The position numbers and the translations under genes were made by a program. Shown here piece by piece: positions 1 to 64,000 of a DNA stretch of 64,000 nucleotides. This DNA comes from Hansfordia pulvinata (taxonomy: Eukaryota > Ascomycota > Sordariomycetes > Xylariales): contig BJKQ01000024.1 in assembly GCA_006538405.1 (NCBI GenBank), forward strand, positions 183,260 to 247,259, given 5' to 3'. A model generated the notes under the pieces. It saw only the letters and a program-made list of their open reading frames with translations. It was not told the origin of the DNA and did not search any database. Position 1 is the stretch's first letter. Each line of letters opens with the position of its first letter.

Positions 1-3000
1 ACAAAGCAAGTAAACTGATACAGAAACGAAAGTAAAAGAGGTGAGTAGCGTACGTGATCAGTGACTTCACTTAAGTTGCTTTAAACTAATTATAGCTGAA
101 ACATACTAATAGATTATACCATTAATAGCAGCTTATAAATAGTATCCAATGCGTTTTAATCTATAAGTAGTCTACTTATATATAGCGATTCAGATCACAT
201 TACCTATCATTATGTAAGATACTCGAGTCGTAAGTGATTAACATCGAGAGTATAATCTATATAGGTAACTCACTCTAATTATACTTAATTATTCCCTTAG
301 TTACCCTACGTGGGTTTACGCGACGTTTACTTATACAGTCTATAACTATAAGTAAATTCATGTCCATCCTAAATATATTTTTGGTGTCTTATTTTTCCAA
401 TAATCAAACTATGAAGAGCTTTATAGTTAAATCAATAAGATAATAAATGAGTTTAAGTTGTTTTAAAAAAACATTATAAAGTCACAAAATTGTTATCGAC
501 CGAGTTTTGTATAAATGACCTAGATAGCTTCGATTTATAATATACTATTATGAGTAATTGCTATATAAATCGCTTGAGAATATGCAATACCGGTATCAAT
601 ATGAGTGATTGAAATATAAGTTTATTCAATAGAAAATAAGCCTAATACAAGTGAGCTCATTATGGTCGATAAAAATGAAGAAGTGATATTCATATGTTAG
701 ACCAAAATCAACTCAATCCATCTATTCTCAATGTTCAAAATCAACTATAATTTCTTTCATGCTGTATTCTCTCAATTTATAGCATTTAAGCCAATGATTG
801 CTTTCAAAACTCATTCAACCTTAATTCCACTTATATAAGATATTGTAAGTCACTAAATGAAGTAGGTCAAATGTATCCAAGCTCACGTGAGCCACCTCTT
901 GTGATTCATGAGCGACTCACGTGTATGAACTAAATTTGACTTACATTAGTTTATCAACTTGTATTATTTCGAATCGGGCTTTAGTCTACTGCTTTTCTAT
1001 CTTGAAGTAACATGTCCTATTATAATTATGTCTTAAAGTCTCTGTAAGTAAGCATTTCGAAGTTCACCATTTTATTCAACGTTTAGTCTTAAAAAGAGCC
1101 CGTATACTAATAAAAGAATTGAAATATGTCAAATCACCTAATCAAGTTATATGCGGATAGCGGAATGTGAGCTACAAGTCTTATGTTAATAAGAGAAGAA
1201 CTTATGCGACTTACTCTAATTCGGCGGCTTTATTGATTCACATGAGATTAAGCTACTTTTATTTAAACTCTTAGCCTTTAAAGCTAAAACTCAATTAGAT
1301 TTCATTTGGCCAGTGATATCATGTTATAACGTAATTAATCAAACTAAAAATGCAACGACTTTACATTATCACCTTTAAGTGAAGCATGATACTGGTTCAC
1401 GAGTAAAAACTACAATAAGTAAAGCAAGTAAGCTTTCTACACCCAAGTCGTCAAGGTTTTATTTTACTTGAATTTAAGATGAGTGATTCAAGTCTATTGA
1501 TTTGACTTTATAGATTCGATGTTTTTCAGAGTTATATACAATATATGTAAATACATATTTTTGTAAGTTATCAGTGATTTTCAATTGTTATAAAACAGTC
1601 AAATAAGTAGGGCTTAGGTTGTATTAGAAGATTACGTAGCTCAAATACGTGAAAAGTCCACATAACATGAGCAAGATGATCGTTATTCACGTTTCTAACA
1701 AATGTAAAACTTGCAGTTTTCAATATTATACTTTATTAATAACTGTAAAAGATTTGTCGTTAAGTTTATAAAAAGTTACATTTAATTGAATAATGTTATA
1801 AACTTATAACAGTCTCTTTCAGCTTGAAAAATGTTTATTAAGTGTTATTATCTCATTTCTGCTTATACACATATCAAGTACTTAAGCCTCTTTTATATAA
1901 TATATATAAACTGGCTCACTTATTAAAGAATATAGAAGGAAATTAAAAGAAAGAGAAAAGAGGGAGGTCTTTAACTTATAAGCCTTAATTAAATCTTAGT
2001 TCGTTTAGTTAAGTGTTTAATAAGTAAACGGGGCATAATTATATTACGTAGCTTAATTAAATAATTTAATTTATCTATGTGTCTTTCATTATATAACTTA
2101 GTTTAATAATATTACTTAATACAACTAATTATTTTATTTTAATTTAATATTCTTTAGTTTATTTAAAAGAATTAACTCATTTAATTAAAAAAGTTTTTAA
2201 ATATAAGGCTTTCATAACCTTTTATTTAATTAAGTACGGGGATAAAAGCTTATACTCAATTAAAATGTAAGTTGAAGTTAAACTTTATAAACCAAGTATA
2301 TATATATGTGAAATGTTTTTTAAAATACGAAGTTTAAAGAAAAATAGCTTAATTTTTTATTTTAAGGTTGAAAAAAAAAGAGCTTTACTTTTAAATACGC
2401 ACGTATATGTCTTAATAGTTGAATAAATAATACATTGTGTCTGCTTTAATGTAAAAATTGTTTAAAAAAAGAAACTGTTTTAATTATTAAGCGAATTTTA
2501 AAACTTATAATTGATTGATTAAGAAAGAATTAATGAAATAATAAGACTTAATTCATTTTTATCCGTTTTAAGTAAGTGAAAAATAAATAAAGGGACTTAA
2601 TTAAGTATTTAAACTTAAATAAGTACTTTTATACTGATTTATACGGGTTAACTGAATTAAATAATATAAAGCTTAATTCAATGTAAGGTTTTTAAGCTTG
2701 GTTTTATTAAAATTAAGGTTAAAAACTTATATTTAAATTAAACTTAAGGTAAAATTAAATATAATAAATTAAGTATATATATGTATTTTACTTTTAAGAC
2801 CGTTTTTTTTTAAAAAAAAGTGGCGGCTTAATTATTTGTTTAAAAGTGATAAGGGGGAAAGCTTTAATAAAAAGTGTATATTTAGTTATTTTAATTATAT
2901 TATTAATGATGGACGATTTTTACTTCAACGTAATTATGAAATAATATGTATTATAAAATATTTCAATTATAATTATCAGGTTATTAAAAAGCGTGAAGAA

Positions 3001-3236
3001 GTATATAACGACTTATATCTCTTATTAAAACAATATAAAAGTAGTGTAAGGTTTATGTTTCTTTTTTAAAGAGAAAACACTCGAAAAGTCGTTTATGGGT
3101 AAAGATTAACTAAATAAATAATTATACGTAGTCTTTAATATTACATGTATAAATTATAATTAAAATGTATATCTATATTTTAAAATAACTTAATAAGTTA
3201 AATTAAGTCTTAAGTTAGTAAATAAAAAAAGGTATA
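1..3236. other. AT-rich, gene-free block with a sharp right edge
   Basis: The stretch is strongly AT-rich, most extreme from about 1900 to 3230, where short words such as CTTAATT and TTAAG recur. TpA is very frequent. No open frame resembles a protein; the longest (about 77 codons near 2836) is what low-complexity AT DNA gives by chance. Base composition changes abruptly at about 3236, where sequence matching the tail of a coiled-coil gene begins. A RIP-mutated repeat or an AT isochore is the likeliest reading. No telomere repeat was seen. Confidence 0.7.
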
Positions 3237-3330
3237 ACGCACCCCGGTCGCATACGGTGCACCATATCACCCGAGTCAAGCAAGTCAATTTGATGCGGAT
3301 AGTGATAGCGATACGGTTTCCGACTTCTAG
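3237..3330 (+). pseudogene. Cassette copy A: 3' tail of the coiled-coil gene
   Basis: The translation ends in an acidic Asp/Ser repeat followed by VSDF and a stop, and matches the C-terminus of the coiled-coil gene at 25854-26576 nearly residue for residue. Upstream coding sequence is absent because the AT-rich block starts at 3236. This is a truncated gene remnant at the left edge of cassette copy A. Only about 30 codons remain, so it cannot be functional alone. Confidence 0.6.
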
Positions 3331-3451
3331 ATTTGGGTCGAGTATGGGGCAAGCGAGCTGGTTGGTAAACAAGGGTACAGTACAGCAAAGCCCTCGTGGG
3401 GACTGAATGCAGGCATAATCCTGGCCTGATGGCCCCTTAAGGGTTAGGAGT

Positions 3452-3703
3452 TTGTATTTCAATGTTGTTTCCAGTGTCGTCCGCATCAGCTTTTCTTATG
3501 TTGCCAAGCTAGATGTATCTGTAGACGAAATCTCTTCATCTGTTCGCCCAAAGATCATTGTCTCCTTAGCGAAGAACCCTACTACTGCGGAGTTAGATGA
3601 TGCCATCTTTGCGCGTAGATTGTCTGTTGGTCCCAAGATTAAGCCTCGCGTGCGGAATCCTTGCTTGCTTTCTGTTTGGAAGAGTACAATCACATTGCAC
3701 TAG
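3452..3703 (+). other. Open stretch conserved between copies A and B
   Basis: An 83-codon open frame (no ATG at its start) matches the frame at 25403-25732 on the minus strand at most positions, apart from an internal gap of about 27 codons. Both end with the same residues around the motif CLLSVWKSTITL. Conservation of an open frame through an in-frame gap could mean it was once an exon, but it may only reflect the overall similarity of the repeat. No family recognised. Confidence 0.3.
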
Positions 3704-3984
3704 TGTGGCAATCCACGCTGACTTTCTCAGACCATGCATTTCACAATCACATTGCAGTATTGTCGCATCCCCTAGGGCCAACAATTCCTGGAATACGAGA
3801 ACTGGAAACCAGCCAGATCTATGTCTGTGCAGTTTCCACCTTCTTCAAACGGTATGGCTGATAACATGATGGGTCCGTCGGTACCGCGCCCCCGGGTCGT
3901 ACGCGTAATCCACCTCAACACAGGGTTCCAGGCGCGTTCGACAGAGCATTCGCTCCACAACACGCACCCGAAAGCTAGCTAGAC

Positions 3985-4160
3985 GCGCCCGACCCATTTC
4001 CCCGCTGCATTCTCCCCATGCCCTCCATCATCCGCTATGTTGCCCCACTTTAGTCCTGCTGTCTCCTGGAAGGCGTTCAGAGCCGAACAGACGAGTCGGA
4101 CGCGCATTCCAACGACAGGCTGCTGCGCCTTGGTCAGAACTTGACAAGTGACTTTCAAAG
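3985..4160 (-). pseudogene. Copy A: remnant of the basic-tailed cassette protein
   Basis: The reverse strand encodes a short run around VTCQVLTKAQ and VVGMRVRLAC, matching the start of the protein at 50558-51223. It then jumps to sequence matching that protein's C-terminal basic region; the central domain is missing. The copy at 24907-25110 has the same internal deletion, so the loss came before the A/B duplication. No intact frame remains. Confidence 0.55.
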
Positions 4161-4486
4161 TGGTGGTACTAATGATGGTAAGATTTGCAAAATGAAGGCA
4201 CGCTCCTTATTTTGAGCCATGGGGCAAGGTGGCAGTACGGGTCGTCAGTATTAGGTAATCTCAGTGCTAGACGACTCGAAACTGTTTTCTGGCCCTGCGA
4301 AGGCTTGTGGAGCATAAAGCGCTAAATTGAAAACTGCAGGCCTGCTTCCCGGCAGTGGGGGGGATTGGAGGGACATGAATCTGTGGATGCTGCCACCCGA
4401 AGCAAGCCGCTCGGCGGGTGGGTTAGAAAGTTAATGAGATCATGACCAGGCAGTATCGAGGAGGCAAGTTGATGATCGTTTCGCAC

Positions 4487-4693
4487 TCAGGGATTTCCAG
4501 TCTGACAACCAAGACCAACGCGGGCATGCCGTCTCACACGGTTTGAGAATATGCCTATTCCTTGGATGAAATCTTTCGCCGTATCCTCGTTTGTGATGAA
4601 TGGGTGCTCTGCCTCGAACCGAGACAGCCGCAGATTCTGGGCGATCTCTCTGCTATCCCAGTGCATAGTACCGCTCATCACCACGTCAGTCAA
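4487..4693 (-). pseudogene. Copy A: 3' fragment of the JmjC-type gene
   Basis: About 68 codons match the C-terminal part of the JmjC protein at 51532-53172, from VVMSGTMHWDSREI through the helical segment with FITNEDTA. The frame is then lost before the usual KLWE region. The iron-binding HxD part is absent. At about 4693-4700 it joins dynamin-derived sequence in the same orientation, so the 5' two thirds of JmjC and the genes normally between them were deleted. Confidence 0.65.
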
Positions 4694-4699
4694 GGATTA

Positions 4700-5070
4700 T
4701 GGCGCATGCATCGCAGCGCTTGGACAGTGCACCAAGATGTTCAGGGTGTGGTTGTCTTAAAGTTCTGCGAAAACATTCGTATCGGGGCACAAGGATCTCA
4801 TTGTGCGATGGATGAAGTGATGTAAGACGAGGATGACGAGACTCAGGTGGCAGTACATGATGAGCTCCTATGAGACTGGTTGATCTTTGAACAGAGTGGC
4901 AAGGAGGCCGCCGACAAACTGCGTTCATTAGAAGTCAATTCCAGTCCGCATTGTCTTGTTGACTTACAATACCAAGGTTTTAGCCTTTGCTGCTTCTATA
5001 GCCAGCCCTCATGTGATCGAGGATACACCCATTTGGGACGGTGCCTTGCATATCTCGACAAGTAAACGCC
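4700..5070 (-). pseudogene. Copy A: dynamin-like GTPase fragment
   Basis: On the reverse strand this matches the dynamin gene at 15830-18365 across the splice junction at 17567-17615. The end of exon 5 reads YRSSKG, then a stop, then NLGI. A 49-nt intron with a GTAAGTC donor and CTAATGAACGCAG acceptor follows, then exon 6 beginning FVGGLLATLFKDQ. A TAA interrupts where the other copy has Arg. Only about 110 codons of the stalk region remain and the GTPase domain is absent. This shows that the dynamin gene belongs to the duplicated cassette. Confidence 0.65.
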
Positions 5071-6818
5071 GTGGTCCCTTGTTTTCGTATTCAAAACATC
5101 GTGTCTGAGACGAGCGGTGTTTGCAATGGCGGAAGGAGGCAGCTCTACGGTTCTGCTTTCATTCTAAGGCTTGTGCTCAGTCTCGGGTTCCGGATAAGGG
5201 TTGCAAACATTTGATTTATATGTTTTCGCCATCTTTGGGTCCAAGAGGCGGTGGCGCAGCGTCGGGAGCGACGGGCAGTTTGGTGAATGGTCGGACATAG
5301 GGAAAGATGTCCAACAGGATGAAAAGGTGAGAGCTGACAGGAAAATACCCTATGACTTACTGAGTGCCTTCAAAGATGGCTAAATTCGACGAGTACTTGA
5401 CTTGGGTCTCATTGGCACATGAATGCCTACGTGGGCGATTTTAGCACAGGTGTGCTCAGGTGCTCATGGCCCTAGGGCCGCGTATGGATCGCTAAACGGA
5501 TGCAGACCTGCGCTGAAGGAGCACAATGGATCTTCGTCCCAAACAAAATACCTAATCCTTGTTCGATTTCAATCATCGCCGCTACCACAGAATCCTTAGC
5601 GATATGAGTGCCCAACACAGCTGCAATAATTTCGATCCATCTTCGTCTCGCTATCCTTGTTGATGCAATTTGCGCGCGCTACCGATGTCAAGGACGACAC
5701 TGGAAGCAGAAGGACCTTGCTGCTGTCCGAGATCCATCATGTCAGATAGCTTCTAACCACTCGTCTGAAAATGGTCAATTAGGGGCCCATGCTACGTGTC
5801 GCGGATCAGCTTGCACTACATGTACGCAAAATCGATATACTCGAAAGTGTGGAAGCCGGGGCATTGAGCGCAGACAGAGGTTAGTAGGAAACTAATGGCG
5901 CTGCAATTTTTCCTCGTATCAAAAAACTGACGGTGAAGTATGAAGTCGGAGCGTCGATGGTGGTACAGGGAAATCTAGATTATTTTTGGAGGAAGGAGCG
6001 GCAACGCCCGTCGTATTCGGAGATGAGCACGTGTCAGATTCTTTTCATCATGAATACCGTCGCTTTCCTGGTGGGTCAAACATGACTTACCCTCATAATG
6101 TTGGCAGCAACCCAATTCAGACCCAAAGAAATGCCTTTCTGGAGCTGCAATCCTAGCGAATCTTCATGAACCGTAGAGAAGGCGCGGTCGAAAACATGGT
6201 AGGGAGCTTGCCGCTACTCATCGTCACAGACTAAGGCTATACGAGAAGCGAGGAAAGCGCAGTAGTGACAGGGCGTGCGGCAACGCATGTTGGACAAGCC
6301 TGGTCTGCTATTTGCTGTATGAAAAGATCACATGGATGTTGCATGGCGGTCGGGTCACCGAAACATCATTTGCGACGCGACTCTTTTCCAATTAGCTCCC
6401 GATGCAAAGCGAGTTCAAGACCATTCTGGAGGCGACAGAGGTGTTCCACTTGGCGTGAGGCAAATGATGGATTTCGAATAGCTCAGCATCGATATGAGAC
6501 TGGTGAATCGGCCATGCGCCATTGACAGGTTTGTTTTTCGTATTCCTTCAAATGCAGATTGGCTTGTTAGATTGGTCCATTTTTCTCATTACTTGTAAGT
6601 ATGTAGGAGTGTAGGTGTAGTCAAAAGCTTCTTGTCTTTCTCACTGGGTGATCTTTGTTGGGCTCTCGTGTTTTCTCGAAGACAAGTTTCTAGCTTTTAC
6701 CATGAACAATCGTTGTCGCTGAATTTTCACTAAATTCAATGCAAGTTTTACCTCATGATGTGTTGATCATGCGACGAGCCGTGGCCGTCGAGAAAGAAGG
6801 TTATGTGAACAAGCTCAA
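5071..6818. other. No intact gene; scattered coding-like scraps
   Basis: No frame could be assigned to a family. Short stretches on the plus strand read like decayed exons: around 5790-5880 (ALHVRKIDILESVEAG), 5895-6080 and 6300-6450. They sit in different frames with stops between them. This could be one ruined gene, but I cannot name it. Confidence 0.3.
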
Positions 6819-8187
6819 TTATTCTTCAAACTTGATCCATCTATAACGACTTGTACAATTTGTGTCTTCTACAACCGGATATTGAACACTGGGATGTTCT
6901 GATACACAATCGACTGATAATTTCTCTTTCGTCATCTGGAACAGTTGGGCAAACCGTGGTGGCAAGCATGGCAGCCAAGACACTGAAGATGAGAACCGCA
7001 CGAGCCGGATTCCTGACAGCTATGGCCTTGATCTTTTTGATATTCCTGACCGGGTTGAGGGCCTCGATATTCCGGAAGCCCCTGGGCACCCTGGACCCCC
7101 CGACGGCCTTGACGACCGCGTCTCCCAGGAACACCGCGTTGACTGGTGAGGACCTCAGCGTTAGCGACAAAATCGCTTACGAAAGTTCGGAAACACATAC
7201 CCTCTTTGACCCCGAGGCCCCTGCTTGGCCAATCCTGGTGGACCTCTGGGCCCTTGAGGACCGATTGGCCCCGGAGCTCCAGCAGCACCATTAGCACCAG
7301 CAGTGCCAGCAGTGCTATTGCAAAATTAGCTTCCTTGGTTATGTGGATATTGACCACATGCAATGTTCTCATGGCATTCCCCAAAAGGAAGTGATTTATG
7401 AAGGGCTTCATACCCTTGAGGTCCCTCTCGACCGTTGATGCCTGGCGGCCCCTGAGGTCCCATCGATCCTGCAAGACCGTTCGCTCCGGCTGGTCCTTGG
7501 GAACCTGTCGGGCCAGTGTGTCTGAATATATTAATAGAACGTAAGAATATGCTTGGTAGATCAAGACAGGAGGCTTTCTTATACCCAGTGGGACCAATGC
7601 TGCCCTCTGCGCCTCTTTCACCGCGCTCTCCCACAGGGCCCACAGGCCCCATAGGCCCTGGACTCATATTAGCGTATTGTCCCGAAGCTGGGTGAACCAA
7701 GAGATCTTTGTGTCATACTTACCACAACTGCCACGAGGACCAGGTTCACCTGCTAAACCTTGGACTTTTTTGATGTCAGTACAAGCAGACGATGATGAAG
7801 TATATTGGCCAAGCACAAAGACCCCAAAACTTACGCCCCATTGGCCCTGGATCGCCTTTTGGACCAGGAGGCCCTGGGATCCTCTGCTTTGATTCTATTA
7901 AACAGTGCTCGAGTGGACGATAGCATCGGATAGTGCTAACAGACCTGACATATATGAGGCATACGTACTCCCGTCTCTCTCACTCTCACATCTGTAACTC
8001 GATTGGAGGAGGGGCGAGACCGTGCACGGAGCAAGCAGACGAGAGAGATCAAGAGAAAAAAACCGATCGTGAGTCCGATGAACACAACACCGACGATTGA
8101 AATAGAACCTCCAGACGTAGTTTCTGGGTCAGACTGCGTTTGCTCTCGTACGGACACTGTAAGTTTGCGTGACTGATTGATGTGCAT
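6819..8187 (-). CDS. Membrane-anchored collagen-like protein, multi-exon
   Basis: The N-terminal exon (ATG at 8187) has a hydrophilic start, then one membrane helix around SIVGVVFIGLTIGFFLLISL and a basic flank, suggesting a type II anchor. Downstream lie several short exons of perfect Gly-X-Y triplets. Approximate exons are 7835-7895, 7710-7760, 7580-7665, 7412-7520, 7190-7325 and 6935-7165, all read on the minus strand. Introns have clear GTAAGT or GTATGA donors and nearly all keep the triplet phase. The last Gly-X-Y exon (GVPGRRGRQGRR) did not join in phase with the previous donor, so one boundary or a frameshift is unresolved. The C-terminus leaves the repeat and may end at 6819 (WIKFEE). 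Fungal collagen-like surface proteins are known, for example the Metarhizium adhesin/shield MCL1; a surface role here is inferred. Confidence 0.6.
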
Positions 8188-9499
8188 TTGCCCCTGTATG
8201 TTGCGGCAACGTTCCTGATCCTGTTTCTGATTTTCCTATATTCTTTGTATCTGGTGCGCTTGAATAAAAGATCGCCAAGGCTGTAAGAAAAAGGGTAAGG
8301 GTATTGTAATCGCAAGTGAAGAGTGATTACACGATTTTCCGAGGGGGTTAGACGGAAATATGTTACAAATCGGCTTCCGCTCTCACGCTTTTGAAGCAGC
8401 TTATTACCTCCCTTTTATTATTAATCGAACTCTTTTTGCACCATCTATCAAAGTTGCTTGGTATGTAACCTTTGCAACCCATCCACTTAGCAACACGTAC
8501 GTTTTGGTTGATCCCATTGGTTGTATACATGATCTGGGGACGGTCGAAGACTTGGAGTATGCATATGCAATGCACTCGGCTCTAAGGTGCAGCTCATCGG
8601 ACTACTGCACTGCAACTTAATGCAATGCGACTCGAAGTGAAGAGGGGAGTCTACTGAATCCCGGCTGACGTTTTGTTCAGCGTTGACGAAGTATAATCTG
8701 AGGTGCCAATCACTATCGCTGCGCGTTTCCCAGGTGTGTATCCTTCAACTACACAGCGTGCATGTCCTGACACCATAGATATCACAATTTCACTCCCGCG
8801 TCCCGAACAGCTCAGGGAGCGTTTCGAGCGCTTCGAAATTAGTGTGGATAAGCTAGCCTTGGCCAATCACCTAAACTGATATGCGGCTCACATTCCACTT
8901 GGCTACTCCAGACGCAGAAACCAGATAGCTGGTGAGCTCGCAGATTCGGATCTACGCATTTAGGGTTACGGAAACCCATGTCTTGTCATATAGCTTTACA
9001 TTTTAGATATACTGCCATCATCAAAGCTTACGTAGCATCCAAAACCATTACCTTGGTACCTTCATTTTATGAACTACGTCAAAGCATCTGTAGAAGTCCA
9101 TTTGTGGCAGTGCTATAAGTTCATGGATGGGTTTGAACAGGCCTTCACCATTTTCTGCTCGCCTTAGTAGGATCCTCGCAACTTTTCGGGATATCAAGGT
9201 AATAGGAAGTTGGAAATGAAACCGCTGGCCAACAAAATAATCCCCTCACCCGACTATCCTGCGCCTTGTTTGACGTTCTACCATGTGCTGAGTAATATGC
9301 AGAACCCCAGTGATTTGCATGAACCTCCATCCTTGCCGAGACATTCATCATGATAGGCTTGGAGAATACATCCGGAGACCGTGGCTTGCTGCGAGTCGGG
9401 CGTCTTCGCGCTCGCAACGGACCTGGCGATAAGGCTCGGCCTGGACAGCAGCCCCAGCCCTCATCTTGCGCTGGTCCACAGCAGGGTCAAGGTGCGAAA
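8188..9499. other. Intergenic; no supported gene
   Basis: Several short open frames occur on both strands, but none resembles a known domain and none has convincing intron signals or conservation inside the window. The stretch separates the collagen-like gene from the ISG12-like gene and may hold the promoter of the former. Confidence 0.4.
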
Positions 9500-9862
9500 T
9501 CATGAGATGGCAGCGGCAAGATCGCCCAAGCTGGCACCTGCTGCAGCTGCAGCCCCAGTCATAATTCCAACACAGGAGCCACCAGAGCCAGCACTTGTAA
9601 GGTAGCGAGCAAGCTGGGCGCAATGACATTTCCCACACAACTTTGCCACGCGGCGGTGGTTGAACCTAAGAGGGCAAGTTATTTGAGCTTTCCAGTGGAG
9701 ATCAACTGCTTTCATATCACCGAGAACACCCGGCGGGCCAAATCCAGCTGCTCCAAGGAGAGGATTCGCCAAGAAACTTCCAACAACGGCTCCGAGTATA
9801 AATAAAGAGAAAAGGCATGCATTCTTTTTTTTTCTTGGTGCGCGAGCAAGCAGGTTTCCCAT
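9500..9862 (-). pseudogene. ISG12/IFI6-27-like small membrane protein, frameshifted
   Basis: Exon 1 (9721-9862) encodes a basic start, a hydrophobic segment and the family signature LLGAAGFGPPGV. A 55-nt intron (9666-9720, GTGATATG donor, TTAG acceptor) leads into exon 2, which reads GSTTAAWQS, then GNVIAPSLLATLQ. The conserved SAGSGG and IMTGAAAAAGASLGDLAA then continue in a different frame. One missing base in CTTACAAGTGC explains this: inserting a base would give LQSAGSGG. ISG12 (Pfam Ifi-6-16) proteins are small Gly/Ala-rich membrane proteins found in animals and fungi; the fungal function is unclear. A sequencing error would produce the same picture. Confidence 0.6.
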
Positions 9863-12800
9863 TACGTAATCTGGATGTTGTCGAAAGAGATAACCGGGTA
9901 ATAGACACCACGAAATCGAATAGTATCTAAACGATTTTCGACACTCATAAAATGGGGTCTTGACAGTTTATAAAAACAATTCCTTTTACCCAAATCCAAT
10001 CACACTTGCAGTGTTAACTTGACCGCGATGTGAAATGCCAAGCCATCACCACCTATTCCACTGGCTACGCAAGTCTACGATGGCTTGCGCCAAGACCTAC
10101 CGGTTCTGACGTCGCACATGGCTGCGCTTCCCGGGATTGATCATGACTTACTCTGCGACCAATGCAGCATAACACACATATAAAATGATCGGCGCCACTC
10201 CCGAGGCCAATGAGGTTCGCCTTTGACCAACTGCACGGGTGGCTCGTCCTATTCTGTACAGGTCGCACTTGGTAGGCGGACTGAATGTTAAGCGTGCGTA
10301 TAGAGGGTCCATCTTACTGGCGACATTCTTCATCGGTTAGTTCAAATACAGGATTGAAAATAGGTCTGAAGACCTTCCATATCAGCCATTAACAAAGGTT
10401 TGGGGTCAGGGTCGAAAAGGTCAGGCACGAAAATAAGATGAAAGTGAGTGCGATTACAGGTCCTTCTTGAAAAATTCCACACCTTTGAGATGATATATCC
10501 ACAAAAATTTCCTCGGAGTATTTAGGTTGTGCTATATCGAAGAAATGGAAACATTTTCATTCCGAAATCACGTGCGGTATGAAACAACAAACACGGAGGA
10601 CAACTGTGTGAGCCATTGCGAGTGTGTTAAAGGTTCACAGGCTTAAGAAGCCAAGAAATACAATCAAATAAGTCAGTCAAACCGCATCATGTTTGCGTGT
10701 CGTGACTTGGCAAGTGACACCTTTCAGTACTATGTGGCCGCTGCGCATTTGGAAAGTATGCGCTTGAGAAGTTTAATTCTGGTACTCCGTAGCAATAAGC
10801 GCATCATTTAGTCTTTTTCTACCCATTAAGCATTGGTCCAGGTTTTCTATTGTGGAAATCACGACGACTCCTAAGTGTGAACTGCTTTGCTTTCTCGAGA
10901 GATGTTCACCGGGTCATAAATCGAAGATTCAGCTAAGATCTAGGCACAAGGCTTACAACGCGTCGTGCCGCAATAGGCCCCACAAAAAGCGGGGTGTCAG
11001 TTGCGAAGTGCTGACCTGCTGGGTCTTGACTAGCCCTCAAAGCACCGAGCCTGCATGGTTTTGCTCCAGGCTTTTCTTTGAACATCATCATCCCCTGCAG
11101 GTCCTTCTCCCAGCGGCCCACGATAAGATCTATCTGAATTGGAGCATGCCTATGCTTGAGAGACGACATCTCGATCATCATTGGCTGGTGCAACGAAACG
11201 TTCTGAATTTAATAGTCCAGAAACCCGTTAAGCCGACTTGTTGAGAGCCTTGGGTCTAGCTGCCCGTGCCACTTGCCCGGACTCGTTGACCAGTACCACG
11301 AATCTATCTGACAGTCCTTTGACCAGAAGCACCGAAGATAGCTTGGGTAACCATATGGCATCCTTGCTTTCCTTGTAATTAACTCAAGTATTGACACCAT
11401 TTCATTCGCACAGAAGAAGACACGGGCAGTGAGTGTCACGAAACACAGCCAGTGGCTGCATCGCAAACGTCGAAAAATGCTGAAAGCTCTGAATCTGAAG
11501 GAGGAGCTGTCCTATGAGAATGGTGTAAGACACGAACTCAGGGGCATTTGGCTTCCCCCATACAGCTTCGTCCGCGCCTTGAAATGGATATTTCAATTAC
11601 AAGATGACAACAACGGCAACGACAGACAGCTCAAAAGCCCGTCACGTAGCAATAAGTGAATTGCCCGGCATGAATACAGAATCCTGGCCGGCGCGGGGTT
11701 TTATCAAATCCATCGATTTGTAGTCATTGGATATTTATTCATCATGCCACGTATGGTAAAATTGGCCCTGACTGGAATCGCTTAGTAGTACATGGCGAGT
11801 TTTAAACAGTTGCTGGGTACGCGCCCAGTAGCAAAACCTCCTTTCAATTATACCCTCGTATCCACTCTTGACGCCTCAAGATTTCTATCCCAATCCTCAA
11901 TACCTTCCGTTTGTGGCTGCCTCCTCGGTGGACTCGAGTTTTACCTCCCTGGTCTCTTAAGACTGGCACACGACAGACCCCCAAAGCATTGCCCCTAGCA
12001 CCATGGCCCCCATAGCAGCTTCATCACATGCAGGCCGTCAGCGCCGTCCCTGCGATTAGACATGACGCTCAAAGCAGAAGTGACACTTACCCTCCTACAT
12101 GAGGGGAATCATTGGCCACATCATGACACAAACAGCCATGGTTTCTCGGGTTCCGTTGGCTCTCAATGTACAATAGCATGATGTCATTGTGGCGTAGATC
12201 ACATGGGCATTTGTTAGCGGCGGTCCCAAAAATTACAGGTCAATCCAGAACCAGTCCAATAGCACCCATGTTCCGCACACGCACAGCTCCAGTGTTTAGC
12301 GCCAACAGGGGACTTGGCGCCTGAAAAGAATAGGCGATGCGAGATGTGATCTCGCACTGTGCTTTCATGAGTCATGGTCGCGGACCGAGCATACGAGCGA
12401 TACTTGTTGTAGCTAAAAATGGATTAATAGAACATGCCATGCCGGCTGTCGCCACTCGTCGGCTGGGACCGTAACGTCAAAGTGGCAATGCAATGGCATC
12501 CGCGTAGTTCAGCTTGCCATCCTAACATGAACGTGCGTGTGAGCTGCCCGGCGTCCCATCTCATCCCGTTCCCTTTGCATAGAATTGCTAAGCCCAGCTC
12601 CCGGACTAAAAAGTATCCAGAATCTTGCTGCCCAGGAGCGCCTGACGCATTCTGTTTGTTGGAGAGGTGAGCGTGAGTGGGTCTTTTAGGCCGCTAGATC
12701 CGTCTATATGCAGCGCTGATGATCGGGGAGCGGGGTTGCTTCCCCGATGTGAACGTCGAGATCGTCTGATAGACTTATGTCCCTCGCATTTCCTTTCGCC

Positions 12801-12924
12801 GAATATCTGAAAGACTACTGTACATCAAGTTTCACACAGACACAGATAGATACACGGACTAGATTGAGGATCTTGATACGAGCAACAGACCACTACTCAA
12901 CCCCCAAGATCAAGATTAGGTTTG
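9863..12924. other. Gene-poor stretch; only weak exon candidates
   Basis: A 61-codon frame at 10148-10333 on the minus strand ends with a hydrophobic helix beside a GTAAGTCATG donor, and could be the first exon of an unrecognised gene. Near 11080-11130, minus strand, a short GPLGEGPAG stretch resembles a collagen triplet run. Neither can be extended into a gene model. The remainder shows only chance open frames. Confidence 0.3.
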
Positions 12925-14149
12925 ATGGCAGACCCCCTGAGCGTAACAGCCAGCGTGGTGGCCCTGGTGACTTTTGCCTTCCAATCTAGTGTCACCCTCT
13001 ATGAAACAGTGCGCAGCTTCCGAAGCCAGAACAAGAAAGCTCGCACACTCAAAAGCGAGCTAGAGAACCTCACAAAGGTGCTCGAGTCGCTACTCGAGAC
13101 AGTCACCAGTCACCCTGACCTCGACTTCGATAGCCTGAAACGACCTCTGCATCGCTGCGGCAAAGCTTGCGAAGAGTACGGGGCGGTCATAGCCCGATGT
13201 TCCCAACACGCCAATGAAGACCGTCCCAGCTTTCGAGATAAATCCAATCCAACCTGAGTCCCTCGGAAGATGTACTAATGAGCTGCAGTCGGGTGGCTGC
13301 TATCACGCCAAGAGTACTCCAAGATTATCAAGAAATGATTCGAGACACCAGCAGTGACTTACAGGAGCACTTGCAGCGGTTGGATGAGAAAGTCCAAAAC
13401 TTGACTGAAAACCCCCAACATGCATCGGACCAAGTCGAGTGGGACGCCTCCGCGAAGAGAAAGAAAGTACTCAGCAAGGTCTGGAGATCTGTGCACAGCT
13501 ATCGACTCGGATCGAGGAACTGCGGTTGACAGTGAAGGAGCACTATCGGTTATCCGAGCGGCCTTCAGCCTCCAAACTTGTCAAGAGCAGTCTGGGCGCC
13601 GCTAATAGCACTGTCCAAGATCTCATATCTCGGCTACAAGCCCATGAGATCGAGATCAGGAAACAGATGCAGATTCTTACAGTGGGCGGATCACAGGCAT
13701 CTGATCGCAGTCTCGACGACCTACGGGAGACACAGGAAAGCATTCGCCAGTGTGTTGGTGTTGTATCGCAAGCTAACGACGGACTTCTCACCGAGCGACG
13801 CAACGTGTTCGAAGACATCACCATGGCCGACGACAGCTATGATTTCTCAGTCTCTACTGTTGGTGATCTCGTCACGGCCAGGCGGATAAACCTCAAAGGT
13901 CGAGCACGACATGTTAGCGGCCAAATAAGTGACGAGAGCTATCAAAAAGCCATCGAAACATTCACGCAGCTGGACATGCAGTGCGCTGAACAACTGGCTC
14001 GTCCTGAAATCAATCCATTGCTTCCTGAAAGGTCTGGGGATGTGCAATGCAACGCCAAGCAACAAGCATTTCAAGACCGTCATGGCCCGGGTTCAAAGCT
14101 ATCGCCACTCACAGGGACCGATAACGCATCAAAATCTGTTCGCAGGTGA
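12925..14149 (+). pseudogene. PigL_N-type (STAND N-terminal) protein, broken in three frames
   Basis: The start MADPLSVTASVVALVTFAFQ followed by TLYETVRSF is the signature of the PigL_N fungal N-terminal domain found on NLR-like STAND proteins. Frame 1 runs from 12925 and stops at 13257. The family helix (ITPRVLQDYQEMIRDTSSDL) resumes in a second frame at about 13290. The rest (LREEKESTQQGLEICAQLS up to FEDITMADDSYDFSVSTVGDL) is in a third frame ending at 14149. About 30 residues expected between frames 1 and 2 are missing. No GT-AG intron joins the frames, so two frameshifts plus a deletion are likely. There is no NACHT or NB-ARC domain, so even the ancestral gene may have been a stand-alone N-domain protein. 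Confidence 0.6.
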
Positions 14150-15829
14150 AACTTCACATGTGTTCCAACCGATCTTACCTTTTCCGAATGCATTTTGCGT
14201 TTCAAAATCACTTAATCTATCGGAATATGCATTCGCTCGCACATGAAGACATAAGTCGCTTCAGTGGTGATCCAACTGAATCTAGTCCGTGCCTCTGTAA
14301 TCTCGAATGTACTGTGCACGATTCCATACCGCCAGATTGGTTCCGACCTGAGCAGTAATCATTTCCCGACTTAAGCCGAATTCTAGGAGGAAGGATCAGA
14401 AGCAGATTAGGATCTTGAAAGCAGTATGTTTGACAAGACTACCTACAAAACGACCTGAGAGGACCCCGAAAGCCAATCGTTACCTACCAAGCAAACTGAC
14501 TCCAAACCGAGAAACATACCTGGTGTAGCAAGGGCTCGCATCGAGAGCTTGGTACAAGGGCTGACTTACTAACAAAGGCACAAGGGGCAACTGCAGGATC
14601 ATGAGGATCGTGGAGTCCCTTACAACATGTGCCAAAGGCACTCTTCTTGGCCTCTGATTAACCAGATCGCACCATTGGCTCCGGCTACTGCTTCCGGGAG
14701 CGCGTTGGTGATATCGGTGATATATATGCAGGCGCCATGCACTGCAGGGTTGGGCGCGTATTGGCTTACTCCCAGCCAGTTGTACGAAACCGGCGAATGC
14801 AGCCACATCACACCTGGAAAGTGCGAGTTCCACATGATAAACCCAACAAGGGGACCGACCTGGAGAATGACTCATCGCTCTATCGCTACATAGGTACGGG
14901 GCCGATATATCTCTTGTTACCGTGTAGAGCATTTACTTGATCGACATCATGAGAGAGAAATATTGCTAATGGCCATTCGTCAGAATGGACGGATGTAGGA
15001 AATACGTCCCACCTAGTATGGGTTCTCAGTTCCGCTTTCCGACATCCAGCCAAACCCATCTTTCTCGACACCATAAATCTAACTTCTGCAATGGCTCGGT
15101 GGCGATCATCTAGACATGTACCTCAGTTTTCCCCCTATGGCCGTATGCTTGCTTCAATGGTCACCCCTTTGCTCACTGAATTCAGCCTCCATCACTCGAC
15201 TGTGAGGGGGAGAACAAACGCCTATTATTGTGCCATTCCGAACTTTTCTCAAACAGGAATGCGCATTATAAAATGATGCAGGCGAGCGGACGGAAAACCG
15301 TGCCCAATAGATGCCAGCCCTTTCGTGGGGATCAGGAATGTTGGCACTAATTCATGTGGTGTGATCAATTCGGATAATGCATGCATTGAAGCAACTGACC
15401 TGTATGCTGCATCTGTTCGAGACCTGCGCCGCAATGGATGAGGCATTCAATCAGTCCCACACCTGTTTGGCATCGTCAGGTCAAGCCAGGCGCATGCAAA
15501 AGTATCGTGCGCCTCGCATTTTGATTGGTTTACAGACGTCCCGTTGATATTTTCATCTGCATCTCGAACACGCGCCATTGAGGCTGAACACCGCACCTCC
15601 CGAGTAAGCTCTCAGATGCTTGAGAGTTTCAATAGTCCACAATCAAAAATTGTGATCCACTCAAGTCCTTCAAAACGTCATAAATAGCTGTGGAAGTAAT
15701 CTTGTTGTCCGGAAGGTGACCCGATTCTATGTCGCGATTTGTTTTCCGCACCTCTCGGACTAGTGACTCACGCCCGCTAACGACAAATTCAAATCACTTT
15801 GGCCTTCAATCCAATATCAATTACACAAA
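14150..15829. other. Intergenic; no supported gene
   Basis: A 71-codon frame at 14620-14835 (minus) and a longer overlapping one at 14480-14932 are open, but neither resembles a family. The AT-leaning bases just before 15830 would hold the dynamin promoter. I see no repeat matching the cassette here. Confidence 0.35.
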
Positions 15830-18365
15830 ATGAGTCTTTCCACGCTCGAGACTTCTCAAGGTAACTCCAGTACACTCACGAAAATCGATAAAATACGAGA
15901 GTGTCTGGGTGCTTCAACAATCTCTCTACCACAGGTGAATAGGCCTTGAATATAGCAAAACAAGGGGGCTAACGATCTTTGTAGCTTGTCGTTGTGGGAG
16001 ACCAGAGCTCCGGGAAAAGTTCTGAGCTGGAAGGAATCACAGGTTTTGCATTCCCAAGGGGCGCTGAGCTGTGTACCCGATATGCAACACAGATCACCTG
16101 CCGAAGAGAGTCCCAGCCAAATGTGTCAATTTCGATTATCCCGCACGGTCACGCTAATCCTCAAGAGAGAGAGCCTTTGAACGGGTTTAACGAAGTTCTT
16201 TCTGAGATGAAGAGTGAAGAGCTGGTGCGAATTTTCCAGAATGCCAATCGAATCATCGGGATCGATCAGGCTGGGTCCGCTTTCAGTGAACATGTGCTCA
16301 AGATCGAGATCTCCGGACCAGAGGTAAGGTAAGAGAAATCCGAAATGAGTATCCTGAGACTGGCAGGAACTAGCAAGAACATTTTACCGTGATCGACGTG
16401 CCTGGAATCCTCCGTCGCGAAACGTCAGGTAAGTATCAAAGCTGAATCAGCCCCAAACCCCGGGTATACGCTGATATAATTAGGTTTCACTACCGAGAGC
16501 GACATTGATCTTGTGAGGGGCATGGTAAAAGGTTTCATGAAGGACACAAGAACTATGTGGGTATACTCTTCAGATGAACATTTGGTTCTTTCCGTATCCC
16601 TAATAAGCTCTTCGCAGAATCTTGGCCATAATTCCCAGCAACGTCGACCCGGCCACACAAGAGATTTTGAAGCTGGCAAAGCACGTGGATCCAGACATGA
16701 AAAGGACGATGGCGGTCCTCACAGAGCCGGATCTCAACATTGAACGAGCCACATAAACAATTGCGATCGATCACGTCACAGGAAAGCGCGGTGATTTGAC
16801 TTTGGGATACTACATTGTCAAAAATCGCGGCCCGGACGACTCCTTGAAAACCCTTGCAGAAGGCCAGCAGGAGGAGCGTGCGTTCTTCAGAAATGAGCCT
16901 TGGTCGGACCTAGAGCACACACAAAGAGCTGGCATTGAGGCACTCAAGATTAGAGTGCGCGAATTGCTATCCGAGCTCATCAAGAGGGAGTTCCCCAGAC
17001 TCAGATCTGAAGTCAAAGACTCCCTCGTGGAGTTACACGAACAGAAGGGAATGGGATCATCCAGAGCTACCGCTGCTGCTCAATTTGATTATTTGTCAGA
17101 CCTGAGCGACAAACTCCAACAGATCGTCCGGGACGCCCTGACTGCTCGCTATTCCAACCACAGACTTCTACATGAGAAGAGAAGCCTTCGACTTATCACC
17201 CGAATAGTTGAAGTCAATGAGCTGTTTTCGGAGAATCTGAGAAGCAGGGGTCACTCGTGGGCTTTTGAGGCTTTTGAGAAAGCAGATTCAACTACGGACG
17301 TTGATGATCTTGGCGTGGAAATGAGCGACGGCGGATCAAATGAGGAGCTTGATGCTGAACTTGATTTATCAAGCCCCGAGCCATTCGAGACCTACCTTGC
17401 TCATTGTTCCAGCCTTCAGCAGCCGTACAAACTTGGGAGGCTTTATCCCGAGATTGGCAAGTATTTCGAGACCCGTCAAGACATGAAAGACATCGTCGCA
17501 GATGGTCGTATCCTGGATCACATCAGGTCTGTTTACAGGAGCAGCAAAGGCCGGGACCTCGGTACAGTAAGTCAAAGATACGAAGTGCACTGGGATCAAT
17601 TTCTAATGAACCCAGTTTGGCGGCGGCCTCCTTGCCACTCTGTTCAAAGACCAGTCAGTCTCATGGAAGCCTATCATGTTCTGTTACCTGAATCGGGTGA
17701 TCCTCATCTTACACCACTTCATCCATCGCACAATGAGATTCGTCTGCCCCGACACGAATGTTTTCGGAGAACTTTGGGACAACCACATCCTGGACATCTT
17801 GGTGCACTGTTACGACAAAGCAATTGATCATGCCAAGTTCATCATCAAGACCGAAAGGGAAGGAACTCCATACACCCTAAACCACTACTTCAACGAGAAC
17901 TTGCAAAAGTCGCAAAATACTCGCTTGGTCAAGCTTGTCCAAAATGCCGGGATAACTGCCACCAACAATGCCGCCATTCGCAGGAAGAAAGGCTTCCGAG
18001 ACGATGATGAACATCCAGAGGATGGAATTTTTATTTCCACGGAGAGGCTTCAGAGCCTTTCAGTATCTAAGTCGAATTCCGAGCAGACCATGGAACAGGT
18101 GCACGACGTCTTGGAAAGCTACTACAAGGTCGCCAGGAAACGGTTTGCTGATGTCGTTTGTCAGCAGGTCGTGGATTACATGCTCTTGGACAGTCAAGAC
18201 GGACCACTTCATGTGTTCAGCTCCAAGTTTGTTCGGGGGTTGAGCGATGAGAACCTGGAAGACATTGCTGGAGAATATGTTGCAACAAAAAGTCAGAGAC
18301 TGAATCTAGATGCAAAGATTGAGAGATATGAGGAGGCTTGGAAGATTTTGAAAGGACATGTTTGA
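15830..18365 (+). pseudogene. Fungal dynamin-like GTPase with one in-frame TAA (cassette copy B)
   Basis: Six exons join in phase: 15830-15934, 15985-16323, 16374-16428, 16484-16556, 16618-17566 and 17616-18365 (757 codons). The start MSLSTLETSQ and helix KIRECLGASTISLPQ lead into the P-loop GDQSSGKSS. The switch-I region is CTRYATQITC and G3 is DVPG. G4 reads TEPD where dynamins have TKPD, so the Lys that contacts the base is lost. The stalk/GED part runs to the end, including TPYTLNHYFNENL. A TAA at 16754-16756 interrupts the conserved ERATQ region where CAA (Gln) is expected. Apart from this the gene is open. Such proteins remodel membranes; fungi carry many paralogues of unknown role. It faces the RING-patatin gene tail to tail. 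Read-through or assembly error are alternatives to true loss. Confidence 0.8.
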
Positions 18366-18543
18366 GGGGGATTATTAGACGATGCGGGGCGCTTCAACCT
18401 TTTCTCGATGCTGCGTGGTATCAATCGTTTCAATGTTGAGACCAGCATAGTGTTTTTCGAATTCTATCATATGAACACAATGAGATACATGATCAATATC
18501 CTGCTTTAGAATTGATTTAGGTGGTGATATCATTTAAGAATGA

Positions 18544-21060
18544 CTAGTTGTGTCCTGCACCCCATGAGTTCGAAAACGCATCCAGAGTCTGGTAGAGCCC
18601 TGATAGCTCGGTCTCAAGATTCAAGTTTGGGGTGTGCCGAGGCTGCCCGACGCTCTCGCTGGCCTCAGTGACATTTGCGTCTGCCCGCCATGGAACCTCC
18701 AGCCCTTGGTCTTCAATCAGCCTCCGCAGCTGATACGGACAATTACCAATCGGAAATCTAGCGCCCTCATGGTTGATTTCAAAGACGAGTACGGAGGATA
18801 ATGAGCTGGCTTCCAGCTCTACCAAATGCTCGAAGGAGGTGTTTCCTGGACCCTGGAACAAAGGCGCAGTGCGTTGGCTGCGGTTGTCGCAATGGTACAC
18901 CAAATGCGCAGATTGAAGCTTTCTCTGTAAGCTTGCGAGTGCCGGACCCCACGGCAGCCGACATGAAACCCGCAACTTGCAGGTGTCCAGAGTCGAGTAA
19001 AGTCTCGGAGTCTCAATGAGTTCAATATAGAACAAGCACCCCAGTAGGCGGTGGGCGAGGCATTTCAGGTATTCATCGTCGAAGATGCCGCCGCGATATC
19101 TGACTTCAAATTGTTGGGCGCCCGCCCTGCTTTTTGCGTCATCGGAAAGATTTGATAATTGTTCACCTTTCCAAATTCTGTTCGAAATTGTCTTTCCCAA
19201 ATGCTGAATATGAAGGGACGGCCCATTCAGACATTGGATGTCGTCGAAAGTCCATCTATGATTACCACCAAAGCTGATGTATCTCTGCCTTGTGAATGGT
19301 GTCTGTTTCAGTTGGATCCCGTCAACTGAATGAAGCGCTCGTGAAGCCTTAGAGACAGACGAGTATCGGCAACATAAAGCCAAAGCAAAGTACGACCCCA
19401 CACCGCTGCAGTGAACGACATCGAAATGGTCTCGGAGGGGCATGTCACCCAGCATCAGCTTCGCTTGTAGACTCTTCAAGAAGTCCGCGGTGAGGTATTT
19501 CTTGCTCAACGGAACATCCAGACGTAAAGTCCTCAGGGAGGCAGTGAGTGGCCGAGGAATCAATATTGAACTATTCTGGCTCTGACAAAATGGGCAAATT
19601 GGCATGGTAAATTCTCCATTTTTCGAAATTGAAGCGTTGCCGATGGATCGTATACACGGGGCGCAAAGTTCGTGGCCGCAGTCGAGGGACTTCTCTGGGG
19701 GTGACAAAAGGCAGGCTAGGCAAGTAGTCTTGCTGAAAATGCCACGCAGGAAAGTCTGTGAGGATTTCAGGACACTCAAGTGGCACTCCGTGGCTGATTG
19801 GTTGGACTCGCGTGTTTCGTAGGCGATTTTGCAGAAACTAGCTTTCACAGACAGCGCGGAGAGTTTGCTTCCACATGCCCGTACGGTTTCTTCAATTACA
19901 TGGCTGTACATGGCTTTGTACATATCGTCGGCAAAGAACGCTATTATATATTAGTCACGTTCTCCGTCAGTCCGAGTGTACTGACCGTGTGCTCCTGCGG
20001 GATAGGCATTCGCATGGAGTGCTGATGCGATGAAGTGGCTCAAGAGGCCATCGTTTTGATCGGAAACCATGCGCAAAAGCCATCTGATATTATGCGACAA
20101 GTCCGTAGAGTTGAAAGAAGACTTTCGCAAAGCAGATAAGACATCAAAGTTCTCAGTCATTCCAGTCGAGTAATGTACCAGTGCGTCGTGAAAAATCCGA
20201 CGCAAATGACTGGCAGAAAATGCCCACCTCGAAGCGTGTCGCCGACTGAACATGTCGTCCGCTTGGGAAAGAACGGAGGAATTGACTTGTCGCGATGTCG
20301 GGAGTAGATGCAAGCTCTCAAAACTGTCCCAGAACAATTTCTCCATATCTTCTTGCTTGTACAGCTGTGTAGGGTCGGCCATTTGCTGAACCCTCAGCAA
20401 GTATCTCCACATTCTTTGTTTGAAATGTTGAGATGCGGATCCTGAGAAAGTTTCGCTCACGAGGATCAGTCGCGGCCGGGACCTGATGTCGTACCGTCGG
20501 AGGCGAATCCATGACGCAAGAAGGTCTAGAACACCAGAAAGGCCCAGATCATCGTCCATGAAAACGACACCGGTTTGGCAAAGACCTGCGATGAATCGAG
20601 ACAATACGCTGACAGCTGCAGGGAAGATTGATGCCCCAGGGATAAGATCTTGTATGGTGTAGCAACCGGGGCGGCCATCTTCATCAAGTGGGGCTTTCAC
20701 AGGCTTGAAGCGAAGAGCGGCTCCGCTGTCCACCAGAAGGACAGGCCTTTTAGGACCAGAGAAAGAATAGAGGCAGATTGCGTCAGATTGTGTAGGCCCC
20801 AGCGTGCGGGAAGCTGCAATGTCGCGAGATCGATCCCCCCTCCAATGACTTGAATCACGCAGGGGGCCGCGTCTCCAAGATCGTCGAAAACCTTGTACGC
20901 GCTGTAGAATTCTTGGAGGATCAGCTTTTGCGGGCTCGAGAGAATTCGAAGCCAAGGGGTCATGATGAGAGCTAGCCAAATGAGACGTACTCGGGCAATT
21001 GAAGACGCACGGTGGTTTGATTAAACTTATGTGCGTGATGGGTTTTGGGGAGGCAGCCAT
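18544..21060 (-). CDS. RING-finger, patatin-like C-terminal protein (cassette copy B)
   Basis: Two exons, 19986-21060 and 18544-19940, flank a 45-nt intron (GTCAGT donor, CTAAT branch, TAG acceptor) and join in phase to give 823 codons. A RING-type zinc site lies in the second exon (CLAC, then CGHELCAPC, then CPFC). It is followed by a patatin-like block around HFDVVHCSGVGSYFALAL. The nucleophile elbow is degenerate (no clean GxSxG and no DGGG loop), so hydrolase activity is doubtful. The C-terminus has the family pattern ending PYQLRRLIEDQGLEVPW. Comparison with the remnant at 55856-56973 shows that the ancestral N-terminus reads in another frame (ATG at 20963, ILQEFYSAYKVFDDLGD). A frameshift near 20785 is therefore likely, and the annotated N-terminal 90 residues are probably out of frame. 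It diverges from gene X, 269 bp away. Confidence 0.65.
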
Positions 21061-21329
21061 CTCCCGCCAACACCGGTCGCATCCTGAATCGCATACCGCG
21101 GTGCTGAAAGCGGAAATCAGTGAATTAAAAGTGGACCGGGATCAGAAACCCGATTTCAGCTACTGCATGTGCCAATACAGTTGTGCATGCGCCAATCCAG
21201 TTGACTGGAAACCGCCCAGTCGAACAATGAGCGACTATGAAGATGTATCGTGGCGGGAGGAACAAGGTAAGAGCAAGACAGTATACCGTCCCCGGGAATA
21301 CCGACGAGCCTCTGCCTTCGCGCTGCACA
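21061..21329. promoter_or_regulatory. Shared upstream region of divergent RING-patatin and gene X (copy B)
   Basis: The two cassette genes start on opposite strands within about 270 bp, and copy C repeats the arrangement with under 100 bp. A bidirectional promoter is inferred from the layout alone. No specific factor site was identified. Confidence 0.3.
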
Positions 21330-22993
21330 ATGCTGAGTACACGTCGCCGAGACGACGGCCCCATGCTCGATGCAGCCCGGTTCGACATGCTTGAGAAGTT
21401 CGGGAGGGCAGAAAAGGCGTACGACAGCCCGAAAGGCTACCACAAAAGCTTTCTGTCGACCAAGAAGGATGGTCATGGAAATCTTACGAATGATGCTTGC
21501 AACCAGATTTCAGATCGGATCAGGACAACTGGAGAAAAGAAAGCTCTCCAGGCTCCACCCGCCACAAGGAGCAGAAGCATCGCTGCAGATAGGACAGGAA
21601 AGCGGGATGGTTTGGACTGCGATCAAGATGGTGGGCACGAAGAAGAGATACGAGACAGACATTCTTTCCATCGCTCTATAAAACAAACTCTCCATGTGGT
21701 CATGAAACCAAAGCAAAGGCGCTACGAAATGGCAATCAAGCAATCGGCAGCCTCCAATTTTTTGAACAAGGAAGTTCGTTTGCTTCCCGAACCATCAGAC
21801 CCAAAGAAATCTGATCGACAAACTCAAGCCTCGCTCCATAAGCCCCGCCCGCATCGCGGCGGAGGTTTCATCTCATGTACAAAGCGACGAAGACAGCAAC
21901 GACTTCGGGGTGACGCACGGGGCAGAATCTCAAAAACAGCTCGACCTTGAGATAGAGCTTCCGCACAAACTCAAGCCAAGCCAGCGAATCTTGGAGAACG
22001 AGTCACGGCGTTCAAATCAACCAAATCTGAGCAAAGGCTACTGGATGACCATAATCTAGGCACATCAGTGAAGAGCTTGCCCCAAGACCCCCAAAGAAGT
22101 GGAGATCAGAAATGCTCAGCCTAGCGAGGCTGCCGAGCGGATCTAATATTTAGATCATATCTCTGGCAACAACGTTTCGGCTTTAATCTTTGGCCTCCCC
22201 CAGGGCCAGCTCTTCATCGCCTTCCAGGGAAGAAACTCAAAGTTTCCAAAATACCAAGCTGGCACGTTGGTGACTGCCTGCGGATGTTGCCAAGAGGAGG
22301 TAGACCATCCCGTAAAGCACGGTTCTGTGTCTTTACAATATCGAAAGACCGAAAACTTTTGAGGTTTTGAGGGAAGAGACTCGCGGCGTTCGATATCCTC
22401 GTTACCAGCGCGCCAGCTAAATTGGGCACTGATGATCAAAAAATCACCTATCTTGTGACTGTGATCGTGAGGAATGTCCGTGATGAAGACTTTATCACGA
22501 TTGCTCTGAGGTTCACCTTCAACTGGGTCTATAGCCTTAGGAACACTGAAGATATGTACGCAAGCCATAGAGAGCGCGAGGGCACACCGCACCCCCGGAC
22601 CGCTCTCATCAAAGGGCTCATACATGGCTTGGCTACCCGATTGCAGATAGAAACCGCAGAGATACTTCAGCATCATGGTGATGAACAGTCGATTGCATTG
22701 TAGAACCAAGGATTGACGACGCCATACGCAAGTCGGGCTTTGCGCGACTGGTATCCCGATCACCAGAGTCGGAAGGGGAGATGTCGAATGAGGCATGTAT
22801 GTCGGACTCTTACGGAGGTTCTGAATCAAGAAATAACCCATCGCGAACCAGAAAACGCTCATCGTCGCAGACGCAGGGGGCCCCACGGTTGGCGATTTCG
22901 AGATCGGGGCCGGTCGGCCAACAGGACGGTCTCAGACAGCCTAAATCACAGTTACAGGGTCAGCAGGCTATGTCTGTCTTCATGCGAGTCTGA
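21330..22993 (+). pseudogene. Gene X, decayed copy (cassette copy B)
   Basis: From ATG 21330 the translation (MLSTRRRDDG, RFDMLEKFGRAEKAYD, DGHGNLTNDACNQI) matches the N-terminal segment of gene X in copy C (55786 leftward). The frame ends at 21950. Later blocks match in other frames: YLDHISGNNVSALIFGL and GQLFIAFQGRN at about 22150-22250, and RDEDFITIALRFTFNWVY at about 22470-22550. Several stops and frameshifts separate them. The family is not recognised. The central block shared by both copies looks like a small beta-rich domain, flanked by basic disordered sequence. Confidence 0.65.
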
Positions 22994-23940
22994 TTCTTAG
23001 CTGGCATCTGTTGGTGAAATTTCATGCATTTGTACAGTCGCACTGTAAAAACCCATTAACCGCGCATTTGCGTTATACAGGCGAGGTACGTGAGTGGTCA
23101 CGACCACGCCGGGTGATACAGTTTGCAAGCACACAGCGCAGCTGGATCGCTATTTCGGCCTTAAGGTGCCCTGTGAGTCACGTAAAGATCCCGCCAAAGT
23201 CAATGTTTGATTCTGGACCCAGTGGTACGCGGCTGAAGCTGCAGGCGACAACCACAGGGCAATGGGCAACAACGTGGAGACAGCTTTGGGGCGTTACGGT
23301 GCTAAAGCCGAGCGGGCTCTAGGTGCTTAGGGCTATTGTCGTGCATGGATCTGGAGCGCCAAGTTCCGCCTCGCGTATCAGCCAATCCAACCCACTACTT
23401 GCCGGTCAACCAGATCCCGATAGCTCCACCAACCCGCGCATGGATCGTTATAGAGCCACGTGTGCCCGCCGTAAGATATCCGTCGACTCTCTAAACTTAG
23501 GTCTACACAACCATCTCCGCACCCTCGTCGCTACAACATGAATGCTGAACAGTGCGCCCCCCAACCCCCCAACCCCCCCGCAACCCCCCTTTCCCAGCCG
23601 TGAAAATAACTTCAGCCATAATTACATCAACGACAGCTACATACACGCTGCAAGTATTGCTCCGAGGTCGTCTATGGGAGAAACCGCCCATAGTGTAGCC
23701 AATCGAGTTCCGAACGCCAGTGCCATCTTCCCAAGATTTCGTTCGCCAGGAGCAACACCCGGGAGAAATATAGCCACACGGACAAGCCGACCGTGGAGAG
23801 GTGATCATGTGCAGTCAAGCGACAGGTCACAGCTATAACTACCCCGCTTGCAGCCAATTGTCTGCTCTATTTCAGGTCTACTGTCAAAAGGGCACGGGCT
23901 GCTAGACACACCGCGTGCAGCGACATACAAACTCTCCTCA
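22994..23940. other. Decayed stretch between gene X and JmjC remnants
   Basis: A short plus-strand run at about 23440-23475 (RMDRYRATCA) may correspond to the N-terminal region of the Zn-finger/JmjC gene (AMDRCRANAA). The zinc fingers themselves are not recognisable. The stretch also holds a C-rich tract, listed separately. No intact gene is present. Confidence 0.35.
23557..23589 (-). other. Potential G-quadruplex motif (four G6-7 runs)
   Basis: The plus strand has four C runs of 6, 6, 7 and 6 at 23557-23562, 23565-23570, 23573-23579 and 23584-23589, separated by 2-4 bases. The minus strand therefore fits the standard G-quadruplex pattern with very short loops. It lies in decayed cassette DNA, so any biological role is unknown. 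Confidence 0.6.
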
Positions 23941-24555
23941 GCCATGCCTGACCGGACACTCCTAAGGCGTGAGCCACTTGCATACCTGGGAATTTCGAAG
24001 CGATTTTCTTTGGAATCTCCAATCTCGACACTTTGCTACTTGTCCAAGCACACCTATCCCGATGGTGATATTGTGATATCCTCGACCGAGATAGCGATGC
24101 GAATACTAGAAAAGGCAAGCCGGAAGGTGCCAATTCCGATCTTCCTAGAGTGGAACACGGACTGATTTTGCCTTGGCATGGACTTCTTGATCAATTATCT
24201 CTCGTCCTTCCCAAGTTTTAAGTATTGACGTCCACGACTTCCAGAAGAGCCATCGCTAGATGATCTGCCTCCCGGGCCCTGTGTCGGGATCCACATATGT
24301 CCCGACTGTCTGATCATCCAGCCAAGACGTGGTGATGAGCGGTGCTATGCATTGCGACCATAGAGAGAAATTCCAGATTCTGCGGCCGTCTCGGTTCGAG
24401 GCAGAACACTCATCCATCACACACGAGGATACAGCGGGAGATTGCATCCCGAAGGCTCGGCATATTCTTGAACTGTGGGAGATCGCGTGCCCACGTTGGT
24501 CATGGGGTTCCAGCCTGGAAGTCCCAAGTGCGAAACGATCACTGAGGTACGTGCT
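23941..24555 (+). pseudogene. JmjC-type gene, decayed copy (cassette copy B)
   Basis: Blocks align in order with the copy C protein: LRREPLAYLGI, then AMRILEKASRKVPIPI, a TGA, then FCLGMDFLINYLSSFPSF. After a large deletion come GIHICPDCLIIQP and VMSGAMHCDHREKF through DTAGDCIPKARHILELWE. The deletion removes both the HxD iron site and the distal His, so catalysis is impossible. The 3' donor (GTACGTGCTC) is at the same place as the copy C intron. Multiple stops confirm decay. Confidence 0.7.
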
Positions 24556-24906
24556 CGACTCTGTGCCTCGCCATAATCTCAATACCTTCCTGACAGAAAG
24601 CGGTGGTTCAGCGACTCCAAGTAGCGCCTGGGTGCTTGTGACGCCCTGCTCTGTTTCGCCCTGGAAGATTTGCCGACTTCTCTTCCAGCCCCTTCCCATT
24701 TTCGCCCCTACTTTCACCCACCACTTCCGGGAAGCAGGCCTGCAATTTTCAGCTAAGCGCCTTACGCCGCACGAGCCTTCGTAGGGCCAGAAAACAGTTT
24801 CGAGTCGTCTAGCACTGAGATTACCTAATACTGACGACCCGTACTGCCACCTTGCCCCATGGCTCAAAATAAGGAGCGTGCCTTCATTTTGCAAATCATA
24901 CCATCA

Positions 24907-25110
24907 TTAGTACCACCACTTTGAACGTCACTTGTCAAGTTCTGACCAAGGCGCAGCAGCCGGTCGTTGGAATGCGCGTCCGACTCGCCTGTTCGGCTCT
25001 GAACGCCTTACAGGAGACAGCAGGACTAAAGCGGGGCAACATAGTGGGTGATGGAGGGTATGAGGAGAATGCAGCGGGGAAATGGGTCCGGCGCGACTAG
25101 CTAGTATGGT
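24907..25110 (+). pseudogene. Copy B: remnant of the basic-tailed cassette protein
   Basis: The reading runs IISTTTLNVTCQVL, then KAQQPVVGMRVRLACSALNA, then directly ETAGLKRGN and a charged tail. Compared with 50558-51223, about 130 central residues are missing while both ends are kept. A stop follows at about 25097. The same deletion is present in copy A. Confidence 0.6.
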
Positions 25111-25402
25111 CAGCCTACAGGCAGCAGGTGGCTGTTTCAGGTGCGTGTTGTGGAGCGAATGCTCTGTCGAACACGCTTGGAACCCTGTGTTGAGGTGGAT
25201 TACGCGTACGACCCGGGGGCGCGGTACCGACGGACCCATCATGTTATCAGCCATACCGTTTGAAGAAGGTAGAAAGTGCACAGACAGATCTGGCTGGTTT
25301 CTAGTTCTCGTATTCCAGGAATTGTTGGCCCTAGGGGATGCGACAATACTGCAGTGTGATTGTGAAATGCATGGTCTGAGAAAGTCAGCGTGGATTGCCA
25401 CA

Positions 25403-25732
25403 CTACTGCAATGTGATTGTACTCTTCCAGACAGAAAGCAAGCAAGGATTTCGCACGCGAGGCTCAATCATGGAACCAACAGACGAGCTCAGCGCAGAGA
25501 AGATAGCATCATTTAAGTTTGCGGTAGCAGGGTTCTTCGTCGAGGGGCCAATGATCTGGGGAATAGCAGATGGAGGAATCTCGTCTACAGATAGCAAATG
25601 TGCTGTTATACGTTGGTTCAACGCAAGTGGTTGGCTTACTTCATGTTTATCTGACTTGTCGGCAGAAACCTCAGACTTGACAACATAAGACAGGTTGATG
25701 GAGATGACACTGGTAACAACATTGAAATACAA
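25403..25732 (-). other. Open stretch conserved between copies A and B
   Basis: A 109-codon open frame, without ATG at its start, is the counterpart of 3452-3703 and contains about 27 residues that copy A lacks. Downstream it runs antisense to the region between the basic-tailed protein remnant and the coiled-coil gene. No domain was recognised. Confidence 0.3.
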
Positions 25733-25853
25733 ATTCCTAAACCTTAAGGGGCCATCAGGCCAGGATCAAGCCTGCACTCAGTCCCCACGAGGGTTTCGCT
25801 GTCCTGTACCCTTGCTTATTATCCAGCTCGCTTGCCCCATAGTCGACCTAAAT

Positions 25854-26576
25854 CTAGAAGTCGGAAACCGTATCGCTATCACTGTCCGCATCATATCGAC
25901 TTGCTTGGCTCGGGTGGTATGGTGCACCGTGTGCGACCCGGGTGCGTCTCTGGTGTCCTCTCTGGTGTCCCCCACGATGTCCCTCTTGCATTCCCGGATG
26001 GCCTCCGTGATCTGCCTGGTGGCCTCCTTGGTGGACCCCTTCCTCGACGGCCCTCTGATAGTCCTTGAAGGTCTGGCTGACTGTGTTGGCAATCTTCGCT
26101 ATTAACTGGTCTTGCTGGCTGATTTTGTGCTCGCACTGCTCGTTTACTGCCTGCAAAGCGACGAATTTCTCTTCCAGGCCGGTGACTGCTTATATTCGCG
26201 ACTCTCGCTCCTGGAGGCGTCTGTGCAACTCTCGGTTCTCTCGCTCGAGTTGGTTAGCTCGCTTCTCGAGCAAGCCTTCTCGGTGAGATAAGCGCGGGCT
26301 GGTTCTGGCGTCATGGGCGGGTCCCCCCGGCTCGGACGCTAGACGCGTGCGTTCATCCTGGCTGCTGCTGTCGTCCCCGTCACTTTCCATTGGAGGCAAG
26401 AAAAACCTTGGTTCGTACGGCTTGTCTCCAAAGCGAACTCGCTGTGGGCGGTTGGGGCTGGGATCAGGCCCTGAAGACAGCTCCTCGCAGGAGGAAATCG
26501 AGCTTGGGGGTGACACGGACTGCACATGTTGCGATTTGCGCGGCACGTCCGGAAGTGGCTTGCCGAATGACTTCAT
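25854..26576 (-). pseudogene. Coiled-coil protein gene with one in-frame TAA (cassette copy B)
   Basis: From ATG 26576 the frame encodes a Pro/Ser-rich start (MKSFGKPLPDVPRKSQ), a PQRVRFGDKPYEPRFFLPP segment and an acidic linker. A coiled coil follows (LLEKRANQLERENRELHRRL). A TAA at 26190-26192 stops it after 128 codons. The same frame continues with a second coiled coil (LQAVNEQCEHKISQQDQL), a His/Gly-rich stretch and an acidic tail ending VSDF. A CAA codon at the TAA would restore 240 residues. Tails of the same gene occur at 3237-3330 and near 49735-49850. Function is unknown; the layout suggests a self-associating scaffold-like protein. Confidence 0.6.
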
Positions 26577-26816
26577 GATTATAGACGCGGGTGATGTGGG
26601 GAAGGAAAGAGTGAATCCACTCGAGATTGAAAGAGGAATAAAGCGAATGTCTTTAACCAAGCTGGTTAATACTACTGCATATGATACTGGGTGACCATTC
26701 TAGTTATAGTGATAGCCAGACGACAGACATGCAGAAAGCGGAAAATGGGAACTGGGGTGTCGAAAATGGGCCTGTGGGGCCCAAGAGATCCACAAACGGC
26801 GTGCGTCCATCGCTCC

Positions 26817-27270
26817 TCACGTGACCCGGGCCGACACTCCTTGCTCCTCGTCATGGACGATCTCCGGATCCTCCAGCAAACCGCCACGTCGGAGGACTCC
26901 GACCAGGTCCTTAGCGAAATCGCGAAGGCCCACCTTGACAGAGTCGATTGTTCTTTCTACCCGGGCAACAATCGCCTCGATTGTCTGGAGCCGAGAAAGA
27001 ATCATAGCCATGTGTCTTGGTGCCTCGTATTAGTTACGGCGAGAAGCGACGTGACGCAGAGATTACTCACGCTTGCATCTCTCCATTCGCAGGAGGATTA
27101 ATGTATCCAGGGGTTCCGAGAAGGAAATCCGCGTCGGATACCAGAGGGGGCGTCGGCATTCTTCCTTGCGATCCGGGAAGCCCGACTCCCGAGTCGGCCC
27201 CTCCGAGGTATTGGAGCCAGTCCTCTGTGGACATATTGAACTCATCCAGCTTCAAGTCAATGTTCTCCAT
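26817..27270 (-). CDS. Small unknown protein, 132 aa, two exons
   Basis: Exon 1 (27071-27270) begins MENIDLKLDEFNMSTEDWLQ. A 55-nt intron (27016-27070; GTGAGT donor, CTAAT branch, CAAG acceptor) follows. Exon 2 (26817-27015) encodes an amphipathic helical region, MILSRLQTIEAIVARVER then DSVKVGLRDFAKDLVGVLR. Phases match and the total is 133 codons with the stop. The N-terminal half is acidic and probably disordered; the C-terminal half is helical. It lies next to, and on the same strand as, the coiled-coil gene. It may be linked to the cassette, but no second copy was found. Confidence 0.5.
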
Positions 27271-30200
27271 GATGGTGGCACGATTGTCGTCTTGGTAGGA
27301 GGGTATCGATGCAGGATGAATCTAGCCGTCTGCCATGTCACCGTTTCCTGTAGAAGTTTCTTGGATATATACTCGGAGCTGCTTGCTGTTGGTCCGCATC
27401 TGGACGGGCCTACGTTTGTTGGCTCTAGCGCCAACTCGTCGAAATGGCGCCCTGTTTCTACCGCTTGCAGTTTCCCGAATCAGAACCCTGCATTTTGGAC
27501 CTCATCACAATCGGGGCTTCTTCAGGCGAGAGATCAACAGCATGACACGAGACCAGGCCAGAATAAACCTAAGTCGCAGCCCGGTTCACAACTGGCCGTA
27601 TGATCTAGGCACACACCTCAATGTTGTTCGAACCATATCCCTGTCAAATTTGTTTTCTTGGCGCAGAGCCTTTTCATATTTCCGTAATCTTCGTAGAATT
27701 TGACTGGGATGATTGGAACCCACCGAGCTCTTCTTCTTTCTCTCGCTATATATATGCACAGTCACATCGTTGTAACTTTCCTTCTATTAGCTTTCGATTC
27801 CACCACGTGTCCCTCCTTTCTACCGTCGATCTGCGTGGACTCCGCACTCATCGTGGTTCATGATCCAAGTTTCCCGGCTGGCTGTGGAATTCGCACGGCA
27901 TCATGGTCCCTCTTCAGACTTTTGTACACCTTTAAATATAGCTATTGCATCAGCACATATTGCGCAGGGTAGGACTGCTACTAAACATGGATGTTTTGAT
28001 TTTCTTGGATTTTCTTGGTCACAGTAGCCAACTCGCTGGTATAGCAAAGATTCGTCAAAGCTGACCCTCTTGAATGTAGCTATCGGCGGAGTTTAGCTTT
28101 TGTTATACCTACTGAAGTGTCTACTGAGGCCCAAGTTCGACACATAACCGGCTCTCAACGCGGATGTAGAGCCAGATTGATATCTGCGACTGCCAAAGAA
28201 GGAACAACCACCAAGGTCATCACCATGGATGAAGTGAAGGGCTATTTGAGGAAGGGAGGGGAAGGTGCGTCCCAGTTTCCCATTTAAAAATATACGTTCC
28301 TTGATCATTGATTTTATAGCTTTATTTAAGGCATCGAAGGTCTCATGGCTTCTTATTGAGAATCATGCCTGGTGAAATCAATGTTGCTCCTGCTTTGGAC
28401 GATCAAGGCCCATCTCGTGATCAATGCTGAAAAATACATCATGTGGTCACAGGTACATGAACAGGGTACTTACGAGACTTCAGATCTAGGAAAGGTTCGG
28501 CCAAAGCTGGACTCATGGCGCCGATATTCAAACTTTGCATCGGGCTTTCATAGTCTCAAATTCACCATTGGGTCCTCGAATATGGGTACACAGTTTGGAT
28601 TTGGCAACTGAAGGCCTTTGGCACTGGGAAACTTAAAGCTTAACGACCCATAGTATATTTGCTTGACCTAGCACTAGGCTTCGTGGAAAGATACGACGAG
28701 TCCGACGCCGTGCGCTCTGTAGTGATGAAAGAAGATATATAAAGTAATCAACGCTTATTAAAGCAATCTCTGGTGCAATTACTCGTCCTATTGAAATGCA
28801 AATTGAGTCAATGTGATTTAATTGGTCAGTACTCTTCTCCAACAAAACCGTCACCATTGATGTTTCCCCTGTCATTGGCCATTCTGAATGGACTCAAAGG
28901 TGGTTGTAAATGGTAATTCTTTTCATATTCTGGTGATTGGGTTCAGGGATTGGTTTTCATTGGATATGATACTCACAATCTGTTCGAGGTCCGGAGACTA
29001 GTTCGGATTGTTCCTAGAAAATTACAAGGTGGACCCAGAGTTGGAGTATACAACAAAATAGACATCTGCACCTGAAGCTTGTTGAAAGTCGTTCACTTTC
29101 TTCGATAAAGTTTGGCGCTGCTTGCACATTTTGGCGAGCTTTTGTTTGCGATCTTTTTGCTTTGTCGGAATTTTTCTTCCAGATGAGGGATGATGAATCG
29201 ATGAAAATGTGGAGAATGAAATTGAATAACCCGTTTCCACATACACTCTTGCAGAGCAGGCTATCTGATGTCATTCGAGGGAGTTGGACAGACTTATAAT
29301 TTTTTTTAAATTGCTGATCCTATCCTCATGGTGGGGACTAAACGAAAAGGGGTTTCTGGTTCCCGCTCTGTACAACTGGCTCAACATTGATCTAGTCACA
29401 TCAGAATGCATCGTGGGGTGCAATGGTTTCTCGACTGGCTCCTCATGTACCCATGGGACACGGTAGTTGGAACTGTAGTCGATTCGACACCTGAGATGAC
29501 GTGATACTCTATCCTTGACAGAAGAAACTAGCTATTAGTATCGGATCGAGTTGCCAGTCCCCCCTTATCAATGATAACAGATCGTCACTATTGACAAATT
29601 GACCAATCTACGACCAAACAAAGTTCCCAGTAGGTTTCATCGTTCCTGGTCCCATAATTCCTGAGTTGTGTGTCACTGACTGAACCATCTACCGACTGTG
29701 ATGAATTCAAGCCTGGCTTTTCTGGGACGTAAACAACAGTGTTTCCGTGATCTCAACTCGGATTAATCACTTATCGCGCAAGGATTTATGGACATGGCTG
29801 AGCGTTGCGCTACTACATTCAAATTCAGGAAAGCTGGTCGCCACTACCGCGTAAAATGGCAGCCAACGACATACTGAAACAGAAAACAGTATTTACGAAT
29901 TCATCTTTATTTTTTCAGTCTCAAACAACACCACGCGAACCCATCCGTGAGACTTCGAGAGCTCCCGATCATCAAAGTGAGCCTATAATCCTAGAAAGCC
30001 AGCAAGTCTGTTATTGCCTCAGACCTGTTACTCATCCGATACTTGGCATGATGGGGCGTTCTGTCATATACGGATTACCCTTGACATTCCTTAATTGTTC
30101 GCTAACGCTTTGGCCAATTGCTCTTTGCATGGACGCCAACTTCGACCAGAGCTACTAAACACACATCCTATTCCCTCTTCTGATTATACGCAACCGATAT

Positions 30201-30541
30201 ATAGGCGCCAGTCACCAAGAAGCAATCTATCTAATCATCTTTCTAGCCATTTATGAGATCCTATTGATTTCTCGATCGGACGCCAGCCCGAGCTGTCACG
30301 GCGGGCTGCTCTAGGTTCTCTTGTCAATATCGTCCTTTTCTGTTTTGGAGGAGGACAAATTCACCGAAGAGCTTTGTTGGGTTCCCACTACCATTTTACA
30401 ATCATGCACATCACTGGCTTGGAACAGCAACCATATTCACGCAGAAGAGCTCAGAACATTGGGGCAGTTTATGAATGATGTCAAGTAAATTGCATGCACT
30501 AAGCTGACATGAACGGCTTATTGAGCGCGGCGAAGGGTGAG
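27271..30541. other. Long intergenic stretch; no supported gene
   Basis: Open frames here are short (at most about 120 codons, for example 29805-30158 plus), without domain resemblance or intron signals. Base composition is slightly AT-rich between about 28300 and 29300. No match to the cassette was noticed. Confidence 0.4.
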
Positions 30542-31457
30542 TTAGCCGCCTGTTGCTGATGAAATCGAGCTGTGTCCCAGCAGCCGCTCTGCAATTCCTT
30601 TCCCGATATCTGTCTTTGTTAGGCCAAAATTATAATTAGTTTCAACCGGTAACTTACCTGACCACATAAGAGCCACGCAAGGCTGGTATGAATTATTGAA
30701 GTAGCCGAGGAGGATGCATGTTGCGAGTGCAGATGACGGATGATGCTCAAGCATAGATTGGAAGTTGCGAGACGCGATGGTATAGAACGTCGTGGCTAAA
30801 GAGCCTCCATCGTCTGTTTCCAGCATGCTGGCTCCGACAGCCGCAATGGCCGCGATATAGGAAGCATGCGCACCGCTGATGTCTGCTTCTGTTTCAGGCC
30901 TGCAATAAACGGCTTGGATGTGCTTTTGAGCCTCTTCCGCGGGGAGATGCTGATAGCTACAAGGGAAGCTCTCGTAAAATGCAGAAACAGCCTTCTCTGT
31001 GCAACCCCGATCTGGAAAGTCGGATGTGGAAACGCACGATATTGACCTGGACTCAAACATGGTATTTGTGTCACTGGGTGCAGGTGTGGGTGAGGATTGA
31101 ACTTGCAGTGCCGATGCCGATTCTCCACTGGCAAGACGTCTTTCCAGGTCGCGCAAGCGGCATCTCGTAGCTGCTTGGATCGACTGGCCATTTGTCCCCT
31201 CGTATCCGCAACCGAGGTTCTTGGCTCCGCATCTCGCACATTTTGGACGTTCTCCACTACACTACTATGTGTCAGAAACAAACGTGGTAGGGAATGCCAC
31301 TGACCTTTGTCTTTGACGCCCTACATGCACGACAGGCCTGCACTACCGATGTACGCTTGGGAGGTGCAGGCAGTTTTTCTGGACTGGCATCCAGTCCTCC
31401 TCGAGCTTTCGGCCGAAGAGGCCGCTTGAGGCGGAGGATCTTGTGTTGGGATGGCAT
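30542..31457 (-). CDS. Zn2Cys6 transcription factor, short or truncated
   Basis: Exon 1 (31305-31457) and exon 2 (30542-31261) are joined across a 43-nt intron (GTCAGT donor, TAG acceptor) placed inside the zinc cluster, a common site in this family. The spliced cluster is complete: CRAC, RASKTK, C, SGERPK, CARC, GAKNLG, C, matching CX2CX6CX6CX2CX6C. A linker and the beginning of a fungal-specific regulatory region follow (AFYESFPCSYQHLPAEEAQ, LGYFNNSYQPCVALMWSGK). The protein ends after 290 residues, much shorter than the usual 500-900. A GTAAGT site at about 30650 could start another intron, but no convincing continuation was seen. It probably binds CGG-type sites in the nucleus; targets are unknown. 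Confidence 0.7.
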
Positions 31458-32799
31458 GAGTAGTAATAGATCGAGGCTACACCGCTGAAATGGTCACTTT
31501 GGCTGTCCACTGGAGATATGATCAAGGGTTTAATAGAACAACCCTTTACGTGTTCACCGTCCATGGCAGGCCGAATGTAGTCATGCAAGGATAATGCGGA
31601 ACCCAACGCATGGGGCAACAGAGCCACGGAATCGTTGGCGCTACCCCTGCCGTCGCAGCAGACATTTGCGTTTACGTTCGCGTTTACTGGCGTTGGAGGC
31701 GCACACAGTACAGCAGCGATGTCTGATCCGATGCTTGCAGGTCGTTTTGCAAACATATCGATTTACGAATCAGCTCGGGTTAGGGGGGCGGTGGCGCCTG
31801 AGTGGCGTCGCCAATCTCGGCTTTCCGCAGTCACCTGGCTGATTGCATGGTTTCATCATGCCGGTGGATGAATTGAGCATCACACCTTGGCAATGCGCAG
31901 CCTCGCAGAGCAATTCCGGTGAAAGTGCAACCAGCTACCTGGCTCATACCCCCTGCCCTAATTTGAGAACCTGATTGCATCGGGATCCATTTTAGAGTTT
32001 TCCATCGTCTTTTCCGGGAGCGTTGTCGTTGGCGTTGGGGATTGATCATATTTTCCCGCAGTGTGAAGATGTGAGTTACATCAGGAGCAAACGACCAGGA
32101 TGGCGGGTGATGTTGGCGCTAAGTAATGAGAGGTGGGGCGTCTGTTGGCGGATGTGCGATTGTTGGTTGACAAATTCTGGGACCCCTGTGGCCAGCACCA
32201 CCAGGGCCGAATCTCGCCAGCGCAAATGTGACATCACACTGTCGTAAGCCGGATCTTTCCCCACCAACTTCGACTTACCCAAATCAGAGATGCACAGCTT
32301 ACGCCGTCGAAGGTCAAGACTGGCCAGGTACCCAGTCAATAGCCTGCCGGCCAATTCTACACGGTAGCAGGGAGTCTTATCAACCTGCGTACAAAGCAAG
32401 CCTTGATCATAGGCAATATGAGAGAAGCAGGCGACGCAGCACGCCGCATCTTGTCAGGAAATAAAGACTAGTCAATATTAAAGACAATCTTTCAAGGACG
32501 CCAGCTGCCGCCATTCTGTGTACTTATATGCCATCCTTGACCTCAAGACGGCAGCGATCGTTCGAGTCGCAGGCGGCCAACCGAGTTTGATCGGTTCGAT
32601 GATTCGCGGCACGTCATGCCTCTTTCTGAATACACAAACAAAATAGAAGTGCCCCCAAATGATTCAGAGGGTGCGCGACAAAGACCCGCTGCGAGGGTTC
32701 TTGAAATACTAAATATTACAGAAGGGTTCAGTCAATTGCGACGATCTGAATAATTGCTCTGTCGCCTTTCTACATGGGCTTGCAAATCTGACTATACTT
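31458..32799. other. Intergenic; no supported gene
   Basis: A 137-codon minus-strand frame (31343-31756) overlaps the Zn2Cys6 start in another frame and contains an Asn/Val-rich repeat near 31660-31690. It has no domain resemblance. The remainder holds only short chance frames and is presumably upstream DNA of the zinc-cluster gene and downstream DNA of the MADS-like gene. Confidence 0.4.
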
Positions 32800-33696
32800 T
32801 TACATGAAGTATTGCATCTCCATCAATCGCTCCTCATCGCCCAGCCGTATCTTATTTGAGCCTTGAAACTTGCGGGTTCCGCGCAATTTCCTGCTGGCTT
32901 GTCGTCTCTTGTCCACGCGAAAACATCTTCCTGTTTGATCTTTGCCAGAACGCATTCCGTGGCACACCGGTAGCGCCACTCTCTGTGTGGTACAATCTTC
33001 AGTGCTGGAGAGACAATAATTTTCAAAATTGGTGAATCCCTCCACAAGTCCCGCCCAACTGGGATCTCCCAAAGCCCGACTCAAAACAGGCGAGGGCGTC
33101 CTCGGTTCCGTGAATTTCGCGCCCAGCTCCGTAGGAGAAGTAGAGGAATCAGCTTCCCCGGCAGCGAGAGATTCTTCCAGAAAAAAGCCCTCATCAAATG
33201 ACTGAATAGGCGAGAAGGGCTTTGGAGGTGTGGGAGGCATTGGTGTTGTGAAAGCGTCGGAAAGAGCTGTGCCACCAGACCAAATCGACCCCGGGGATCC
33301 AAATAGAGAAGACTCCTCCATGAGCTGGAATGGAGCACAGGGCTTGGGTGTATCTGAAGCAATTGCATTCACTTCCTCTTCGCGAGGCCTTTCACTGGAT
33401 GATGAGTCTTCGCCGTCTGACGAAGAAGTTTGCGAACCTGATCGTGTGAAAAGAGATTTTGGTGGTGATCTTCTTTCGGATATGGTCTCAAAGTCATCAG
33501 GACCCATGGAATTGTCGGTCGGCACTCCCTTTGAGCCCTGGAACTCGGCGAGAAACTCGGGATGTGAAGAGTATGAGTACCATTGTCCTTGGTCAAAGAA
33601 AATCACAGCAGTCTTGGCACTGAATTTCTTGTGGTAGGTGTTGGCTTTTTTAGCCAGGCCATAGCGGCGAGTCTTTGAATCCCGGTCTCGGCCCAT
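32800..33696 (-). CDS. MADS-box-like protein, 298 aa
   Basis: A single open frame from ATG 33696. Residues about 1-50 resemble the core of a MADS (SRF-type) domain: the RRYGLAKKANTYHKKF helix, then AKTAVIFFDQGQWYSY like the hydrophobic strand of MADS boxes. The usual basic extension before the helix is short. The rest is low complexity, rich in Ser, Pro and acidic residues (EDSSSSERPREEE, PMPPTPPKPFSPIQ), as in transactivation regions. The C-terminus becomes basic. An annotated start upstream would read through the A17/T17 tract and is unlikely. DNA binding is inferred from the domain resemblance only. Confidence 0.55.
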   Translation of the reverse strand: MGRDRDSKTRRYGLAKKANTYHKKFSAKTAVIFFDQGQWYSYSSHPEFLAEFQGSKGVPTDNSMGPDDFETISERRSPPKSLFTRSGSQTSSSDGEDSSSSERPREEEVNAIASDTPKPCAPFQLMEESSLFGSPGSIWSGGTALSDAFTTPMPPTPPKPFSPIQSFDEGFFLEESLAAGEADSSTSPTELGAKFTEPRTPSPVLSRALGDPSWAGLVEGFTNFENYCLSSTEDCTTQRVALPVCHGMRSGKDQTGRCFRVDKRRQASRKLRGTRKFQGSNKIRLGDEERLMEMQYFM

Positions 33697-33712
33697 GTTG
33701 AGTGAAGTAGCG

Positions 33713-33729
33713 AAAAAAAAAAAAAAAAA
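33713..33729. repeat. A17 homopolymer 17 bp upstream of the MADS-like ATG
   Basis: The run lies at the position of a 5' leader or core promoter for the minus-strand gene, where it reads as T17. Such tracts disfavour nucleosomes, so an effect on expression is possible. The length is prone to slippage and sequencing error. Confidence 0.7.
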
Positions 33730-34667
33730 GAAGCAGATGTCTGATGAAGAAGTGTTGACGCGCAAAGGTGTGGTGTACTCTATCGCTGAATACCGTGTCG
33801 GGGTAGCGTGTTTAAATGCTCAAATGACAGGCCTGGTCCAAATTAAGATGCTAGGTAGGTGTGGTTCCACAACAGGCCCCAGCCAATCATCATCGAACTG
33901 GGCCCAATCTTGAGCACCCTTTTGCAGCATGATAGCCGCGCGCTTATGGCGGCTTCAGGACTGAAAACTGGAATCAGATTTGAACATTCAAGAAGAACAT
34001 TATCAAATTTGCAAACTGACGGCCCATGACTATGGGCTTGTAGAAGGACCACCAATGCCATAGTCATAAGCCGCCTCATGAGTTGCTCCTGAAGCTTAAT
34101 CATTGTGAAGGCTTGCTGTTCATACTATGCTGGCTGTACGGATCTGCGATTGTAAACGCTAGTGCAACTCTCGCGAATATCGGAGCAACTATTCTGCAAC
34201 TTTCTTTACAGCTCATAACGCATTTAGTACCAAGCTATCATGGATTGATTTGCTAAACAAAACAGTGAGTTGAAACAAGTTTATAGGTTTGATTCGGGTA
34301 TTCGAAATTTGATTTCAGCCGCCGGATGTTTTCAGAGAACTTCCACGCCAATATTTAGCTAGACACATTTATGAGGACAAGAGAGACTGCTACCAAAGCA
34401 CGCGCCTCGCACAGCCTTAACAAAGTATCTAGGGGACAATAATGTGGAGTAGGCTACTTTCGTGGAACGGAACGGTTTCTTCACAAGGATATGCCCCTGA
34501 TTAAACAGAAGCTTTCCTATGGACAAGTGGCTTAGTAGGTCTGCCGCTGCAGCTTGGATGGGCATGTGCGCGGCCGGAAATTTATATATAGCGAATACTC
34601 CAAAACTATGCCAATCAACCAATCAATACGGTGTACATGAATGTATAGAAGATGCAGAAATCAGATT
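33730..34667. other. Intergenic; no supported gene
   Basis: Only short frames without resemblance to protein families, such as 33843-34103 minus and 34359-34622 minus. The segment lies between two minus-strand genes and would contain the MADS-like promoter and the 3' end of the coiled-coil gene at 34668. Confidence 0.4.
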
Positions 34668-36117
34668 CTATTTGCCGGAATGGAAACCTTCAAAGAGAGA
34701 TGCAAACCATCTGGCAATGGCAAGGCCGCAACTGAGACAGGTCTCTAAAAGACCTGAAAGCATGACATAGGCTGCTCCAAACCAAAGACCGCTCAACCTT
34801 GCTTGTTCCGTGTCGCATCTCACCCCCATGAGCTGGGAACGGCTTGGACTGTCGCCGGCCCAATGGTCTGCCTCGCTTTCAGCTGGGGTGCAGCTACCGG
34901 GATTAGGTGTGCTCAAGACGGAACCTGCCTTCAACTGCATCCTGTATTTTGACAATACGCACTTGACTTGCTGGCTCAGAAGAGCTCCGGCTATTGTCGT
35001 GTTCTCTGCGTCGAGAGCTACAACGTCTTGCAAGAGCTGCGACTCCTTTCGCTCAAGTTCTTGACGCTCCCTTTGGATGGTGTCCAGTTGTTGCAGGACC
35101 ACTCTTTCCAGGTCGTTCTTCTTCAATTGCGTATTGTCGAGTTGTATCTGTAGTTCTGTGACGAATTCGATGATGCAAGAAGCTCTGCCAGAGTCTCCCA
35201 ATGCAGACGCAGGATCCGCACCGTGCTGGCACATGTCACGGAGTTCTCGAACAGGTGTCCTAATCCGATGGACAGCCGCGTGACGGATACTAGCTGCTGC
35301 TGAGGTAACCTCCGCCAACTCGCCCGGGCCCACGGTGAAAGCTTCGGGAGGGAAGTGAAGCTGGTCGTGGCGGAAAAGCCATGTCCACTTGTTCAACTCC
35401 ACATGAGACGAGGAGTCCCACCCATTTTCGGCCAGGAAAGATTTGGCTCCTCTCTTAGCGAACTCGTAGCACGCTTCTTCTAGAATCTCTTGCACACTGA
35501 CCAGAACAAACTGCTGGGTAGGATGAGGCAAAAAAATAGGAAAGAAGGTCGGAATAACGGAAGGATGTCCCACTTTTCCAAGGGCCTCTACCATAAAATT
35601 GGACTGATCAGGTTATCCATGTTTGCAATAAGCAGAGATTGAGCTTCATACCTGAGTTGGGCTTCATGCAAGAACAAGCTGCACCTGGCTTGGTGTCTGG
35701 AGCTGCAACAGAGGGCGAAACCCTCTCTAGCGGCGTCTTGACTTCATTGACCTCCGCGTTATCGACCACATCTGGCTCTTGTTCTGTGGCCCTCTGGATT
35801 GTCTCCCTCGTTTTCTTGATCGCTTCTGCCTCAATTGTCTCCCTTTCGACGTCTTGATTTTTCGTTGATTGAAATAGTTCAGGAAATGTCCGCTGTGCCA
35901 CCATTTCAGAATCGAAAACTCCCTGATTGAGGAGCTCCAAAGCTATGGATGCAACTTTTTCGACACTCATGGCGCGAAGTAGCTGTGCGAGTAGGTTAGC
36001 TTTCCTTTCTATCTCTTGATGAATCTTCTTCCGCTTTCGCAAGGCCGCCCTTTGTCCTTTGAATATTGCTCGACAGTTGAGATAGACTTGACTCCTCTCG
36101 ACATGAGTGAAAACCAT
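34668..36117 (-). CDS. Conserved fungal coiled-coil protein of unknown function, 461 aa
   Basis: Exon 1 is 35652-36117 and exon 2 is 34668-35587. They are joined in phase by a 64-nt intron with a GTATGA donor and a TAG acceptor just before AGGCCCTTGG. The N-terminus (YLNCRAIFKGQRAALRKRKKI) and the middle (EALGKVGHPSVIPTFFP, FLAENGWDSS, FPPEAFTVGPGE, ASIRHAAVHRI) follow a pattern I recognise from a large Fusarium/Colletotrichum family. That family is often mislabelled ubiquinol-cytochrome c reductase cytochrome c1, although no CXXCH heme site is present here. A long coiled coil (QLKKNDLERVVLQQLDTIQR and onward) precedes a tail with hydrophobic stretches. Function is unknown. Confidence 0.65.
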
Positions 36118-38458
36118 GACTTTTTTGTCTCGGGCGGGATCAGAGGTGGCAGAATTGATACGGTTGGATACGAAAAATAATGGGTCCGGAAGCGAATAGG
36201 TTGATCTTAGAATAAAGCAACACCGTCAACAAACCGCATTTAAAAAAGGCCCCCTCCGAGCATCTCGACAGTGCTACATCATAGGATTGGATGCATTTTA
36301 TATCTGAGGTTACGTGTAGTATGCAATCAAATACCTGGAGGACAGCCGTGTGCGCCATCATGAGTGCGATGCAATCTGCACAGGCTTGGGGAGCCATGAG
36401 CTAGACCTGACACGTCAATCCTACTGCATCTTGTTGGCTCAGCGGCAGTAGTGCACGGGAACGATTACAGCTGAATGCGGCTGGATGCGCGACACTAGAG
36501 CCAACATGCAGTTTATAGCATCCAATTAGATTTCAACGATGAATCCGAGAAAGGTGACATGTAACATTCTTCTATCATTTGCCCGAGCGGACCAGCATTG
36601 CGTTTGCGCATGGGGACACCGGTGAAACATGCAGTTGGTGCGCGCCTAAGAAGTGCCAATGTTGCCCCTGAAAGGTCTAGGCCTCCGAACCCAAGGCTAG
36701 CAAGACCGAGGAGTATGAAGCCGTGCCGTGAATGGGACACTGTATGGCTCTTCCAGCAACTTTGTTGGACTGCCTGGTTGCACCAATCACCATTCCGAGA
36801 TTTTGTTACTCCACATTTCACTTTTCATGGCTGCCTGAGCTTTCCATGCCGGTGTAAGCAGGGCCTGCAGAACCTGCCTCACGCCGCGCCGTGGCTGCGG
36901 ATTGGTTTGGAGCCGTTGCAGTTGAGGAGGCAACGCTGCACGGTATCCCGTGTCAACTCAGCTGCGATCATCATATGCACGTCGTTGGTCAACTCGCCGA
37001 TTTGGCGAGGTAGGCCCACCTCTGCACTCCATCGTAAGAGGAGTCTTGGCACCTGAATGATGTTGGTGATGAATGAAGAGCTACATATGCGTGGTGCCAA
37101 ATGAGTGTGTTGGGAGAGATGAATGATGTAGGTGCTGTATCGTGGACGAACGGCCTGCGAGCCGCGGGTGCAACCTTGCAGCGCATAGGACAGGTCTACC
37201 GCCCTAGACTAGACATAGGCGACTAGCTAAGAACTTTGGTGTCCACCACGCGCCATCAAAGAGTACTACGAGTCAACTCCATCGTCTTTGATTCCTGTTC
37301 CTGGTTTTCCAAGTCCAGATCCCATGTAACATCAGGCTTTCTGCTATTTGTGTCTCCCTGCATGACCGACTCGCAACACAAAACGATAAGGCTATCTTTG
37401 GATCCAGGTGTACACAATGATTCGATCATGACAAGTATGATCAGTAAGCTCCAAGCCCCACAAAGAAATCAGAGGGGGAAAAGTATTTTCATCATGAATG
37501 CGCAAGGACAATGTGCTTCCCTGCCCTTCGTAGCACAATTTCGAAGCAACAATCTGCAGAGCTGACACTCTGCTGATTGCAATGTGCAGCACCGCACATT
37601 GCTGTGATAGACAAAGTAAACGGATGCCACAAATCTCAATGCACATCCCCGTTGGGTGTGGTGGGGTTCAGGATGTTTACTTGCTCCGGGCTATCGGGTG
37701 GACGACTCGATGAAAATGCCACAGAACGAGACTCAAAGGTACATCATGTCGATGTAAGGCCAGGTCAGGACGAATTGCCCAAATACTGGGCTATACAATT
37801 TCGAGCGCGTCCGCCACGCGAGCGGTCTGTTGCACATTTCTCGAGAAGATCGACCATGTATTTCTTGCGAAGGAACTCTATTGCATCTTGTAGAATTGCT
37901 TTGAACTTGCTCTGGAGCACAATTCTGAACTCACTTTGAGCATTTGCCTATCTTTGGCCGTTGAAACATCTCCGTGGATCACATGTAACCCTAATGTGGA
38001 CGAGTGAGTGATCGTCTAGACCTTGCATTGAGAGAGTAATATGACTGATGTAAGTGAAGGTTTGGGGTAGGGGATTGTGGAGTAGCTTTACTGGAGGCAC
38101 TGGTCAGGGCTATTTTCCAAGTCGATCAATCGCCTCCGTGTGACAAACCTGTGGGAGACGCTGGCTGATCCGTTTGGATTTGTAAGGAACGTCCTGTAAC
38201 GACTCTCTACATGCTGACTACGGAAATATGCGCACGTGTTCTAAGTAGAATCGTTGAAGTGTTTCACATCATGTTCTGGTATGACTGAATCGGCAATTAA
38301 TGTGACGAGACCGAAAGAGGTGGCTCCACAAACCACCACGGAGGTATAGTCCTGTCGGATAGAAGGCTCCAGCGTACTGTCATGAGCCAGTTTGATGGGT
38401 CTTGAGGCAGCGGAACACATCTTACCACGTTGAAACAAACTCAGTGTATTAACACAAA
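36118..38458. other. Long intergenic stretch; no supported gene
   Basis: The longest frames (36598-37056 plus, 37577-37939 plus) lack domain resemblance and overlap equally open frames on the other strand. No cassette sequence, tandem array or RNA gene was recognised. Confidence 0.4.
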
Positions 38459-40945
38459 CTATTCAGAGGACACGATTTGCCGATGCCACGCATCCAACCC
38501 TGGAATCCAAAACCTAGCCTCCGCATGTGCCGAGACCCGCTCGAGCTCGGATATTTGTGTAAGCGATTGTGCCGCCAACTCGGAGTCGCCCTTTTCTTGC
38601 AAAATTACTCGAATAGAGATGTGAATAACCCGAGTAGCATGGCCGCTTGTTGGAGGGAATTGATTCATAATTCCCAACGCTTTGGTCCACCATTCAAGTG
38701 CCTTGTCCCGATTATGCCTTGTCTGCTCCAGCTTGCCCATGGTGATGTTCAGTCGCAGGCGTGACATCTTGGCCATCGGTGAATCATGGTCCACGTTGCA
38801 ACAGATAGAATGTGCCTCTTCGAACCGACCTTGAGCGAAAAGACATTCTGCCAATGATATCTGAATTGGAGTTCTGGACGATGAAGGTTCGATTTTCAGT
38901 TGATGGCGCAGGATCAACTCTCCTTCCACGGGGTTACCTAGCTCCCTGTGAACATCTGCTATCTCGCAAGAGAGGTCCACGTTGTCCTCGTCGAAGTAGA
39001 GGTGTCCACACTGCGTTTGAATGCACTTGCTCTCGTTCAAGTAAACCAAGGCCTGCTGATGATTTCCTTGATATCGACATATTCTCCCACGGAGCATGTT
39101 GATTCGGTGTAGAACCACCTTCTCTGCAGACGAATTCCCCGATAGCCACGAGGAAAGGACCCGGATTGAAGCACCCAGGTTCTCGCCCTGGAATAGATCT
39201 AGTGCTTTCTGATGGATGAAATGGCCACGGGCAGCATTGACGTGCCTGTCATTCCGATGTCCGGAATCAGGACACGGAGACTCTTGGGGAATCTTCGGTG
39301 GTACACCGGCAAGGCGACTTAGGAGCATCTGCCGTTGTGTATAGTGGAGACGAAGGAGTTGGCTCGAAGCCTGCGTAATGACATGTCCTGCAAACGAGAC
39401 GGCTTTTTCTTTCCACCTGCGGTTGGGAAAGCGGCTAGCTTCCAGGAAGCTGAGTGCTAAGTCCTCCTGAGTATGGAGAGGTAGAGCATTCAGAGCTTCG
39501 GGGTCGTGGCGGAGGAACGCCACAAATGCATGCTCTAGATGTGGCTTGACCAGAGCCTCGAGAATGGGGTTCCTATTCGTGTTAATGTCCTGTCGAGCTG
39601 GTTGGTGCAAATGAACTCACCTTTGCTCCAGATACTTCCATGAGATTGTCCGATAGGTGATTGCCAGAGCCTGCCAGCGCCACAGGGGGTCTTCTTCGCC
39701 GATACTTTTTAATATCTCGGCTCTCTTGGCACGATCCAGGACAAACATGGAGTCTGGTAGCTGGGAGATAACACCGGCCGCGCAAAGATCGCCCAGAGCA
39801 TCGCTCACAAGTCTTGGCTGGCTCAATAGCGATTCCAAATCGGGGATTAGTCGAGGGGCCCGCGTGTCGACCATTTCACCTTCTGATGACCAGCGCCTGC
39901 GTGATCTTGCCCCGGTGCACAATAACTCCATGGAAAATTTCGATTCGCCAAGAAAGGAAAGCAAAATTGCCAGCAAATCTGTCCCGGATCGAGCTGCCGA
40001 ATGCATATCATTCGCTCGGTGATCGACGACTTTGGCTGCCGCTAACAAGTACCCCGACCTGACTCCGGGAGGCAGAGTGGGTGCCGTGGGAGGTGCTTGA
40101 CTCGATTCAATATGGTTGGCGCCTGATTAGACAAGTGTTATTATGATATAGCCCAGTAAGAACAGATTGATCAACCTACCATGAAACCTAGCCAAGACCT
40201 GCTCCACCTGACGTGTATGTTTCCTTGCTTGACTGGCGAAATTGAGATACCCTCGGGAATGCAGATTCAAGACGGCTTCCTGCACAGTTGGCATACAAGC
40301 ATTCTCCCATCTGCAGGAAGGTCAGCCGCGTGACTTGAAAATGGTGTGGTTGAACTAACTGTGATCCCTTACTAAGAACACAGAGCACGCCAATGCAGGA
40401 GGTCTCATCTCTTCCGCTTTGTGCGATCAGGTCAAGATACTGGGCAATCTTCGCCCAGCGTCTGCCGATGTGCAGCATTCGGTACATCTTTTGTTTGGAA
40501 GATTTGATGTCGTTGAAAATGAAATTGAACCTCTTGAAAATCGATGCGGTACTTTGGTTAGTCGGATGCAGCTCCGCCAATGCGTAGCAGAAAATCCTTT
40601 TGAGTATCTGCGCTGTCTCACTCGTTCGATCGAGGTGCTCCACTGTCAAGTATGCGCGGACCGTGGCATTCACTTATACCGGAGAGCGCCATTTGAGGCT
40701 CAAGGACTTGACACTGATAACCGCCGAGCCATCGAATGTGGCTTCCAGTGCCTTGGATTTGACACCCTTGGATCTGAATGGTCCGCTTGATTTCGAGGCT
40801 AGGGAGGAGGGAGAGCCCAATCGTTCTTGACGGTTGATATCGCCGTTATCAAATAGGTGAGGCGCTTGATGCCGCGCCGTAGTGAGGAAACTGATCTGTT
40901 CGAGCGCGTCAGTGATGATACAGAATTCTGGAAAGGAAGAAAATC
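38459..40945 (-). pseudogene. TPR-like helical repeat protein with an in-frame TAA
   Basis: Well-supported exons, minus strand: 40360 to about 40945, 40180-40310, 39621-40122 and 38459-39572. Introns of 49, 57 and 48 nt join in phase. Exon 1 (CIITDALEQISFL, then AVISVKSLSLKWRSPV) is interrupted by TAA at 40674-40676. It continues in frame with VNATVRAYLTVEHLDRTS and FKRFNFIFNDIKSSKQKMY. The C-terminal exon holds helical repeats of TPR type (IQISLAECLFAQGRFEEAHS, DKALEWWTKALGIM). The true 5' start is not resolved; an ATG at 41007 reads into it only with a frameshift near 40940. The family occurs widely in filamentous fungi, function unknown to me. A model starting downstream of the TAA would miss the first 90 residues. 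Confidence 0.55.
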
Positions 40946-42089
40946 ACATCGTCAGGCGTTATGTCGTCATATTTCTGTTGTCGCAATTTTTCGCAGACAC
41001 AAGGCATGTTTCCGTCTCAGTATGAGTGCCAGGAGACAGAACTATGGTGCGGATGACTGCATTGAAGACTTGTGTGTCCTTTGAGGCCTAAGCTGTGACC
41101 CGCTAGGTCTTAAGGGGTTAGATATCTCATACGTAGAGTAGAGCCTAACCTGAGATGTGCTAGCACATGATCACTCTAGTCGGGCGGACACCCGCTAAGA
41201 CATGTGACATGTCGCACCGACTGTTGGTGACTGTTTGGAGTCACGGGAGTCTGGTGCATTTGTGGATGGCTGCGAGGATACTTGTTCCGGCCGACATAAA
41301 TATGGGTCACCTAGTAGCGCATCTCCATACTTTCCGCCGAATTCAGAGATTGCGCCGAAGCACCCCGCAGAGAACCCCACCAAGAAATTGCGGAGACATG
41401 GATTTCAGCATATCCAGGATGGTACGCCACTTGGATGCTCACAGCCTTGTCGATACCAAAGTGAGCAGCTTGCAGCATGACAGAGCTGTCAGCCACGAGA
41501 TTCAATATATCGTATGGTAGGTGATACGAATGTTTCTGGCAGGAAGACACAGTTCCTGTTACTACGCCGATTTGAAGTCTGGCGATAAGCGAACTCGGAA
41601 AGGTCTGACACGTTGTGCGCTATATCTTAATAGGTTAGATCTAGCCGGAAAGAAGATTTAACCCAATCGGTAGTAGCGTTGTTAAAAGGGTCAATCGTAT
41701 CACAGGTTTGCCATGAACGCGTCTGTAGCGTTACCAGACCTGCTGTGCCTGCCCAGAAGGTAGGCTGCCACACCATCATGCGCGGTAGTGTTAAATGCTC
41801 TGCGCCAGTTTTTTTTTTCCTCTTTAAAGAAACAGACCCATGTCTCCTCAACAAGGCTACATTACGGATTGCTGGCTGTGTCCATTGTCTACTGAACGAT
41901 TGAGATTACTGAGAGAAGCCCCAAGAGCTACTACCCTTGATGGGTAACGTCGAAAATGCGAATGCAGGGTATGACAAACGAAGTACAGCGGCGATTTTGA
42001 AAAGTGCACAAATCAGGTATCTGGCATCCGGCGAACTTGACTATTCTATCATCAAGCTTTTGGCTCATGTCTGATTCTATGAGCGAGAG
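40946..42089. other. No intact gene
   Basis: A 79-codon minus frame at 41311-41550 contains a stretch beginning LPYDILNLVADSS that faintly recalls an F-box start, but nothing follows that supports it. Other frames are short. Confidence 0.3.
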
Positions 42090-43143
42090 CTAATTCAGCG
42101 CCTTCCTCGATAAGGACGAAGCAGTATCAATCGGTGTGGCCCCCAGCCTGTTTGGTAGAAGCCACACTTGGGGCCTTGCAGACACTGTGGCGCCCATGAC
42201 CCACCAACCCCCTCTAACGGCTTCGTGGAGAGGGGTGTCTACATTGACAACCTGAACGTCGATGAAAATTTCGTCGGAATTTGAAAGAGACCTGAGTGTG
42301 TTCAGTGAGTGTTCAGCGACGTTTGTTCCAATGATGTCTTCCAAAAACTCGAAAGATTGGCGTCTTTCTAGAGGGGTCTCGTCGATTTGGATCAGCCCCC
42401 AACAGAAGCAATGCCCAAACGAGTTGATCATGCTTGTTTTGGGCTGCCAAGGCCAGCACCGACTCTCCAGGGCGAACTTCTGAATCAATGTTCACCCCAT
42501 AATGCAGAATATGTCGAACCGTGCCCAAGTTCCCGTGCCACGATGCAACGTGTAGAGCTTGAGGTGGGGACTGTCCAGACGGGCGTGATCATTTGCTGTA
42601 ACCAGGATTACTAAGATCGTTGAAGCCGTACAGCGGACTGCTGCCGCCGTCAATGCAATGATACCTGCGTGGTTCTGTATCCTGGTATCAGCCTATGGTC
42701 AGGGAAGAAGGTTGACTGAAGCATCATGGTCCTGAGTGGCCGCACAGATGAGGGCAGTACTCCCATCTGCACTGGTGGCATCCGAATTGAAATTTGTAAC
42801 GTTGGCCAAATGACGTAAATTTGCAGTGTGTCCCATGGTCGCGGCTAGTGTTCCAATGATATGGTTTGTATTGATCAGCATCCAGCTCAACGAACCCATT
42901 TTCATCGGCATAAGTGCTGAGCAGCGACAATACAGCGCCTGTAATACCTGAAGTTACCGAAAGGGAAATTGCCGTTTCCCAGTCTGTATCTGGAAGATGG
43001 AAAGGAACATCGGGGTGGCCGATGAGAAGTTGTGCAATGTCTTCTCTTCCAGCTTTGATGGCCAACATCCGTGCTATTTGTTGCAATTGATTCGACCTGT
43101 GGAGGTCAACCCCCGGTAAATGCAAAGAATGGATGACACACAA
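42090..43143 (-). pseudogene. Ankyrin-repeat gene remnant
   Basis: Ankyrin-like units appear on the minus strand in several frames: LAIKAGREDIAQLLIG, then ADGSTALICAATQDHDASV, then GTVRHILHYGVNIDSEVRPG, ALAAQNKHDQLVWALLLLGA and VDTPLHEAVRGG. Frame changes at about 42710, 42600 and 42300, without convincing introns at all of them, suggest a decayed gene. No N-terminal domain was seen. A second ankyrin remnant starts just to the right on the opposite strand. Confidence 0.5.
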
Positions 43144-43169
43144 TATCCATCCGAGTTGAGCAGATTCTG

Positions 43170-43682
43170 ACAGCGGCGTACAGAGATTCTCGTCGGGGAG
43201 GTTGGCATCGATATGAGGTCTCTCGAGAAACTTGCAGATCTCCGGAATGAACTTGGTCGGACAGCATCGAACAAGTCATCAAATCACGGCCGTAGGAGGA
43301 TCGTGGAAGCACTATTACAGCATGGGGCGACGATCACAACGAAAGCCCGCAGATTCATAAGGCTGCAGATTCATAAGGCCGCAGATTCATAAATGCCCTC
43401 TCAAAGGCATCGCGAGAATGGAACTTGGGAATCGTCAATATGCTTCTCCAAAACGGTGCGGAGGTCAAATCTTCAACTGCGGGCCACGGAAGAATTGCCC
43501 TCGCCTTTCTTCAAGCAGAAGCGAAGGCCAACGCGTACGACATGGCGTACGACAGAATTCTTCACGCGGCTGCATCAGGAGGACATGTGAAAGTTGTGGA
43601 GTTGCTCCGAGAACGAGGCGCCAGCCCCAATGGTGTTGGTGCGCTCAAGGCGCCCCTGAGGAGTGGTCTGGCAGACACATAA
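43170..43682 (+). pseudogene. Ankyrin-repeat fragment broken by a 16-bp triplication
   Basis: The frame RRRIVEALLQHGATITTKARRF is followed, after the tandem repeat at 43349-43396, by ASREWNLGIVNMLLQNGAEV, then RILHAAASGGHVKVVELLRERGASPN. Removing two of the three repeat units (32 bp) would make one continuous ankyrin frame reading ARRFINALSKASREW. The fragment ends at 43682. It faces the ankyrin remnant on the other strand head to head, so the locus has been rearranged. Confidence 0.55.
43349..43396. repeat. 16-bp tandem repeat, three units
   Basis: Units GCAGATTCATAAGGCT, GCAGATTCATAAGGCC and GCAGATTCATAAATGC follow one another without gaps. Two extra units add 32 bp and shift the ankyrin frame. 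Confidence 0.9.
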
Positions 43683-43793
43683 GCAGGCTCCTGTCACTAA
43701 ACCAAACTCGAGAACCATTTTCTGAATCAGATAATTTTATATTTGAGCAACGGAGACGTCACCACTTCTTCGCAAACACACGCTTTATAGATA

Positions 43794-43816
43794 TGTGTGT
43801 GTGTGTGTGTGTGTGT
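43794..43816. repeat. (TG)n microsatellite
   Basis: An uninterrupted TG run of about 11 units, about 110 bp past the ankyrin fragment and 312 bp before the kinase-like gene. The stretch 43683-44127 has no gene otherwise. Confidence 0.9.
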
Positions 43817-44127
43817 TTAACCGTGCTTCCTTGTTATAAGAACATCTTCAGCCACAGCTTGCAAGCTACCTGGTATGTTGACTCAATCATTCCGCTGGCT
43901 ACCCTGGCCAGTCTAGCCATAGTTGGTTAGGTGAGTGCAGGCTAACATCACTGTTTGGGAGACCTATTTCAGCGGGTCATTGGAATGCATGCTCTACAGC
44001 ACTCAGCTACGCTAAGCCAATCACGGACATATCGGTCTCCAGTTTCTGGACCGGTACTAAATGTAAACAACGCGACTCGCATCGCGTCACTACGCAATTG
44101 ATCATTCAACTACCAACACCAGTCGCC

Positions 44128-46395
44128 ATGGACAATCGGGCAGATGAACTCCAGAGGCTCAGGCTACTTCTCGAGGAAGTGAGGCGCCAGCGAGAAGAAT
44201 CGGATCGCCAGCGAGAGGAATCGGATCGCCAACGAGATGAAGAAACCCGCCGACGACAAGAAGCAGAAAAGGCCGCTCAGTCATCACAACCACAATCGCT
44301 CCAAGATTTTCTCGAAGGCTCCCATGAGCTAAGCCTCGCCATCAAAGTTGTCACTGAACCTTCTTCGACCACCCAGGGCGACACGACAAATCCAACAGGG
44401 CGAATCTACCCGCGGCAGATCGTCCACTGGCAGTCCTTCCCCTCCGAGCAAGAAGCTATCTGGAACGTCTTGTCGACAGGTCAATCGTTCCCCTCCAATT
44501 CCGTGTTTCCGTCTTCGAACCAGCTTGATTACGTCAAAACCATTATCCGCCCTATCAGCAGCGAGCTCGGACTGCGCGACTTCGAGCGTGACACAGTCGA
44601 GAACATGGTCCGCAAATTGTTTGATGCCACATACAATGATAAGCACCTGCGATCGGCACTGGACTTGAATGGCACACTCTCGTTCGAGAGCCATACGAAT
44701 TTGGGCGAGATTGATGAGTCAATCATCACGTCCATGGAAGACATGTCCATTGACACTCGCCATCGACAGTCAGCTGCTCCAAGGATCAGGCGGAAGGCCC
44801 GGGGCAAGGGCAATCGCGCCGACCAGTTTTGCATCTACGAAGATGCATTTGGTCATAAGGTTCCTGCTGTGGCAATCGAATACAAACCCCCTCACAAGCT
44901 GAGCCGCGACACCCTTGTCACTGGTCTGTTATCCGGTATCCAACCCGAGAAGGATAGCATCAACCAGTCTGGCGAAGGCTTCGAATTTGCTGCCCAGAGG
45001 CTCTCGGCTGCCGTCATCACACAGTTGTTCTCATATATGATTGGCAAAGGCGTGCAGTACGGGTATGTTTGCACTGGGGAAGTTATTGTCTTTCTGCACA
45101 TCCCGGACGACCCTGCCATCGTCGAGTATTACATATGCATCCCCAACGAGGATGTGATAGATGATGACGAGGCCAAGCTACACCGGACTGCTGTGTCTCG
45201 GATTTTCGCCTTCGTTCTCCAGGCTGTTCGTGCTGAGCCACCCCCAGCGGCATGGCACGATGCGGCGGAAAAGCTTGAGATCTGGGCTGTCGAATACGAC
45301 GACGTGCTGAAGAACATACCACCGAGTGAGCGGAAACCAGTGCGGGCTTCCCCTTACGTTCCCTCACGATGGAAGGGCTTTTCTCGATCCCCAATTCGCA
45401 CTCGGTCCCGATGCAAGCCGCACGGAGACGATTCACAGCAGAGAGACAGTGATGATGATGACGAAGGAAATCATTCATCGCCATCGCCAACGCCGGGTCC
45501 ACATGCTCGTTTCGCGCAGAGGACCTCTCGTGTGTCACAGACTCGGGGTCAGCGGAATAGTCAACGGCATACCGAGAGCGTCACCGGAAAAACTAGAGTT
45601 CATGACCGTCCTTATTGCTCCCAGGAATGTCTCTCTGGCCTTGCGCGTGGGGGCTCCATGGACAGGAGGTGTCCAAACCTGAGGGATCACAGGAAGAAAC
45701 ACCCCAAGCTATCCAGGTTCATCCAGCTCATTCGCGGCCAACTCGCCTATGATCGAGGTCGCAACGCGGATTGTGCTCCTCTTTATCTCTCCGGTGCTCT
45801 TGGGGCGCTCTTCAAAGTACGACTGTCTTCGCACGGTTACACCTTTGTCGCCAAGGGCATGGAGCGTCTCGACTTGGATCGTTTACAACATGAAGCACAG
45901 GTTTACGCTCGGCTTGAACCCTTGCAAGGGCTATGTGTGCCAGTGCTTCTAGGGATGGTCGAACTGGTTTTGCCTTACTACTACGACCATGGCGTTTTTA
46001 CCCATTTCATGCTTCTGAGCCATGGCGGGAGGCCTTTGTTCGACCGCACCAGCCAGGATGAGAAACAGACAATCCTGCGCAAGATTGATATTGCTTATCA
46101 AAAGATACACCGTCTCGGAGTGCTCCACCGCGATGCTGAAGCGCGGAACCTGCTTTACGACGAGCGACGAAGAGAAGTCATGGTGATTGATTTTGAGAGG
46201 TCTGCATTGAGTGATATGAAGGAACCTGTACATAGCTGCCGTCTGCCACTCGGGGAACTGGATTCGGAGCAAATCATGCAAAGGAAGAAGAACGATTTGG
46301 AAGGCCTGAAATCTGCTCACAGACCCGGAAAACCAGATTGTTTTCAAGCCGAGCTAAACAATGTCAGGCACAAGGTAGTTCGTATCTTGGGGTAG
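44128..46395 (+). CDS. Kinase-fold protein with N-terminal coiled coil and ExK domain, 755 aa
   Basis: First ATG at 44128 (ATGGACAATCGG); a single exon. Residues 5-50 form a coiled coil with a repeated REESDRQ unit. Residues about 60-420 form a domain with the strand VPAVAIEYKPPHKL (E251-Y-K253), like the ExK half of PD-(D/E)XK nuclease folds. An acidic/Ser linker follows, then a Cys-containing PYCSQECL segment. The last 200 residues are kinase-like: Gly-rich SGALGALFKV, FVAKG (K576), HRD at 667-669 with the following Asn (AEARN), and DFE at 688 instead of DFG. The frame is fully open with good codon usage. It belongs to a large fungal family of kinase-like proteins expanded in accessory regions. 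Crinkler-type effectors also pair restriction-like and kinase domains, but that comparison is inference. Confidence 0.7.
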   Translation: MDNRADELQRLRLLLEEVRRQREESDRQREESDRQRDEETRRRQEAEKAAQSSQPQSLQDFLEGSHELSLAIKVVTEPSSTTQGDTTNPTGRIYPRQIVHWQSFPSEQEAIWNVLSTGQSFPSNSVFPSSNQLDYVKTIIRPISSELGLRDFERDTVENMVRKLFDATYNDKHLRSALDLNGTLSFESHTNLGEIDESIITSMEDMSIDTRHRQSAAPRIRRKARGKGNRADQFCIYEDAFGHKVPAVAIEYKPPHKLSRDTLVTGLLSGIQPEKDSINQSGEGFEFAAQRLSAAVITQLFSYMIGKGVQYGYVCTGEVIVFLHIPDDPAIVEYYICIPNEDVIDDDEAKLHRTAVSRIFAFVLQAVRAEPPPAAWHDAAEKLEIWAVEYDDVLKNIPPSERKPVRASPYVPSRWKGFSRSPIRTRSRCKPHGDDSQQRDSDDDDEGNHSSPSPTPGPHARFAQRTSRVSQTRGQRNSQRHTESVTGKTRVHDRPYCSQECLSGLARGGSMDRRCPNLRDHRKKHPKLSRFIQLIRGQLAYDRGRNADCAPLYLSGALGALFKVRLSSHGYTFVAKGMERLDLDRLQHEAQVYARLEPLQGLCVPVLLGMVELVLPYYYDHGVFTHFMLLSHGGRPLFDRTSQDEKQTILRKIDIAYQKIHRLGVLHRDAEARNLLYDERRREVMVIDFERSALSDMKEPVHSCRLPLGELDSEQIMQRKKNDLEGLKSAHRPGKPDCFQAELNNVRHKVVRILG

Positions 46396-47482
46396 CCTTG
46401 TATGAATGATGAAATACTAGGCTCTGACACAATGTAGCTCTAGAGCTAGTCTTTGAACATGATTACAGTCCTAAATCCAGCACAGACTTTGTCCAATTTG
46501 TGAAATGAAAAGCCCGGCTTAAGTCTTAATGGCAATCGATGCATACTTTATGGAAAACCGACTCTTTGAGTATTTCATTGCCTTTCTGCTTTCGCATCGC
46601 TCGCCTCGACAGGTCGCAGTGGGCGAGAAACTTAGGCTTGCTTGGTGAAAGCACGCCTCTGCACTGGGGGACTAAAGAAGAACCTCAGTCGTGCCATTTT
46701 TTAGCGAGCTTTCTGGGCTATCTTAGCGCATCTGGAGCCTATTTAGCGATCCATGCGCGGACCCAGTAAATCTAATTCCTATTTTAATACCCTCTGAAAC
46801 CGTCATACCAACCGCGAAAACTGGGTGCAACGCAGTCCCATCGCTTTACGGAGCATTCAAGTCAACTTGTGACTCAATGATGCAGATAATCGTGCCAGGT
46901 GAGATTTTTTCAGTGGTTGCGAGAATCTTCAAGTTCTATAGAGAGACGTAGTAAGCTATCTGTAAGCTGGCAGCGGTGACCTGCAGGTTACTGCCAAATT
47001 CAGGGCTGGCCATGATTGGCAGGGCATCCTGATGCTTCCTAGAAGTGGAGGTATTTCCGATCCCGTAGCTGACATTTTTGCGAAGCAAGATAGACTTTTA
47101 AATTACAATTTTTGAAGAAACGGTTGTTTTGGTTAAAATATATTGACTCGGGCCCCCAAACTCCTATCGAAGGTATTGCCCTCGTTGCTCCTGGCGTCGT
47201 GAAGTGTGTAACTGTTTTTAAGTCGCGCATTCCTTCAAAAGATGTGACTCCAGGCATGTAAAATGAGTTTGAATGCATCCTAGGCAACCCGCAGAGGGGA
47301 TCTTCATCTTCCATCGCTCTCCGACCCTTATTCGTAATTTCTCACACACTCCTCGATCCCTTCCGTAGACAACTCAGAAACGACTCAAGAAACTTGCTGT
47401 ACTTTGTCAAGCCGTTTCGCTTAAGATAACTCGACTTTCGCAAGAGTCCAGGGCTCTATACTGTCAAAAATGCCAAGTAATT
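46396..47482. other. Intergenic; no supported gene
   Basis: Short open frames only. The segment is the convergent region between the kinase-like gene and the ferric reductase, so it should hold both 3' ends and terminators. No structured element was recognised. Confidence 0.4.
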
Positions 47483-49213
47483 TCACAAACCAGCTACCCC
47501 ATTTCCTCCTTTCTCTATCTGCCCGGGCCTGTATTCAACCTCAGCAAAGTGGATGTCGGCATTTTGAATTGCCTCCTCCCTGATGCGACCCGCGAATCCC
47601 GCATCACCACATGCTGAGAATCGTCAGTACATAAACAAATAAGATTTAAATCCCCCACCGTGAACTTACCGACAACGATACTTTTACCTGGTGACTTGAT
47701 ACCAGCACTTATCTCTTTATAGATACCTTTGTCATATATGTTTGAGCTCTGGTTTGGATACAGACAATGCCAATATGCGTTGGGAGCAAAAGGAGGACTG
47801 CGCCGCTGTGGAGACGGGTAGACGCACCAAATGCAGAAGAGCCTCTGGGAAGTATTAGCAATCATAATTCCCCATGGGCTATAGCAGAAACATGTACATT
47901 GGACGGGTCAAGTTGTTGTAGAGACTGCAGCTCGTCCCGGAGCCATTTTTGCTGTGAGTTTTGCTCCAGAACCCAGAAAAGATCTATCTTTCGTGTTTTA
48001 TCTCGAAATGGACGGTTTGCTGAATGGGTTCTCGACTCATTTTGAAGTTTTCGCAACTCCGTGTCGTGAGCCTGGCGTCGCGCAAGGTCGAGTGCGTATG
48101 GTAGTACGCCTGCTATTCCAGCTCCCTTAGCAGCTAGAATGACGTTTTCGAAGCGATTAAGCTTGAGGTCTTGTCCATAGGGCCCGTCAAGAAGAACGCT
48201 GCGTAGGCTTTCAGGGGTTTGAAACAATCTCTCCACAGATCCCTGTCTTTTCATGAGGAAAAGTATAGAGGACCGGCTGTCTTCACCTCTTCCTGGGGTC
48301 CACCATGCAACTGTCATAGGCAGGCCCTGCGCCCTATACCTGAAGGGTCCATGGTGAAAATACAGGTAAAAGTAGCATCCTGGGTAGACGACCAACCCTC
48401 GACGATTCTCCACTCGAGCGTGCAGGAGATCCTGGGTGGCCCTTACATCGACCCTGGCGCTGCCGATATATAAGCATCGGGTTAAGCGAAAGATTGTAGT
48501 GAAAGCCCAGAAACCACATGAGCAGCTCGCAATCACCTTTGCCAGGGGGCCCGGCAGCGAGAAAACATGCCACATGACAGAGGCAAGAATGAATAAAGAG
48601 AGGACAAAATGGATCCTCCGAAACAGATCATGGTGTATGCGGCGGACAATGCAAATGGACGCAAGACCGATGAGGAGTAGCGACAAAGAGGCCTTATATG
48701 GAGTGTCAGTAATTCTAATCAGAACCAAAGAAGCGAGGTACTTACACAGTATCCCGAAGTGGTCATCTCAGGGTAAGATTGAGGAGGCAGTAGCGATATG
48801 ACAGCATGAATAAGAGCTTCAATGATAGCTACTCTCCCGAACCAATGATGTGCAAGATAATAGTGTGGTAATGGAAACCCGATAAAGCTCATGAAGGGAT
48901 TTGTCCTCCCTCCGAAGTACAAAGGAACTAGATTGACCAAAGCAGCGAAAGCGGCACGTTTTGATAAACTAGACCGGTCTCGGACTGAGTAGCCAAGGAC
49001 TAGGCCATTTGTAGCGAGATATACTGTGAGATAAATCACCTCCAAACGGCTGATGCTTCCCGTGTAGCCGTTGCGCGAGATGACGAGTGGGTATTGAACG
49101 TGGGACCTGAAGGCGTGACCAAATCTAGCGACAATAAGAAGGGCGATCGGTCGCAGCGTGAATAGAATAATGATGGACGCAAGCGTCAGTCCATAGACGA
49201 CTGAAGGCTCCAT
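47483..49213 (-). CDS. Ferric reductase-like transmembrane flavoprotein (FRE family), 522 aa
   Basis: Four exons on the minus strand, 48746-49213, 47898-48692, 47670-47844 and 47483-47613, with introns of 53, 53 and 56 nt, all in phase. The membrane part has bis-heme His pairs in PLPHYYLAHHWFGRVAIIE/LIHAV and FRRIHFVLS/WHV. The FAD part begins LHARVENRRGLVVYPGCYFYLYF. The usual HPF(T/M) FAD motif reads GLPMTV here. The NAD(P)H part has LLDGPYGQDL, AAKGAGIAGVLPYAL, IDLFWVLEQNSQQKWL and the terminal CGD, then EVEYRPGQ. The start is uncertain: the frame is open to 49252 and lacks the N-terminal signal and first helix found in 600-700 aa relatives. It would reduce Fe(III) chelates at a membrane. 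Such FRE paralogues are common in fungal accessory DNA. Confidence 0.8.
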
Positions 49214-49734
49214 TGTGAAGGTGAGACTTACAATTAAGCCTCGAATGGTCATAATTGGCGATCCATATTATCTATGTAGAAGCATACGTACCTTCATTCC
49301 GTGCTGGGTATGGCTGTACACAGCAAGACTGAATTTGGCCATGTGGATCACCCCCACAAATGCCATTTTCTGTCTTTTCTTTTAAGTTGCGGGCGACTCT
49401 GAATGCCGATAACCGCCTAACGTACTTTAAGCCAATTCAGCCTGACATTTTACTGCTTTCGGTTTTGTTCAAGTGCATTCCTGTCGTCTTGTGGAGAAAT
49501 GACCAACAAGCCAGCGCAAGTATATTCATGAATGACTTGGAACGTCTTTGTCGTTTCTCACGTCAGGCCCCCCATGTCAACCAAGTATTGACTGTACCGC
49601 CGTGTTTAGTGGCAAGCAGATAAAGCCGTTTGTTTCTGTGAGAGATTGGGCAGACACCCGAAATGTCCAAGGACGGTTCGTCACGGGAGATTTTATATTA
49701 CTCGAGAAGCAGTTGTCTTCACATAGAAAAAGCG
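49214..49734. other. Region upstream of ferric reductase; no supported gene
   Basis: An intron and an N-terminal exon of the ferric reductase could lie here: a CTTTGG-rich stretch at 49260-49330 follows the open frame. No signal peptide exon could be identified. The rest shows only chance frames. Confidence 0.3.
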
Positions 49735-49850
49735 CTGTTGGGCGGAGAGGCCATCAGGGAGGCGCCCACGAGGTGCACGACACGAAGAGGTCCCAGTACC
49801 TTTGAACCTGACACCGACAGCGAGAGCGACACCATTTTTTACTTTCAGTT
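49735..49850 (+). pseudogene. Copy C: probable tail of the coiled-coil gene
   Basis: The translation GGEAIREAPTRCTTRRGPSTFEP, broken here, is followed by the acidic run DTDSESDTIFY. It resembles the coiled-coil gene tail (GAPYHPSQAS, then DADSDSDTVSDF) and has the orientation expected if this is the left end of cassette copy C. The similarity is short, so the call is tentative. The position relative to the basic-tailed and JmjC genes is the same as in copies A and B. Confidence 0.4.
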
Positions 49851-50557
49851 GCATGCACTTCGGCGGTTGGGCATCCCTCCCAGCCCCAGTAGCCAAAGCT
49901 CCACATTAACCGCCGAAGTTAATCTCGATGAGTCTGGATGTCGGATGCAGGCGTGATCTGGATATTTGATGTTAGTACTGGGGTTGAGCGGAGACTGATG
50001 CTTAATCTGGCTCGTTTGTACAGTGAAAAGAAATCGGATTCGACCGCGGTCATTTGCAGCTATCGCAAAGATGGCAGTCGAGCATATTGCATCATCCTAT
50101 CGTATCGTGCATCGGGACTAGGTGAACCTACCTTGGCCAACTTGTCGGCAAACCTACTTCGGTGTTGGTTATTGATTTCGGTCATTATATGCGAAGGTAG
50201 TTACACTGCATAAGCGTGAAACAAGCCGCTTCACCAGCCAACATTTTAAATCGTGCTTTGAGAGAAGAATGAGGCAGATATCCATGCCTAGTCATAACCA
50301 ATGATCCCTTATTGTGTTCGTAGAACATCGGCTGCATCGATGCTTGCACGGCTTTATCGAGTCAAGGATGGACCAATGAAAAATGGTTGGGTAAATACTT
50401 CAGTACCAGCCTGTCAAATCAAACAAACATGCATACAGCCCGCATCCGAAGGACTCCTCCAAGTGAACATTTTGCCTAGCCAGCTAAGCGATGCTCATGC
50501 ACAAGACAACTCTTGGGCTACGCGATGTGCCCCAACACCATGCGCGCCCTGTCCCTG
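49851..50557. other. Copy C interval between coiled-coil tail and basic-tailed protein
   Basis: The stretch around 49938-49990 (ATGCAGGCGTGATCTGG and onward) aligns loosely with 3410-3480 of copy A. The conserved open stretch of copies A and B is not recognisable as such. No gene was supported. Confidence 0.35.
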
Positions 50558-51223
50558 CTAGGTACGTCGTGCTCGTTTCCCCCCTTTGGCATCACCAAGC
50601 TCTTCATCGTCGAACTCCTTGTTGCCCCGTTTCAGTCCTGCAGCCTGGCGCCCGCCCCTTCCGCGACCTGGTCGGCGAGCCGCTGCCCCATCAAAAGCAC
50701 GTCTTTCCGAGGTAACCCTGTCATCCCCCACAAATTGAACCCCTTCCATTGGTGACAACATTGACGACTGCACAGCATGGGGTTCCCGTTGAACGCCCAC
50801 GGGACTTGGCGTTGGCGCTAAGAGCATCAGGGGCTCATTGGTGGAGGTGCTCACACTGTAGCTCTGATCATCGCAACAAAGTAAAACAAAATGGTGGAGG
50901 GGCTTCGTCCATGCAAGGTCGACCTGAATGGTGGGCCAGGGGGCGTTTCCTGCGTATTCAGCAATGGCGAATACAACAGAGCACACAGGATCGGTGCCTA
51001 GGATTGAAGCTGTTGGCATGCATAGCTGTTTCCAATGATCGACGAGGCCGTTAGGAGAAGTGATTCCTTCGTAATAGGTCGATAGCGCCAAGCACGCAAG
51101 CCTGACACGCATGCCCACAACAGGCTTCTGTGATTTTGTAAGTACTTGGCAAGTGATATCCATCGCGACAGCAGTCAAATCAATGGCAATGGTAGTGCAA
51201 GAGCTCAGCGAAATAATGCTCAT
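50558..51223 (-). CDS. Basic-tailed cassette protein (copy C), possible transthyretin-like fold
   Basis: Open frame from ATG 51223 (221 codons) or ATG 51163. The start MDITCQVLTKSQKPVVGMRV, the spacing to WPTIQVDLAWTKPLHHFVLL and YSVSTSTN vaguely recall 5-hydroxyisourate hydrolase/transthyretin (HVLD at the start, YRGS at the end). The catalytic His and the YRGS tail are absent, so an enzyme role is unlikely and the fold call is weak. The C-terminus is Gly/Arg-rich and basic (GRGRGGRQ, KGGKRARRT), like a nucleic-acid-binding or nuclear tail. It lies directly downstream of the JmjC gene on the same strand. Copies A and B keep only its two ends. Confidence 0.45.
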   Translation of the reverse strand: MSIISLSSCTTIAIDLTAVAMDITCQVLTKSQKPVVGMRVRLACLALSTYYEGITSPNGLVDHWKQLCMPTASILGTDPVCSVVFAIAEYAGNAPWPTIQVDLAWTKPLHHFVLLCCDDQSYSVSTSTNEPLMLLAPTPSPVGVQREPHAVQSSMLSPMEGVQFVGDDRVTSERRAFDGAAARRPGRGRGGRQAAGLKRGNKEFDDEELGDAKGGKRARRT

Positions 51224-51531
51224 GTCAGCATGAGGGAACGCCTGTCCATTACGATACCACCAAGGGATTATAATTCCTACAGGATAGTACTCAAAACCGT
51301 TTCCTGATCTGCTGACGGAGTGGGGCCACGGCGCTTGACCAAAAACTGTTCCCAAATCCTGCAACAGTGTAACTTGCAACAAAAATGGAACCAGTAGATA
51401 TGACTTTCAGCACCAGGACAGAAGAAAATGACAAGACCGTGCTGAAATCGCAAAGAAATCGAAAAACACCAGGAACCATGTTCATTTGCCTGCGGCAACG
51501 ATAACTTATCGCTGCTCAGAAAGAGAACCGG

Positions 51532-53172
51532 CTAACTGAAATTCTCAAACCACTAATTCAGATTAGAGACGAGCCAGCAACAGTGAGCAGGTACATACCT
51601 TGACAATCTTTCTGCATTCTTCGATATCAACGGTAGAGCCCCATGACCAGGGCAAACACTCTTTCTCCCAAAGTTTCAAAATATGTCTTATTTTCGGAAT
51701 GAAATCCATCGCGGTATCTTCGTTGGTGACGAATGGGAATTTCGCCTCCAGCTTCGACAGCTGCAGAACTCGTAGGATTTCCCTGCTGTCCCAATGCATA
51801 GTTCCACTCATGACCACGTTAGTAAGGGAATACGGTGCATGGATTGTCGCGCTTGGCTGAATGAGAAGGCATCCGGGATACAGATAGATCCCTATAGGAG
51901 CTCCTAGCTGCATCGTGCTCGATGATGCCCAGTCCGAAAGGATGCGTGAATGCCACACTGGCCACAGCTTCTCGCCGCAGTCGGTGAACACCGTGGTCAT
52001 GACGCCATGACGATCAATGTGTGGCATCGAAAAAGCGCCTTTCTTGGCACATAATTGGAATCGCGTCGAGTCAAGCAAGTCTATTGCGACGGGTGAATCC
52101 ATCTTCCCACTCTCCGTCTTGGCGATTTCCATGACAGAGTAAGAGGGCAATGAAGTCAGGCAAGATGGAGTCGGATGGGGCTTGCAGCCACCAGATTCAA
52201 CATGTTGATGGACCGTGAGCCGGGTCTTGCAATTTTCGGATGGCCGTTCGTGATGGCAGGGACTTGGGGGTAGCCAAGGGGTAGATCTGTCATATCTTTG
52301 TTGGAAGTCGTGAACGTCGAGAGTTGGGAAGGACGATAGATATGTGACGAAGGAATCCATAGAAAGACAGAACATATTTTCATTCAGCTCTGCGGGAATC
52401 ATGAGTGGTACTTTTGGGCTTGACTTCTCCAATATGCTTCTCGCTTCTTCGTTTGAGCAAACAACAAATTCATCGTCGTCAAAGTTGTCTTTCGACATGT
52501 AGCCGGCTGCCGATAAAGGATGTCCGACAGTACATTTTTGAATGATCTCAAGGAAGGCAGGGCCCTCCTTCTGCAGGCGAGACTGGCTTGAAGCATCATC
52601 GAGCAGACTGCCAGATCGCTTTTCGCCGTTTGTATGGCTGCTTCTGCGCTCCGACGATATTTCTGAACGACGTTGGACCACTGACTGCAGATGTGACAGT
52701 TCAGAATGTGTGACTTTGCCTGACTCTGAAGAATCACTTTCCCACATCGGACCGGTTCATGAGCCAGTTTGATATGCTTCTCCAGGGCATTGCTTCTGAC
52801 AAATGATGCCTTGCAGAGGGTGCATTGGCGCCCGGGATCTCGCCGGGCGCAATTGTGGCGTCGAGCTTTGGCCCCGTAGAAAACTACCAGACATCGGTTG
52901 CAGCGGGCATGAGGTTGTCGCTGGTGGCGAGGGAAGGAATTTTGGCTGAATTTCTGGAGGCACAAGCTGCATTGTTGGACACTCATGATGGTGTCCCGAG
53001 ACGGCGAGGAACGTGGCCGACGAGGAACGTGGCCGACGAGGAACGTGGCCGACGAGATGGGGGAGCCTTCTGATGCCTTCAGGGCAGCCGCGTTGGCTCT
53101 ACAGCGATCCATCGCGGTAGGTTGGTCAAATTCTGTGGATGGCAAGGCCGTACCGCTACAGTAACGCGTCAT
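51532..53172 (-). CDS. C2H2 zinc-finger plus JmjC-type (2OG-Fe) protein, cassette copy C
   Basis: The model joins 52753-53172, 51599-52684 and 51532-51552 to give 508 aa. The last intron (46 nt, GTATGTAC donor, TTAG acceptor) is clear. The first (68 nt, weak GTCCGA donor, CTGCAG acceptor) is the only in-phase way found to connect the finger and JmjC frames; a frameshift is the alternative, and JmjC could then start at ATG 52747. Cys/His-rich fingers span 68-138, the second being canonical (C117, C120, H133, H138). The JmjC core keeps all three iron ligands: H362 and D364 in MPHIDRHG, and H422 in TIHAPYSL. It ends KWFENFS. JmjC proteins are usually histone or protein demethylases/hydroxylases; this fungal subgroup has no known substrate. 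Copies A and B are dead. Confidence 0.65.
53006..53053. repeat. 16-bp tandem repeat, three perfect units
   Basis: GAGGAACGTGGCCGAC occurs three times without gaps inside the first exon of the Zn-finger/JmjC gene, upstream of the fingers. Two extra units (32 bp) would shift the frame, so the true ATG may be nearer the fingers (ATGTCGGTACAGC-like context near 52986) if the expansion is recent. Confidence 0.9.
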
Positions 53173-53748
53173 CGCCAGTAGCTCGCAGCTGGCACCATTT
53201 GCCTTCGCTGGCAGGTTTTAGATTAAAATGGGTCTATAGTAGCAGCCCTCCAATCATATGACCCAGAAATCTCCACAGCCCCGCATTGGCTGTGTGTTCG
53301 CGTGAGAAGCTGGGATCCGTGCCGAACCTCGACTTTCATGCAACAACTTGCCATTGTCAGACATATCAAATCTTTAAATATCAGATATTAGCGCGGATCA
53401 GGGCCGCTATCATGCAGGCCACGATGTGAATGTATTACGTTCAGCAAGGACGAATTGAATTTAGTGGTAGCGACAGTGTATAAACTAAACTGGACCGAAA
53501 ACGTCGAAGTGTGGTAGCGACAGGCGAATATGATAAGAATGCACAAAACCCACATACACAAACAGTGAGAACCAGCTACATGTGAGTACCAGTCAAATAC
53601 AGCAGTGACGAACGGAAACAGACGCGGGTAAATAACAGAAAGACAGACGATAATGGTAAATCAGACACTGTTCGTGAATTAGTAGGTGCTTGGGAACAGG
53701 CGCGAACACCAATTTGACTTAGAACGTGAAACTTACCGCTTCTGTGTA
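53173..53748. other. Intergenic between JmjC and gene X (copy C)
   Basis: No open frame of note. Both flanking genes are on the minus strand, so the segment carries the gene X 3' end and the JmjC promoter. The sequence around 53370-53400 is locally AT-rich. Confidence 0.4.
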
Positions 53749-55575
53749 CTAATCGCCCCCCGAATCCGAAGCAGGAGCTTCCAGGTCGTAGCGAACTCTC
53801 CTGCCTGGCCTCTTGGGAGAAGATCTGGAACCACCCACCATCGGATGTTTGGAGTCTGTCGCGGTAAGGGTGCGATCAGGCGTCTGTGATGGAGAAGTGA
53901 CAGCTGTTGTTCCAGAACGGGGGGTCCAGCCTCCCTTGGACTGCTGGTGGACGCTGGAGTCTGACTCTACGTCCGACATTTCTTGGTCCGAAGCGGGAGA
54001 TCTTGACACTGTTCGTGCGAACCCTCGCCCCGCACTTGGTGTTATCGATTGATAGGTTGTTGGTTTGACTTTGTTGGTGTCTTCTATAGACTGTACCAGC
54101 ACTGGCGCTTCGAACGGCAACATGCCGGTTGAGTCCGGGATCAAGCCCTTCGAGATAGCCGCATGAGGCTGTGGGGTGCCATCTCGGGCTCGGTGCCTTG
54201 CGTACGTAAATTCTGTTTTCCTCTGGCCATAAACCCAGTTGAACGTAGATCTCAGAGTGATGGTGACGAAATCCTCATCCCGGAATTTCCCCAAAATGAC
54301 AGTGACGGGATAAACCACCCGTTCCTTGCTCACGTTGCCTCGATCTGGGGCGCTGGCAACAAGGAGTAAGTCGAAGTCAGAAAACTTTTTCCCACTGAAG
54401 CTATCAGCAGTCCGATACTCCAAAGGTGATGAGCCGCGACTTGCGATCCAAGCCGTCTTTTCCTGTCGACATTCAGACGCAGGAACTAGTGCACCTGCTT
54501 GATACCCAGGAAAGTCTGGGTTTCTGCCCTGGAATGCAACCAGAAGCTGGCCGCGTGGCGTGAGCCCAATAATGAGTGCATCGACTTTTGTCCCGGAGAC
54601 AATATCCAAGTAATGCATTTTCTCAACGGCTTGGCTGGAAACGGTGTTCTGCAGTTCCTCTCCCGTGGGAAGCCTAGGCGGGAACGATTTCAAGATTTTT
54701 TCAAGGTTGTGGTCATCAAGTAAGCTTGGTTGCGAGTGTCCCGACTTAGTCATAGAAACTAAAGATTGAACGGCTCCTGTCCTCATGCCTCTTTCGTCCT
54801 GGGACGGCCCATTTGGAATTGTCTGTTGTCGAGGTAAGAGACCTGGGGAGCGTCGGGCCTGGACTTTTTGCTGCGTTTCTTCCGATTCCGCGCCGCTTTC
54901 AACGTGGGATTGAAATCTTTGGCGACTTTGTGGCAAATGCCCTTTCGTACTCCGGTCAACCGGTGACCTGTCTTGGCCGTCTCTTGCAGGAGGGCCATCG
55001 TGAACTGGCTGTTGCTGAAGAGCGACCCTTGGAGACCTGGCACGCTCACCGCGAGTATCTGAGTTACCGAAAGAGCTGAAAATACCTTTCTCGCCGGCAA
55101 ACTTGGAAAAGGGCTTCGTGAGCTTTTTCCCTTCCTGAGTAGCCACAGTAACCGCCTGTGGATGTGAAGCCTCGGTGTGCTGATCAAGTTTCTTTGCTAG
55201 CTCAGGGCGGGATTTCTTGCTCGGGCGGTTGGTTGAAGGTGCTTCTCTGATCTTCACTTCAAGATCTGAATCTTGACGCCCTCGCTTCGACGGAGGAGCA
55301 TCCGGGCGGAATTTCTTGTTCGGGCGACCCAAAGAAGGTCCTTCTCTGATTTCGACCCCAGTGTCAGATGCTTGGTGCTCCCTTTTTTCAGTGGAAATCT
55401 CTGAGCGCAACTGTTTTATCGGGCGGCTGACAGCTGGCCTTTGTCGAATCTCTTCCTCTGACTGATCGCGTTCCAAACGACTGCGTTTCGTCGCGGAAAG
55501 GCCCGTTTGAGCACGTTGACCTTCCTTTTCTGTCGCGTCGTTAGCGCCTTTTAGGTAGGGTGGAGGCCTGGACAT
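53749..55575 (-). CDS. Gene X: basic, repeat-bearing unknown protein (cassette copy C), 608 aa
   Basis: Open frame from ATG 55575. Residues about 30-130 hold three imperfect 35-40 residue repeats of the form E-I-R-x-x-P-x-x-x-R-P-x-K-x-x-R (EIRQRPAVSRPIKQLR, EIREGPSLGRPNKKFR, KIREAPSTNRPSKKSR), rich in Lys/Arg. Residues about 300-470 form a folded block (HYLDIVSGTKVDALIIGL, GQLLVAFQGRNPDFPGYQAG, FRDEDFVTITLRSTFNWVYG). The C-terminus is Ser-rich and basic (PKRPGRRVRYDLEAP). Comparison with copy B shows a further conserved N-terminal segment, 55576-55786, starting MLRSRRKNDE and containing EFLEKLRKAKSAYD. It lies in two other frames, so the present frame is probably 5'-shifted. No family recognised. 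Charged repeats suggest a nuclear or nucleic-acid-associated role. Confidence 0.6.
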   Translation of the reverse strand: MSRPPPYLKGANDATEKEGQRAQTGLSATKRSRLERDQSEEEIRQRPAVSRPIKQLRSEISTEKREHQASDTGVEIREGPSLGRPNKKFRPDAPPSKRGRQDSDLEVKIREAPSTNRPSKKSRPELAKKLDQHTEASHPQAVTVATQEGKKLTKPFSKFAGEKGIFSSFGNSDTRGERARSPRVALQQQPVHDGPPARDGQDRSPVDRSTKGHLPQSRQRFQSHVESGAESEETQQKVQARRSPGLLPRQQTIPNGPSQDERGMRTGAVQSLVSMTKSGHSQPSLLDDHNLEKILKSFPPRLPTGEELQNTVSSQAVEKMHYLDIVSGTKVDALIIGLTPRGQLLVAFQGRNPDFPGYQAGALVPASECRQEKTAWIASRGSSPLEYRTADSFSGKKFSDFDLLLVASAPDRGNVSKERVVYPVTVILGKFRDEDFVTITLRSTFNWVYGQRKTEFTYARHRARDGTPQPHAAISKGLIPDSTGMLPFEAPVLVQSIEDTNKVKPTTYQSITPSAGRGFARTVSRSPASDQEMSDVESDSSVHQQSKGGWTPRSGTTAVTSPSQTPDRTLTATDSKHPMVGGSRSSPKRPGRRVRYDLEAPASDSGGD

Positions 55576-55855
55576 CTTGCCTTTTCTGGAATGGCCTCGG
55601 ATCCAACCAGAATGTCATTGCAAGCCTCTTGGGTGAGATTTCCATCGGCATTCTTCTTCTTGGACAAGACAATCTCGTATTCTTGCGTATGTCATAGGCA
55701 CTCTTTGCCTTTCTCAGCTTCTCCAAAAATTCGAACTGGTCTTTATCAAAGACAGTCTCGTCGTTCTTGCGACGTGAGCGCAACATCGTTCAGTTGAAAT
55801 GACATGAAGCGACTCAGTGAGCAAGACCTCTGCTTTTCAATAAGGTGTTCGCTTT
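55576..55855. promoter_or_regulatory. N-terminal remnant of gene X and divergent start region (copy C)
   Basis: 55576-55786 (minus) encodes the N-terminal block conserved with copy B, but needs two frame changes to reach the long frame. To the right, the RING-patatin remnant begins at about 55856 on the plus strand. The two starts are under 100 bp apart, so a shared promoter is inferred as in copy B. Confidence 0.35.
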
Positions 55856-56973
55856 ATGGCGAGCTTCTGTTATTTTTTTTCTTCGGCTCCGGGTGCGATA
55901 GTTATATCTGCGTGGAGAACGCAGATGAAGCACCAATCGACGAACGTGGTTTTTGTTGCGCCTGGAATCGGTTTTCCGAACCTGGTGGACCTTGCAGCGT
56001 GTCCGTTTTCAGGTCTTGGTCACTACCAGTGGGGCAGGTGGAGCATGGCCAGACGATTTGTGGAACCTGGTACAACTCACGTCCAAAGCAGGTCATACTT
56101 CGTGTGTTACGTGCCAGCGTCTCTGAAAGAGTCGACGGTTGATGAAATCAAATTATGAACCCTGTTGTTGCAACCATGGGTCACTGGCTTCAAATCAATG
56201 CAAGCCCTCGCCAACTATATTTGAAGGCACTGGGCGCTGTTTATCAGATATTCGACCACCTCGGGCACAAAAAGCCGTCCGTTGTCCAGGTCATCAGGGG
56301 CGAAGATATCACAATGCATGGCGAACTTTATCACAACCGACCACCAGGATCCAAACGCAATAGACTTTGTGCTCACATGTAGGTCCAAAAAATACGTTTC
56401 CCTCGTCGATTGCGAAGCATCTCTTCGCTTCAAGCCCGCCCTCGAAATGACGACTTTCTGACGCAAAACGCCGTGGGTGACACGCCGTTCGGAGCTTGGT
56501 CCCTGTATGGTCAGCTATCAAGATAGCTGTCAGTTTACTACATGGTTTAATCGAAGGCATTGTTCAAAACGCTGGGATATTTGTAGATTATATGCGGGCT
56601 TGTCGAGCATACTGGAGCTTCCTGCACCGCGGGTCCAGCTCCAGCTGTAAGACATTCGATCCGGATCGGGGCCTCTCCTTGTGAGCAAGATTTTCGCCGA
56701 TGAAAAATTCCGGCAAAGAATAAGGGGATATTTATTGAGGGTTTGACAGATGACAAACCCTACGAATATGTACAATACAAGCGTGACGACGTAGAGACAA
56801 TGTTCTGGGACAGCTCCGATAGCCTCAATCATCTATATGTATCCTTACAAGTCAACTATACCATTTTTTCAGAGGTGGAAAAGAAGTCAAGTCGAAGACA
56901 TGATTTGAGCCGCGAATTTGGAAGTTTGCTACCTTGTTCTCTCGCTATTTTGTCTGTACTGGAACTCACGTGA
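55856..56973 (+). pseudogene. RING-patatin gene, decayed 5' half (cassette copy C)
   Basis: Plus-strand blocks match the N-terminal half of 18544-21060. YLKALGAVYQIFDHLGHKK and VVQVIRGEDITM correspond to LQEFYSAYKVFDDLGD and VIQVIGGG. SKKYVSLVDCEASLRFKP corresponds to PKRPVLLVDSGAALRFKP. DVETMFWDSSDSLNHLYVS corresponds to DMEKLFWDSFESLHLLPTS. Stops and frameshifts separate them. The remnant also keeps a more 5' block (NLVDLAACPFSGLGHYQWG, RWSMARRFV) that copy B appears to lack. The RING and patatin-like parts are gone. Confidence 0.7.
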
Positions 56974-58931
56974 CCGTCCTGTGAAGAGTGTGGAGAGTGG
57001 GCGTGTGGGTGCCAAGTGACATGGAAAATAGTGGCAGTGCCAAACCTAACGGATTTACAATGCTGCATCACTCGACTTGACGGAAGCCAAGATGTAATTG
57101 CACATGACAACAACGACGACAGACACCACTCGGATATGATCAGTTGGCTGTGGCACGTCACCATATGCTCCTGTCCAGGGTGAAATCACAGTTCTATTGA
57201 TGTTACATTAGTTCCGAGAAGACTGGAACAACTTAGTTCACCAGATAGCGCTACGAGGAGAAAGAATCCCTGTACTGTAGGACATGACGCCACTGCTTCC
57301 TGGCTGGGCGATTGACATGGATAAGGATAGTGGAGTATGAGATGCTCCATATCTATGCTAGCGCCAACACACAAGTAATAATGTGACATTGCCTAGTCCT
57401 GGAACGGGCCAACAAGAGTTAGTGGGCTAGAGATCGAAATGTTGTGTATTGCGCGGGTCCCACAAATCGCGGAACAAATGGTAAGCTCGGCCGGATAGTA
57501 ATACGACTTGCATGTGCGTACGTACGAATCGGGGTTTAGTTTAGTAAACGACGCTCTTTTTAACCGAATTACTATTTCGGTCTCGAAAGAAAAATACACC
57601 CTTCAAGACTGCAGAATGTAGCTTTCAGCCTGTTCTTGACTTTTTCTGGATCGGGAAAACAGGTAATGGCTGTTCTCTTGAACGTGCAGATACACGTTGC
57701 GATTGGAGGCTGGAAATGAGACAAAGATTTCGGTCAGATAGATGGTCTTGCTAGAAGTGCTTCTAAACCCACGTTGGTGATGTTGGCGATGTTGGTGTTG
57801 GACCTAAACCGCGCATTTTAGACAAGTTCTAACCAACCGTTTGAGACTAGTCAAGTGAGCAGCCGGGCTTCGTTAGTATTAGCGACATATACGACCAACA
57901 AGGGGCCCGCAAATTGGATCAGGATACCCTAACATGGAGTAGAAGCTAAAACAAGCTAATGCAAGCCTCAGAGTCACACATCACCAACAAGAGATGCCTG
58001 AGCAGACACCCCCAAGCGCTTTGAATTGTGAAGATAGTCATTTTGGGAAGTCTATCCTCGTCTGATGAGGCACAAATTGATGCTTCCAAGCCTGGTGATG
58101 GTTTTTTCTTTTCTTCTTCTCAATCTTTCAATTCCAAATTATGCTGCCGGTCATAAGGCCTTAGATGCGACAACAGTGTTTCACTCATACTTAACCGGTT
58201 GAAAACCCTAGATTGATTCCCATAGTGGAACCTTTTGATTTATTAGTGGATTGTTTGTAGCAAACGAAGCCCGAGTTCCATGGCTAGCTATCACGCAGCT
58301 CCAAGCGCCTCTTAGTGGACTTGTTAATATGACTCACACGGGCGTCTACCTGGTATAGGTGCCGCGCCTGCATACATTTCACATGCTTCTTCATCATGAC
58401 CGACACGACTTCCGGAAATAGTCCCAAAGCCAACAGGAGGATTTGACCAACCAGACATTCAGGTCCGCCATCCGCGTGTACGCCCGTCATCCATGTACAA
58501 AGAACATTCTTCTAGACAATGAGAGAGAAGTTTCACGATTACATGGCTGTTTTCCTTTGGTGCTTCGGGACCCGAGATAGAAACAATGTACTGACGCGCT
58601 GCTCACCTTTGTGGAACGCCGCGGGTCCATCGCTTACATATGTCATAGAAAATACAGGAGTATTTCTCAGGATAGGCAGCTAGACAGTGAGTCTGCACCT
58701 ACGTGGATGTGCAGGTGATCGGTCGGAAACATTGTATGGAGCGAGCCTCCAAAATCCCTGCAATGTATAACTCTGGGAAGCGTGCAAGGCCTTTTAGGGA
58801 TGTAATTCATGTTAAACTCGATCAATTCTGAACATGTGCACTCCAATTGAGCCCTAATAGCCCTCAGTAGAGGACATCAGACAATCAGGGTAGCAGATGT
58901 TGAGGTGCTATGGCCTGCTCGGACAGACTCA
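56974..58931. other. Intergenic; no supported gene
   Basis: A dynamin copy would be expected here on the minus strand if copy C were complete, but I found none of its motifs. Open frames are short and without resemblance. Confidence 0.4.
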
Positions 58932-60274
58932 TTACACTCGGGAATTAAACCAAGGTCTATCCAAGATCTCTTTCGCGGTTGGTCGTAGTGATGGTTCCAG
59001 CTTCAACATAAGGCCTACGAGATCACCCAGCTTGTCAAGATCCTGATCCAAAATCTCAGGGCTCCTATCATCGTGGGCGTAAACCTCCCTTAACCACCCT
59101 TGCAACGTCGTTGTGGGTTCACCAACTGGTGTTGAGTCGCTGAGTATCTGCCATTTCTTCATCCATCTCTCAGGGATCTCATCAGTGGCAAACTCCTTCA
59201 TTTGTGGAAGCAGCGTGGCCGGTGTCAACAAAAAATTATCGAAGGGTGGCTGGCCAGTCACCAGTTCAAAGAGCTTCCAACGAGAGATTAGCGACGCTCC
59301 AATGTGCAGCAGTGGGTGAATCATACTAAACATGCCATGCTCCACATGTCAACACGATGATCGACGGTGTCACCAACAATTGACTCGGGTGCCCTTACCA
59401 CCAGGGGAGTATTAAGTTTGTCGGGCGCCTGACCATTGAGAAATGATTCACCGAAGTCGACGATCTTGAAGCCGGAGGTAGTCTGAGGATTGTCCGCCAA
59501 ACCTGTACAGGGTCGGACCAAGTAGGGTGGTACATGATTTGACGTCGGCGTACCATCGAACCTTTTGATCGGAGCTATTTCAGGCCTTCCCAGACGTTCC
59601 GTGAAAGCATCCTCATCCAGAGAGTCGAGATCGGGAGCACTAAATACTAGGTTCCTGGTGTGTAGGTCTTTATCGGTAAGCAGTGATATCAAGGCAGGAA
59701 GCTGAGCCTTGTGCAACTCACCTCCGTGCGTAATCTTGTGACGAGAAAGGAAATCGATCCCCGTCAGAGCGTGACGTGCGGCATCTTTAGCCAAGGCTGC
59801 CGGAAGTCTTTCTTCACGGCAGTGCATGTCAACAAAATCAGATACGCTTGGTCCAAGAAGCTCTAAAACCAGGCAGTCGTGCAGCCCGTTATACCCAGTG
59901 ACTTGAAAGTTGTCTAGCAATCCGACGAGAAAGGCGCGCCCAGGGTGGCCGTTATCCGGCAAGCCTGAGATTGCCTGTAAGACTTGAAGCTCACGACGGT
60001 CTTGCTTCTCTGCCACAGAAACTTTGATCGCGACATATCGTTTCATTCTTCGACCAAATTAGATTGTGTTTAAGTGCAGGATTTGAGATGGGCCAACTTG
60101 CAGATGATCACGGGCAGCCCAGGTAGTTGAGTAGGCGCCCCAGCCGAGTTTATGGATCACTTTATATCTACCATCTTTGAGATGATCCTGTAGCTTGATG
60201 GTGTGGTATCCTCCTGGTCGATATCGGTGAAGAGGCTCAGCGTCAATGTCACACCTGAGCGTAGCGTGCGCCAT
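58932..60274 (-). CDS. SRPK-like Ser/Thr protein kinase, 393 aa
   Basis: Four exons, 60102-60274, 59722-60047, 59327-59667 and 58932-59273, join in phase. Intron 1 (60048-60101) is a GC-AG intron with a GCAAGT donor; introns 2 and 3 are GT-AG. Motifs in order: Gly loop KLGWGAYSTTW, VAIK in RYVAIKVSVAEK, catalytic loop HGDLHTRN (HGD in place of HRD, as in many fungal SRPK-like kinases), FKIVDFGES and RAPESIVG. A long insert separates the catalytic loop from DFG, as in the SRPK split. The C-lobe ends LKLEPSLRPTAKEILDRPWF. All catalytic residues are present, so activity is plausible; SRPKs phosphorylate Arg/Ser-rich splicing proteins. Fungi carry many divergent paralogues with unknown targets. 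Confidence 0.8.
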
Positions 60275-61440
60275 TTGTGAGACTTGCCGCGTGAAATGAC
60301 ACAGCTGACGGCTGGGAGAGAAAGATGGGTTGAAAAGAAAAAATTAGTTGCTTCCCGTGACCTGATGCGCGGAGCGAGCATGTTGCATACCAGAACGGGT
60401 CAGGAATTGGTGGTGTGGAGTAAGAGGCGGCAGGTTAAATCAGACTCTTGTAGACAATGGAATGAAATTGAAGATGATTCACGTCTATCAGTGTTGTCAC
60501 GTGCTATCTTTCGTAGGGTGATCGATAGAAATGTCCCTAGTGCTGATCCAGTTAGACTCAGGTTGATTTATCTCCAAATCTTCATCCCAGGTCTACAAGC
60601 TGCTAGATCGGGCTAGGGCATAATCCAGATCAGCCAACCATAAAGGTTTGGTTTTACTTGACGCCACGCTATTTCCCCCGATGCTGCGGGTGTATCACGA
60701 GACAGGATCCGCTGGCAGTCACGACGACTCGTGAGGGCGCGAAAATTTCAGAGTTGGCCCTGAATCTTGACCGTCACTTCCAAATGTTGTCATTTTGGTT
60801 GGCACGCGCTGTGGCAAAGTCGACAAGGTACTCAGGATGAAACTGGAATGAGATGACCGTTTGTGAGGGATCGCTGTAGCCGCGCGGCTAGATTCCAGAT
60901 AAGATGTGAGGGTTGTTTGCAACTATGTTGGAAAGTCCGCAATATGAGGGCGATGCCGATGTCTATTGGTGCCTGTCTTTCTCGAGTGGGTTAGCTTTCC
61001 CGAGAGCGACGCGTGCAGGACCCATACGGAGCACGAAGATCCACTATCACATCTCCACTCTCATCTTCCTGTCACGCGCGCAGCGCTAACTGGGCTCCTC
61101 AGCGTGTCAGCCTTTGTGCCCTACATGCTATTGGACAGATTAGAGCCAACATAAATCATTATTGTATGCGACTAGGTCTCTGCTCAACAGAACAAACCAG
61201 CCAGGAAATGCCACGCGACACGACTCTTACACAACACGATAAGTAGAAACACGTCAGCCCTTCAAACACGAAGCAGAACTGCAACCCTACATAACTTCCT
61301 CACACAATCTATTCATCCTCCCAGCGAGTTCTCGCGACTTTGGTTGTTCCGCCACTACATCCAAACCTGCACCGCTATCTACCATTTCCTTTTCCCACAC
61401 CCCTCACGTTATGCCCGCGGCTTGAATCTTGCTCTCGTAC
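60275..61440. other. Intergenic; no supported gene
   Basis: Only short frames without resemblance to families. The first 150 bp should hold the kinase promoter. The C-rich stretch at 61340-61420 resembles a fungal 5' leader for the small gene that follows. Confidence 0.35.
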
Positions 61441-61860
61441 CCATACAATGTCGCCAATTCCTCGCGCCATGATCCGCATGACTCAGCGCATCAAGAACAA
61501 AACCTTGAAGAACCTGACTCTCAACCTTGTGGAGACAGCCACTTATCAATCGGCGGAACTAGCACCGTACACCGTCGCTACCTTGAAGTAGGGACAGCCT
61601 TAACACACCCCGCCAAGCCCATCTGTCGAACGCTCAGTCAGTACTTGAAGAAAGTCAAATCAGATGCTAAGAAATCATTGATAGAAACCCAAGTCACACT
61701 AGTCACACTGATCCTACGCCCCACGTCACAGTCCTGTTGGCAACGGAGGCCCAGGACGCTCAGAACAAGTCTCAGGCTGCTCACATCTATCACGACGAGA
61801 ACGGCAACTACACCGGGCACATGCTGTTTCCTGAGAGACAAAATAAGAGCAGTGACTGAG
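61441..61860 (+). pseudogene. Small unknown gene, probably broken
   Basis: A coding-like run near the end (PHVTVLLATEAQDAQNKSQA, then AHIYHDENGNYTGHMLFPE) is typical of a small conserved fungal protein. The ATG at 61448 opens a different frame that stops at 61591. Stops near 61665 separate the parts and no clear intron joins them. I do not recognise the family. Confidence 0.3.
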
Positions 61861-62357
61861 TTTTTGGGAATATGCGAGACTCGATAGCAGCATGAAATAT
61901 GCAGGACAGGATCATATTGTTTGGAGGATTGATACTGTTCGTCGGAGCCAATTAATAATGGCGTGGAAATAGTGATTACTTGATCGTACACTCCTTTTTC
62001 AGAAAGACCACGTGATCGCTGCCGATTCTCGCGCGTCTCTGGGCTAGCGGCGCCGGCCCCCAAGGATCTTTCCCATGCCACTTTCAACACCATGGTTCAA
62101 GTCACAATGAATGGTTAAATTTAACCTTAGAATTGAGCTTAGAATACCACAAACATGAAGGCACCTGTATGTCTGCTAACCTATTACTGCTACACTACAC
62201 GCCACCAATATAAATCCAACCATCCGGAGCGAGACTCAGTCTGACTATCGGCTCCTCGATATTGGTCTGGTTCCTGATTGTCCCGGAAGGGGTGGAAGAT
62301 AAAAGCCCCTCTCCGTAACCATGACCCAACCAGGTCGTCTTTTGCCAGGTCGGCATC
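61861..62357. other. Intergenic; nothing recognised
   Basis: No open frame or repeat of note. The segment lies between two convergent fragments. Confidence 0.35.
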
Positions 62358-62752
62358 TCAAAAGAGCCGTTGCATTTCAGCAGCCATAACCCGGGCGACA
62401 GCTTGCCACGAGCTATCGACGACAGAGTAACGGCAGGTTATGGCGAATAAGTGGAATAAATGAAGGATGAAAAGTTGGGTGAAGATGTGGACGACGATGA
62501 TGCTCATAGCGACGAGGTAGCCCCTAGAACGTACGAGTTGCTCCCTTTGCGGCATGGAAACCATCTCTGCCGTCTCGCTTTTGTGAACACCGGCATCATG
62601 GTTTCATAACTATTACTTATATCGGCTGCAAGGAGGATCTGCCACACGACGACAGGGTTATCGTCGTTCGTCACGTCGAATTTGTTTGGGGGAATGTCGC
62701 GGAGCACGGGATGAACCGAGAGTATGTTTGTCAGGATGAGTCAACTAGAAGG
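62358..62752 (-). CDS. Fragment of a small membrane protein gene
   Basis: Exon 62617 to about 62752 (VLRDIPPNKFDVTNDDNPVV, WQILLAADI) and exon 62358-62566 join in phase over a 50-nt GTAATA/CAG intron. The second exon encodes MVSMPQREQLVRSRGYLVAM and one hydrophobic helix (IIVVHIFTQLFILHLFHLF), then VVDSSWQAVARVMAAEMQRL. The 5' part runs into a stop, so the gene is incomplete or has a further exon I cannot find. The pattern resembles the C-terminal part of fungal multi-pass proteins of unknown function. Confidence 0.35.
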
Positions 62753-62810
62753 AGAGACGCATTGGTGACCAGGGATATTGAGGGCAAAAATTGTGACGTT
62801 TGTTGAGCGG

Positions 62811-63035
62811 CTACCACAGCAGTTCGTACACAAAATCAAATGTTTCTTGGGAGAGAAAAACTTCAAAGTGGGCCATGTTATGGTAGGGCGACTCATTGAA
62901 ATCTTCCAGCCCATACTGATTGCAGTATTCCAGAATTAGATCTATGAGCGGCTTCCTTTCTGCATTTAACACATTTTTTGAACTGGCTCCTATGATAGTG
63001 CCCAAGATTTGAGTTCGAGGGAAGAAGCCATCAAG
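62811..63035 (-). CDS. Short coding-like exon, unknown
   Basis: The frame from about 63035 reads through GTIIGASSKNVLNAERKPL, then DFNESPYHNMAHFEVFLSQ, and ends YELLW at 62811. Composition and the lack of a matching open frame on the other strand favour real coding. No ATG lies at the start. It may be an upstream exon of the neighbouring membrane fragment or a separate relic. Confidence 0.3.
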   Translation of the reverse strand, partial: LDGFFPRTQILGTIIGASSKNVLNAERKPLIDLILEYCNQYGLEDFNESPYHNMAHFEVFLSQETFDFVYELLW

Positions 63036-64000
63036 TGAACTGGTCGGCTGGGGTTTGCATCAATGTTAAGTTGCAGTTGCATTCACCAAGGCCTCAATGA
63101 AGCGCGGGCTCCACGATAAAAAAAAAAACGATGCCTAGTGTTTTGTTTCCTCTTGTTGCTGTCTTATGTTTTTGTCCGTGAAGTCTGCACAAAAGGAAGA
63201 AAGAGGAAAAAGGGAAATTTAGAGCTCTCGCAGTGTTGGAATTCACCCACTCACTACGCCATAGTTTTCTGGTCTCCATGTAGACTGATAGCGATAGACA
63301 TGCTGCTCAATTTGATCCGGGTGTTGTAAAAATGGGTCGGCTTCGTCCAATGATACGGGAGGTGGCTGCAAGCGTTCCGAGGGCACAATCGGGATGGTAT
63401 GGTAGTCATATCATTCAGCATACTAAGGTGAACTTCGAGATACAACTGCAATCAGCAGGGGGCAGTACACGCGATAAATTTTGTGAGGATTATTTCCTCA
63501 AGTACCTTAACAAGTGGGAATAAAAAGATGTGTCACCAGTATCAGGACATATGGTTGAAACAGAAAGAAGTTATTTGAAGTTTGCTTTCAATTCGAAGAT
63601 CTCTACTCGGCCAGTACGCTTCTCCCACCATCTGATGAAAGACGCGCCCCGAATTCTAACCCGCATGTAAGCGGACTGGATTGAGTTCCCCATATGAGCA
63701 TTTCTTGCTAGATTTCCTATCGCAAATGGAGAGAAAATCAATGCTTCCCCGTTCTCAACGAAACAATCTTTCTGGAAGCTGCAAATGCCATTCTTTGCTT
63801 TTCATGTAATCACTGCCCCCGTTCTCTGAAGAACTGGGATCAGAGTACCATCCTGCCAAATGCTTATGCAAAACCTGCACCAGGCGGGAGATGTGAATCT
63901 ATGAACAATTGTCATTGAGCAAAGATCAAGCAAGGCGGGAGAGATTGATGGCTCTTGAGTGGAAATGACCACGCGGGCTCCCAAATGGCGCTGCAGGCGC
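63036..64000. other. Intergenic to window end; nothing recognised
   Basis: Short frames only, plus an A9-10 run at about 63118-63128. No cassette sequence was noticed. Confidence 0.35.

Follow-up and report, generated by a model that had tools for sequence, protein, structure and literature searches.

In the Fusarium poae supernumerary genome, gene duplications are concentrated on extra chromosomes escaping RIP (PMC4994206). The duplicates are core genes (EBR1, Dicer2 and PKS8), and the main text of that report does not mention JmjC or dynamin genes. The accessory chromosomes of Fusarium solani SB1 are described as carrying extensive segmental duplications, both inside one chromosome and from one to another (PMC11835900). 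In Colletotrichum higginsianum conserved repeats were proposed to be the sites at which recombination gives rise to subtelomeric segmental duplications (PMC5576322). Putative histones and histone-modifying enzymes are encoded on an accessory chromosome of Metarhizium robertsii (PMC10687773), and the accessory Kmt6 copies of Fusarium oxysporum provide a precedent for chromatin enzymes on extra chromosomes (PMC12774646). No paper was found that combines any four of the themes patatin, dynamin, JmjC, accessory chromosome and fungi.

Here we describe a 64,000-nucleotide stretch (the window) of contig BJKQ01000024.1 of Hansfordia pulvinata, which fits this known kind of system, a repeat-rich, RIP-free accessory chromosome. 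As in F. poae, duplications are abundant and without RIP mutation, an accessory-chromosome feature that was assessed for this window. The segmental duplication resembles that of F. solani SB1, a different fungus, and a JmjC gene recalls the putative histone-modifying enzymes of M. robertsii. The duplications of C. higginsianum are subtelomeric, whereas copies of the type called C here lie mostly at contig ends that lack a telomere; on the contigs that do have one, the distance to it is approximately 28-35 kb (C29) and 60 kb (C43). A puzzle of three copies thus becomes a testable picture of what is probably an extra chromosome, with selected genes that are repeatedly duplicated and lost differently in each copy.

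The repeated gene set

The preliminary description reported a set of six genes present three times in the window, as copies A, B and C (Table 1). The homologies among the three are genuine, but in none of them are six whole genes present. Copy A has fragments of four genes, C is without the dynamin and coiled-coil genes, and in B gene X is broken and the JmjC gene has no active site. A tblastn search of C (E 1e-3) matched neither the dynamin nor the coiled-coil gene and found the RING gene only as an N-terminal relic. Positions 3237-5059 match 25947-24326 and 17810-17475 with a DNA identity of 77-89%. The fragments of A are from the dynamin gene (4.62-5.06 kb), the C-terminal end of the JmjC gene (4.56-4.72 kb), the transthyretin-like gene (4.06-4.21 kb) and the coiled-coil tail (3.24-3.33 kb). 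Copy A is a deletion remnant, and its junction recurs at C23:258 kb and C29:38-39 kb.

Copies B (approximately 20.2-25.0 kb) and C (56.9-51.0 kb) are inverted and collinear in the protein-level comparison. As first described, the shared members keep their order and relative orientation (RING gene, X, JmjC, transthyretin-like gene), at an amino-acid identity of about 45-50%. The two copies also have a ferric-reductase stretch in common (30.06-30.44 kb and 48.7-49.3 kb).

Table 1. Features of the window, with positions counted from its first nucleotide
Feature	Position	Strand	Remarks
AT-rich stretch	1..3000		19-30% GC; dinucleotide indices RIP-like, most strongly so in final kb; adjoins copy A
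Copy A	3237..5063	-	Derived from B-type cassette by deletion; dynamin fragment fused with coiled-coil tail and with pieces of transthyretin-like gene and JmjC C-terminus
B dynamin-family GTPase gene	15985..18362	+	Dynamin_N, Dynamin_M and GED across three open stretches; exon structure provisional
Superblock, approximate limits	17018..58313		B-to-C stretch recurring in order, with losses, on small contigs
B RING-domain gene	18547..20963	-	Frameshift near N-terminus in window copy; 791-aa model from C23:240 kb copy
B gene X, broken	21330..22912	+	tblastn with C-type X: pieces in changing frames
B zinc-finger/JmjC gene	23625..24547	+	Residues 224-390 of C-type protein, including JmjC active site, missing
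B transthyretin-like basic-tailed gene, detectable core	24906..25016	+	Protein-level match
B coiled-coil gene	25857..26699	-	Two open stretches
B ferric-reductase relic	30060..30438	+	43-54% identity to C copy
C ferric reductase gene	47518..49267	-	Ferric_reduct and NAD_binding_6
C transthyretin/HIUase-like protein, basic tail	50561..51406	-	Pfam match under cut-off, E 0.05-0.06
C C2H2/JmjC gene	51566..52986	-	Frameshifted in window
C gene X	53752..55786	-	681-aa frame in C29:97 kb copy; N-terminal frame changes in window
C RING-gene relic, N-terminal only	56176..56901	+	tblastn

The B dynamin gene belongs to the dynamin superfamily, with all three domain matches above the cut-offs (PF00350, 6.7e-12; PF01031, 1.8e-18; PF02212, 6.9e-6). 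Distant relatives (28-40% identity) are present on C5, C1 and C6. The neighboring gene had been called RING-patatin. Its RING domain stands, barely, at 21.3 bits against a curated Pfam cut-off of 21, while the patatin part has no Pfam match, and the region where the patatin serine-nucleophile motif is expected looks degenerate by eye. The AlphaFold model (pLDDT 44, from an alignment of four sequences) is too poor for a test of the patatin fold. The gene is intact in a sister copy at C23:240 kb and has one frameshift in the window. Relatives are few, with two among 7,995 scored candidates and a RING-type match of 35% identity on C6; in a scan of viral contigs none of 30 pattern matches was confirmed. 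For gene X, none of 7,992 scored candidates proved to be a relative.

Extent and age of the duplications

The genes are real and have additional copies elsewhere in the genome, so that the repetition goes far beyond what the window shows. The duplicated unit exceeds 40 kb, and most of the B-to-C stretch recurs in order. Nine small contigs (total 1.01 Mb) carry further copies of at least 78% of the window. This value is a lower bound drawn from 6 of 6, 32 of 64, 14 of 22 and 19 of 36 matches of four lists and from a scripted locus comparison; the omitted matches were short, weak, duplicated between searches or within the window. Copy counts are likewise lower bounds, as the genome searches scored the best candidates only.

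On the large contigs C1-C22 the DNA searches gave 636 bp at five distinct places, all matches counted. The DNA probes consisted of window sequence beyond position 5100, and other duplications on C1-C22 would escape them. In the DNA search with 44.0-64.0 kb, 3 candidates out of 31 were scored, and therefore the absence of 48.5-64.0 kb from C1-C22 rests mainly on the protein searches.

Break points vary among copies and homology continues past the cassette. The C-type copies are near-identical; apart from one identical pair on C29 and C32, most of the copies compared differ by approximately 1-25%. An older copy on C24 has small pieces on the opposite strand at 76.95-77.35, 104.99-105.53 and 114.7-115.1 kb. 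Independent insertion of each cassette was dropped as an explanation, since the longer block retains its order. Several duplication rounds of differing ages are seen rather than a single local duplication. Two observations speak against the proposal that six unrelated genes work or travel as a unit: no window copy is complete, and the recent duplications also take in the B-C interval, covering 78% or more of the window. Large segmental duplications thus explain why the members travel together, and as a working unit the gene set is unproven.

Selection and the JmjC protein

Five of the six genes are under purifying selection, with dN/dS values of 0.16-0.25 between old copies and 0.86-1.92 in wrong-frame controls. 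The values are 0.16 for the JmjC gene and for the 3' part of the B dynamin gene (against C24:119 kb), 0.23 for the transthyretin-like gene, 0.24 for X and 0.25 for the RING gene. The coiled-coil gene gave no clear selection signal in the dN/dS comparison, and recent C-type copies of X showed no clear constraint. We think that working gene versions are kept here and there inside a mosaic of duplicates.

The most striking member of the set is the C-type JmjC protein, which from its model looks like a putative histone demethylase. Its frame is open over 502-509 amino acids in six sister copies. The predicted structure has a JmjC fold in which the HxD...H metal site and the 2-oxoglutarate lysine are kept, unlike the B copy, where the site is missing. 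Pfam JmjC_2 is matched by 8 of 17 aligned members, and the C-type protein itself is without a match. The KDM7/KDM2 demethylases (PHF2, PHF8, KDM7A and KDM2A) are alike in predicted fold and in the aligned metal and 2-oxoglutarate residues; the identity to them is just 13-16%, and the C-type protein has matches to C2H2/C2HC-type fingers. In place of these fingers, KDM7/KDM2 enzymes have a PHD or CXXC domain.

A probable accessory chromosome and competing explanations

Telomere repeats were found on two of the nine small contigs (C43 left and C29 right). The pattern used missed 4 of 12 known arrays (C1 both ends, C9 and C10), and arrays on the nine contigs could escape it too. Contig ends were considered as true chromosome ends and rejected, six of them being without telomere (C24 right, C23 left, C32 left, C47 left, C40 right and C24 left). 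The left end of C24 matches the window from the first base of the contig. Nine contigs with two telomeres could also be a chance outcome among 63 contigs.

The explanation we regard as probable is an accessory chromosome with an old B/C duplication and later segmental copying, in which genes are kept in a mosaic and are not those of a mobile element. What is established of it comprises the copies with their order and differing ages, their restriction, within the reach of the searches, to small contigs, the purifying selection on five genes, and the JmjC fold with its metal ligands. The window would lie on a chromosome of about 1 Mb that is small, rich in repeats and probably accessory, and the nine contigs may together make it up. 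Accessory status is probable as judged from one genome; the defining feature is presence or absence between isolates. The ancestral cluster may have read dynamin, RING gene, X, C2H2/JmjC, transthyretin-like gene and ferric reductase, with the coiled-coil gene on the B side. An ancient duplication would have given inner (B) and outer (C) versions approximately 30 kb apart, and in the window the two would later have differed in the members they lost. Ordinary segmental duplication within the same contig set would then have produced several further copies of the B-to-C stretch, possibly by recombination between near-identical repeats, and the copies do not look RIP-mutated.

The multi-copy, near-identical state of the C-type copies, together with the ferric reductase, a frequent passenger of Starships, could point to a cassette spread as cargo of such a mobile element. 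The genome has no DUF3435 (PF11917) captain match, weak evidence given that no positive control rang, and homology extends beyond the cassette with differing break points, which a much larger element would still fit. We consider such cargo very unlikely. It is highly improbable that faults of the assembly (unmerged haplotypes or misjoined repeats) account for most of the copies. Several contigs do terminate within the C-type repeat, and C29:52-60 kb and C32:70-78 kb show no difference across 7,450 bases apart from one gap, possibly an assembly redundancy; however, the divergence among most other copies and the presence of B and C within one contig speak against it.

Alternatively, selection could hold the genes together as a functional module, serving defence, allorecognition or chromatin control, with duplication secondary. 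The five selected genes and the order and orientation common to B and C agree with a module, as does a conserved neighborhood elsewhere, of which one pair was recovered: the ferric reductase, itself outside the original six, with JmjC in Apiospora. One Apiospora protein clearly combines the two, and a second (P0007) shows a short stretch; the C ferric reductase is 53-57% identical to Apiospora P0003. No paper was found that brings together any three of the themes Apiospora, JmjC, ferric reductase, accessory chromosome and mini-chromosome. Against a module, no window copy is complete, the gene losses of B and C differ, recent C-type X copies are not clearly constrained, and the absence of relatives for X and their scarcity for the RING gene limit the view of co-occurrence. 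On balance it is unlikely.

Under the accessory-chromosome explanation, the multi-copy JmjC protein may be a DNA-targeted demethylase of histones (or of another protein) affecting chromatin state. A long shot is that the chromosome runs its own chromatin-state module. The selected putative KDM2/KDM7-type enzyme, open in six near-identical copies and linked to the orphan X and to a ferric reductase that could supply Fe(II) to an iron-dependent JmjC protein, would keep silencing marks or RIP off and so permit massive duplication. Through the JmjC gene it can be tested directly whether extra chromosomes of fungi encode enzymes that determine the chromatin state of these same chromosomes. The retained B/C order and the Apiospora pair hint that gene order may itself be selected.

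Three homologous places and their unequal survival

Bases 183260-247259 of contig C24, up to its right end at 247259, make up the window; the genome comprises 46.8 Mb in 63 contigs. The window's genes are best read as an ancient cluster of which two versions have been unevenly retained and which large segmental duplications have carried along on what is probably an accessory chromosome. The best protein matches are fungal, and we infer a short intron; both indicate a filamentous fungus. A preliminary description suggested that six unrelated genes, kept together in three copies, work or travel as a unit. The three homologous places (A, B and C) are borne out by self-comparison of the window; the repetition was underestimated, and the results stop short of showing a six-gene unit. 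In this comparison the DNA of place A (3237-5059) is 77-89% identical to B, and at the protein level C is inverted and collinear relative to B.

Compared with C-type proteins (those resembling place C), the JmjC protein of B is without residues 224-390, the active-site part, and gene X and the ferric reductase of B are broken. Protein comparison recovered only the N-terminal part of the RING gene at C and found no match there for the dynamin or coiled-coil genes. Thus, in this window, B retains dynamin and the RING gene while C retains X, JmjC, the transthyretin-like gene and the ferric reductase, the outcome of different losses following an old duplication. This pattern is not true of every superblock (the stretch from B to C). 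The RING gene is absent from the matches at C24:26-35 kb. The superblocks at C29:6-44 kb and C23:257-281 kb carry on their B side the A-type deletion junction, with JmjC joined to dynamin.

The survivors are not all intact. In B the reading frame of the RING gene breaks close to the start; at C23:240 kb the gene has an open frame. The window's C copies of X and JmjC carry frame changes. Six of the 11 C-type JmjC copies found have open frames of 502-509 aa, against 397 aa for the window's copy. Beside the dynamin gene lies a PigL_N domain (12877-14146, +; E 1.6e-36), an N-terminal domain in fungal STAND-type proteins. Adjoining copy A are collagen-like glycine-repeat open frames (6935-7712, -; weak Pfam match, E 0.05).

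Extent of the duplication

Genome DNA searches covered the window from about 5100 on; of their candidates the best 3 of 31 were scored for window 44.0-64.0 kb, and 26 of 31, 14 of 15 and 19 of 21 in the other searches. Most of the B-to-C stretch is also copied. A lower bound for the share of the window with a second copy on small contigs is 78.2% (82.3% excluding the AT-rich first 3,236 bases), or 75.5% at 85% identity or more; the same count gave 636 bp matching the window on the large contigs C1-C22. Gaps without a copy include 34.7-38.3 kb.

Copies of the superblock on small contigs
Copy	Location	Direction relative to window	Evidence
Superblock	C24:1-35 kb	inverted	DNA search
Superblock	C23:1-33 kb	inverted	DNA search
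Superblock	C23:257-281 kb	as window	DNA search
Superblock	C29:6-44 kb		DNA search
Superblock	C23:111-128 kb		DNA search
Older superblock	C24:69-113 kb	inverted	17 matching segments, in order

A few small pieces of the older copy lie on the opposite strand. C-type gene X occurs at 93-100% identity in at least 12 places on nine small contigs, window included, with an older copy at 78%. The RING gene occurs at 94-100% in at least five places, window included, with older copies at C24:120 kb and C40:61 kb, the latter bearing five frameshifting gaps and four stops.

Several further features were observed. Among the matches counted, 34681-38292 is the longest superblock stretch without a copy. An open frame of 837 aa whose C-terminus resembles a kinase (43882-46392, +; Kdo/WaaP family, E 7e-7) lies in a stretch duplicated on C23, C24 and C32. 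The interval 57814-61745, which contains a protein-kinase-like gene, is missing from two copies (C29:101 kb and C40:80 kb), in which 57813 and 61746 are directly joined. C29:52.8-60.2 kb and C32:70.7-78.1 kb show complete identity across 7,450 aligned bases, apart from one gap, reflecting either assembly redundancy or very recent duplication. A RING-gene relic (49%, six TAA stops) lies outside the nine contigs at C34:15216-15560, roughly 15 kb from a contig end that carries a telomere.

Constraint on older and recent copies

In older copy pairs (dS 0.5-0.86), dN/dS was 0.25 for the RING gene, 0.16 for the 3' part of dynamin, 0.24 for gene X, 0.16 for JmjC and 0.23 for the transthyretin-like gene, against 0.86-1.92 when the same five alignments were read in two wrong frames. 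The older partners are partly broken, with two stops in X and one in the transthyretin-like gene, and frameshifting gaps in dynamin (one), X (one) and JmjC (two). The coiled-coil gene gave no such signal in its one usable comparison (0.62 in frame against 0.67 and 1.70 in the wrong frames). Among recent copies, dN/dS was 0.22-0.53 for the RING gene and dynamin and about 0.14 for JmjC (9 differences). Recent C-type X gave about 0.9 on 18 differences and is therefore not clearly constrained now. The fold and residues of the JmjC protein predict a possible role in chromatin.

Chromosomal setting and relatives

Among the nine contigs (1,008,881 bases in total) telomere repeats were found only at the right of C29 and the left of C43, a pattern that weakly suggests one chromosome broken at near-identical repeats. 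RIP-like dinucleotide indices, at thresholds that we assumed, were found in one of 10 stretches tested (window 1-3000), and transition:transversion ratios between differing copies were 1.3-2.5. Published accounts report RIP-free duplication on F. poae supernumerary chromosomes (PMC4994206) and segmental duplication on F. solani accessory chromosomes (PMC11835900).

In Apiospora kogelbergensis, predicted protein P0003 has a ferric reductase end joined to a JmjC protein, its reductase part being 53-57% identical to the window reductase. This fusion may represent merged gene models; even so, reductase and JmjC are adjacent in another genus. The order there is reductase-JmjC, whereas in the window JmjC precedes the reductase. 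A. phragmitis P0007 has only a short stretch in common with P0003, at the reductase end of the latter, and no match between P0007 and the window reductase was found. The remaining cassette proteins, as far as tested, gave no match to the Apiospora JmjC relatives. The RING gene has a relative, P0002, in Xylariaceae.
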